Part shown: positions 1 to 32,128 of the stretch, one piece after another
Numbering within the stretch: position 1 is the stretch's first letter
Layout: every line of letters starts with the position of its first letter
IMG/VR virus record: IMGVR_UViG_3300033553_000304
Location: 1-32,128 of that record
Reading direction: 5' to 3' (one strand)
DNA length: 32,128 nucleotides
Origin: a virus
The notes under the pieces: model-generated
What the model was told of the DNA's origin: nothing
The model's database searches: none
The model's input: the letters and a program-made list of their open reading frames with translations, nothing else
Translations under genes and position numbers: made by a program

Positions 1-235
1 CAAACTTGTGCGCCTTCTCAACGTCTATCTCTGCCCTGCGACGCACGTTCTGCATCTCCGCCTGGGACCGCAGCATCTGCTCCTGAAACTCCTGAACCTG
101 GGATTTTAAAGCGTCAAGTTCGGAAACCTCACCTTGCTCGGTCTGCTGCTCACCTGTCTGCGCTTCTTCACCAGATGCCTCAGCAGCTTCTTTCAATTCA
201 TCTACTTGTTCATTGCGGTTTACGTCGTTGCTCAT
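1..235 (-). CDS. grpE: GrpE nucleotide exchange factor, N-terminal part (cut by window edge)
   Basis: GrpE is the co-chaperone that releases ADP from DnaK in the cytoplasm. The visible 78 residues start MSNDVNRNEQ, pass through an acidic, poorly conserved stretch rich in Glu and Gln, then enter the long dimerisation helix. They end in the family signature QNVRRRAEIDVEKAHKF. The ATG (complement of 233-235) has an AGGAG ribosome binding site 5 bases upstream, and a sigma-32 promoter lies about 100 bases upstream. This is the only host gene in the window; the rest of the protein lies beyond base 1. The assignment rests on the signature and on the heat-shock promoter, which agree. Confidence 0.93.
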   Translation of the reverse strand, partial: MSNDVNRNEQVDELKEAAEASGEEAQTGEQQTEQGEVSELDALKSQVQEFQEQMLRSQAEMQNVRRRAEIDVEKAHKF

Positions 236-331
236 GACTACTCCTGCCAGATCTTCGGTGGCCGGCTTAAACGCGACCAATTGAACATAGGCTCCAGCCC
301 CGCAGAGCCGAAAGAATGCTGTTGCGAACGG

Positions 332-359
332 ATATGGGGTTCAGCGCTCAGGTTTCAAC
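332..359 (-). promoter_or_regulatory. Sigma-32 heat-shock promoter of grpE
   Basis: Read on the minus strand, GTTGAAA (359-353) is followed after 13 bases by CCCCATAT (339-332). The known sigma-32 consensus is CTTGAAA, 11-15 bases, CCCCATnT, so this is close to perfect. Transcription would start near 325 and give a leader of about 90 bases before the grpE ATG. The prophage begins only about 10-40 bases upstream of the -35 element, so the core promoter is intact but anything further upstream has been displaced. Confidence 0.85.
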
Positions 360-882
360 CACCACAGCGTGTGTGTGCAGCCATTAAGTATGAGACATCC
401 GGGATAAAATGGGATTGAATGGGATAATGTGAAACGGAGCTAGACGTGGCGCGGCGTTTGGGCTTAACCAAGGGTACCGAAGCCATGCGCGAGCAAAATG
501 AGACGACACGGCTTTTGGGGGGTGTACGGTCATTAGAATTGAGACAAGGGGAAGAGTCGGGTAAATCCTCTTTAAAACCTTCCGAACCATTCTTTAAAAA
601 CAACCTGGTGATCAGCTGAACTAGGTCTTTCACCTGAGATCGGAGTTGTTTTAGTTCGTCGCGTATAGCGTGGTCTGAATCCCTTCTGCCGTGGCACCTG
701 GTGGTGTCTCCCTCCCCTGCCGGCCGGTCACTCTCACGGCGCCCGATATCGCGGTTGCCATCGCCGATCACCACTGTGCTGCCGTTGCCAACAACGACGT
801 TAACACGTTGATCGCTTTTGTCCTGGCTGTTGCTTTCCCCTTCAATTACCTCACCAATTTGCTTGATCAGATCGTCTATCAT
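355..882 (-). CDS. Left-end hypothetical protein downstream of repressor; frame runs out through the prophage end
   Basis: No family is recognised. The ATG (complement of 880-882) has a strong GAGGGG ribosome binding site and lies 20 bases after the repressor stop, so the two genes probably form one leftward lysogenic transcript. The N-terminal part has an acidic helix (MIDDLIKQIGEVIEGE), a segment with VVVGNGSTVVIGDGN that looks like a turn-rich beta repeat, and a charged region. A likely coiled coil follows at about residues 75-98 (DELKQLRSQVKDLVQLITRL). The last 70 or so residues are basic and low in pattern, and cross the GGGAT repeats. The stop (complement of 355-357) lies in the -35 box of the host grpE promoter, so the phage appears not to supply its own stop in this frame. 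The first 100 residues are credible; the tail is doubtful. Confidence 0.5.
   Translation of the reverse strand: MIDDLIKQIGEVIEGESNSQDKSDQRVNVVVGNGSTVVIGDGNRDIGRRESDRPAGEGDTTRCHGRRDSDHAIRDELKQLRSQVKDLVQLITRLFLKNGSEGFKEDLPDSSPCLNSNDRTPPKSRVVSFCSRMASVPLVKPKRRATSSSVSHYPIQSHFIPDVSYLMAAHTRCGG
401..430. repeat. Three tandem GGGAT repeats phased at 10 bp in the prophage left end
   Basis: GGGATAAAAT (401-410), GGGATTGAAT (411-420) and GGGATAATGT (421-430) follow each other with a period of exactly 10 bases, so each GGGAT lies on the same face of the helix. They sit about 30 bases inside the presumed left end. In Mu this zone holds the transposase end-binding sites, so binding by transposase A is the obvious guess, but Mu's own sites are about 22 bp long and are not spaced like this. 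The repeats also fall inside the 3' part of a leftward open frame. Confidence 0.6.
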
Positions 883-902
883 CTTGCCCCTCAGAGTGCC
901 TG

Positions 903-1382
903 TTATCGAAATGCAGCCAGCTCTATCACATTGTTTAGACTGGCTTCGTCCATAGGCTCTCCTTGCCTCAAGTAGAATTCGTAGACCAGGCGCACGATGC
1001 GTGCGCGGGCCTTGGCGGACAGGTCAGGCCGCCGCTCATCCAGCAAATGCAAGACCTTCCTGGTTACTTCTTCCAAAGAGCTTAAGTCTAGTTCACGCCC
1101 CAGCTCCTGGTGGCTACCAGCTTCTCCAACTGCCTCGCTTTCACCGGTAGCAAGCCAGGTCACTGAAACCTTTGCCGCTTTTGCCAGCGCCACGAGCTTG
1201 TCTGTTCCAGGAACAGATTGCCCGCTCAAATATTTCCTAATTAAGCTTTGAGCAATTCCCGTTTCGCGCTCTAAAGAGTACGGCGTTCTTCCATTTAAGG
1301 CCTGCTTCAGCCGTTCGCTGAATGCGTCAATGTTCCACTCCGGAACATTGACCTCAGCGGTTGCAGAAGGTTGACGCGTCAT
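903..1382 (-). CDS. Mu-type lysogenic repressor, HTH protein (c analogue)
   Basis: This 159-residue protein has an N-terminal helix-turn-helix of the Cro/CI type (about residues 15-75: FSERLKQAL, then SLERETGIAQSLIRKYLSGQ, then KLVALAKAAKVSVTWLATG). A helical C-terminal part follows and lacks a LexA/S24 protease motif, so control by RecA-stimulated self-cleavage is not expected. Its position, divergent from Ner across about 170 bases, is that of the Mu c repressor, and it should silence the early promoter to maintain lysogeny. ATG at 1382 is preferred; a TTG at 1394 would add four residues. The ribosome binding site is poor (GGGGG), as is common for repressors. Confidence 0.8.
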   Translation of the reverse strand: MTRQPSATAEVNVPEWNIDAFSERLKQALNGRTPYSLERETGIAQSLIRKYLSGQSVPGTDKLVALAKAAKVSVTWLATGESEAVGEAGSHQELGRELDLSSLEEVTRKVLHLLDERRPDLSAKARARIVRLVYEFYLRQGEPMDEASLNNVIELAAFR

Positions 1383-1418
1383 ACTTGCCCCCAAGTCCCT
1401 GATAAGGCTAAAAAAAGA

Positions 1419-1500
1419 ATCATATAATCACCAAAGAGCATTAAAACAGAACATTGACGTGCTCTCAGTGCTTGCAATGATCTTTATAGAGCACTATTAT
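1419..1500. promoter_or_regulatory. Early operator/promoter region between repressor and ner
   Basis: On the plus strand TTGCAA (1472-1477), a 17-base spacer and TATTAT (1495-1500) make a good sigma-70 promoter (4/6 and 5/6 matches) for ner and the early operon. A second weaker pair, TTGACG (1454-1459) and AATGAT (1476-1481), overlaps it. On the minus strand TATGAT (1424-1419) could be the -10 of the repressor promoter. The hexamer AGAGCA occurs three times: 1435-1440, inverted at 1460-1465, and 1488-1493. The last two extend to the inverted pair GTGCTC (1459-1464) and GAGCAC (1489-1494), which brackets the early promoter. These are candidate operators for the repressor or Ner. All of this is by inspection. 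Confidence 0.55.
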
Positions 1501-1553
1501 TTTCGACATGTTCAAAACCAATGAGCGCAAAGCCCCAAAAAAGGCGTTAACAC

Positions 1554-1877
1554 ATGACTAAAGAAATAGAGCCGAAAAAAGCGGCACCAGAGAACTGGCA
1601 CCGCGCCGATATCGTCGCCGCCTTGCACAAAGCAGGTTGGAGCCTTCGGAAATTGGCAACCCACCACGGCTATTCGTCGCCCACAACGCTGGCTGTTCCC
1701 CTTGACCGGCCATGGCCGAAAGGTGAGCGGCTGATTGCTTCCGCAATCGGCATTCACCCCGCGAGCATTTGGCCTGCCAGATACGCGAAAAATGCAGCCA
1801 AGTCGAAGACCAAGGATAGCACCTCGCAAGGTGTATTAAACCCAAGCCAAAAGCGGAAAAAACAAAAAGCTGCATAA
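1554..1877 (+). CDS. ner: Ner-like negative regulator of early transcription
   Basis: Ner is a small Cro-like HTH protein that turns down the early and repressor promoters of Mu once lytic growth starts. The 107-residue product has the family pattern: NWHRADIVAALHKAGWSLRKLA at about 14-35, a recognition helix region SSPTTLAVPLDRPWPKGERLIA, then IGIHPASIWPARY. A lysine-rich tail of about 30 residues is longer than Mu Ner (75 residues). The ATG is preceded by AAGG at 9 bases. It is the first gene of the rightward early transcript and overlaps nothing upstream except a 9-codon mini-frame at 1521-1550. Confidence 0.88.
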   Translation: MTKEIEPKKAAPENWHRADIVAALHKAGWSLRKLATHHGYSSPTTLAVPLDRPWPKGERLIASAIGIHPASIWPARYAKNAAKSKTKDSTSQGVLNPSQKRKKQKAA

Positions 1878-1984
1878 CGTAACTCCATGGAACGGTGATG
1901 TGCATCCAGTTTAAACACTTAATTTTCAGGGCAGCTAGAGCAACAGCAGCCTTTGTTTGGAACAGGTAATCAAGAGGTTTTCTA

Positions 1985-2470
1985 ATGCGCCGTCGGAATT
2001 GGAAACGGGTAAATCCAACATCACTAAGGCATGCCATGGAGCTGTGCCTGGAGCATGGCCGTGAGAAAAGGAACCTCTCCGTTGACCGGGTAGCGGACCT
2101 GATGGGGATGCCCTCGAAGTACACCCTATACAAGTGGCTGGAAAACGGACGCATGCCTGCCGTCATGATCCGCCCCTTCGAGCACGCCTGCGGTGCGACC
2201 TTTCTTACCCAGTACATCGGGTCATCCGCACAGAAGCTGCTGATTGATATTCCAGCCGGTCAGCCTGCCAGCCAGGACGATTTGTTAGCCCTCCAATCCA
2301 CCATGAACGACGCGGTCACGCTGCTGGCGCAGTTCTACAAGGGCAACCTGGAATGCGAGGAAGTGATGGCAGGCTTGACCGCTGCCATGGCCCAACTGGC
2401 CGGGCACCGCTGCAACGTAGAGAAAGCAGCGGCGCCTGAGCTGGCTTTGTTCGATGGAGGTGAAGAATGA
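1985..2470 (+). CDS. Early DNA-binding-like hypothetical protein upstream of transposase A
   Basis: A 161-residue protein found at this place in many Mu-like phages; I do not recognise a named family. The N-terminal 75 residues look like a degenerate helix-turn-helix (LSVDRVADLMGMPSKYTLYKWLENGRMP), with a long helix before it, and resemble regulators that choose a recognition helix after a Leu-Met turn. The rest is helical and ends in an acidic tail (ALFDGGEE). The ribosome binding site AGAGG is about 9 bases before the ATG. It overlaps transposase A by 4 bases (ATGA), so the two are probably translationally coupled. A role in early regulation or in helping transposase is inference from position. 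Confidence 0.7.
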   Translation: MRRRNWKRVNPTSLRHAMELCLEHGREKRNLSVDRVADLMGMPSKYTLYKWLENGRMPAVMIRPFEHACGATFLTQYIGSSAQKLLIDIPAGQPASQDDLLALQSTMNDAVTLLAQFYKGNLECEEVMAGLTAAMAQLAGHRCNVEKAAAPELALFDGGEE

Positions 2471-4440
2471 ACCAGGAATGGTTTACGGCGAAAGAACTAG
2501 CCGGGTTGAGCGGAATGCCAGGCACCCACAGTGCCGTGGTTCGCAGGGCGAAACGGGACGGCTGGAAGAGTAGACAGCGCAGGGCACAAGGCGGAGGCCG
2601 TGAATATGCCTTTGCTTCGCTGCCCCTGGAAACTCAGGCGGCCGTCCACAAACAGTTCGGCTCCAGTTCCCAGCCCATCAATTCCAAAATCAAACCGGAA
2701 AAAGCCACAAAAACCACCGGGCGTGAGGAGTTGTGGGAGCTGTACGAGTCGGCACCCAACACCATGAAGGAAGCCGCGCAGCATCGCCTGGTGGTTATCG
2801 AGTCCATCGAGCGCCTGCAGGATAACGGCGCCAGCAAAACCCAGGCGATCCATCAGGCGATGATCACTTACCAGGAGTCCCGCGCCACTCTTTACCGCTG
2901 GCTGCAAGTCGCCAACTCGGTGGCGTCAGAGGACCGGCTGGCCGCATTGGCACCATCCTATAAGCCAGGGCGTCCCCGGTCTGCCTGCGACGAACGGGCC
3001 TGGGATCACTTCAAGGCCCTGTACCTAACTCCCGAGCAGCGCACTGTCGCCCATTGTTATGAGCTGACTCAGCAGGCCGCCAAGGCGGAGGGCTGGGACT
3101 GGCCACCGCTGCGCACCATCAACCGCCGTGCGAAAGATATTCCGCGCCACATCCGGGTTCTGGAACGTGAGGGTGAGAACGCGCTGCTGCGGCTGTACCC
3201 GTCCATGAAGCGGACGGTGCGGGACATACACGCGCTGTTCTGGATCAACGGTGACGGCTACCAGCACAACGTGTTCGTGCGCATGCCCAATGGCGAGATA
3301 GGCCGCCCAAAGACCTGGTTCTGGCAGGACATCTACAGCCGCCAAATCGTTGGGTACCGGACAGACCAGAGCGAGAACACCGACATGATCCGCCTCGCCC
3401 TGGGCGATGTGATTGAGCAGTACGGGATCCCCGAGCACGTCACCATCGACAACACCCGCGCCGCCGCCAACAAGTGGCTGACAGGCGGCGTCAGCAACCG
3501 GTACCGCTTCAAAGTTAAAGAGAGCGACCCGCTGGGCCTGCTGCCACAACTCGGCATCAAGGTTCACTGGACGTCGGTAGTAGCTGGTAAGGGCTGGGGC
3601 CAAGCCAAGCCAGTGGAGCGCGCATTCGGCGTCGGTGGCCTGGGCGAATACGTCGACAAGCACCCCAAGTTCGAAGGTGCCTACACCGGCCCTAACGTCA
3701 CCGCCAAGCCCGACAACTACGGCACAAAAGCGGTTGATTGGGATGTGTTCGTGAAGACCCTCCGCCAGACCATTACCCAGTGGAACGAAAAGGAAAAGCG
3801 CCGCACCGAGATCTGCGCCGGTGTGCATTCGTTCCACGCGGCCTTCCAGGAAAGCTACCAGCGCAATGCCGAGCACATCCGCCGTGCCACAGCCGCACAG
3901 CGCCGGCTTTGGTTGATGCAGGCCGAATCGGTCCTGGTGCAGCGGGACGCCAGCCTGTCACTCACGATCGGCAACGGCCCCAACGGCAAAAACCGTTATG
4001 GCTCGGACTTCCTGGTGGATTTTGTTGGCGACCGCGTGGTGGTGCGCTTCGACCCAGACAACCTGCACGAATCTGTCCACATCTACCGCAATGACGGCCG
4101 TTACCTGGGCGCGGCGGAGTGCCTCCATGCCGCCGGCTTCGGCGACACCAGCGCCGGCCGCGAGTGGAACCGCGAGAACAAACGCCGCAGCAAGGCCAGC
4201 AAACAGGCTGCATCAGCTGAGAAGCGCATGAGTGTGCTGGAAGCCACTGACTACCTGCCGGAGCCGGAAGAAACGGAAGCGGAGGCCGCGAGCAACATTC
4301 GCAGGGGTGACTTCGGACGGGTGCAGAAGGCAGTGGCTGGCAGCGATATCGCAAACCAGCCGTACCAGTCGCCAGCCGACAAGTACGGATTCAACGACGC
4401 GATGGAGAGGCAACTGAAGAAGTTCAAAGGCGAGGCATGA
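2467..4440 (+). CDS. A: Transposase A, DDE recombinase of MuA type
   Basis: This 657-residue protein catalyses strand cleavage and transfer at the phage ends, for integration and replicative transposition. It starts with the winged-helix enhancer-binding domain (WFTAKELAGLSGMPGTHSAVVRRAKRDGW shows the MuA pattern in its first 35 residues). End-binding HTH domains lie at about 80-240, then the catalytic core. The DDE triad is visible as D263 (INGDGY), D328 (TIDNTR) and E384 (KPVERAFG), matching D269, D336 and E392 of MuA. The blocks ANKWLTGG and SVVAGKGWGQAKPVERAFGVGG are almost identical to MuA. The C-terminal region (about 490-657), which in MuA contacts MuB and ClpX, is less conserved. Length is close to MuA (663). 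It lies first in an operon with B. Confidence 0.97.
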   Translation: MNQEWFTAKELAGLSGMPGTHSAVVRRAKRDGWKSRQRRAQGGGREYAFASLPLETQAAVHKQFGSSSQPINSKIKPEKATKTTGREELWELYESAPNTMKEAAQHRLVVIESIERLQDNGASKTQAIHQAMITYQESRATLYRWLQVANSVASEDRLAALAPSYKPGRPRSACDERAWDHFKALYLTPEQRTVAHCYELTQQAAKAEGWDWPPLRTINRRAKDIPRHIRVLEREGENALLRLYPSMKRTVRDIHALFWINGDGYQHNVFVRMPNGEIGRPKTWFWQDIYSRQIVGYRTDQSENTDMIRLALGDVIEQYGIPEHVTIDNTRAAANKWLTGGVSNRYRFKVKESDPLGLLPQLGIKVHWTSVVAGKGWGQAKPVERAFGVGGLGEYVDKHPKFEGAYTGPNVTAKPDNYGTKAVDWDVFVKTLRQTITQWNEKEKRRTEICAGVHSFHAAFQESYQRNAEHIRRATAAQRRLWLMQAESVLVQRDASLSLTIGNGPNGKNRYGSDFLVDFVGDRVVVRFDPDNLHESVHIYRNDGRYLGAAECLHAAGFGDTSAGREWNRENKRRSKASKQAASAEKRMSVLEATDYLPEPEETEAEAASNIRRGDFGRVQKAVAGSDIANQPYQSPADKYGFNDAMERQLKKFKGEA

Positions 4441-4448
4441 AAAAGCCC

Positions 4449-4464
4449 GGGAGGTGCAACTCCC
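4449..4464 (+). other. Small hairpin between transposase A and B
   Basis: GGGAG (4449-4453), loop GTGCAA and CTCCC (4460-4464) form a 5-bp stem 9 bases after the A stop codon. There is no run of T behind it, so it is unlikely to be a terminator. It might lower or separate translation of B relative to A. It also overlaps the alternative GTG start of B at 4454, which argues for the later ATG. Confidence 0.35.
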
Positions 4465-4519
4465 AGGCCCGAAACGGCCCTTAGGCCAATTACTACTTAA
4501 AGCAAGGCAAGGATATCAC

Positions 4520-5476
4520 ATGACACGAGAGCAGCGAAAAACCATGAAAGCCAAACGCAACGATGCCCTGGCCACAACGGTGGAACAGATCATTGCCGAC
4601 GAGGGTTTGACCCAGGCCTCGGTTTCCAAGCTGACCAACGTTAACGCCGCCCGACTTAACCAGTGGTTAAAGGGCACCTACATGGGCGATAACGAAAAGA
4701 TCGAGCTGGCCATCCAACGCTGGCTGGACTCCCGCGAGTCCGAAGCAGAACTGGACGGCAAGCTGCCAGCAGACACCGACTGGGTGCGTACCCCCAGCGC
4801 CGTCTCTGTGCTGTCTGCCCTGAGTTTCGCCCAGATGGCGGGATCCATCAGCGTTATCTACGGCGGTGCCGGCATCGGCAAAACCACCGCGATCCGCACC
4901 TACCAGAATCAGGCGCCCAACGTTTGGGTGGTCACCGCCACGCCAACAGTGGCCCGGCCGGGCCCGATCCTGACCCGGATCGCCCAGGCCCTCAACCTGC
5001 GCACCATCGGTGCGGTGCACATTATTGAGAGCAACATCATCGAGCGGGTCCAGGGTACCCGGGGCCTGATCGTCATAGACGAGGCACAACACCTGTGCCA
5101 CCGGGCCCTGGACTCCATTCGCGCCATACACGACGCCACCGGTGTCGGCATCTGCCTATCGGGTAACGAAATCGTCTATGCCCAGCTGACCGGCGGTACC
5201 CGTGCGATCGGCTTTGCTCAGCTGTTCAGCCGGGTATCCAAGCGGGTGCGCCTGAGCAAGCCGCAGGACGGCGACATCACCGCCATCCTGGATGCCTGGG
5301 GCATCACTGACAAACAAAGCCGGCAGTTCTGCCTGGGCATCGGCCGCCGCCCCGGCGCACTGCGTGGCCTTAGCCAGACGCTGCGCCTTGCCACCCTGTT
5401 CGCAAACAACGTTGGAGAGCCCCTGAGCCTTCCGATTATCCGGGATGCCTGGGCAGACCTTGGAGGTGACCTATGA
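4520..5476 (+). CDS. B: Transposition ATPase B (MuB type, AAA+ target-DNA binding)
   Basis: MuB is an ATP-dependent DNA-binding protein that captures target DNA, activates transposase and gives target immunity. The 318-residue product has an N-terminal HTH (about 30-55: LTQASVSKLTNVNAARLNQWLKG), Walker A GGAGIGKTT (about 115-123) and Walker B LIVIDEAQ (about 183-190). A C-terminal helical domain (about 245-318) matches the DNA-binding end of MuB. Length is close to MuB (312). The ATG at 4520 is chosen because AAGGA lies 7 bases upstream and the protein then begins like MuB; an in-frame GTG at 4454 would add 22 unlikely residues. The stop overlaps the next gene by ATGA. Confidence 0.93.
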   Translation: MTREQRKTMKAKRNDALATTVEQIIADEGLTQASVSKLTNVNAARLNQWLKGTYMGDNEKIELAIQRWLDSRESEAELDGKLPADTDWVRTPSAVSVLSALSFAQMAGSISVIYGGAGIGKTTAIRTYQNQAPNVWVVTATPTVARPGPILTRIAQALNLRTIGAVHIIESNIIERVQGTRGLIVIDEAQHLCHRALDSIRAIHDATGVGICLSGNEIVYAQLTGGTRAIGFAQLFSRVSKRVRLSKPQDGDITAILDAWGITDKQSRQFCLGIGRRPGALRGLSQTLRLATLFANNVGEPLSLPIIRDAWADLGGDL

Positions 5477-5829
5477 GCCGCATGTACCCAACCGCCTATT
5501 TGGAACACCACGCTGAAGTGTACGCAGCGAACCTGGTGCACAAACACGGAGTGACACTGGACCAATACCTGGCGGATCCGGCCCGGTACGAGCACCTGCT
5601 GTCTGCGCCGTTTCCGCTGCTGGAGGACCAGACGAGGGTGCGCGTAAAGCTCATCCGCCAAGAGATCCTCCAGGAGCAAGTCGACGAAATCGCCCAGCAG
5701 CTGGATGGCCTGCCACGGAACAACGTGCGGCCGTTCGAGCCACTACACCACAACCGCCACCCGAAACGCCGTGGCATTGCGAGCTGCCGCAACCGCTCAC
5801 TGAACCCGACCAAACCCTTAACCACATGA
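5473..5829 (+). CDS. Early hypothetical protein after transposition protein B
   Basis: Unrecognised 118-residue protein, coupled to B by a 4-base overlap and to the next gene by another ATGA overlap, so it belongs to the early operon. The first 75 residues are helical and mildly acidic (YLEHHAEVYAANLVHKHGVTLDQYLADP, then VRVKLIRQEILQEQVDEIAQQLDG), as in a small adaptor protein. The last 40 residues are basic and Pro/Arg/Asn-rich and look disordered. No cysteine cluster, membrane helix or signal peptide is seen. Confidence 0.7.
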   Translation: MSRMYPTAYLEHHAEVYAANLVHKHGVTLDQYLADPARYEHLLSAPFPLLEDQTRVRVKLIRQEILQEQVDEIAQQLDGLPRNNVRPFEPLHHNRHPKRRGIASCRNRSLNPTKPLTT

Positions 5830-5840
5830 GGCAGAGCCCT

Positions 5841-6461
5841 ATGAACATGCAAACCAACAACGCGGACCAGTTCCGTCGCAACGCCAAGGGCCACCTGGTG
5901 CCCGTGGATCAGATCAAGGATATCGACCGGCTGAGGGATGACCTGGTGCAGGACGTGATCGCCAAGGCAACCGCACTGCAGGAAGAAATGCGACGGGTGA
6001 AGGATCAGATTGCCACCGAAGTGGAGGCGTTCCTGGAACTCTCCGCCCGCGAATACGGCACCGCCTATGGCGGCAAGAAAGGCAACGTCACCCTCAGCAG
6101 CTTTGACGGTCAATACCAGGTCAAGCGCGCGGTGGCCGATCACCTGGCGTTCGACGAGCGCCTGCAGGTGGCGAAGGAACTGATCGACCAGTGCATCCAC
6201 ACCTGGACGGCTGGCAGCAGCTCCGAAGTGCAGGCCCTGGTCGAACATGCGTTCCAGACCGACAAGGAAGGCAAGATCTCCACCGCCCGCGTGCTGGGCC
6301 TGCGCTCCCTGAATATCAAGGACGAGAAGTGGCAGAAAGCCATGCAGGCAATCATGGATTCGATCCAGGTGACCGGCAGTAAGAGCTACCTGCGTTTCTA
6401 TGAACGTCAGGGTGAAGATGGCCCATACCGCCAGATCTCGCTGGATGTGGCTGCGCTGTAG
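5841..6461 (+). CDS. DUF3164 family protein of Mu-like phages
   Basis: A 206-residue protein matching the DUF3164 family, which is almost confined to the early region of Mu-like phages and has no proven function. Typical features are the opening FRRNAKGHLVPVDQIKDIDRLRDDLV, a long charged helix (AKATALQEEMRRVKDQIATEVEAFLELSA), the block YGGKKGNVTLSSFDGQYQVKRA, and KWQKAMQAIMDSIQVTGSKSYLRFYER near the end. The start is placed at ATG 5841, with GAGG 8 bases upstream; an in-frame ATG at 5826 would add five residues (MRQSP) and overlap the preceding stop. Confidence 0.85.
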   Translation: MNMQTNNADQFRRNAKGHLVPVDQIKDIDRLRDDLVQDVIAKATALQEEMRRVKDQIATEVEAFLELSAREYGTAYGGKKGNVTLSSFDGQYQVKRAVADHLAFDERLQVAKELIDQCIHTWTAGSSSEVQALVEHAFQTDKEGKISTARVLGLRSLNIKDEKWQKAMQAIMDSIQVTGSKSYLRFYERQGEDGPYRQISLDVAAL

Positions 6462-6473
6462 GGAGTGTGAGCA

Positions 6474-6584
6474 GTGAGTTACTACGAAGCGAAGTTCGCC
6501 AGGGAGCGAAAGGAACGGCCAACCGATTGGCTGATAACCGGAAGCGGCGGGGTCTACCGGCTGCTTCAGATTGGGGGATTCTGA
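6474..6584 (+). CDS. 36-residue small phage protein
   Basis: A short frame opening at GTG 6474 with GGAG 8 bases upstream (6462-6465) and ending two bases before the next ATG. It reads MSYYEAKFARERKERPTDWL and continues to GVYRLLQIGGF. Small proteins with a Trp-Leu-Ile plus Gly-Gly-Val-Tyr-Arg pattern are familiar to me from Mu-like early regions, but I cannot name a family. The good ribosome binding site and the tight packing between genes support it; an overlapping longer frame from 6467 lacks a proper site. Function unknown. Confidence 0.6.
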   Translation: MSYYEAKFARERKERPTDWLITGSGGVYRLLQIGGF

Positions 6585-6586
6585 AT

Positions 6587-6844
6587 ATGAGCGACAAAAG
6601 CAAACCCGCACAGGCCGCTAGCCTCACGGCCACGATCACCATCCAGCAATTTCCGGAAGGGCTGGCGATTGGCCTGGACTTGAACGGCCAGAAGCTGGAC
6701 ATGGATGACCCGAAAGGAATTGCAGCGGTGGCCTTGGTGGGTGTCGACGCCATGCGCGATCACATCCGCGAAAACTTCAACGTCCAGGGCGAGGCCATGG
6801 CCCGCGCCGGCGGCAAACCAGATAACAAAACCACAACCCACTAA
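6587..6844 (+). CDS. Early hypothetical protein, 85 residues
   Basis: Starts at ATG 6587, two bases after the stop of the 36-residue gene. The sequence MSDKSKPAQAASLTATITIQ, then FPEGLAIGLDLNGQKLDMDDPKGIAAVALVGVDAM, suggests a short beta sheet followed by a helix (MRDHIRENFNVQGEAMARA) and a hydrophilic tail. A longer frame reading from 6467 exists, but its first 40 residues are the out-of-frame shadow of the preceding small gene. No family recognised; it lies in the early operon before HU. Confidence 0.6.
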   Translation: MSDKSKPAQAASLTATITIQQFPEGLAIGLDLNGQKLDMDDPKGIAAVALVGVDAMRDHIRENFNVQGEAMARAGGKPDNKTTTH

Positions 6845-6876
6845 CTCACAAACCACCAAAGAAAGAGGATTTAACC

Positions 6877-7173
6877 GTGAATAAAGCAGAACTGACCGAA
6901 GCATTGATTAAACGTCACCACCAGCTCCGCGAGAGCCACCAGATCAGCAAGGCCGATATGACGGCCGTTCTGGCTGCCTTGGGGGATGTTGTGGCGTCAG
7001 AACTACGCGCTGGCAACGAAGTAACGATTCCCGACATCGGCAAGTTAACCGTCACCGAGCGCGAGGCCCGCACAGGTCGCAATCCACAAACTGGCGAGCC
7101 TATGGCACTACCGGCAACCAGGGCACCCAAGTTCAAACCGACAAAAGCTCTCAAGGACTGGCTGAACGCCTGA
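6877..7173 (+). CDS. HU/IHF-family histone-like protein
   Basis: A 98-residue DNA-bending protein of the HU family. It has the opening MNKAELTEALI, the helix-turn-helix dimer core (SKADMTAVLAALGDVVASELRAGNEVTIPDIGKLTVTEREARTGRNPQTGEPMALPA) and a C-terminal APKFKPTKALKDWLNA. The arm RTGRNPQTGE contains the family Arg-x-Gly-Arg-Asn-Pro pattern. Mu needs host HU and IHF to assemble its transpososome, so a phage copy may serve the ends or the enhancer; that is inference. The GTG start has AGAGGA 8-9 bases upstream. A double hairpin follows the gene. Confidence 0.93.
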   Translation: MNKAELTEALIKRHHQLRESHQISKADMTAVLAALGDVVASELRAGNEVTIPDIGKLTVTEREARTGRNPQTGEPMALPATRAPKFKPTKALKDWLNA

Positions 7174-7178
7174 GCGAA

Positions 7179-7219
7179 ACGCCCCAGCCGGGGCGTCTGC
7201 CAGGCGTGGTTGCCTGGCA
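7179..7219 (+). terminator. Two adjacent hairpins after HU gene
   Basis: ACGCCCC (7179-7185), loop AGCC and GGGGCGT (7190-7196) form a 7-bp stem. It is followed at once by TGCCAGGC (7198-7205), loop GTGGTT, GCCTGGCA (7212-7219), an 8-bp stem. The first is followed by only TCT, so termination would be weak. The pair could attenuate early transcription, stabilise the mRNA 3' end after HU, or both. Confidence 0.4.
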
Positions 7220-7249
7220 CTGATGAGCAGCCAATTTCAGGAGAAAGGC

Positions 7250-7432
7250 ATGAGTAACCGAGAACCCATGACAAGGCAAGGCAACGAAATGGATCTACCT
7301 GTGGGCAAAACCTGTGCTGATTGCGCCTACTGTCGACGTTGCTGCTTGATTTTTGGCCATATCCCGGAGGACCAGGTCTGTGACTGGTCGCCGTCTCGGT
7401 TTGCTGAGGCCAGTGTAGGCCGGGAGCAGTAA
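7250..7432 (+). CDS. Cysteine-rich small protein, probable zinc binder
   Basis: A 60-residue protein opening MSNREPMTRQGNEMDLPVGK with a cluster of five cysteines, CADCAYCRRCC, and a sixth Cys before Trp near the end (DQVCDW). The spacing suggests a metal-binding knuckle. Start ATG 7250 is chosen over an upstream ATG at 7223 because AGGAGA sits 6-8 bases before it. Small Cys-rich proteins of this kind occur in early regions of Mu-like phages, without assigned function. Confidence 0.6.
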   Translation: MSNREPMTRQGNEMDLPVGKTCADCAYCRRCCLIFGHIPEDQVCDWSPSRFAEASVGREQ

Positions 7433-7435
7433 CTC

Positions 7436-7678
7436 ATGGCCAAGACCGATGCCGAGCGCAAGCGCACCCAGCGTGAACGAAAGCAGCGCCTCCGAATGAA
7501 GCGCATGGAGCTGGATCTTGCCTGGGGTGAGCGTGAGCTAATCGCCAGCAATGCCCAGGCCCGGGGCTTTTCGGATCAAACCGAATACCTGGTCCGTCTG
7601 GTGTTGGATGACGCGGACCGTATCAAGCGTGACCGGTCACGTAATAACGAAAATGAGCAAAAGCAATCCGGATCCTAG
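7436..7678 (+). CDS. Small basic helical protein, possible ribbon-helix-helix
   Basis: An 80-residue, very basic protein. The first 25 residues are a charged helix (ERKRTQRERKQRLRMKRM). They are followed by MELDLAWGERELIASNAQARGFSDQTEYLVRLVLDDADRI, which has the strand-helix-helix shape of MetJ/Arc repressors (short strand, helix, turn, helix). DNA binding is therefore plausible but unproven. Start ATG 7436 lies three bases after the preceding stop. The tail (SRNNENEQKQSGS) is disordered. Confidence 0.6.
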   Translation: MAKTDAERKRTQRERKQRLRMKRMELDLAWGERELIASNAQARGFSDQTEYLVRLVLDDADRIKRDRSRNNENEQKQSGS

Positions 7679-7688
7679 GAGCAAGAAC

Positions 7689-8099
7689 GTGAGCAAATGG
7701 GACGAAATCAAGAGCCGACTGGAACACTTGGGTGGATCTGTGAACCTCAAAGCGGACGGTCACAAGATAACTCTGCGCAAGGTCCATAACGGCAAAAGTA
7801 TTTTTGTCGTGGTCTATGTCGACGACTACCAAAAAGGCGAGTGGACCAAGCATGAAGATGGCAAGCCAGTTCATCCGGAGGCGAGGTTCTGGCGGCCGAT
7901 GAAGCGGGCGGCATACAAGAAAAAGGGCTACGGCAGCCTCAAGCGCGTGTTTGGGAAGAAGAAAGCAGATCAGATGGTGACGCCCCAGGTGATCGGTTTC
8001 GTTCCGGACTTCGGCACCGAAGGCGGCGCCGTGGCACACCTGAAAAAGAACTTCCCGGATCTGGAGATCCTGGAGCCTGAGACGGAAGACAGCGAATGA
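7689..8099 (+). CDS. Early hypothetical protein, 136 residues
   Basis: Unrecognised. GTG 7689 is preferred because GGAG (7678-7681) is spaced 7 bases away and the gene then begins just after its neighbour; an ATG at 7653 would overlap that gene. The N-terminal part (KWDEIKSRLEHLGGSVNLKADGHKITLRKV) suggests helix then beta strands, with IFVVVYVDDYQKGEW as a hydrophobic core strand. A basic middle region (RPMKRAAYKKKGYGSLKRVFGKKK) could bind nucleic acid, and the C-terminus is acidic. It overlaps the GemA-like gene by ATGA, so the two are likely coupled. Confidence 0.65.
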   Translation: MSKWDEIKSRLEHLGGSVNLKADGHKITLRKVHNGKSIFVVVYVDDYQKGEWTKHEDGKPVHPEARFWRPMKRAAYKKKGYGSLKRVFGKKKADQMVTPQVIGFVPDFGTEGGAVAHLKKNFPDLEILEPETEDSE

Positions 8100-8695
8100 C
8101 GTCGATCAACCGCAAAAAAATCCAGGCCCAGATCCACATCGCTCGCAAGCAGCTTGCGCTGGACGAAGACACCTATCGCCAGATGCTGGCCACCGTCACA
8201 GGGGGCAAGCGTTCCTGCTCAGATTGCAACTTGGCGGAGCTGTACCATGTGTTGCAGCACATGAAGGATCGCGGCTTCAAGGCTCGGCCCAAGAAGCGAG
8301 TGGCGCAGCACCCTGGCACGCCTCACAACCTGGACCGGGAGCCCATGCTCCAGAAAGTGGAGGCCCTGCTGGCCGAGATGAAAGCGCCGTGGAGCTATGC
8401 CGATGCCATCGCAAAGCAGCAAACCGGCATCGCCAAGGTGGCCTGGTTGAAAAAACCGGAACACCTGCGAGCGCTCATTGCCGCCCTGGACGTGGAGCTG
8501 GAGAAGCGCCGGCTGCTGGACTCGCTGGAAGTAGCAATGAAGGCTCGGGCCATGTCGCTGGATGACATCGAAAGGCTACACCCTGAGCTGCCTCAAAACT
8601 GGCGCAGAAACCGGAAGTGCCTGGCCCGCCTGTGCGCTCACTACATGATGCCGGATGCCTGGCTGAACGCGCACCGGGAGGCCGATAGCAAATGA
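8096..8695 (+). CDS. gemA: GemA-like protein (Mu gp16 family, DUF1018)
   Basis: Mu GemA is reported to modulate host gene expression and DNA topology during the lytic cycle. The 199-residue product has the family opening INRKKIQAQIHIARKQLALDEDTYRQML and the central LAELYHVLQHMKDRGFK. A second unit follows from about residue 80 (LQKVEALLAEMKAPWSYADAIAKQQ, WLKKPEHLRALIAALDVELEKR). The extra C-terminal 55 residues are basic. The order gemA then mor, with one gene between, is that of Mu-like phages. Overlaps with both neighbours are 4 bases. Confidence 0.85.
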   Translation: MTSINRKKIQAQIHIARKQLALDEDTYRQMLATVTGGKRSCSDCNLAELYHVLQHMKDRGFKARPKKRVAQHPGTPHNLDREPMLQKVEALLAEMKAPWSYADAIAKQQTGIAKVAWLKKPEHLRALIAALDVELEKRRLLDSLEVAMKARAMSLDDIERLHPELPQNWRRNRKCLARLCAHYMMPDAWLNAHREADSK

Positions 8696-9207
8696 AACTA
8701 GGCCGCTGCCCCATCTGCCACAGCCATATCCAGCTGGAAGCCCTTATCCAGGACGACGCCGGCAGTGAACTGCTGGGCGTTCTGGCTGGCCTCGGGCGCC
8801 CGCTCGCCCGGCCGCTGGTTCAATACCTGGGCCTGTTCCGCCCGGCCAAGTCGGATCTCAGCAACGCTCGAGCGTTGCGGCTTGCCCAGGAAACTCTGGA
8901 ATTGGCAGACCGTGACAGCCTGGTTGCCGCCCTGCAGGACACGATCCGCAGCATTCACGACAAGCGCAGCCGGGGCCAGGTGCAGCCGCTGAAGAATCAC
9001 AACTACCTCAAGCAGGTGTTGGCCACCGTGGCGCCAGACGCCCGCAAGCCAGCGGCTGAGGCCGACAACCACCGGCCAAACGTGACCGAGAAGAAACAGG
9101 GCAAGGAAGAAACGCCCGAACAGGCCCAGGCCGCCTGGCGCCGCGATATGAAAAAACGAGGTTTAGACCCCGACCAGTTCACCACCAACCGGAAGACCGG
9201 AGGCTGA
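8692..9207 (+). CDS. Hypothetical protein between gemA and mor, N-terminal Cys pair
   Basis: A 171-residue protein with one N-terminal CPICHSH knuckle (Cys6, Cys9, with nearby His), a helical middle (NARALRLAQETLELADRDSLVAALQDTIRSIHDKRSRG) and a charged, Lys/Glu-rich tail. I have seen proteins of this layout in B3-like transposable phages but know no function. A single Cys pair with His residues could hold zinc in a dimer. It is packed between gemA (4-base overlap) and mor (1 base gap) and so is co-expressed with the regulators. Confidence 0.65.
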   Translation: MKLGRCPICHSHIQLEALIQDDAGSELLGVLAGLGRPLARPLVQYLGLFRPAKSDLSNARALRLAQETLELADRDSLVAALQDTIRSIHDKRSRGQVQPLKNHNYLKQVLATVAPDARKPAAEADNHRPNVTEKKQGKEETPEQAQAAWRRDMKKRGLDPDQFTTNRKTGG

Positions 9208-9208
9208 T

Positions 9209-9604
9209 ATGACCACCTGGGACACCGACTATCTACCGCCATCCTTGTGTGAGCTGGTCGACGTGATCGGCCTGCAGGCAACGCAGAGCCTTGTCAGTGA
9301 GTACGGCGGCGTCCGGCTGACGGTTCCCACCAAGATGCCAGAGGACCACCCACTGGCCGAGCTGCTCGGCATCGATGCCGCCCGCAAGCTTTCCCACCAC
9401 TACGCCCAGGAGCGCCTGGACGTTCCCAACGCCAAGGCCGCCATCATGGCCGTGCGCAACCAGAACATGCGCCAGGAACACGCGGACGGCGATTCTGCCA
9501 GGGTGCTGGCCCGCCGGTACCGGCTCACCGAACGCCGGGTTTGGGAGATCCTGTCCGAAGGTGTGCCTGATGATCGCCAGTCGGATATGTTCAGCCAGCA
9601 ATAG
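9209..9604 (+). CDS. mor: Mor-family transcription activator (middle/late activator)
   Basis: Mor and its relative C are dimeric activators that bind a dyad near -43 and recruit RNA polymerase to promoters without a -35 box. The 131-residue product has the Mor dimerisation segment (LCELVDVIGLQATQSLVSEYGGVRLTVPTKMPEDHPLAELLGIDAARKLSHHY) and a C-terminal helix-turn-helix (about 95-118: DSARVLARRYRLTERRVWEIL). No second Mor/C gene is seen in the window, so this single protein may do both jobs, activating the dyad promoters at 11720, 18845 and 29388. That link is inference. Confidence 0.92.
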   Translation: MTTWDTDYLPPSLCELVDVIGLQATQSLVSEYGGVRLTVPTKMPEDHPLAELLGIDAARKLSHHYAQERLDVPNAKAAIMAVRNQNMRQEHADGDSARVLARRYRLTERRVWEILSEGVPDDRQSDMFSQQ

Positions 9605-9625
9605 CCCGGACAGGATGCCGGGTTA
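9602..9625 (+). terminator. Hairpin overlapping mor stop codon
   Basis: TAGCCCGG (9602-9609), loop ACAGGATG and CCGGGTTA (9618-9625) form an 8-bp stem with one G-T pair, starting within the stop codon of mor. It is followed by C-rich sequence rather than T, so it is a weak terminator at best. It could mark the end of the early transcript. Confidence 0.35.
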
Positions 9626-9842
9626 CCCCCTTCAAAAATTCCCTCTATTTTTTCAGTACTGAATGTCTACTCCTGAGGTTGCAGTTGAAAAATCGGCTGT
9701 ATCCTAATTTTTGAAATCCGTAAGAGACGTGTACACAGCGTGAAGTTTTGGGATCCGGCGGCGGTAGACTGTTCTCAAGCCGATGCCGATTTCAAAAAAG
9801 CGCACTATCCTCTGTGCCAGTCGTTAACAACAGGAGAAGTCT
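9626..9842 (+). promoter_or_regulatory. Intergenic region after mor with perfect palindrome
   Basis: No gene is seen here. It contains a perfect 12-bp palindrome, TTCAGTACTGAA (9652-9663), then two TATCCT hexamers about 115 bases apart that could be -10 elements (near 9691 and 9806). It is AT-richer than its flanks. In Mu this zone carries the Mor-activated middle promoter, so a promoter for the small gene at 9843 is likely, but no hexamer pair has both good matches and good spacing. Confidence 0.4.
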
Positions 9843-10046
9843 ATGCCTAAGAAGCCATCCCCACGGGAACTGATGGATGAACTGCACCAGCTGCAGGCGT
9901 GCCGAAGTGCGGTCACAGACCTGATCACTCCTGGCATCGACCTGCATTCGGTAGATCGGGACAAATTCACAATCCTGCTAAGTGTCCTGGACCGGGATAC
10001 AGAGCGAGTACTCGGGGATTTTGATCAGCTTTTGCAACCTGACTAA
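9843..10046 (+). CDS. Small hypothetical protein after mor
   Basis: A 67-residue protein with an AGGAGA ribosome binding site 6-8 bases before the ATG. It looks like two helices separated by a turn (SPRELMDELHQLQACRSAVTDLI, then DRDKFTILLSVLDRDTERVLGDFDQLL). No HTH, cysteine cluster or membrane segment is obvious. It is the only rightward gene between mor and the lysis region, where Mu has C, but it has none of the C/Mor sequence features. Function unknown. Confidence 0.6.
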   Translation: MPKKPSPRELMDELHQLQACRSAVTDLITPGIDLHSVDRDKFTILLSVLDRDTERVLGDFDQLLQPD

Positions 10047-10092
10047 GCGTTAGAAAAAAGGTGAGGGGTTCGCGGGCCGACCTGTTCGGAAG

Positions 10093-10617
10093 TTAGGGCT
10101 TTGTTTCCGGGCTTGGTTCCGGGGTAGCGTTCCCAGCAGGCTTTTTCTTTGCTTCCACGAGTTCATCAAACCTGTCGAGCTGGAGGTTCATCAGTCGACT
10201 TGGCAGGGTTAGTGAAAGGCAGAAAGCGAATGTTGCCAACCCCAGGTAGATCCGCTCAATCCACTGAACCGTGTAGTGATCCGGAAACTTTTTGGTGATC
10301 AGGCTTGATACGAAGATTAAGCCCAGTACCAAAAGATAAAGGACAAACAGCCATTTATGCCTTACTAGCCGACGATAAACGTTGCTGCGCTTTACGGCTT
10401 CGGAGCGCCATGTGGCGCCACGAAACAACATTGGCTCACCAAGCAGGGTCATGATGGTAACCAGGAACCCTGCCAGGATCGAGAACACATTGACGATCAC
10501 ACCAATAGCCTCTTGGTTATCATTGACCAGAGGCTGGCCTGCCCATCCCGCTAGTCCAGAAACAGCGGCGAAGGCTATAACAAGCCTGATCCTGCCCCAG
10601 TCAGGCTTAAATCTCAT
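10093..10617 (-). CDS. Four-helix membrane protein, second gene of leftward cargo module
   Basis: A 174-residue inner-membrane protein with four likely transmembrane helices in two pairs: about 11-28, 38-60, 88-106 and 121-139. A positively charged loop (about 62-86, ATWRSEAVKRSNVYRRLVRHK) separates the pairs, and a hydrophilic C-terminal tail follows (EAKKKPAGNATPEPSPETKP). Both termini are predicted inside. Its ATG overlaps the stop of the preceding leftward gene by 4 bases, so the two are translationally coupled. It runs against the phage operons. The arrangement of a small multi-helix membrane protein with a soluble partner resembles several phage-defence or superinfection-exclusion pairs, but no family is recognised. 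Confidence 0.8.
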   Translation of the reverse strand: MRFKPDWGRIRLVIAFAAVSGLAGWAGQPLVNDNQEAIGVIVNVFSILAGFLVTIMTLLGEPMLFRGATWRSEAVKRSNVYRRLVRHKWLFVLYLLVLGLIFVSSLITKKFPDHYTVQWIERIYLGLATFAFCLSLTLPSRLMNLQLDRFDELVEAKKKPAGNATPEPSPETKP

Positions 10618-11558
10618 TGCTCAAGGAATCCCTGTTTTTTAAGGTCATCGAAGTAAAGCTCCATTTTTGACCACATATCATTGTGCTCAACTGAGCGCTC
10701 CTGTTTTTGAACCTTTGCATAGGTCTGCAGACGAACATCGGAGGAACTTATTGTCTCATTATCCCGGGTGATAATCTTGAACTCAGATAACGGAGCATCT
10801 GGATCTTCCAGTAGAGATTCAGCCAAGCCCTCCATAGACGTTTTCGCGCTTTGCGACGCGTAGGAGTTGCCGTCCAACCGAATCTCAACATTCACCAATA
10901 AATCCTCTCTATATTTCTGATCTTCGAGAGATTCATCCTTTGCTATTACCGCTTCGAACTCTTTCCACGCGCCAGACATCGCATTCGTGAACCAGTTTTT
11001 CTGTTCCTTCTCAGGCATGCTCAGATCAAAAGCTGAGGCTCCCAACTCCATAGATCTGACGCCGTGCTTCTTGATTAACTGTAGCTTATCGAGCTTTGCG
11101 GCGGGGTTAAGATCAAAGTATGCATCCTTTTCCTCAAAACCTGCTTTGGCGAAAAATTTCTGCAGGTACAGATTCGATTTTGCCTTTGTGATCCCATGGC
11201 TGCAGAAAATCACATCATGCTTGCTGACCAATAAAAAACTGTCTCCATCTTTAAATTCACGTCCAGGCGGCGCTGCTTCAGCTTCCTCAATGTCTTCCTG
11301 ACTGTTGGCATGAGGTTGCAGCGTGGGCGCCTTTTCGCCTGGAACAAAGCGTGTCAAATGAATAAGAATTGCCCCGCTGCTCAGATTTTTGGAGCGCTGC
11401 ACGCGTACCACATCGCCGCCGCCAAACTCGACTTCACGGCTGCCAACGGTGTTGAGTTCAATGCAAGAAGCAATGATCAGTGTTCCGAGGTCGAACGGGT
11501 TTCCATCGTACACGGCTCGCAAATAGTGCAGTGTTTTCCCTATTGATTTTTGGGCCAT
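10614..11558 (-). CDS. Soluble hypothetical protein, first gene of leftward cargo module
   Basis: A 314-residue soluble protein of unknown family. The first 75 residues are mixed alpha/beta (HYLRAVYDGNPFDLGTLIIASCIEL, then VEFGGGDVVRVQRSKNLSSGAILIHLTRFVPGE). An acidic linker (about 82-101) is followed by a segment with KDGDSFLLVSKHDVIFCSHGITKAKSNLYLQKFF, then a helical middle. A C-terminal part (about 225-314) has DLLVNVEIRLDGNSYASQSAKTSMEGLAESLL and FKIITRDNETISSS. No Walker, nuclease or protease motif is clear. It is AT-richer than the structural genes, a sign of separate origin. Translation start ATG (complement of 11556-11558) has GGAG about 10 bases upstream. It probably acts with the membrane protein coupled to it. 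Confidence 0.8.
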   Translation of the reverse strand: MAQKSIGKTLHYLRAVYDGNPFDLGTLIIASCIELNTVGSREVEFGGGDVVRVQRSKNLSSGAILIHLTRFVPGEKAPTLQPHANSQEDIEEAEAAPPGREFKDGDSFLLVSKHDVIFCSHGITKAKSNLYLQKFFAKAGFEEKDAYFDLNPAAKLDKLQLIKKHGVRSMELGASAFDLSMPEKEQKNWFTNAMSGAWKEFEAVIAKDESLEDQKYREDLLVNVEIRLDGNSYASQSAKTSMEGLAESLLEDPDAPLSEFKIITRDNETISSSDVRLQTYAKVQKQERSVEHNDMWSKMELYFDDLKKQGFLEQ

Positions 11559-11586
11559 TCCGTTACTTCTCCAGCTTTATTGGTTA

Positions 11587-11667
11587 GCACATGTGCAAAA
11601 GGGTAGCAGAAGGCTACGTCACCAGGGCGCTCTGGTTTGCCAAAAAGGGCGATTTCTTGCCAAAAAA
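11587..11667. promoter_or_regulatory. Repeat-rich control region upstream of the leftward cargo module
   Basis: Three elements stand in the 100 bases upstream of the cargo module: the perfect palindrome GCACATGTGC (11587-11596), the inverted repeat ACCAGGGCGCTCTGGT (11621-11636, two mismatched central positions), and TTGCCAAAAA repeated at 11637-11646 and 11657-11666, exactly 20 bases (two helical turns) apart. On the minus strand each repeat reads TTTTTGGCAA and carries a TTGGCA -35-like hexamer, but no good -10 follows at 17 bases. These may be regulator sites for the module; no promoter can be assigned with confidence. Confidence 0.45.
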
Positions 11668-11719
11668 ATAGCATGGGGTTACTCTTTGCCGGTATCAGAC
11701 GTATCGCCAAACCCTTACC

Positions 11720-11771
11720 CCTGAACGGGTTCAGGTCGAATACCGCTTCCCCCCGCCGCTAACCTGCGGCT
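11720..11771 (+). promoter_or_regulatory. Late promoter of the lysis operon (Plys analogue) with activator dyad
   Basis: The dyad CCTGAACGGGTTCAGG (11720-11735) is followed after 24 bases by TAACCT (11760-11765), a -10-like hexamer, and 6 bases later by the ATG of the lysis gene. No -35 box is present. If transcription starts at the ATG, the dyad is centred at -44.5, close to the -43.5 reported for Mor on Mu Pm. The same layout, with identical spacing, precedes the protease gene at 18897. A small hairpin GCCGC/GCGGC (11755-11770) replaces any ribosome binding site. Confidence 0.65.
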
Positions 11772-12233
11772 ATGACAAAATCAACTTCTAATCATCTGTT
11801 TCTGCACCGGGCCTACACCGACCGTGGTGTGTTCGGCAAACTGGTAACACCCCGGCGCAGCTACCACACCCTGGAGCTGCCGTGGCTTAGCAATCGCACC
11901 TCAGTCAGCTGCATTCCCGAAGGCGTGTACCCTCTCGCATTGCGCCGTTCCGGTGTGGTCGAGCGCACCACCGGTGGCCAGTACCGCCATGGCTGGGAAG
12001 TCCAGGGCGTGCTGGGCCGCACCTACATCATGATTCACCCCGCCAACACCATCGGCGATCTGGAAGGTTGCATTGCGCCTGGCCTGTCCACCGGTGTGCT
12101 TCCGGATAACAACCGGGATCCGCAGTGGGCAATCCTCAATTCATTCGCGGCGTTCAAGATGCTGATGGAAGACCTGGAAGCACACGAGGAATGGTTCCTG
12201 GACGTCCGCACGTTTTCACCGGAGTGGCCCTGA
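11772..12233 (+). CDS. DUF5675 family protein, probable lysis/peptidoglycan enzyme
   Basis: A 153-residue protein matching the DUF5675 family often found at the lysis locus of Mu-like phages. It has FLHRAYTDRGVFGKL, the core YHTLELPWLSNRTSVSCIPEGVYPL, and VLGRTYIMIHPANTIGDLEGCIAPG. The IMIHPAN and GDLEGCIAPG blocks resemble the His and Cys motifs of YkuD-type L,D-transpeptidases, so action on peptidoglycan is plausible but unproven. No signal peptide is present, so export would need the holin next door. It has no Shine-Dalgarno sequence before the ATG, which fits a leaderless mRNA. It is the first gene of the late lysis/head operon. Confidence 0.8.
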   Translation: MTKSTSNHLFLHRAYTDRGVFGKLVTPRRSYHTLELPWLSNRTSVSCIPEGVYPLALRRSGVVERTTGGQYRHGWEVQGVLGRTYIMIHPANTIGDLEGCIAPGLSTGVLPDNNRDPQWAILNSFAAFKMLMEDLEAHEEWFLDVRTFSPEWP

Positions 12234-12234
12234 C

Positions 12235-12816
12235 ATGAACTGGAGCTGGGACGGAGTTAGAGAAACGGTTGCCAAAGCCGCACCACTGCTGGGGGCTGCT
12301 TTAGGCGGGCCTGCAGGGGGTGCTGTTGGTGGCCTGATTGCAAGCGCCCTGGGTGTCGAAGAAAAACCGGATGCCATTGCCAAGGCGCTGGAGAATGATC
12401 CGGATGCAATCATCAAGCTGCAGGAACTCCAGAGAACCCACCAGCGCGAGCTGGAGCGGATGCACCTGGAAGCGGAAACCGCCCGCCTGTCTGAAATCAA
12501 CCAGACCATGCGTGCTGAGGCCACTGCGAATGATGGTTATGTCCGCCGCTGGCGTCCGACCTTCGGCTACATGGTGGCTCTGACCTGGCTGGTTCAGTCC
12601 GTTGCGATCGCCTGGGCCATGGTGGCCGAGCCCAAAGAAGCCGCCAACCTGATCAATGCCGTTACCGCACTGACCCCGATGTGGGGCATCGCGCTGTCGA
12701 TTCTTGGTATCAACATCACATCCCGCAGCCGTGACAAGCGAGTTGCCAAAGGCCAGGACGGTCGCGGCCTGCTGGAGAAACTGACGGACGGTCTCGGGGG
12801 TAAAAGCGGTGGATGA
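12235..12816 (+). CDS. Holin-like membrane protein (3TM type)
   Basis: A 193-residue protein resembling the three-TM holin family first described in gene transfer agents. A Gly/Ala-rich hydrophobic segment lies at about 14-40 (APLLGAALGGPAGGAVGGLIASALG). It is followed by a long charged helix (about 50-95, QELQRTHQRELERMHLEAETARLSEI), then YVRRWRPTFGYMVALTWLVQSVAIAWAMV (TM2, about 106-128) and a third helix at about 140-160 (ALTPMWGIALSILGINITS). The basic C-terminus is cytoplasmic. WRPTFGY is a family signature. It would form membrane lesions that time lysis. It lies 1 base after the preceding gene and overlaps the next by 8. Confidence 0.85.
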   Translation: MNWSWDGVRETVAKAAPLLGAALGGPAGGAVGGLIASALGVEEKPDAIAKALENDPDAIIKLQELQRTHQRELERMHLEAETARLSEINQTMRAEATANDGYVRRWRPTFGYMVALTWLVQSVAIAWAMVAEPKEAANLINAVTALTPMWGIALSILGINITSRSRDKRVAKGQDGRGLLEKLTDGLGGKSGG

Positions 12817-13033
12817 AAGCCAGTTTGAACAGGCACAGGCGCTCACTGAGCGCCTGACTCTAGCAGGGATCGAGCAAAGCATGCAGGGCCACCTGGAGCC
12901 ACCTTTGGAAGTGGATGGTCAGCGGATCTGCCTGGGCTGCGAAGATCGATTGAGCCACGCGCGCCTCAAGGCCAACCCCAACGCTGTGCGCTGTGTGGAG
13001 TGCCAGAACGATTGCGACCGCAGGAGGAGGTAA
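12809..13033 (+). CDS. TraR/DksA-type C4 zinc-finger protein
   Basis: A 74-residue protein with an N-terminal helix (FEQAQALTERLTLAGIEQSM) and a C4 zinc finger: Cys41-x2-Cys44 and Cys62-x2-Cys65 in the pattern CLGCEDRLSHARLKANPNAVRCVECQ. This is the short TraR/DksA form that binds the secondary channel of RNA polymerase. Many Mu-like and P2-like phages carry one at the lysis/head boundary. GTG 12809 overlaps the holin stop; the stop overlaps the next ATG (TAATG). An effect on host rRNA or phage late transcription is inferred from the family. Confidence 0.85.
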   Translation: MDESQFEQAQALTERLTLAGIEQSMQGHLEPPLEVDGQRICLGCEDRLSHARLKANPNAVRCVECQNDCDRRRR

Positions 13034-13419
13034 TGGATTTACCGCAGTTCGATTACGAAGCCGCCAAGTTCTGGATGGGCTTTCTGCAGTTGGCCGGATT
13101 GGTTGCTCTCGGTTTCTACACCCATATGACGAGCAAATCCAAGGCAAATTCCAGCGCCATTAACACCGTTCGCGAAAACCTGACGAGCGATATTGAGGAC
13201 CTGGAGGATCGAGTAAAACGCTGTGAACAGCGTCAGGATTTGCTGGAAGGCCAGCAATCAGGCGCCCCGAACCACGGTGATCTCTCGAAGATGTATGAGC
13301 GGCTTAATGATGTAGCGCAGGATCTTTCCGGGCTCAGCGGTCAGATCTCAGCGTTATCTCGCCAGTTGTCGATGGTGAATACCTACCTGCTGAACAACAA
13401 GGGAGAGCAACCCAAATGA
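13033..13419 (+). CDS. DUF2730-like protein (Mu gp25 position), TM plus coiled coil
   Basis: A 128-residue protein with one transmembrane helix at about 14-32 (WMGFLQLAGLVALGFYTHM). A long heptad-like coiled coil follows (about 50-75, NLTSDIEDLEDRVKRCEQRQDLLEG), and a second at about 90-120. This is the pattern of DUF2730 proteins encoded just before the gp26/gp27 genes in Mu-like phages; some relatives are thought to be spanin-like or lysis accessory proteins. The start is fixed by AGGAGGAGG 3-11 bases before ATG 13033; a longer frame from 13000 has no such site. Confidence 0.78.
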   Translation: MDLPQFDYEAAKFWMGFLQLAGLVALGFYTHMTSKSKANSSAINTVRENLTSDIEDLEDRVKRCEQRQDLLEGQQSGAPNHGDLSKMYERLNDVAQDLSGLSGQISALSRQLSMVNTYLLNNKGEQPK

Positions 13420-13715
13420 GCTACCAGGACTTTCAGACCGAAGGTCGCCGTCTGGGGATTCTGCGGATTCTCGCGCGGCGTAACCTGTTCACCTCCAACG
13501 AATACAGCCTGAACGATGAGCTAGGCGGGAACTACGGCCACCACGTCAGCAAGGACCTGCTGCACAGTGATATCGCCTGGCTTGAAGAGCAGAACCTGGT
13601 GGTTTGCCAGCAGCCCCGGGCTGGATGGGTTATTACCCTTACCAGCCGGGGCAGCGACGTGGCCGATGGGCGAGCCCGCGTACCGGGTGTCGCCCAGCCA
13701 CAACCGGGGGACTAA
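13416..13715 (+). CDS. Mu gp26-like protein (VpaChn25_0724-type family)
   Basis: A 99-residue protein resembling the phage family often annotated VpaChn25_0724. The N-terminal region RRLGILRILARRNLFTSNEYSLNDELGGNYGHHVSKDLLHSDIAWLEEQNLV looks like a winged-helix fold, and WVITLTSRGSDVADGR closes it. The fold is similar to MarR/PadR DNA-binding domains, but its place among packaging genes (immediately before gp27 and the terminase) suggests a role there rather than in regulation. It overlaps the previous gene by ATGA. Confidence 0.78.
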   Translation: MSYQDFQTEGRRLGILRILARRNLFTSNEYSLNDELGGNYGHHVSKDLLHSDIAWLEEQNLVVCQQPRAGWVITLTSRGSDVADGRARVPGVAQPQPGD

Positions 13716-13718
13716 ATC

Positions 13719-14267
13719 ATGCCACCTCGCTCCAAAATCTATGATCTGCCCCAGAACCTTCGTGAGGAACTGAATGAGCGTCTGGTCAACACCGGCTTCC
13801 AGGATTACGACGGCCTGACCGACTGGCTGGAAGATCGCGGCTTTAAACTCTCACGTTCCGCTGTCCATCGTTACGGCCGTGGCCTCCAGGAGGAATTCGA
13901 GGAAGCCATGGGCGACGTGCGTAAGACCACGGAGCTGGCCCGGGCCATGACCGCCGAGAACGACGACGAGAGCGGCCACCTGATAGATGCGACCGCCCGG
14001 ATCGTCCAGGACCAGCTGCTTCGCATCACCATCGCCATGCGCAAAGCGGAGCACGAACCGGAGACTGCCGCCAAACACCTCAGCAGCGTGACCCGCGCCC
14101 TGGCGGACATCGGCCGAGTATCTTTGGGTCAGAAGAAGTGGGCCCGGGAACTTCGCCAGGAGGTCGCCAAGGAAGCAGCCGATGCAGCGGAAACCAGCAT
14201 GGCCAGCCAGGGCATGACCCGCGAATCCATCGACGCCATCAAGCGTGACATCCTGGGGATTGCCTGA
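13719..14267 (+). CDS. Small terminase-like protein (Mu gp27, DUF3486)
   Basis: A 182-residue protein of the DUF3486 family. The opening SKIYDLPQNLREELNERLVNTGFQDYDGLTDWLEDRGFKLSRSAVHRYGRGL is the family signature and contains an HTH that could bind the pac site. A helical region follows (about 65-150) with QLLRITIAMRKAE and KHLSSVTRALADIGR. Adjacent to the large terminase and overlapping it by 1 base (TGATGG), it is the likely small subunit, which recognises the left end of the prophage for headful packaging. Confidence 0.88.
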   Translation: MPPRSKIYDLPQNLREELNERLVNTGFQDYDGLTDWLEDRGFKLSRSAVHRYGRGLQEEFEEAMGDVRKTTELARAMTAENDDESGHLIDATARIVQDQLLRITIAMRKAEHEPETAAKHLSSVTRALADIGRVSLGQKKWARELRQEVAKEAADAAETSMASQGMTRESIDAIKRDILGIA

Positions 14268-15781
14268 TGGCCACCGAATTGCCGGACTCTGTTCTTCTGC
14301 CGTATCAGAAGGCGTGGATTGAAGACGATTCAGAACTCAAGATTGCCGAGAAGAGCCGGCGAACCGGCCTTACCTGGGGCGAAGCTGCAGACGCGGTACT
14401 CACGGCCAGTGCCTCCAAGGCCGCCGGCGGTACCAACCACTTCTATGTGGGCTCCAATAAAGAGATGGCCATCGAATTCATAGACGCCTGCGCCATGTGG
14501 GCGCGGGCCTTCGACAAGGCCGCTTCCACCATCCAGGAAGAAGTGCTGAAAGATGAGGACAAGGACATCCTCACCTTCAATATCCACTTCGCCAGCGGCT
14601 TCAAGATCCAGGCGCTGTCCAGTCGCCCAAGCAACCTGCGCGGCCGCCAGGGTAACGTCACTATTGACGAGGCCGCCTTTCACGCGGAGCTGGCTGAAGT
14701 ACTCAAGGCAGCGCTGGCGCTCACCATGTGGGGCGCCAAGGTGCGCCTGATCAGCACCCACAACGGCGTCGAAAACATATTCAACGAACTGATCCAGGAC
14801 AGCCGGGCCGGCAAGAAACGCTACAGCGTGCACCGGCTGACGCTGGACGATGCCTGTGATCAGGGCCTGTACCAGCGTATCTGCCAGGTGCGTGGCAAGC
14901 CCTGGAGCGCCGAAGCAGAGAAGCAGTGGAAAGAGAACCTGCTGAAAGACACTGCCACCCGCGAAGACGCCATGGAGGAATACTACTGTGTTCCGAAATC
15001 CGGCGGCGGTGCTTATATCTCCCGTGGCCTGATCGAAGCCCGCATGATTGAAGCGCCCGTGGTGCGGTACGAAGGCACTGCCGAGTTCAACGCCTGGCCG
15101 GAACACCTGCGCAAAGCGGAAGTGCACGACTGGTGCGAGAGCGTGTTGCTGCCCCTGCTGCAAACACTGAACCCAGAGAACCGCCACTGCTTCGGCGAGG
15201 ACTTTGGCCGCAGCGGCGACTTGACCAGCATCGCCCCCATGGAAATCACGCAGCAGCTCAAGCGCCGGGTGCCGTTCCTGGTGGAGTTGCGCAACGTGCC
15301 GTTCAAACAGCAGGAACAGATCCTGTTCTACATCGTCGACCGTTTGCCAAAACTGCAATACGGCGCGCTGGACGCCCGGGGCAACGGCCAGTATCTGGCG
15401 GAACAGGCGCAATACCAATACGGCTCGGAGCGTGTTGAGGCTGTCATGCTCTCTCAGGCCTGGTATCTGGAGACCATGCCCCGGTTCAAGGCGGCCTTCG
15501 AGGATGACGGCATTGAGATCCCCAGGGACAGCGACGTGCTGGACGACTTGCGCGCCCTGCAGGTGATCAGAGGCATTCCCAAACTGCCGGACGCCAAGAC
15601 GGGCGATGACAAGAAACGCCACGGTGACTCCGCGATCGCACTGGCCATGGCGTACTACGCCAGCTTCCAACAGGCCGCCCTGGAATACGGCTATGAAGCC
15701 ATTCGCTCCGGCCCCGACCACACTCACCACCGGCCGGTGCGTGCCACCGCCGGTTTCCGTAACCGAGGAGGACTGCTGTAA
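14267..15781 (+). CDS. Large terminase (Mu gp28 type)
   Basis: This 504-residue protein is the ATP-driven DNA packaging motor and nuclease. Seen in sequence: a deviant Walker A, KSRRTGLT (about 29-36), Walker B VTIDEAAF (about 131-138, with D134 E135), and coupling motif STHNG (about 163-167). The C-terminal RNase H-like nuclease has Asp312 in EDFGRSGDLT, Asp369 in LDARGNG and Asp454 in GDSAIA. Length and order match Mu gp28. It overlaps the portal gene by one base (TAATGG), as in a tightly packed late operon. Confidence 0.95.
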   Translation: MATELPDSVLLPYQKAWIEDDSELKIAEKSRRTGLTWGEAADAVLTASASKAAGGTNHFYVGSNKEMAIEFIDACAMWARAFDKAASTIQEEVLKDEDKDILTFNIHFASGFKIQALSSRPSNLRGRQGNVTIDEAAFHAELAEVLKAALALTMWGAKVRLISTHNGVENIFNELIQDSRAGKKRYSVHRLTLDDACDQGLYQRICQVRGKPWSAEAEKQWKENLLKDTATREDAMEEYYCVPKSGGGAYISRGLIEARMIEAPVVRYEGTAEFNAWPEHLRKAEVHDWCESVLLPLLQTLNPENRHCFGEDFGRSGDLTSIAPMEITQQLKRRVPFLVELRNVPFKQQEQILFYIVDRLPKLQYGALDARGNGQYLAEQAQYQYGSERVEAVMLSQAWYLETMPRFKAAFEDDGIEIPRDSDVLDDLRALQVIRGIPKLPDAKTGDDKKRHGDSAIALAMAYYASFQQAALEYGYEAIRSGPDHTHHRPVRATAGFRNRGGLL

Positions 15782-17349
15782 TGGCCGAATCACTTATTGT
15801 GGACGCACACGGCCGTCCGATCCGGAAGGCCGAACTGAAGAAAGAGCTGGCCGCGCCATCACTCACCGGCGTTCGCCAGGTGTGGCACAACGGCATCGCC
15901 AGTCACCTGACCCCGGACCGCTTGGGAATGATCCTGCGGGCGGCCGAGAACAACGATGGCCACGACTACCTTACCCTGGCCGAGGAAATGGAAGAGCGCG
16001 AGCCGCACTACGCCTCTGTTCTGGGTACCCGAAAGCGCGCCGTCAGCGGCCTGGACGTGGTGGTGGAATCCGCCACCGATGAACCGGCGGACGTGCGCCT
16101 GGCCGATGCGGTGCGAGACCTGGTGCGGGATGCGGTATTCGGCGACCTCGTCGAGGATCTGCTCGACGCCCTGGGCAAGGGCTACTCTGTCTCCGAGATC
16201 ATGTGGAATACCCGGGGCGGCCAGTGGTGGCCACGGGAATACGTCTGGCGGGATCCGCGCTTCTTCCGGTTCGACCAGGCCACCGGCCGTGAACTGCGGC
16301 TGATCGATCAGAACAACGTCGCCAACGGCGTGGCCCTGGCCCCGTACAAGTTCATCGTTCACCGCCCCCGGTTGAAGGCTGGCATCCCGCTGCGCGGTGG
16401 CCTGGCTCGACTGGTCGCCGTGTCGTACATGGCCAAGAGCTACACACTGACCGACTGGCTGGCGTTCGCCGAGGTTTTCGGCATGCCGCTGCGCCTGGGC
16501 CGCTATAACGACGCCGCCAAGCCGGAAGAGGTGGACATCCTGCGTGCGGCCGTGGCCAACCTGGGCTCTGATGCGGCCGCCATCCTGCCCGAAGGCATGA
16601 AGATCGAGTTCCAGGAAATTGCCAACACCCAGGGCGGTGCCGATCTGTTCAAGGGCCTGGCCGAGTGGATCGACAAACAGACCAGCAAGGCGGTGCTGGG
16701 CCAGACCATGACCACGGACGACGGTTCCAGCCAGGCACAGGCCACCGTTCACAACGACGTGCGCGAAGACATTCAGCGGGCGGACGCGCGCCACCTCGGC
16801 GTGAGTCTGAATCGTGACCTGGTCAAGCCGTTCATCGACCTGAACTACGGTGTGCAGCGCCGGTACCCGACGATCAGAATCAACGTCCCTGAGCCGGAAG
16901 ATCTCAAGCAGCTGGTCGATGCACTGGAGCGGCTGGTACCGCTGGGGCTGAAAGTTGAAACCTCCGTGGTTTCCGACAAGCTTGGCCTGCCAGATCCGGC
17001 CAAAGGTGCGGACATTCTCATGCCTGAACAGCAGGTGTTAACCAGCGTTGAATCCGCCAGTAACCGATCTTTAAAGACCGCTCAAAACCGCGAATCCGTG
17101 GTCAACGAAAGCGAGCCCGACTTTGCAGAAATCGCTGAGGCAGAGGATGACTGGCAGGTACAGCTGGCCCCGCTGGTGGATCCGATCGAACGCCTGGCGC
17201 AACGCGTAGCCGAGGAAGGCGGCAACGAGGACGACTTCCTCGCTCGTCTGGGCGAAGTACTCGCCGAGATGGACGAGACCGAACTGGTCCGTCGCCTGGC
17301 GTCCAGCACCTTCAAGGCCCGGGGCCTGGGCGATGCGAGGGATGACTGA
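15781..17349 (+). CDS. Portal protein (Mu gp29, DUF935)
   Basis: A 522-residue protein forming the dodecameric ring at the head vertex through which DNA enters. DUF935 features include LTPDRLGMILRAAENNDGHDYLTLAEEMEEREPHYASVLGTRKRAVSGL, then GKGYSVSEIMWNTRGGQWWP, FRFDQATGRELRLID, SYTLTDWLAFAEVFGMPLRLGRY and KAVLGQTMTTDDGSSQAQATVHNDVREDI. The C-terminal 90 residues are acidic and variable. It overlaps the MuF-like gene by one base. Confidence 0.95.
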   Translation: MAESLIVDAHGRPIRKAELKKELAAPSLTGVRQVWHNGIASHLTPDRLGMILRAAENNDGHDYLTLAEEMEEREPHYASVLGTRKRAVSGLDVVVESATDEPADVRLADAVRDLVRDAVFGDLVEDLLDALGKGYSVSEIMWNTRGGQWWPREYVWRDPRFFRFDQATGRELRLIDQNNVANGVALAPYKFIVHRPRLKAGIPLRGGLARLVAVSYMAKSYTLTDWLAFAEVFGMPLRLGRYNDAAKPEEVDILRAAVANLGSDAAAILPEGMKIEFQEIANTQGGADLFKGLAEWIDKQTSKAVLGQTMTTDDGSSQAQATVHNDVREDIQRADARHLGVSLNRDLVKPFIDLNYGVQRRYPTIRINVPEPEDLKQLVDALERLVPLGLKVETSVVSDKLGLPDPAKGADILMPEQQVLTSVESASNRSLKTAQNRESVVNESEPDFAEIAEAEDDWQVQLAPLVDPIERLAQRVAEEGGNEDDFLARLGEVLAEMDETELVRRLASSTFKARGLGDARDD

Positions 17350-18623
17350 TGGCCAACTTTAAGGCTGGCCCGGTACCGCGTAACGCCCTGGCGTATTTCC
17401 GCGACAAGGATCTGCGCGTTGGTTTTGATTACCAGGATGTGTGGGGCCGGGAACACGCCCACGCCTTCACCGTGGCCAAGGCCATGAAGCTGGATATTCT
17501 GGATGATATCCGAGCCGGACTGGACGAGGCGCTGGCCGAGGGTAAGACCTTCCGGGATTTCTCCCGGGAGCTGAAACCGAAGCTCCAGGAGAAAGGCTGG
17601 TGGGGCATCAAAGAGGAACTGGACCCGAGCACCGGCGAACGCCGCCCGGTGCAGTTGGGTTCGCCCCGCCGGCTGAAAACCATCTATCAGTCAAACCTGC
17701 GCAGCGCCCGATCGGCTGGCCAGTGGCAGAGAATTCAGCGCACCAAGGAAACCCAGCCCTTCCTGCTGTATGAGCTGGGCCCCAGCGAGAACCACAGGCC
17801 GGAGCACGTCTCTTGGGCGGGTACGTTGCTGCCCGTGGATCACCCCTGGTGGCAGAGCCACATGACGCCCAACGGCTACGGCTGCAAGTGCCGGGTACGC
17901 CAGGTGTCTGAGGTGGAAGCCGAGCGGATGGAGCGGGAAGGCATCCAGGATCCACAGGCGGAATTGGAAACCGACCCGGAAACAGGCCTGCCCACCGGCC
18001 GTCGCCAACGCCGCACCATGCCAGTCCGCCGCGAGGCGCCGCCCACGCGAACACTTAGCTTCACCAATAGGCGCACTGGTGAGATCACGCAGGTAGACCA
18101 GGGCCTGCATCCCGCGTGGGCCAGCAACCCGGGGCAGGATCGTGTGCGCATACTGCGGGACCGGATGACCGGCAAGCTGGACACTGTCGACCAGCGACTG
18201 GCCCAGGCGACCACACAGGACGTAATGGACAGCCCGATCCTGACCGACTGGCTACGCCGCCCGGATGGCGAGCTGCCAGCAGGTGTCATTGAACGCCGTG
18301 CTCAGACAGCCCTTGGCGCTGACACTCAGGTGGTGCGGTTGGCGCCTGGTCGCCTGCCGGATCCGGACGGCCTGGCGGTGGAGGATTACCGGCAGCTGCC
18401 AGGCGTGATCTCCCAAGGTATACTGATCGCCCGGGACGATAACAGCCTTTCAGTGTTCCGAAGCCGTGAAGGCGACACCGGCAATCCCTGGTGGCTGGCC
18501 ACGGTCCAGCGCAGCGGTGACTACCAGCGTCTGTACCTCACCGACTATCGTGTGGCCACCGACGAAGACCTGGAACAGGCCCGCAGTCGCGGCCAGGTGA
18601 TCCGAGCCTCAGAACAGCTCTGA
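17349..18623 (+). CDS. MuF-like head morphogenesis protein with C-terminal possible nuclease domain
   Basis: A 424-residue protein of the Mu gp30/F family, a minor head protein injected or assembled near the portal. The MuF signature is at about 149-184: HRPEHVSWAGTLLPVDHPWW, then HMTPNGYGCKCRV. A proline/arginine-rich linker follows (about 205-245). The C-terminal part, about 275-413, is a separate alpha/beta unit (LPGVISQGILIARDDNSLSVF, then WWLATVQRSGDYQRLYLTDY). It resembles the phage Barnase-EndoU-ColicinE5-RelE-like (PBECR) domains found at the end of many MuF proteins; I cannot pick out catalytic residues. The last gene of the first late operon before a terminator-like region. Confidence 0.88.
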   Translation: MANFKAGPVPRNALAYFRDKDLRVGFDYQDVWGREHAHAFTVAKAMKLDILDDIRAGLDEALAEGKTFRDFSRELKPKLQEKGWWGIKEELDPSTGERRPVQLGSPRRLKTIYQSNLRSARSAGQWQRIQRTKETQPFLLYELGPSENHRPEHVSWAGTLLPVDHPWWQSHMTPNGYGCKCRVRQVSEVEAERMEREGIQDPQAELETDPETGLPTGRRQRRTMPVRREAPPTRTLSFTNRRTGEITQVDQGLHPAWASNPGQDRVRILRDRMTGKLDTVDQRLAQATTQDVMDSPILTDWLRRPDGELPAGVIERRAQTALGADTQVVRLAPGRLPDPDGLAVEDYRQLPGVISQGILIARDDNSLSVFRSREGDTGNPWWLATVQRSGDYQRLYLTDYRVATDEDLEQARSRGQVIRASEQL

Positions 18624-18844
18624 TCTGGTCAACTTTTGCTCACACTGTAGAACGCTCTCAGAAGCGCCAGAAGGCCGCTAACTGATACAGAGCTACCATG
18701 GCCGGGGTCAAACCCCGTTCGTCGTTTTTAAATGGGCGTTAAATGGGGTCTTGGCGATTGCCAACCACTGGCCGAGTCCGATAACCTGTTTCTACCGGTA
18801 CCTCCCTGGTTCCGTTTTCGCTCTCCCTCCTGATTGAATTTCCC
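18624..18844 (+). other. Intergenic region between MuF-like and protease genes
   Basis: No gene is seen in this 221-base stretch. It holds a terminator-like hairpin (listed separately) and an imperfect 11-bp tandem repeat, TTAAATGGG at 18728-18736 and 18739-18747. It leads into the dyad and late promoter of the protease gene. Base composition is lower in GC than the genes either side. Confidence 0.6.
18703..18729 (+). terminator. Rho-independent terminator-like hairpin after MuF gene
   Basis: CGGGGT (18703-18708), loop CAA and ACCCCG (18712-18717) make a 6-bp stem, followed after 7 bases by TTTTT (18725-18729). The gap between stem and T run is longer than normal, so efficiency may be modest. 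It separates the lysis/packaging operon from the head operon that starts at 18897. Confidence 0.5.
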
Positions 18845-18896
18845 CCTGAAGCCCTTCAGGCCCTTGTGCTGATTGGCCTGCCGCTAGTCTGGCGGC
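18845..18896 (+). promoter_or_regulatory. Late promoter of head operon (PI analogue) with activator dyad
   Basis: The dyad CCTGAAGCCCTTCAGG (18845-18860), then 24 bases, then TAGTCT (18885-18890), then 6 bases to the ATG at 18897. Dyad-to-hexamer and dyad-to-ATG distances are identical to those at 11720-11772. The bases just before the ATG also match in shape (GCCGCTAgtctGGCGGC against GCCGCTAacctGCGGCT). No -35 box and no Shine-Dalgarno sequence. Mu has its C-dependent PI promoter at this same place. Confidence 0.65.
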
Positions 18897-19928
18897 ATGG
18901 AAAAAACAAACGCACTCCGCTCCGGCCTTGCCAAGGCCCTGAACACCGAACCGACACTGGGCCAAGGCCTGGCGCTGAACGTTGAGCTGCCAGTTGAACT
19001 GCCAGCTGGAGAAGCCCCGGATTGGGTAGAGCTGCTGCCAGCCGGTGACATCGTTATGGGCCGGGATGGCCGCACCTGGCGCAACAGCAATCCCCAGGGT
19101 GTGGTTGAGCAGTACATTGCCCGCAACGTCGACCTGGTCATTGACTGGGAGCACGCCAGCGAGCACCGCGCCCCGAATGGCCAGGACGCTCCGGCTGCAG
19201 GCTGGGTCAAGGAACTGGCGGTTCGCGACGGTGCCGTATGGGGCCGTGTGGAATGGACTGAGAAGGCTGCCGGCCAGCTCCAGCGCAAAGAATACCGCTA
19301 TCTCTCCCCCGTTTTTCTCTACACCAGCGATGGAAACCAGGTCTTTCGGCTTGCCAGCGCGGGCCTGACCAATCAACCCAACCTAGAGCTTAAGGCTCTT
19401 AACCAGCAAACCCACCAGGAGGAATTCCCCGTGTGGAAACAACTGCTCAAGCGGCTGGGTCTACCCGAAGACGCGACTGAGGAACAGGCAATTACTGCCC
19501 TCAATCAAGTTCAGGACGACCTGAAGACCGCAAAAAATCGGGAGTCGAACCCGAGTCTCGAAAAATACGTGCCCCGTGCTGACTTCGACCAGGCCCAGAG
19601 TCGCGCCGCCAATGCGGAGCAGAAGCTGGAAACCCTGAAGAAGGAGCGCGAGGACGAGGCCATCGATACTGCCATCAACCAGGCACTGGAAGACGGCAAG
19701 ATCGCACCGGCCACCGTGGACTACCACAAGGCACAGTGCCGCACCGAAGGCGGGCTGGAGCGCTTCACGAAGTTTGTGGAAGGCGCACCGGCAATCACCG
19801 GTGACTCAGGACTGGAAGGTCGCAAGCCGCCCGGATCCGAGAAGGCGCTCAACACCGAGACCCTCAAGATTGCCGGCATGTTTGGCAACTCTGAAGAGGA
19901 CCTCAAGAAATTCGGAGGGGTCAACTGA
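18897..19928 (+). CDS. I: Prohead protease with C-terminal scaffold (Mu gpI type)
   Basis: A 343-residue protein of the Mu I family: N-terminal serine-type maturation protease and C-terminal scaffold. The protease part covers about 1-170 (LPAGDIVMGRDGRTW, VEQYIARNVDLVIDWEHASEH, AAGWVKELAVRDGAVWGRVEWT, KEYRYLSPVFLY, ASAGLTNQPNLELKAL); the His in WEHAS and Ser in RLASAGLTN are candidate catalytic residues. From about 180 the protein is a charged coiled-coil scaffold with FDQAQSRAANAEQKLETLKKERED. A second, independent start for the scaffold lies at 19431. The ATG has no ribosome binding site, as expected from a leaderless late transcript. Overlaps the next gene by one base. Confidence 0.92.
   Translation: MEKTNALRSGLAKALNTEPTLGQGLALNVELPVELPAGEAPDWVELLPAGDIVMGRDGRTWRNSNPQGVVEQYIARNVDLVIDWEHASEHRAPNGQDAPAAGWVKELAVRDGAVWGRVEWTEKAAGQLQRKEYRYLSPVFLYTSDGNQVFRLASAGLTNQPNLELKALNQQTHQEEFPVWKQLLKRLGLPEDATEEQAITALNQVQDDLKTAKNRESNPSLEKYVPRADFDQAQSRAANAEQKLETLKKEREDEAIDTAINQALEDGKIAPATVDYHKAQCRTEGGLERFTKFVEGAPAITGDSGLEGRKPPGSEKALNTETLKIAGMFGNSEEDLKKFGGVN
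19431..19928 (+). CDS. Internal in-frame start giving scaffold protein (Mu gpZ analogue)
   Basis: GTG 19431 (Val179 of the protease) is preceded by a perfect AGGAGG (19417-19422) at 8 bases, a better site than the full gene has. Translation from here gives a 165-residue protein MWKQLLKRLGLPEDATEEQA onward, made of the coiled-coil scaffold region only. Mu and lambda make their scaffold this way, from a nested start inside the protease gene. The strength of the site and its exact position at the domain border make this convincing, though expression is inferred. Confidence 0.85.
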   Translation: MWKQLLKRLGLPEDATEEQAITALNQVQDDLKTAKNRESNPSLEKYVPRADFDQAQSRAANAEQKLETLKKEREDEAIDTAINQALEDGKIAPATVDYHKAQCRTEGGLERFTKFVEGAPAITGDSGLEGRKPPGSEKALNTETLKIAGMFGNSEEDLKKFGGVN

Positions 19929-20329
19929 TGCCGCTTACTCAAGACCGAATGACCGCGAGCCGCGAAGGCGAGGTAATGCCTTTTGCCGTTGGCGCGGGAC
20001 AGGAAATCTTCCAGGGCGCCCTGGTTGCCACCAACGCCACTGGCTTTCTGGTTGCTGGCGCAGCCGCTACCGGGCTGACCTACATCGGCCGTGCCGATGA
20101 GCACGTCGACAATAGTGGCGGTGCCGATGGTGACGAGACCGTGCTGGTCCGCCGCAAGCAGGCGTTTCTCTGGAAGAACTCCGACGCCGATCCCGTTGGC
20201 CAGTCCCTGGTCGGCAAAACCTGTTACATCCTGGACGACGAGACCGTCGCCGCCACTGACGGCACCGGAACCCGTTCCGAAGCCGGCACAGTGTTGGTTG
20301 TCGAGTCTAACGGCGTCTGGGTCGAGTAA
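19928..20329 (+). CDS. Capsid decoration/cement-like protein (DUF2190-like)
   Basis: A 133-residue, Gly/Ala/Val-rich beta protein between protease and capsid, the usual place for head decoration proteins. It begins MPLTQDRMTASREGEVMPFAVGAG and has EIFQGALVATNATGFLVAGAAATGLTYIGRADEHVDNSGGADG, which resembles the DUF2190 cement family. The pattern then turns to VLVRRKQAFLWKNSDADPVGQSLVGKTCYILDDETVA. It would stabilise the mature head; the family match is by resemblance only. ATG overlaps the protease stop, and AAGGAG for the next gene lies at its 3' end. Confidence 0.7.
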   Translation: MPLTQDRMTASREGEVMPFAVGAGQEIFQGALVATNATGFLVAGAAATGLTYIGRADEHVDNSGGADGDETVLVRRKQAFLWKNSDADPVGQSLVGKTCYILDDETVAATDGTGTRSEAGTVLVVESNGVWVE

Positions 20330-20340
20330 GGAGATCAGCA

Positions 20341-21261
20341 GTGATTGTTAATAAAAGTGCACTCGATGGCGTGTTCTTCAATCTGAAGACCACGTACAAC
20401 CGCGCCCTCCAGGCCGCCGAGCCGGAGTGGGACAAGATCGCCATGAAGGTGACCTCAGGTTCGTCTGAGAACCGCTACAAGTGGATGGAGCGTTTCCCGG
20501 CCATGCGCAAGTGGGTTGGCGAGAAAGTGGTCAAGCAGCTCAAGGGCCAGGGCTACACCATCATCAACGATGATTTTGAGGCCACCATTGAGGTGGACCG
20601 CAACGACATCGAAGACGACACCCTGGGCATCTATGGTCCGGAAGCCGAGATGGCGGGCTACAGCTCGGCACACCTGCCGGACGAACTGGTATTCGACCTG
20701 GTCAACGCCGGCTTCGTGGAGCTGGGCTACGACGGCCAGCCGTTCTTCGACACCGATCACCCGGTTGGCAAGAAAGATGGCGGCACCGTCAGCGTATCCA
20801 ACAAGGGCACCGCCGTTCTCAGCTTTGCCACGCTGGCCGCCGCACAGGGCAGCTTTGGTGCAGCTCGCACAGCACTGCGCAAGATGAAGGACGATGAAGA
20901 GCGCCCGCTCAACATCAACCCCAATATTCTTCTCGTGGGCCCGGCGCTGGAAGACACCGCAAAGGCGCTGATGATGGTGGATCGTCTGGAAGACGGTAAA
21001 CCGAACCCCTACAAGGGCTCGGCAGAAGTGGTTGTTTCCTCACGACTGACTTCTGACACCGCATGGTATCTGCTGGACACCACCAAGCCGGTAAAGCCTT
21101 TCATCTTCCAGGAGCGCAAAGCGCCCGTGTTCGTCTCTCAGACCAACATGGACAGCGACAGCGTGTTCCTGCAGAAGAAGTACCGTTACGGCGCGGAAGC
21201 GCGCGGTGCCGCTGGCTTCAGCTTCTGGCAGATGGCCTACGGCTCCACCGGGGCGGGCTAA
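20341..21261 (+). CDS. T: Major capsid protein (Mu gpT type)
   Basis: A 306-residue protein of the Mu T family, which forms the icosahedral shell. Family blocks are present: ALDGVFFNLKTTYNRALQAAEPEWDKIAMKV, then YKWMERFPAMRKWVGEKVVKQLKGQGYTIINDDFEATIEVDRNDIEDDTLGIYGP, LVNAGFVELGYDGQPFFDTDHPV, NILLVGPALEDTAKALM, and near the end YRYGAEARGAAGFSFWQMAYGS. GTG start with AAGGAG 6-7 bases upstream. Followed by a strong terminator, as expected for the most abundant virion protein. Confidence 0.96.
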   Translation: MIVNKSALDGVFFNLKTTYNRALQAAEPEWDKIAMKVTSGSSENRYKWMERFPAMRKWVGEKVVKQLKGQGYTIINDDFEATIEVDRNDIEDDTLGIYGPEAEMAGYSSAHLPDELVFDLVNAGFVELGYDGQPFFDTDHPVGKKDGGTVSVSNKGTAVLSFATLAAAQGSFGAARTALRKMKDDEERPLNINPNILLVGPALEDTAKALMMVDRLEDGKPNPYKGSAEVVVSSRLTSDTAWYLLDTTKPVKPFIFQERKAPVFVSQTNMDSDSVFLQKKYRYGAEARGAAGFSFWQMAYGSTGAG

Positions 21262-21283
21262 GCCAGGTAACTAGCGTGATCTG

Positions 21284-21314
21284 AAAATGGCCGGGCGAGC
21301 GCCTGGCCATTTTT
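21284..21314 (+). terminator. Strong rho-independent terminator after capsid gene
   Basis: AAAATGGCC (21284-21292) pairs perfectly with GGCCATTTT (21305-21313). The inner arms GGCG (21294-21297) and CGCC (21300-21303) pair too, with a G-T in between, giving a 14-bp stem with a 2-base turn that ends in a T run. It is the most convincing terminator in the window. It would stop part of the head transcripts just after the capsid gene; tail genes downstream need read-through, because no dyad promoter is seen before 29388. Confidence 0.82.
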
Positions 21315-21342
21315 AAAACCGATAACAAGATTGGAGGCCACC

Positions 21343-21789
21343 ATGGCTGCCACCAAGACCAGCACAGCGAAGCCCACAAAGACAGCCACTAAGGCTGCTG
21401 AGGGGAAGGCGCCCGAGAATGAAAACGCTCAGGTTCCAGCCGCCGAATCGGCTCAGAACACAAAACCGGTGAACGACACCGCCCAGGTTCAGGAAGCTTC
21501 AGCAAGCGAGCCGGCCACACCGGCGGATAACGGGGGCGACAATGACGACACCCAGGATCCGCAAGCGCAATCGGAGAACCAGGCAAGCCCGGGCCCAGAC
21601 ACACCGACAGAGGCAGAAGAGGTCAAGCGCATCGCGGTGAAAGCGATGACGCCCCGATTCCGCCGCGCTGGCTTCGAGTTCAGCCAACGGGAGCGGATCA
21701 TCGATGTCCGCCGGCTAACCGAGGAGCAGCTGCAGGCCATCCTGGAAGAGCCACGCCTGGCCGTTCGCCCGGTAGGCCAGGAAGGCTGA
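21343..21789 (+). CDS. Mu gp35-like protein with HI1506-type C-terminal domain
   Basis: A 148-residue protein. The first 95 residues are low-complexity, rich in Ala, Thr, Pro, Asn and Glu, and almost certainly disordered. The last 50 (VKRIAVKAMTPRFRRAGFEFSQRERIIDVRRLTEEQLQAILEEPRLAV) match the small domain seen in Haemophilus HI1506 and Mu gp35. The ATG at 21343 is chosen because GGAGG lies 5 bases upstream; a TTG at 21331 is not needed. It may bind head or neck proteins; unproven. Confidence 0.8.
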   Translation: MAATKTSTAKPTKTATKAAEGKAPENENAQVPAAESAQNTKPVNDTAQVQEASASEPATPADNGGDNDDTQDPQAQSENQASPGPDTPTEAEEVKRIAVKAMTPRFRRAGFEFSQRERIIDVRRLTEEQLQAILEEPRLAVRPVGQEG

Positions 21790-21790
21790 T

Positions 21791-22207
21791 ATGGCTGTCT
21801 ACGCCACGCTTCAGGATCTGATCGACCGCTTCGGGAACGACGCCGTTCTCGTGGCGTCCGATCGGGACCGGGACGGCCAGATGGACAGGGACGTTGTCGA
21901 CAAGGCGCTGCTGGATGCGGATGCGGAGATCGACACCTACGTGGGCCAGCAGTACAAGCTGCCACTGCCCACGGTGCCCCGCATACTCACCAAGCTGGCC
22001 GTAGACATCGCCTTTCACGTGCTGTCACCAGAGGCGGACACCGCCACCGAACACCGGCGCGGTCGATATGACAACGCCATTGCCCTGTTGCGCCGGATCG
22101 CCAAGGGCGAAGTTAGCCTGGGCATCCGGGAGCAAAGCCCGGTCAGCATCAAACCGCAGATCACGTCCCGCGCTCGTCGCTGGGGCCGGGACCGGAGGCT
22201 GACGTGA
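21791..22207 (+). CDS. Head completion protein, DUF1320 (Mu gp36)
   Basis: A 138-residue protein with the DUF1320 opening MAVYATLQDLIDRFGNDAV and middle KALLDADAEIDTYVGQQYKLPLPTVPRILTKLAVDIAFHVL. The fold is helical like gp6/gp15-type connector adaptors, so a role at the head-tail junction is likely. Its GTG/TGA overlap with the next gene shows tight coupling. Confidence 0.9.
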   Translation: MAVYATLQDLIDRFGNDAVLVASDRDRDGQMDRDVVDKALLDADAEIDTYVGQQYKLPLPTVPRILTKLAVDIAFHVLSPEADTATEHRRGRYDNAIALLRRIAKGEVSLGIREQSPVSIKPQITSRARRWGRDRRLT

Positions 22208-22665
22208 GCATTGGCCTACAGTACAACCTGTCCAGTATCGCCCGGCTGCAAGAGCGGATTGCAAGGCTGGGTAATCCCGATCGGCGGAACCTGCTGGAGC
22301 AGCTTGCAGGCGTGGCTGAAAGCCAGACCCGCCGGCGCATCAGCGAAGAACAGCAGCCACCGGATGGCGAACCCTGGCAGGCGTGGAGCGCCGACTATGC
22401 CGCCACCCGCAACGGTGGTCAGTCACTGCTGCAGGGCGAGGGCAACCTGGTCGACAGCATCACCAGTGAAATTGAAGGTGACGAGGCCCTGATCGGATCC
22501 AACCTGGTGTATGCCGCCATCCACCAACACGGCGGCACACCCGACATGGCCCCGGGCCCTGCGGGCATACCCGCCCGGGAATACCTGGGCTTTTCCCAGG
22601 ACAACCTGGACGAAATTGAAGCCGTGGCCGATCGGTGGCTCGACAAACACCTGGAGGCAGCATGA
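22204..22665 (+). CDS. G: Virion morphogenesis protein (Mu gpG / P2 gpS type)
   Basis: A 153-residue protein of the phage virion morphogenesis family. It begins with LQYNLSSIARLQERIARLGNPDRRNLLEQLAGVAESQTRRRISEEQQPPDGEPW, which has the hallmark Arg-Arg-x-x-x-x-x-Pro-Asp-Gly-x-x-Trp spacing. LLQGEGNLVDSITSEIEGDEALIGSNLVYAAIHQHGG and IPAREYLGFSQDNLDEI follow, also typical. It is a tail completion factor. In Mu, G sits between F and I; here it lies after DUF1320, as in B3-like phages. Confidence 0.9.
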   Translation: MSIGLQYNLSSIARLQERIARLGNPDRRNLLEQLAGVAESQTRRRISEEQQPPDGEPWQAWSADYAATRNGGQSLLQGEGNLVDSITSEIEGDEALIGSNLVYAAIHQHGGTPDMAPGPAGIPAREYLGFSQDNLDEIEAVADRWLDKHLEAA

Positions 22666-23198
22666 GCGGTGATATCAAACTGACGCGGGACGCGATCGTT
22701 GACGCCATCAAGACAGCGCTGCCTGACCTTTACACCTGCGAGTCGCACGGTGGCCGCTTTGACTTGAAAGAACTGAACCGCTGGAGCAGGCAAGCCCCGG
22801 CCGTGTTGGTCGCGGCCGTCTCGGTACCGTCCATTGCTGACGGCCCTACACGAAACGCCGAGGTGCGCTGGGTGGCTTACCTGGTCACCCGCGACACACC
22901 CCAGGCGACCCGGGACGTGGCCGCGCTGGACTACGCCGAGGCCCTCTTGCGCTTGGTCAGGAAGAATACCTGGGGCCTGGATAACACCCAGACACCAGAG
23001 CGGGTGGCTGCAGAGAACCTCTACAGCGGCCAGCTTGACAGCAACGGCATGGCCCTGTGGGCCGTGAGCTGGCAGCAGGCCGCAAGCCTGCGTACCACGG
23101 ACATCGCCGCACTGGCGGACTTCACCCTTTATACCGCCACCCATGAAGTGGGTGACGGCCCGGTTGCCGAAGACCGGGTTGAACTGCCCCAGGAGTAA
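22662..23198 (+). CDS. Tail terminator-like protein, Mu gp37 family (DUF1834)
   Basis: A 178-residue protein of the gp37/DUF1834 family, which lies before the sheath gene and probably ends the tail tube and sheath. Visible blocks: TRDAIVDAIKTALPDLYTCESHGGRFDLKELNRWSRQAPAVLVAAV, and VRWVAYLVTRDT, then AENLYSGQLDSNGMALWAVSWQQ. ATG 22662 with GGAGG 5 bases upstream overlaps the preceding stop by ATGA; the earlier in-frame start at 22635 is not used. Confidence 0.82.
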   Translation: MSGDIKLTRDAIVDAIKTALPDLYTCESHGGRFDLKELNRWSRQAPAVLVAAVSVPSIADGPTRNAEVRWVAYLVTRDTPQATRDVAALDYAEALLRLVRKNTWGLDNTQTPERVAAENLYSGQLDSNGMALWAVSWQQAASLRTTDIAALADFTLYTATHEVGDGPVAEDRVELPQE

Positions 23199-23404
23199 TG
23201 ACTGTGAGCAAAGAGACCATCTACGTAAAACCCCGCCAGGGCCTGCGCATTCGCCAGGAGAATGGCAGGCCATTGCCTGAAGACGGCGGCCAGGTGCTTC
23301 TGAATTCGTTCTGGCGCCGGCGCCTGCGTGACCAGGACGTTGTGGCCGCCCAGGCCCCTCGCAAGCCCAAGGCGAAAGCCAAATCCACCGATCAGGAGTC
23401 ATAA
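23198..23404 (+). CDS. DUF2635 small protein (Mu gp38)
   Basis: A 68-residue protein of the DUF2635 family found between gp37 and the sheath in Mu-like phages: ETIYVKPRQGLRIRQENGRPLPEDGGQVLLNSFWRRRLRDQDV. The Lys-Pro, Gly-Arg-x-Leu-Pro and Trp-Arg-Arg-Arg pattern is characteristic. The C-terminal tail is basic. Start may be ATG 23198 or GTG 23204. Function unknown. Confidence 0.85.
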   Translation: MTVSKETIYVKPRQGLRIRQENGRPLPEDGGQVLLNSFWRRRLRDQDVVAAQAPRKPKAKAKSTDQES

Positions 23405-23407
23405 ACG

Positions 23408-24898
23408 ATGGAGATCAGTGCCGGTATCTATAACCAAATCCCCGCTGCATTGCGGGTGCCTGGTGTTTACATCGAGTTCGATGACCGCCTGGCAGGGAAC
23501 TCCGCCTTTCAGGGCCGCCTTCTGGTACTGGGCCAGCGCCTAGCCACCGGTGAGCGAAACGCCCTGGAACTGGATCGCGTTACCAACGCCGAACAGGCGG
23601 AACGTTTCTACGGCCGTGGCTCCATGCTGGCCGAAATGCTGCGCCACTCGCTGAATGCCCAGCCGTACCTTGAGACCTGGGCTCTGCCCCTGGATGATGT
23701 GGAGTCCGCTTCAGGTGGTGTGAAGGCCACCGGCAAGATCGCCCTCGTCGGCAGTGCCGTCAGTGCCGGCGCGATGGTGCTGTATATTGCGGGCTACCGC
23801 GTGCGCATTGGCGTGGCGGCAGCCGACACCGCTGACGTCATCGCTCAGGCTCTGGTGGACGCCATCAACGCCGATTCCCGTCTGCCGGTTACCGCTACTG
23901 TAAATGCCACGGTCACGTCCGAAGTGGACCTGGAATGCCGGTGGACCGGGGAGACGGGCAACGACATCGACATCCGGTTCTCCGCCCTGGGTGAAGACCG
24001 CATCGCCGGGATTGTGCCGACCATCACCACGATGGCCGACGGTGCGAGCAACCCGGACCTTGTCGACGCCATCGCGGCCCTGGGCCCGGAGCAATACAAC
24101 TGGATTGCCTGCCCCTACACTGACACGGCCAACCTCACCGCGCTCAAGGATGAACTGGACGATCGCTTCGGCCCCATGCGTCAGATCGGCGGCCGTGCCT
24201 TCGCTGCTTTCCGTGGCACCCACGGCGAAACCGGAACCTTCGGGGGCAACCACAACAGCCCACACCTGACCGTAATGGGTACCAGCAAGGCGATCAGCCC
24301 CACCTGGTTGTGGTGCGCCGTGAATGCGGCCGTCGCTGGCCAGGCGCTGGCCATCGACCCGGCACGGCCGCTGCAAACCCTGCAGCTGCCAATGATCTTG
24401 GGGCCAAAGGAAGCGGACCGGTTCACCGATACCGAGCGCAACCTGTTGCTGTACGACGGCATCGCCACGTTCAAGGTGGCCAACGACGGAACCGTAAGCA
24501 TCGAGCGCCAGATCACCACCTTCCAGGAAACCGACGCCGGCGTGGCCAGCGACTCGTACCTGGACATCAACGTGGCCGAAACCCTGGAGCGGATCCGTTA
24601 TGACCAGCGCGCCCGCATCCTGCAGCGCTTCCCCCGCCACAAGCTGGCCGAGGATGCGGATGCCGACAACTTCGGCGCCGGCCAGCCGATCGTCACGCCC
24701 AACGTGGCCAAGGCCGAGCTGCTGAGCCTGTACCGGGATTTCCTAAGCCGGGGCTGGGCTCAGGACTACGCTGGCTACGCCGAATCCCTGGAGGCGGCGA
24801 TCGACACCGAGAATCCGGGCCGGTTGAACGTCATTGATTCACCCAAGCTGGTTGGCCAGTACCGCGTCCACGCCATGCAGACACAGTTCCGGAAGTAA
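23408..24898 (+). CDS. L: Contractile tail sheath protein (Mu gpL)
   Basis: A 496-residue sheath subunit, the length of Mu L (495). It has IPAALRVPGVYIEFDDRLAGNSAFQGRLLVLGQR, a central ALGPEQYNWIACPYTDTANLTALKDELDDRFGPMRQIGGRAFAA, GTHGETGTFGGNHNSPHLTVMG, FKVANDGTVSIERQITTFQ and YLDINVAETLERIRYDQRARILQRFPRHKLA. The sheath contracts to drive the tube through the envelope, so the phage is a myovirus. Confidence 0.96.
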   Translation: MEISAGIYNQIPAALRVPGVYIEFDDRLAGNSAFQGRLLVLGQRLATGERNALELDRVTNAEQAERFYGRGSMLAEMLRHSLNAQPYLETWALPLDDVESASGGVKATGKIALVGSAVSAGAMVLYIAGYRVRIGVAAADTADVIAQALVDAINADSRLPVTATVNATVTSEVDLECRWTGETGNDIDIRFSALGEDRIAGIVPTITTMADGASNPDLVDAIAALGPEQYNWIACPYTDTANLTALKDELDDRFGPMRQIGGRAFAAFRGTHGETGTFGGNHNSPHLTVMGTSKAISPTWLWCAVNAAVAGQALAIDPARPLQTLQLPMILGPKEADRFTDTERNLLLYDGIATFKVANDGTVSIERQITTFQETDAGVASDSYLDINVAETLERIRYDQRARILQRFPRHKLAEDADADNFGAGQPIVTPNVAKAELLSLYRDFLSRGWAQDYAGYAESLEAAIDTENPGRLNVIDSPKLVGQYRVHAMQTQFRK

Positions 24899-24900
24899 GC

Positions 24901-24929
24901 CTTAAAGGGCTGCATAAACCCGGTTTAAG
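24901..24929 (+). other. Hairpin between sheath and tube genes
   Basis: CTTAAA (24901-24906) pairs with TTTAAG (24924-24929), and inside it TAAACC (24915-24920) with GGTTTA (24922-24927); these are alternative stems that cannot both form in full. It lies before the tube ribosome binding site (GGAG). It may protect tube mRNA or set the sheath/tube ratio, but no T run follows. Confidence 0.35.
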
Positions 24930-24946
24930 ACAGGAGTAAACCCGTT

Positions 24947-25300
24947 ATGAAGATCACCGGCAACGTGAAGATTCGGGAAGGTGGCCAAGAGCTGCTGACC
25001 AACGGCAAGGGCACCCTCAACCCAGGCGGGTTTGAGCGTGAGACCAAGCTGAACGGCCGCCGCGCAGTGGGCTATACCGAAAACCCGGTAGCGCCCACCC
25101 TGAGCGTGGTGGTGCATCACACGGCAGATACCGACATCGTGCGGCTGTCTAACCTTACGGATGCCACCATCATCCTGGACACCGACACCGGCCAGACATG
25201 GATGCTGCGTGGTGCCTTCACCACAAGCCCCACACCGTTGGATGTGGGCGCGGGTACCGTGCAGCTTGAAATGTCCGGCCTGGCATTGGAGCGTGTGTAA
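24947..25300 (+). CDS. M: Tail tube protein (Mu gpM)
   Basis: A 117-residue tube subunit (Mu M is 118). It begins MKITGNVKIREGGQELLTNG and continues with KGTLNPGGFERETKLNGRRAVGYTENPVAPTLSVVVHHTADTDIVRLSNLTDATIILDTDTGQTWMLRGAFTTSP, a beta-sandwich pattern typical of the family. Sits right after the sheath, and its stop overlaps the next start (TAATGG). Confidence 0.94.
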   Translation: MKITGNVKIREGGQELLTNGKGTLNPGGFERETKLNGRRAVGYTENPVAPTLSVVVHHTADTDIVRLSNLTDATIILDTDTGQTWMLRGAFTTSPTPLDVGAGTVQLEMSGLALERV

Positions 25301-25680
25301 TGGCTGAGCTAACAGTGGAACTTGAGATGGGCCTGGTGGTGGGTGATAAAACCTTGAAAACGGCGGTGATTCGGGAGCTCACTGCTGGTGACATCTTCGA
25401 TGCTCAGGCTGATTCTGAGCGTGTTGTGCATACCGAGGACGGCCCGCAGTTGGTGGCCAGCCCCAGTGCTGTCGGTATCCATACATTGCGCCGGCAGGTC
25501 GCCAGAATCGGCAATGTAGAGGGCCCGCTGTCTCTGGCGGAAATGCGCAAGCTGCACCCAATCGATCTGGAGTTGTTGCATGAGGAGTGCAGCAAACTGG
25601 AACAGGCGGTGATCACCTCCATTGCGTCCCGCGAGGTGGCGCAGCGGGGGCGAGCTGATGAGGGCCAGGCCAAACCTTGA
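25300..25680 (+). CDS. Tail assembly chaperone, upstream frame (Mu gp41)
   Basis: A 126-residue protein of the Mu gp41/lambda G position: MAELTVELEMGLVVGDKTLKTAVIRELTAGDIFDAQADSERV, then HTLRRQVARIGNVEGPLSLAEMRKLHPIDLELLHEECSKLEQAV. It coats the tape measure before tube assembly. A -2 frameshift at about 25645-25653 (CGGGGGCGA) would extend it with the next frame; unshifted ribosomes stop at 25680. Confidence 0.9.
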   Translation: MAELTVELEMGLVVGDKTLKTAVIRELTAGDIFDAQADSERVVHTEDGPQLVASPSAVGIHTLRRQVARIGNVEGPLSLAEMRKLHPIDLELLHEECSKLEQAVITSIASREVAQRGRADEGQAKP

Positions 25681-25795
25681 ACGTGTGACCGTGCGGGTTG
25701 CCCGTGCCACTGGCTGGGCCCCGCATGACATCGACCGCCTGCCCCTTCGCCGCCTTATAACCACCCTCCGAATCGCGAGCGAATCCCATGAGTGA
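25649..25795 (+). CDS. Tail assembly chaperone extension produced by -2 frameshift
   Basis: The slippery CGGGGGCGA (25645-25653) lies near the end of the gp41 frame. Slipping back two bases puts ribosomes in the frame that reads GELMRARPNLERVTVRVARA and ends HE at 25795, 8 bases into the tape measure gene. The same frame also has an ATG at 25658, but with no ribosome binding site. The overlap, position and G-run match the -2 shift reported for Mu itself (Mu uses GGGGGGCGA), where most tail phages use -1. The fusion would be about 165 residues. Not in the simple frame list because it is short. Confidence 0.75.
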   Translation, partial: GELMRARPNLERVTVRVARATGWAPHDIDRLPLRRLITTLRIASESHE

Positions 25796-27677
25796 AATGA
25801 AGGCCAGTGTTGCCCTTAACCTAACCGGTAATTTCGAGCAGCGCGCGGAGCGCTATGGTCGGGCCGTTGGTTCCTTCAGCCGTTCAAGCGAACGCCACCT
25901 TGGTCGGGTGCGCCGTTCCGCCCAGATGGTCGGGCGCGGCCTGGATGCCATGGGCAACCGCTACACAGCATTGATCACAGGCGTCGCCGGCATCGGTACT
26001 CTGCGTTCCTTGACCCAGATGGAAGAGCGGTTCACCCGGCTGGGCATCCAGGCCAACAAGTCCGAAGAGGAAATGGAAGGCCTGCGCCGGAAGATCTTCG
26101 AGACAGCCCGGGCCCCGGAAATCCGGGTTGATCCCTCCCAGATCACCAGCGCCATTGAGTCTATCGTCGAGAAGACTGGCGACCTGGAATTCGCCCAGGA
26201 GAACATCCGCAATATCGGCCTGGCCATTTCCGCCACAGGCGCGGCCGGGCAGAACATCGGCGAGATTATGGCCGAGTTCCAGAAAATGGGCATAAAGGAT
26301 TCTGCGGAAGTGATCCGCGTGCTGGACACGCTAAACCAGCAAGGTAAGGAAGGCGCGTTCACACTTCAGAATCTTGCCGCATTGGGCCCGCGAGTCGTTA
26401 CTGCGTACACCGCGATGGGGCGCGAAGGTGCCGGCGCCATCAAAGAAATGGGCGCTGCTCTGCAGGTAATCCGAATGGGTACGGGCAGCTCCGAGCAGGC
26501 TGCAACTGCCTTTGAGGCGTTGCTACGCACCCTCCAGAACGCCGATAAGGTGAAGTCGCTTCAAGCTGGGGGTATCCAGGTATTTGATCCCGAAGAGCTC
26601 GAGAAAGGCCGCCAGGTGTTGCGCCCGATCAACGAACTAATGGTTGAGATCATCCAGGCTGTGGATGGGCAAACCACTCGGCTATCGACCATATTCGATG
26701 CTGAGGCAATGCGTTCCTTTAACGCGGCTGCCGGTGAGTTTATGCGCACTGGTTCAGTAAATAGTTTGGAAAGGTTCATGAACGTCCAGGGCGATGGTTC
26801 GGCCACCATGAAGGACTCGGCCAGGGCTGCCGATACGATGGCAGGCGCGATGCGAAACCTGACATCTGCCTGGACGAACTTTGCTGATGAGAACATGACC
26901 GGAGCCGTTCAATCGGCCGCTGACGCACTTAACAGCCTGGACCAGGAAACGGTCGATCGCTGGCTAAAGATTGGCGGCATTGCCCTTGGTGGCCTGGGGC
27001 TGGCAGTCGGTGGTCGGTTCCTGGGTAAGCTGGGTGCAGACTATGTTGGCGCTGGCAGGAGAATGTTAGGGCGTCGTCAAGGCGGTGGCGTTGCTGGTGC
27101 CCTCGGAGGGGCAGTCGCTGGCGCTACGCCGATTCCCGTTTACGTTGTTAATCTGCCAGGCATGGGAGGGCAAGGTGGATTCGGGCGCGGAGGAAGAGGC
27201 GCTGGTGGGCGCTCTCGCCGGATCTTTAATCCGATGAAGAACCTAGGTAAAGCTCCTGTCGGTTCTATTGGGGCTTTGGGGGCGGGCGCGCTCGGTACCG
27301 CAGGCCTTGCAGTGGGAGCGGCAGGCGCTGCTGGCTACGGTGCAGGGTCTCTGGCCAGCAATTACCTACTTACAGATCAGGGGTTGCTCGGCTCTAAATT
27401 CGGCAAAGCGACCGGCGACCTGATCGGCGAATCCCTAGCCAGGGCACTTGCAAAGGTAGGTGTAGAAGACGCAAAAAATGCAACGCGCCTTCTTGATCCC
27501 AGAGACAATCTTGAAGACGAGGGGGCAAGATTGGCAGAACTCTCGCGCCGCAACCCCAACATGGGAACCCTCAACATCAAATTCGAGGGAGGACGGCTGG
27601 TTGATATTTCCGCAGAAAAGAGCCCCGAAGGTCCCGATCTTGATATCGACCTCGGAATATCGGGTTTAGTGCCATGA
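25788..27677 (+). CDS. Tape measure protein (Mu gp42 type)
   Basis: A 629-residue tape measure that sets tail length. The N-terminal 400 residues are helical with family blocks (RYTALITGVAGIGTLRSLTQMEERFTRLGIQANKSEEEMEGLRRKIFE, QNIRNIGLAISATGAAGQNIGEIMAEFQKMGIK). A hydrophobic, Gly-rich stretch follows from about 395 to 515, with at least two possible membrane-spanning segments (IGGIALGGLGLAVGG and GALGAGALGTAGLAVGAAGAAGYGAGSL). The last 100 residues are charged. It is short for a tape measure (Mu 42 is about the same). Its stop is only two bases from the stop of the opposing cargo gene. Confidence 0.93.
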   Translation: MSEMKASVALNLTGNFEQRAERYGRAVGSFSRSSERHLGRVRRSAQMVGRGLDAMGNRYTALITGVAGIGTLRSLTQMEERFTRLGIQANKSEEEMEGLRRKIFETARAPEIRVDPSQITSAIESIVEKTGDLEFAQENIRNIGLAISATGAAGQNIGEIMAEFQKMGIKDSAEVIRVLDTLNQQGKEGAFTLQNLAALGPRVVTAYTAMGREGAGAIKEMGAALQVIRMGTGSSEQAATAFEALLRTLQNADKVKSLQAGGIQVFDPEELEKGRQVLRPINELMVEIIQAVDGQTTRLSTIFDAEAMRSFNAAAGEFMRTGSVNSLERFMNVQGDGSATMKDSARAADTMAGAMRNLTSAWTNFADENMTGAVQSAADALNSLDQETVDRWLKIGGIALGGLGLAVGGRFLGKLGADYVGAGRRMLGRRQGGGVAGALGGAVAGATPIPVYVVNLPGMGGQGGFGRGGRGAGGRSRRIFNPMKNLGKAPVGSIGALGAGALGTAGLAVGAAGAAGYGAGSLASNYLLTDQGLLGSKFGKATGDLIGESLARALAKVGVEDAKNATRLLDPRDNLEDEGARLAELSRRNPNMGTLNIKFEGGRLVDISAEKSPEGPDLDIDLGISGLVP

Positions 27678-27679
27678 AC

Positions 27680-28180
27680 TTATTGATGGATATCGGGTGC
27701 TCTGCCTTCCTCAATTTTGAGAATCTTTACAGAAGAGCTTCCAGCACTAGCAGGCTTAATCACGTAGAGCATCGTCACATCATGGTTGGAGAAATAGAAC
27801 GACTCCCAATGATGGGGCTCTCTCATACTGGCATACATGGACTGCTGATTCTCTGGATCCCCTTCGGTAGAGAAATTAAGCATTTCGTAGTGGCCTGCAG
27901 CACCGATTTCGTTATTGCGTTTGCTCTCAGCCCATTCACGATAGCCGTAGGTCTTGTCGTAATCCATACCAATTTCAGCCGCCAGGTTGCGATATTCTTC
28001 AACCTTCTCTGGATCAAAGGCCAATCGCTTAGCCGTAGCTGGATGATCGTTTACCGCCTGGACCTCCTTAGGCATCAACTGACGATCATCGGCTCTGACG
28101 GAAACAAAATGAGCGTTTGCGACGAGGACGATGAAGGTGGCAAGGAAGGCGAAAGTGACAGCTTTAAATCTTTGCAACAT
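27680..28180 (-). CDS. Secreted/periplasmic cargo protein on the opposite strand
   Basis: A 166-residue protein with a signal peptide, MLQRFKAVTFAFLATFIVLVANAHF and a cleavage site likely at SVRA-DD (about residue 30). No family is recognised. The mature part is acidic and helical, with FDPEKVEEYRNLAAEIGMDYDKTYGYREWAESKRN, then YEMLNFSTEGDPENQQSMYASMREPHHWESFYFSNHDVTMLYVI, which looks like a small beta sheet. The ribosome binding site AGGAG is 7 bases before the ATG. It is more AT-rich than its neighbours, faces against the tail genes and interrupts the Mu order between tape measure and N, so it is a late insertion (moron). Only 34 bases separate its start from the divergent N gene, so its promoter must lie inside N. 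Confidence 0.82.
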   Translation of the reverse strand: MLQRFKAVTFAFLATFIVLVANAHFVSVRADDRQLMPKEVQAVNDHPATAKRLAFDPEKVEEYRNLAAEIGMDYDKTYGYREWAESKRNNEIGAAGHYEMLNFSTEGDPENQQSMYASMREPHHWESFYFSNHDVTMLYVIKPASAGSSSVKILKIEEGRAPDIHQ

Positions 28181-28187
28181 ACCGTTT

Positions 28188-28206
28188 CTCCTGTTTTTAA
28201 AAGGAG
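28188..28206. promoter_or_regulatory. Back-to-back ribosome binding sites forming an inverted repeat
   Basis: CTCCT (28188-28192) is the minus-strand Shine-Dalgarno of the secreted cargo gene and AGGAG (28202-28206) is the plus-strand site of the N-like gene. Together, with an AT-rich centre, they form a 5-bp inverted repeat. There is little room for any promoter between the two ATGs (28180 and 28215). Confidence 0.6.
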
Positions 28207-28214
28207 CCTAACAC

Positions 28215-29378
28215 ATGGCTTGGTCTGATCGTATTGGCGAAGCAATGGCCACCTTCCGTGGCATTGAGATTTACCTGGAACGCACAAGCCAGGTGCCTGG
28301 CCGCCGGGTGGAAGTTCACGAATACCCGCTGAGGGACCAGCCCTACGCCGAGGATCTCGGCCGCAACAAGCGCGAATGGCAGATTGAAGGCTTCCTGATC
28401 GGGCCGGACTACGACATCACGCGCCAGCGTCTTGTCGACGCCGCCGAAACACCAGGTGCAGGTGAACTGGTGCACCCATACTACGGAACACATCAGGTTG
28501 TCCTGGTCGGCGGCATGCGGATCCGCGAAAGCACGCGTGAGGGAGGCATTGCCCGCGTATCTTTTACCGTGGTCCGTGCCGACGACGAGCCGCGATTCCC
28601 TCGGGTTACTCAGGACACCCAGCGCCAGGTGCAGCGCACTGTGGCAGTAGCCGAACAGGCCGTACTCGATGACTTCGTGGAAAACTTCAACATCCTGGAG
28701 CTGGCCACCGATCGTGTGGCGGCCATCGAGAAAAGTTTGCAGACGGCCATTGAGGGAATCGAAAGCGCGGTGGGCGATGTCTCCGGACCGATATCGGCGC
28801 TGATCCGAAGCCCCGCCGAGCTGGGTGCGCAGATTCTGGAAAGCATCGCCTCGGTTCGTGACTTGCTAAACGAGCCAGGCCGTGCCCTGGCTGTATACGA
28901 TGACCTGTTCAGCGCCGGCGATGAACCACCGGTGACCTCTCCCCTGGATCCGGAACCTCGGCAGTTGCAGATGGCGGCTATCCGTGCCGGCAACAACCTG
29001 GTGCGGCGGGCGGCCGTGCTGCAGTCGGCCCGGGTGGCGGCTGGCACTGACTGGGCCGCAGCCGACGACGCCATTGGCGCCAGGGACACCATCACTGCCG
29101 GCATTGAGCTGCAGCTGACCTCCGAATTCATTCCCGCCAACGACGTGTATGCAAGCCTGACCGCCGTCCGGGCGGCGGTAGTGCGGGATTTGGAACAGCG
29201 CGGGGCCCAGCTTCCCCGTCTGCGTTCCGTGACCCTGCAGCAGCCGCTACCCGCTCTGGTGGTGGCACAGAAACTCTACGGGGATGCAGGCCGCGCCGAT
29301 GAGATTATCAGCCGCAATCGGGTAGCACACCCGGGCCGGGTACCGGCGGGCGAAGCACTGGAAGTATTGGGGGAATAA
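28215..29378 (+). CDS. N: DNA circularisation/injection protein N (Mu gp43)
   Basis: A 387-residue protein of the Mu N family, a tail protein that is injected with DNA and non-covalently circularises it. Family start: MAWSDRIGEAMATFRGIEIYLERTSQVPGRRVEVHEYPLRDQPYAEDLGRNKREWQIEGFLIGPDYDITRQRLVDA. It then has ELVHPYYGTHQVVLVG. The long middle is Ala/Arg-rich and helical, and the C-terminus RNRVAHPGRVPAGEALEVLG resembles a LysM-like tail-tip domain. The AGGAG site is 9 bases before the ATG. Confidence 0.93.
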   Translation: MAWSDRIGEAMATFRGIEIYLERTSQVPGRRVEVHEYPLRDQPYAEDLGRNKREWQIEGFLIGPDYDITRQRLVDAAETPGAGELVHPYYGTHQVVLVGGMRIRESTREGGIARVSFTVVRADDEPRFPRVTQDTQRQVQRTVAVAEQAVLDDFVENFNILELATDRVAAIEKSLQTAIEGIESAVGDVSGPISALIRSPAELGAQILESIASVRDLLNEPGRALAVYDDLFSAGDEPPVTSPLDPEPRQLQMAAIRAGNNLVRRAAVLQSARVAAGTDWAAADDAIGARDTITAGIELQLTSEFIPANDVYASLTAVRAAVVRDLEQRGAQLPRLRSVTLQQPLPALVVAQKLYGDAGRADEIISRNRVAHPGRVPAGEALEVLGE

Positions 29379-29387
29379 GGAAACAAG

Positions 29388-29433
29388 GCTGAAGGGCTTC
29401 AGGCCCAAGGCTACTGCGTGATCAGGCCACCAT
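29388..29433 (+). promoter_or_regulatory. Candidate late promoter upstream of P gene (PP analogue)
   Basis: The dyad GCTGAAGGGCTTCAGG (29388-29403) has the CTGAA-N4-TTCAG form of the other two. At the same spacing as in those, 24 bases on, lies CACCAT (29428-29433), a weaker -10 that keeps the A2 and T6 positions. The ATG of P is 102 bases away, so this mRNA would have a leader. Mu has its PP promoter at this place. Weaker than the first two sites but the position is telling. Confidence 0.5.
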
Positions 29434-29475
29434 TAAACCCACTCTACGGGCTGATTACCAGAGTTTTTTGAAGGC

Positions 29476-29502
29476 CCCCGGCGGCCAGCCCGCGCCGGGG
29501 GT
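29476..29502 (+). other. Perfect 9-bp hairpin just before P start
   Basis: CCCCCGGCG (29476-29484), loop of 9 bases, CGCCGGGGG (29494-29502) is a perfect GC-rich stem that ends 3 bases before ATG 29506. It would hide the translation start and could hold down translation of P, or protect a processed mRNA end. A T6 run lies before rather than after it, so it is not a terminator on this strand. Confidence 0.6.
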
Positions 29503-29505
29503 CAC

Positions 29506-30561
29506 ATGCAAGCGGGCCTTATGTCTTCACGGGTTGAACTTCTCATTGACGGTAATCGACACGGCGGCTGGACCTCCGTGAATATTCGCCGTGGCCTCAA
29601 CCAGGTGGCGGACCGTTTCGAGCTTTCCCTGACTGAAAAGTGGAGCGAATCCACCCAGCCCGCACCGGTCCGCAGTGGCGCCGAATGCCAGGTGTTTATC
29701 GATGACGAGCTGGTGATCACCGGTTATGTCGACGAAGTACTTCCCGCCTACGATGCCAGACAGCACAGCCTGGTGGTGAGCGGCCGCTCCAAGACCGCCG
29801 ACCTGGTGGACTGTTCCTCCCGCCGCAAGACGTGGAGTAAACCCCGCAAGCTGGAAGCCATTGCCCGCGAACTGGCCGAGCCATTCGGCATTGAGGTGGT
29901 GGTCGAGGCTGATACCGGTGCGCCGATCAAGGCCCCGGCCGTGGAGTCTGGTCAGCCATATTATGAAGCCCTGGAACAAATGGGCCGGTACCGGGCGGTG
30001 ATCTTTGTCTGCGATCCCCAGGGCCGGCTGGTGATCACTAAGCCACCCCGTGGCCGTATCGACACGGCGCTGGCGCTGGGTGAAAACATCCGCCAGGGCT
30101 CCGGCCGTTTCTCGATCCGGGATCGCTTCTCCCAGATCATCGTCCAGGGTCAGCAGCCCGGTGACGATCTGCTTTCAGGTGAACAAGCCGCCAGTCCGGA
30201 AGGCACGGCCACCGACCCCGTCATCCGCTTCCGCACGCAGGTGATTGTTGCTGACACGGCGGTCGATAAGGCCGGCTGCCGGCAGCGTGCTGAGAATGAA
30301 ACCCGCCGCCGTCGCGGCCGTGGCCGGGGGCTGACCTACACCGTGGCCGGGTGGCGCCATGACAGTGGTTTATGGACGCCTGGCTTTGAGGTTTCCGTGC
30401 GTGACCGCTGGCTGGGCATCCAGGACGACATGCTCATCGAGGGCGTGCAGCTGGTTCTGGATGGCCAGGGCGAACGCGCCGAGATCCAAGTGGTACCGCC
30501 ATCAGCATGGGACCTGTCCGCAGAGCCTGAGCCGGAAGAGGAGGAGTCCGTATGGGGATGA
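29506..30561 (+). CDS. P: Baseplate hub protein (Mu gpP, gp44)
   Basis: A 351-residue hub protein related to T4 gp27/P2 gpD, at the centre of the baseplate. It has VELLIDGNRHGGWTSVNIRRGLNQVADRFELSLTEKW, VFIDDELVITGYVDEVLPAYDARQHSLVVSGRSKTADLVDCS, and a C-terminal part with WRHDSGLWTPGFEVSVRDRWLGIQDDMLIEGVQLVLD. Two starts are possible: 29506, and ATG 29521, which fits homologue lengths better; neither has a good ribosome binding site and both lie close to the hairpin. The overlap with the spike gene is 10 bases. Confidence 0.93.
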   Translation: MQAGLMSSRVELLIDGNRHGGWTSVNIRRGLNQVADRFELSLTEKWSESTQPAPVRSGAECQVFIDDELVITGYVDEVLPAYDARQHSLVVSGRSKTADLVDCSSRRKTWSKPRKLEAIARELAEPFGIEVVVEADTGAPIKAPAVESGQPYYEALEQMGRYRAVIFVCDPQGRLVITKPPRGRIDTALALGENIRQGSGRFSIRDRFSQIIVQGQQPGDDLLSGEQAASPEGTATDPVIRFRTQVIVADTAVDKAGCRQRAENETRRRRGRGRGLTYTVAGWRHDSGLWTPGFEVSVRDRWLGIQDDMLIEGVQLVLDGQGERAEIQVVPPSAWDLSAEPEPEEEESVWG

Positions 30562-31280
30562 GAGACATCGTCCGCCTGCTGGCTCCTGTCTGGCGCCGCC
30601 TGCGCCTGATCGTTTCCCGGGGCGTTGTCCGCCTGTCCGACGACGGCCGCAAGCTCCAGGTGGTGCAGCTCGACCTGCTGGCCGGTGAGACGGCGGCCAT
30701 GGAACGATTCCAGCAATACGGGTTCACCTGTCGGCCGTTGGACGGTGCCGAGGCGATCGCTTTAGCCGTTGGCGGATCCCGTGGCCACCTGGTGGCGATC
30801 GCGGTGGACGATCGCCGGTACCGGATGAAGAACCTACAGAACGGCGAGGTTGCCCTGTACACGGACGAGGGTGACTACATCCACATGAAGCGGGGCCGGA
30901 TTGTGAAGGTGAACGTCGGGCAGGACCTGGAAGTGGTTGTCGGCAACGATGCCAACGTAACCGCCGGCGGATCGGTGAACGTCGACGCGGCCACCAAGAT
31001 TGCGGCCACGGCGCCGGAGATCACTGGCCAGTGTGATACCGCCAACGTGGCGGCCACTGCCAGCGTCACCCTGGACACGCCACAGGTCACCATTACCGGT
31101 GCGTTGACCGTCCAAGGTGCTATCACCGGTCTGGGTGGCATGGCCGTGAGTGGCGGCTCTGGTGCATCCGTTCAGGGCAACCTGGGTGTCACCGGCGGGG
31201 ATGTCACGGCAGGCGGCGTATCCCTGAAAGGCCACACCCACCCTGGTGATTCGGGTGGAACCACGGGGGCTGCGCAATGA
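30552..31280 (+). CDS. Baseplate spike protein (Mu gp45, gpV-like)
   Basis: A 242-residue spike protein. The N-terminal OB-fold region (about 15-105: VVRLSDDGRKLQVVQLDLLAGETAAMERFQQYGF, then GSRGHLVAIAVDDRRYR) binds the hub. It leads into a beta-helix made of short Val/Thr/Gly repeats (GNDANVTAGGSVNVDAATKIAATAPE and so on). Near the end GVSLKGHTHPGD contains the His-x-His motif that holds iron in related spike tips. It pierces the outer membrane. GGAGGAG lies upstream of the ATG. Confidence 0.94.
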   Translation: MGMRDIVRLLAPVWRRLRLIVSRGVVRLSDDGRKLQVVQLDLLAGETAAMERFQQYGFTCRPLDGAEAIALAVGGSRGHLVAIAVDDRRYRMKNLQNGEVALYTDEGDYIHMKRGRIVKVNVGQDLEVVVGNDANVTAGGSVNVDAATKIAATAPEITGQCDTANVAATASVTLDTPQVTITGALTVQGAITGLGGMAVSGGSGASVQGNLGVTGGDVTAGGVSLKGHTHPGDSGGTTGAAQ

Positions 31281-31726
31281 CCGATATCGCACTCCTGCCG
31301 CGTTTTGACGGCCGCATCGACATCCAGTTGGAAGACGGCGACCTGGTCGCAGACGACGGGCTGCGCACCGCTGTAGTCCTATCCCTGCTCACCGATCGGC
31401 GAGCGAACCCCGGCGATGTACTGCCAGACGGCAGCGACGATCGGCGGGGCTGGTGGGCAGACATGCTGGCCCGTGCCGGTGGCGATCGCTTCGGCTCCCG
31501 CCTTTGGCTGCTCTCCCGCGAGAAGAACCTGGCCGAGGTTCGGCGTCGGGCAGAAACCTACGCAGCCGAGTCCCTGGAATGGCTTCGTGAAGACGGCATC
31601 GCCAACACCATCGAAGTGGAAGCGGAAACCGTGGCCACCGATCGCCTGGGCCTGAAGATCCGGATTATCCGCAGCGATGGCCAGGCCATTGAAGAGACCT
31701 TTAACAACCTTTGGGAGAGCCTTTAA
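31277..31726 (+). CDS. Baseplate wedge protein (Mu gp46)
   Basis: A 149-residue protein of the gp46 family, related to T4 gp25 in the baseplate wedge: MTDIALLPRFDGRIDIQLEDGDLVADDGLRTAVVLSLLTDRRA, then GWWADMLARAGGDRFGSRLWLLSREKNLAEVRRRAETYAAESLEWLREDGIANTIEVEAE. Four-base overlap with the spike gene. Confidence 0.92.
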   Translation: MTDIALLPRFDGRIDIQLEDGDLVADDGLRTAVVLSLLTDRRANPGDVLPDGSDDRRGWWADMLARAGGDRFGSRLWLLSREKNLAEVRRRAETYAAESLEWLREDGIANTIEVEAETVATDRLGLKIRIIRSDGQAIEETFNNLWESL

Positions 31727-32128
31727 ATGCCGTTTGAACGTCCGTCACTGAGTGAACTCCAGGAGCGCATCCGTGCCGATATCCGCGCACGCCTGCCTGG
31801 CGCTCAGCCGGAACTGCGGCGCTCTCTGCTGGGCGTGCTGGCCGACATCGAGGCCGGCGGCATCCATGGCCTGTATGGGTACTTGGACTTTCTGGCCAAG
31901 CAACTGTTCCCCGATACCGCCGAATCTGAATACCTGCAGCGTTGGGCTCGCATCTGGCGCATACCTGCAGTGGATCCGACAGCAGCCACAGGCGATGTCA
32001 CCTTTGCGGGCAATGACGACGTGGTCATCCCTCAGGACACCCGCCTGCAGGCCAAGAGCGGCGCTGAGTACCTGACCGATGAGGCAGTATCAATCGTCGC
32101 CGGTACCGCCACGGTTTCAGTGACCGCC
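31727..32128 (+). CDS. Baseplate protein J-like (Mu gp47), N-terminal part, cut by window end
   Basis: The first 134 residues of a gp47/J-type wedge protein: MPFERPSLSELQERIRADIRARLPGAQPELRRSLLGVLADIEAGGIHGLYGYLDFLAKQLFPDTAESEYLQRWARIWRIPA, then the family DVTFAGNDDVVIPQDTRLQ block. ATG 31727 directly abuts the stop of the previous gene. The rest, the tail fibre genes and the prophage right end lie beyond the window. Confidence 0.93.
   Translation, partial: MPFERPSLSELQERIRADIRARLPGAQPELRRSLLGVLADIEAGGIHGLYGYLDFLAKQLFPDTAESEYLQRWARIWRIPAVDPTAATGDVTFAGNDDVVIPQDTRLQAKSGAEYLTDEAVSIVAGTATVSVTA

Follow-up and report, generated by a model that had tools for sequence, protein, structure and literature searches.

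A predicted single-activator late regulon in a Mu-like phage, with two candidate promoters placed on start codons

The stretch of DNA analysed here (the window) is the whole of IMG/VR record IMGVR_UViG_3300033553_000304, 32,128 bases of a Mu-like phage that infects marine bacteria. Its genes run in the order transposase A, B, a Mor-family gene, lysis, terminase and portal, protease I, tail and P (Table 1), and the record stops short of the phage's right end. Among named relatives the nearest is the complete Alteromonadaceae phage B23 (KY939598, 35,132 bases), which has the same genome plan, a Mor protein 95% identical to that of the window and a protease 83% identical. The early operon carries a Type II hammerhead ribozyme (7172-7236, plus strand; Rfam RF02276, 72.9 bits) that is also present in B23, L004 (two copies), L005, L009, L094 and Pseudomonas phage MP22 (L092 8315-8386), and this spread marks it as a conserved element that the early transcript carries ahead of mor. 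Two minus-strand genes (10093-11558), of 174 aa (membrane-like) and 314 aa, lie between mor and the lysis promoter; they have no matches in Pfam, NCBIfam or PADLOC, are absent from the B23 annotation, and are probably a moron or accessory cassette.

Table 1. Genes and predicted regulatory features of the window
Feature	Position	Strand	Remarks
Transposase A	2467-4440		
B	4454-5476		
Mor/C-family late activator, 131 aa	9209-9604	+	Last early-block gene; PF08765, PHROG 836
Lysis-promoter activator dyad (Plys-like, predicted)	11720-11735	+	Exact palindrome CCTGAACGGGTTCAGG; same place in all near relatives
Lysis -10-like hexamer TAACCT	11760-11765	+	6 nt before ATG 11772; predicted +1 at 11771-11772
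First lysis-block gene (DUF5675)	11772-12233	+	PF18925; predicted leaderless
Protease-promoter activator dyad (PI-like, predicted)	18845-18860	+	Exact palindrome CCTGAAGCCCTTCAGG
Protease -10-like hexamer TAGTCT	18885-18890	+	6 nt before ATG 18897; predicted +1 at 18896-18897
Head maturation protease gene I	18897-19928	+	PHROG 328, E 2.2e-92; predicted leaderless
P-promoter activator dyad (PP-like, predicted)	29388-29403	+	Within clade-specific intergenic insert
P -10-like hexamer CACCAT	29428-29433	+	Same spacing to the dyad as for lysis and protease; predicted +1 near 29440
Predicted P-transcript leader	29440-29505	+	Hairpin 3' arm includes the Shine-Dalgarno sequence
Gene P (baseplate hub)	29506-30561	+	PHROG 177, E 9.4e-122; leadered

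The product of the Mor-family gene matches Pfam PF08765 (E 8.5e-11; 42.3 bits, cut-off 24.9) and PHROG 836 'late transcriptional activator' (E 8.4e-38), and its family profile matches the Mu C structures 9l0x/9vw8 at E 1e-4. One Mor/C gene was found in the window and one in complete B23, and neither contains the paralogous Mor and C pair of a Mu-type middle-late relay. With PF08765, a single gene was detected in 26 of 35 records and two genes in none, so the second Mor/C gene that the sequence-only reading had named as evidence against itself did not appear. That reading had also proposed that the Mor-C relay was collapsed here; the single Mor/C gene agrees with this, but the state is not peculiar to this phage, since transposable phages with a single Mor are already annotated (KS10, B3 and the D3112 group). 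No dyad that might serve self-activation was found upstream of mor itself. Some genomes from the order of Marinobacter halodurans (G164, G136 and G070) have three to six Mor-like genes of ~131 aa; a single downstream region was inspected per genome, and CTGAA dyad promoters were not seen there.

Motif search confirmed that the window holds three exact copies of CTGAA-N4-TTCAG, at 11721-11734, 18846-18859 and 29389-29402, which lie respectively before the lysis block, the head protease gene and P. By arithmetic, ~0.03 exact copies are expected per 32 kb; the control pattern, reversed but not complemented, has no match in the window, and at up to two mismatches there are 21 matches where 12.2 are expected. 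At full 16-bp length the lysis and protease dyads are perfect 7-N2-7 palindromes, and the P dyad is 6-N2-6 with G/G as its outermost pair. Each of the three -10-like hexamers starts 25 bases past the end of its dyad, again as first described. The hexamers are weak or imperfect, CACCAT at P especially, which recurs at identical spacing in the D3112-type protease promoter. The idea that the dyads form an RNA hairpin or terminator was rejected, because the loop would be 2 nt and a T-run is absent.

The same sites recur in relatives, as the earlier reading had asked of related phages. B23 has three exact dyads at the three places known from the window, in a record without annotated promoters, and at up to one mismatch it has six motif matches against 0.72 expected, a number reached in none of 100 shuffles. 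IMG/VR relatives with a 73-90% identical protease have a site at both the lysis and the protease gene, some of these in less symmetrical form (for example CTGAACCCTCTCAG), and so do L032, L034, L035, L044, L048 and L054/L055, whose proteases are 45-57% identical and whose DNA is elsewhere barely alignable to the window. Throughout the group, protease-carrying relatives keep the protease dyad, exact or diverged, and CTGAAYTAGTTCAT stands at the equivalent place in L067 and L072 (protease 33-37% identical). Prophages name Marinobacter halodurans (L094) and Dyella (L097) as hosts. Scanning genome contigs for the motif gave four loci, and order-wide genome searches gave held-out prophages, most of them with other Mor types and without the CTGAA dyad. 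When the viral collection was scanned strictly for the whole pattern, 56 stretches had the right spacing and 28 a control spacing; many of these hits are due to chance, and members were not counted from them. The compared sites are not all independent in ancestry. The fourth copy expected near the right end is absent from complete B23 and from another relative, G002 (36,414 bases). In G015 an exact dyad does lie close to the right end and was considered as a fourth site, but it has no properly placed -10 and looks like chance.

The most regular property of the sites is their distance from the start codon. In the window, the 14-bp dyad ends 37 nt short of the ATG at the lysis and protease genes alike. 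Across the group the distance is 36-38 nt, nearly always 37, at protease sites and at many lysis sites; 34 compiled sites have 36-38 nt, in a list partly selected by this very distance. Retabulating all dyads in the relatives without that condition gave a clear mode at 36-38 nt, which takes in the protease sites and many lysis sites; distances of 103-127 nt, with no ATG at 36-38 nt, apply to lysis in L044, L048 and L097 and to the P site. The end of the -10-like hexamer falls 6-7 nt before the ATG. If the ATG is taken as +1, the 16-bp dyad occupies -52 to -37 with its centre at -44.5, a geometry that fits binding by Mor, as the Mor dyad of Mu occupies -51 to -36 with its centre at -43.5 (PMC4287176). 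Together, the position of the -10 and this Mu Mor-like geometry point to a transcription start on the first base of the start codon or one base before it.

Translation signals at these genes are consistent with such a start. Shine-Dalgarno pairing to the 16S tail is +1.9 kcal/mol at the lysis gene and -1.5 kcal/mol at the protease gene, against a B23 median of -6.9, and the two genes rank as the weakest and second weakest among the 47 annotated forward genes of B23; pairing at ATG 29506 of P is -9.2 kcal/mol. G is scarce in the first codons (0.14 across the sites, 0.24 in B23 genes) and the starts are weakly folded, both uncorrected for relatedness and G+C. The lysis and protease genes combine three features expected of a leaderless unit: a -10 placed 6-7 nt before the ATG, a fixed spacing and no Shine-Dalgarno sequence. 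The predicted leaderless arrangement is not general and does not extend to the more distant lysis and P sites above. Mu and YPCBV-1 keep leaders; in YPCBV-1 the dyads of the two genes have diverged, the expected start lacks an ATG, and the protease gene has a Shine-Dalgarno sequence. Many sites also have a G+C inverted repeat flanking the -10, with a mean stem of 4.3 compared with 3.8 after arms are swapped between sites (p 0.0005, uncorrected for relatedness). On a read-through transcript this repeat would fold just before the ATG, and any role for it is speculation.

A site profile was built from 21 sites, with both the lysis and the protease site of the window inside the training set; these score 50.7 and 54.6, respectively, and the P dyad and the window background score near -5. 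Held-out genomes gave their two best scores at the lysis and protease genes: 29.1 and 26.2 in the Marinobacter records L018/L094, where the next score is -3.8; 19.9 and 4.8 in L021; and 12.2 and 3.9 in L245, where the second lies at 36 nt, one base out of register. L255 scored 35.1 at one of the two genes. All of these held-out matches are placed at the ATG or one base off. The profile found no recognisable dyad sites in Mu or in the single-Mor phages B3, KS10, TJ1, Kp4852-3 and SuMu, and the CTGAA dyad therefore marks a subgroup of single-Mor phages.

The P site seems to have a different history from the other two. It does stand before gene P, but the claim that it lies exactly where Mu has PP holds only in that sense, because the dyad sits within a 146-bp N-P intergenic stretch present in the B23 group alone. 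This stretch is 99% identical across five B23-group phages, whose P proteins are 95-97% identical, and most other relatives in which both genes were found have little or no N-P gap. It looks like a recent insertion that came with a promoter, rather than a remnant of Mu PP. The predicted P leader contains a strong G+C hairpin (by eye, about 29474-29502, plus strand), and translational control through it is possible.

Taken together, a single-activator late regulon is well supported by these sequence features. The proposal that one Mor drives the late promoters gains from the single Mor gene, from dyads conserved at the lysis and I promoters and from the Mu Mor-like geometry. We consider it likely that the three dyads are the sites of the sole Mor, that late transcription starts directly, and that the lysis and protease mRNAs are leaderless and the P mRNA leadered. 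Under this model, the Mor/C-family protein would be made as the final product of the early operon, bind as a dimer ~44 bp upstream of the start site at promoters that have no -35 element, and recruit or activate the host sigma-70 polymerase. Late transcription would then begin without a middle stage or a separate C. At the lysis and protease genes, with the -10 ending 6 nt before the ATG, it would start on the ATG or one base before it and yield a leaderless mRNA, and the P mRNA would carry a leader of ~65-80 nt with a normal Shine-Dalgarno sequence.

The same activator could also serve promoters whose lysis and protease mRNAs are leadered, with the start further upstream or the -10 unused, and with translation proceeding without a Shine-Dalgarno sequence through S1 or an unstructured start. 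Mu and YPCBV-1 have leaders at the matching genes, and the -10 hexamers are imperfect, yet a leader needs no fixed distance, and 36-38 nt is kept at the protease sites of distantly related phages, with the hexamer where Mu Mor geometry would place it; we regard this alternative as unlikely. The identity of the protein on the dyads is a separate matter. The outer bases of LexA boxes are similar to CTG...CAG, and binding of the dyads by Mor is a prediction; a host or other phage regulator, such as a repressor of the SOS type, might occupy them and leave the Mor-like protein to act elsewhere. The spacing here, however, is CTG-N8-CAG and not N10, and the sites occur at late operons only, for which reasons a LexA-type host regulator was rejected; they also sit where Mor geometry would place them. 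Phages of the CTGAA group have LTERRVWEIL, or a sequence near it, in the recognition-helix region of Mor, whereas in L042 and L053 the helix differs (ITQRTVFYRQ) and so does the dyad, CGAACCTTGTTCG, which stands at a similar distance from the start codon of the protease (by eye). L033, whose Mor differs again, has TATCAAGCCCTTGATA in the same place (by eye). That the dyad changes when the helix changes fits Mor as the binder, without proving it. We judge another regulator very improbable. Scarcely credible is an origin of the dyads by chance or by shared ancestry of short DNA without a regulatory role: palindromic ten-base words are short and near relatives are almost identical in DNA, but the dyads persist in phages that are otherwise unalignable, the held-out profile matches fall exactly at both promoters, and right spacings outnumber control spacings in the viral collection.

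Late expression in Mu uses two activators and leadered mRNAs. Its C-activated late promoters, Plys, PI, PP and Pmom, likewise depend on a Mor/C-family activator and a dyad, lack a -35 element, and stand before the lysis, protease and P genes, where the window has its three exact sites. The window phage differs in having no separate C and no Mor-C relay, in its dyad sequence, in the absence of a mom-type site (B23 and G002 were searched, as the window itself ends before the right end), and in lysis and protease genes predicted to be without the leaders that Mu has. Mu Pm, activated by Mor, has its dyad centre at about -43.5 with a -10 only and no -35 element, as here (PMC4287176); the Mor-like protein of the window would, by contrast, directly drive the late operons.

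What is new would be a variant of the known Mor/C late switch with predicted leaderless late mRNAs. Our search of the open-access literature found no leaderless late mRNAs of Mu-like phages and no mapped late start sites of single-Mor transposable phages; for D3112-like phages, KS10 and Fc02, the passages searched refer to Mor or to promoters that are predicted. If true, a one-step switch whose promoters coincide with start codons would give a late programme simpler than that of Mu, and it would be unusual for major late operons to be expressed from leaderless mRNAs. Perhaps, and we offer this only tentatively, transposable phages form a large group, with hosts ranging from Marinobacter to Pseudomonas and Dyella, in which the activator site is tied to start codons so that the lysis and capsid operons are made leaderless; the G+C repeat around the -10 could then block read-through translation until the late promoter fires. 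The dyad-37-ATG pattern may also serve as a sequence sign by which late operons can be found in uncultured phages.

The same arrangement is predicted in the Casadabanvirus phages MP22 and DMS3 (D3112-like), which makes the idea quickly testable in a standard laboratory host. Like the window phage they have a single activator of the PHROG 836 type, and TTGAA half-dyads lie 36-37 nt from the ATG of both the lysis and the protease genes; they differ in being siphoviral, in a -10 of CACSAT and in a degenerate right half of the dyad. The promoter placement would also correct their protease start codons. Protease homology between MP22 and the window begins upstream of the annotated start at 18778, and the only in-frame upstream start is ATG 18652, which matches the promoter placement; the head protease genes of MP22 (L092 18652) and DMS3 (L186 10038) are probably annotated 126 nt too short.

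Follow-up and report, generated by a model that had tools for sequence, protein, structure and literature searches.

Late operons and promoter geometry in the window

The window, by which we mean the whole stretch of 32,128 bases analysed here, is the record of a Mu-like phage. The genes and promoter elements given below lie on its plus strand, with the exception of two ORFs noted as such. A gene for a late transcription activator of the Mor/C family is found at 9209–9604 (Pfam PF08765, E 8.5e-11; PHROG 836, late transcriptional activator), and a search of the whole record for a second Mor/C-family gene returned none beyond it, whereas Mu carries both Mor and C. As the best PHROG match of the protein is a late transcriptional activator, its role is probably that of Mu C. 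Downstream, the lysis operon opens with a DUF5675 gene (11772–12233; PF18925, E 1.2e-22) that is followed by a holin-like gene at 12235, while the capsid operon opens with gene I, the capsid protease (18897–19928; PF10123, E 2.6e-63), for which 18897 is the sole start codon ahead of the conserved protease core. The genes served in Mu by the late promoters Plys, PI and PP (activated by C) and by Pm (activated by Mor) are present here in the same order. Two minus-strand ORFs of 174 and 314 aa occupy 10093–11558, with the activator region on one side and the lysis operon on the other; both are missing from phage B23 and are probably accessory insertions.

Upstream of the lysis operon and of gene I lie two perfect activator-type dyads of the form CCTGAA-N4-TTCAGG, CCTGAACGGGTTCAGG at 11720–11735 (Plys) and CCTGAAGCCCTTCAGG at 18845–18860 (PI). 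They are the only two such dyads in the window, where approximately 0.004 would be expected by chance under equal base frequencies. At both sites 36 nt separate the end of the dyad from the ATG, so that the dyad spans –52 to –37 relative to the A of the ATG, and a –10-like hexamer follows the dyad after 24 bp: TAACCT at 11760–11765 for Plys and TAGTCT at 18885–18890 for PI, each at –12 to –7. Each hexamer holds an in-frame TAA or TAG at –12, which leaves no start further upstream in either ORF. The coordinates, the shared 36-base distance and the placement of the hexamers, all proposed in an earlier note on this DNA, proved correct when the sequence was rechecked. The note also placed the dyad centre at –44.5, as expected for Mor; the position stood, and the expectation is approximate, as the Mor dyad at Mu Pm is centred at –43.5 (PMC4287176; PMC4390567). 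With the centre one base off and an activator nearest to the late activators, we rejected an exact match to Mor at Pm. The 24-bp spacing from dyad to hexamer is slightly unlike that of Pm.

Neither gene has a Shine–Dalgarno (SD) sequence, as the note had said: the SD duplex energies of the two are +1.9 and –1.5 kcal/mol, against –5 to –12 kcal/mol for most other genes of the window. When 33 start codons in the window were tested, just these two combined an A at –11 and a T at –7 (hereafter A-11/T-7) with the lack of an SD. Consensus sigma-70 –35/–10 promoters and terminators were also sought near both sites, and none were found above chance. A third late promoter, probable PP, is marked by an imperfect dyad, GCTGAAGGGCTTCAGG (29388–29403), with CACCAT 24 bp downstream. 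Gene P at 29506, identified by its gpP domains, has an SD and a leader of ~66 nt. Since PP shares the dyad and the 24-bp spacing but has an SD leader, the leaderless layout proposed below is a trait of Plys and PI rather than of the activator class as such.

Gene I contains a second, internal start. Strong scaffold initiation at 19431 within the protease gene, as put forward earlier, is supported by an AGGAGG sequence at 19417–19422 (duplex –10.3 kcal/mol) ahead of an in-frame GTG that opens scaffold Z (19431–19928). The same arrangement is annotated in Mu, an internal start with a strong SD is found at a similar place in most relatives, and an internal scaffold start has been described for PaMx73 in a paper that makes no mention of leaderlessness (PMC4378225). 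The pairing of a predicted leaderless full-length protease with a strong internal scaffold start is likewise conserved. Scaffold Z would thus be made from the same mRNA as the protease by way of its own strong SD, and full-length protease could stay low while scaffold is high.

A further element, of the type TTTTTAAA-C/T-GGG..TTAAA, lies upstream of gene I at 18724–18750. The strict TTTTTAAA-type pattern occurs in 17 of 149 dereplicated loci, compared with ~0.005 expected per region, and in Mu (locus L084, 8895–8945) a sequence of this type adjoins the annotated gyrase cut site. The element may be a conserved strong gyrase site.

Conservation of the gene I start among relatives

We collected ~230 related protease loci from viral contigs, bacterial genomes and named phages; the starting loci were picked by similarity to the protease of this phage, so the counts given here represent no fraction of all Mu-like phages. 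In the close clade (82–89% protease identity) the gene I dyad, hexamer and 36-nt distance are invariant, and the same is true of the lysis gene wherever that region is covered, with the Plys dyad at the same distance in six loci (L003, L004, L006, L007, L010 and L083). The 36-nt distance recurs with different spacers at ~45–55% protease identity (L025, L027, L028, L037, L047 and L048).

For the main statistics we kept just those loci, 94 in all, in which a single start codon is possible ahead of the protease core, a filter that avoids picking starts that fit the idea. Of these, 71 combine A-11/T-7 with the lack of an SD, an SD is present in 9, and 14 show neither feature. The SD is weak in 83 of the 94, and in 69 of those 83 the hexamer's A2 and T6 are found at register –12, compared with an average of 3.0 for the remaining registers; in the set dereplicated at 60% protein identity, the figures become 18 of 28 versus 1.1. 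Other single-start genes from the same loci served as controls (n = 131), with A-11/T-7 in 5 and a strong SD in 85. A pyrimidine precedes the start codon in every one of the 83 weak-SD protease starts versus 61 of the 131 control genes, and the 109 signature-bearing candidate protease starts comprise 106 ATG, 1 GTG and 2 TTG. Across loci, we take A-11/T-7, the pyrimidine at –1 and the preference for ATG together as signs of a –10 box with a pyrimidine–purine start point on the A of the AUG. The –10 boxes are weak, given a T at –12 in only 22 of 83 starts. A TAA or TAG within the hexamer favors a locus passing the single-start filter, yet T-12 is no more frequent than those 22 of 83.

More distant examples come from the Pseudomonas Mu-like phages D3112 and DMS3 (protease ~29% identical), which, as here, each have two promoters of this form, one ahead of the lysis region and one at gene I, with six to seven bases between the –10 box and the start codon. 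At DMS3 gene I both the hexamer-to-ATG and the dyad-to-ATG distances are one base longer than at the other DMS3 site, and the dyad-to-hexamer distance is therefore kept. The ATG implied for DMS3 gene I (L246) is at 19037 and the annotated start is 42 codons downstream, which would mean that it was annotated too late. DMS3 also has an unannotated 115-aa ORF (phrog_3648) at 10261, its other implied start, and in the deposited sequence of D3112 (L247, 10794) the matching gene I ATG and the annotated start are in different frames.

Phages or prophages with the signature were found in Marinobacter, many Pseudomonas, Thiomicrorhabdus, Oceanospirillaceae, Paludibacterium, an Azoarcus MAG, alphaproteobacterial MAGs and Treponema, a host list that, like the accompanying quick tree, uses a relaxed leaderless class with some weak calls. 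In that quick tree, strong SDs take the place of the signature in one clade (22 of 26 rows), whose members are mostly deltaproteobacterial and metagenomic. The gene I start of Mu and of Vibrio and Shewanella phages differs from the signature, and in phage B3 the signature is absent at the annotated protease start. In the Vibrio and Shewanella Mu-like phages (L085, 2641; L086, 2604; L090, 2858) a terminator-like hairpin, AAAAAGCACAAT...GTTGTGCTTTT, directly precedes the ATG of the lysis gene. In a further group, from Myxococcota MAGs (L163, L167 and similar), the ATG is preceded by CACAAT at a distance of eight bases and by a GGCTGAA-type dyad at ~38 nt, which may be a more widely spaced version of this design.

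An inverted repeat around the –10 box

The earlier note had aligned the sequences around the two start codons as GCCGCTA..CT.GCGG. This likeness is real, and it corresponds to an inverted repeat that encloses the –10 box: GCCGC-TAACCT-GCGGC at Plys (11755–11770; predicted hairpin –10.6 kcal/mol) and TGCCGC-TAGTCTG-GCGGCA at PI (18879–18897, including the A of the ATG; –12.1 kcal/mol). Of all 33 starts tested in the window, these two have the most stable start-proximal hairpins. When the upstream regions of the relatives are aligned, the strongest inverted repeat is centered on the –10 box and not on the activator dyad; the hexamer forms its loop, and its right arm extends to the ATG. Judged by this alignment, the repeat is a separate conserved element, new here and beyond the likeness noted before.

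The sequence of the arms varies while their pairing is kept, as in GCCGCC/GGCGGC, GACCGCC/GGCGGTC, GTGGCCAG/CTGGCCAC, GGGGCGA/TCGCCCC, GCCCGC/GCGGGC and CCCCGC/GCGGGG. In one example, matched arms gave –9.1 kcal/mol versus –6.3 kcal/mol for arms swapped between loci (0 of 300 permutations), and matched arms folded better than swapped arms at every dereplication level, even after removal of the loci that carry the common GGCGGC arm. For read-through RNA, the predicted probability of being unpaired is 0.27 for the AUG and 0.12 for the six preceding bases, compared with 0.49 and 0.50 in control genes. In a transcript starting at the AUG, the predicted value for the AUG is 0.77.

These predictions suggest a possible lock on translation: in read-through RNA the inverted repeat would fold and hide the AUG, whereas the promoter's own transcript would lack the left arm and the loop and leave the AUG free. 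A precedent is known from T4 genes e, soc and 49: early read-through RNA masks their start, and a late promoter located within the region of the hairpin yields transcripts that expose it (PMC3014915). By prediction the present case is of the gene e type, with a hairpin over the start in the longer RNA that is absent from the RNA of the late promoter. As in T4, the promoter is within the hairpin-coding region and its own transcripts would be without the 5′ arm. The T4 late mRNAs retain a leader with an SD, unlike the present case, in which the loop is formed by the –10 box itself and the right arm ends at a predicted leaderless start codon. Taken alone, we give the lock a little less than an even chance.

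A competing explanation is that the inverted repeat acts as DNA, either as a repressor operator or as a GC clamp that makes the promoter activator-dependent. The right arm doubles as the promoter discriminator, and Mu C is known to act on the closed-to-open complex transition, the melting step, at its promoters Plys, PI and PP (PMC4461284), both of which would suit such a function. G-U wobble pairs in the stem, sought as an RNA-specific mark, were not enriched, so the stem data do not tell an RNA function from a DNA function. However, arms that vary in sequence with their complementarity kept are unlike the binding site of one protein, and a clamp requires GC content, not complementarity. We consider a DNA element possible, though it ranks behind the lock. 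In the Treponema loci the –10 box is present and the hairpin absent, which indicates that the two elements are separable.

Proposed leaderless late mRNAs in Mu-like phages

In the proposed mechanism, Plys and PI are activator-dependent late promoters at which the Mor/C-family protein would bind the dyad and host sigma-70 RNA polymerase would use the –10 box 24 bp downstream. This spacing would put the start of transcription on the A of the ATG, and the lysis and protease/scaffold/capsid mRNAs would then be leaderless and read from a 5′-terminal AUG. The parts match those of the Mu C and Mor promoters in having a dyad, no –35 box and a weak –10 box; at Mu, Mor binds a 16-bp dyad in place of the –35 box (PMC4390567). 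Mu and this phage thus have in common an activator of the PF08765 family encoded in the same phage, a 16-bp dyad that stands for the –35 box, a –10-like hexamer and an internal scaffold start. They differ in that the Mu lys and I genes have short leaders with annotated ribosome binding sites, while here the start is predicted on the ATG itself.

Both starts also have the features of leaderless mRNAs, namely the lack of an SD, an AUG start and a –10 box six to seven bases ahead of it. The mapped cI mRNA of phage lambda is leaderless and is similar in all three respects. It belongs to a regulator gene, unlike the genes considered here, which head late lysis and capsid operons and are predicted to be leaderless and widely conserved as such. 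Lambda cI has also been used as a leaderless reporter (PMC8138138). A search of the open-access literature for published start-site data on DMS3, D3112 or other Mu-like phages found none.

A short leader, with transcription starting slightly upstream of the ATG and translation proceeding independently of an SD through an unstructured, A-rich start region, would account for the same genes. SD-independent translation of leadered mRNAs is a known phenomenon, and short leaders do occur at the Plys and PI of Mu. However, the only positionally conserved –10-like element is at –12 to –7, which leaves no room for a leader, the AUG would fall inside the hairpin, and the pyrimidine at –1 with the ATG-only start is specific to a start point at the A. 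We therefore regard a short leader as improbable. That the likeness of Plys and PI reflects coincidence, or shared ancestry without constraint, is very improbable: both could stem from one duplication, but the downstream genes are unrelated, the positions hold while the spacers differ across phages below 60% protease identity, and control genes are without the pattern.

The reading we favor, that the lysis and protease operon mRNAs of this phage are leaderless with a start on the A of the ATG, is given a probability of roughly 0.8. The weakness of the –10 boxes and the small departure from the Pm spacing count against it. The earlier note had proposed leaderless transcripts for these two genes, and the comparison of relatives (A-11/T-7 without an SD in 71 of 94) supports it. 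For the protease, the comparison strongly supports leaderless transcripts across many Mu-like phages; for the lysis gene, a leaderless transcript is supported in the close clade and in D3112 and DMS3, fewer phages than for the protease. The fullest form of the proposal, in which many Mu-like phages other than Mu have leaderless protease (and in some cases lysis) mRNAs, the –10 box is the loop of a start-blocking hairpin and translation depends on the promoter used, is more tentative, and we would put it at just under evens.

Well-studied Proteobacteria have few leaderless mRNAs, and what purpose these serve is an open question. Here leaderlessness is apparently a conserved rule for a major late operon in a large group of phages, laboratory phages of Pseudomonas among them, and gene I start sites in phages such as DMS3 would need correcting. 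The layout of gene I suggests a way in which unequal amounts of a protease and its in-frame scaffold may be produced. Should the hairpin act in the proposed way, a single short segment of DNA would serve as both a promoter core and a promoter-specific lock on translation.
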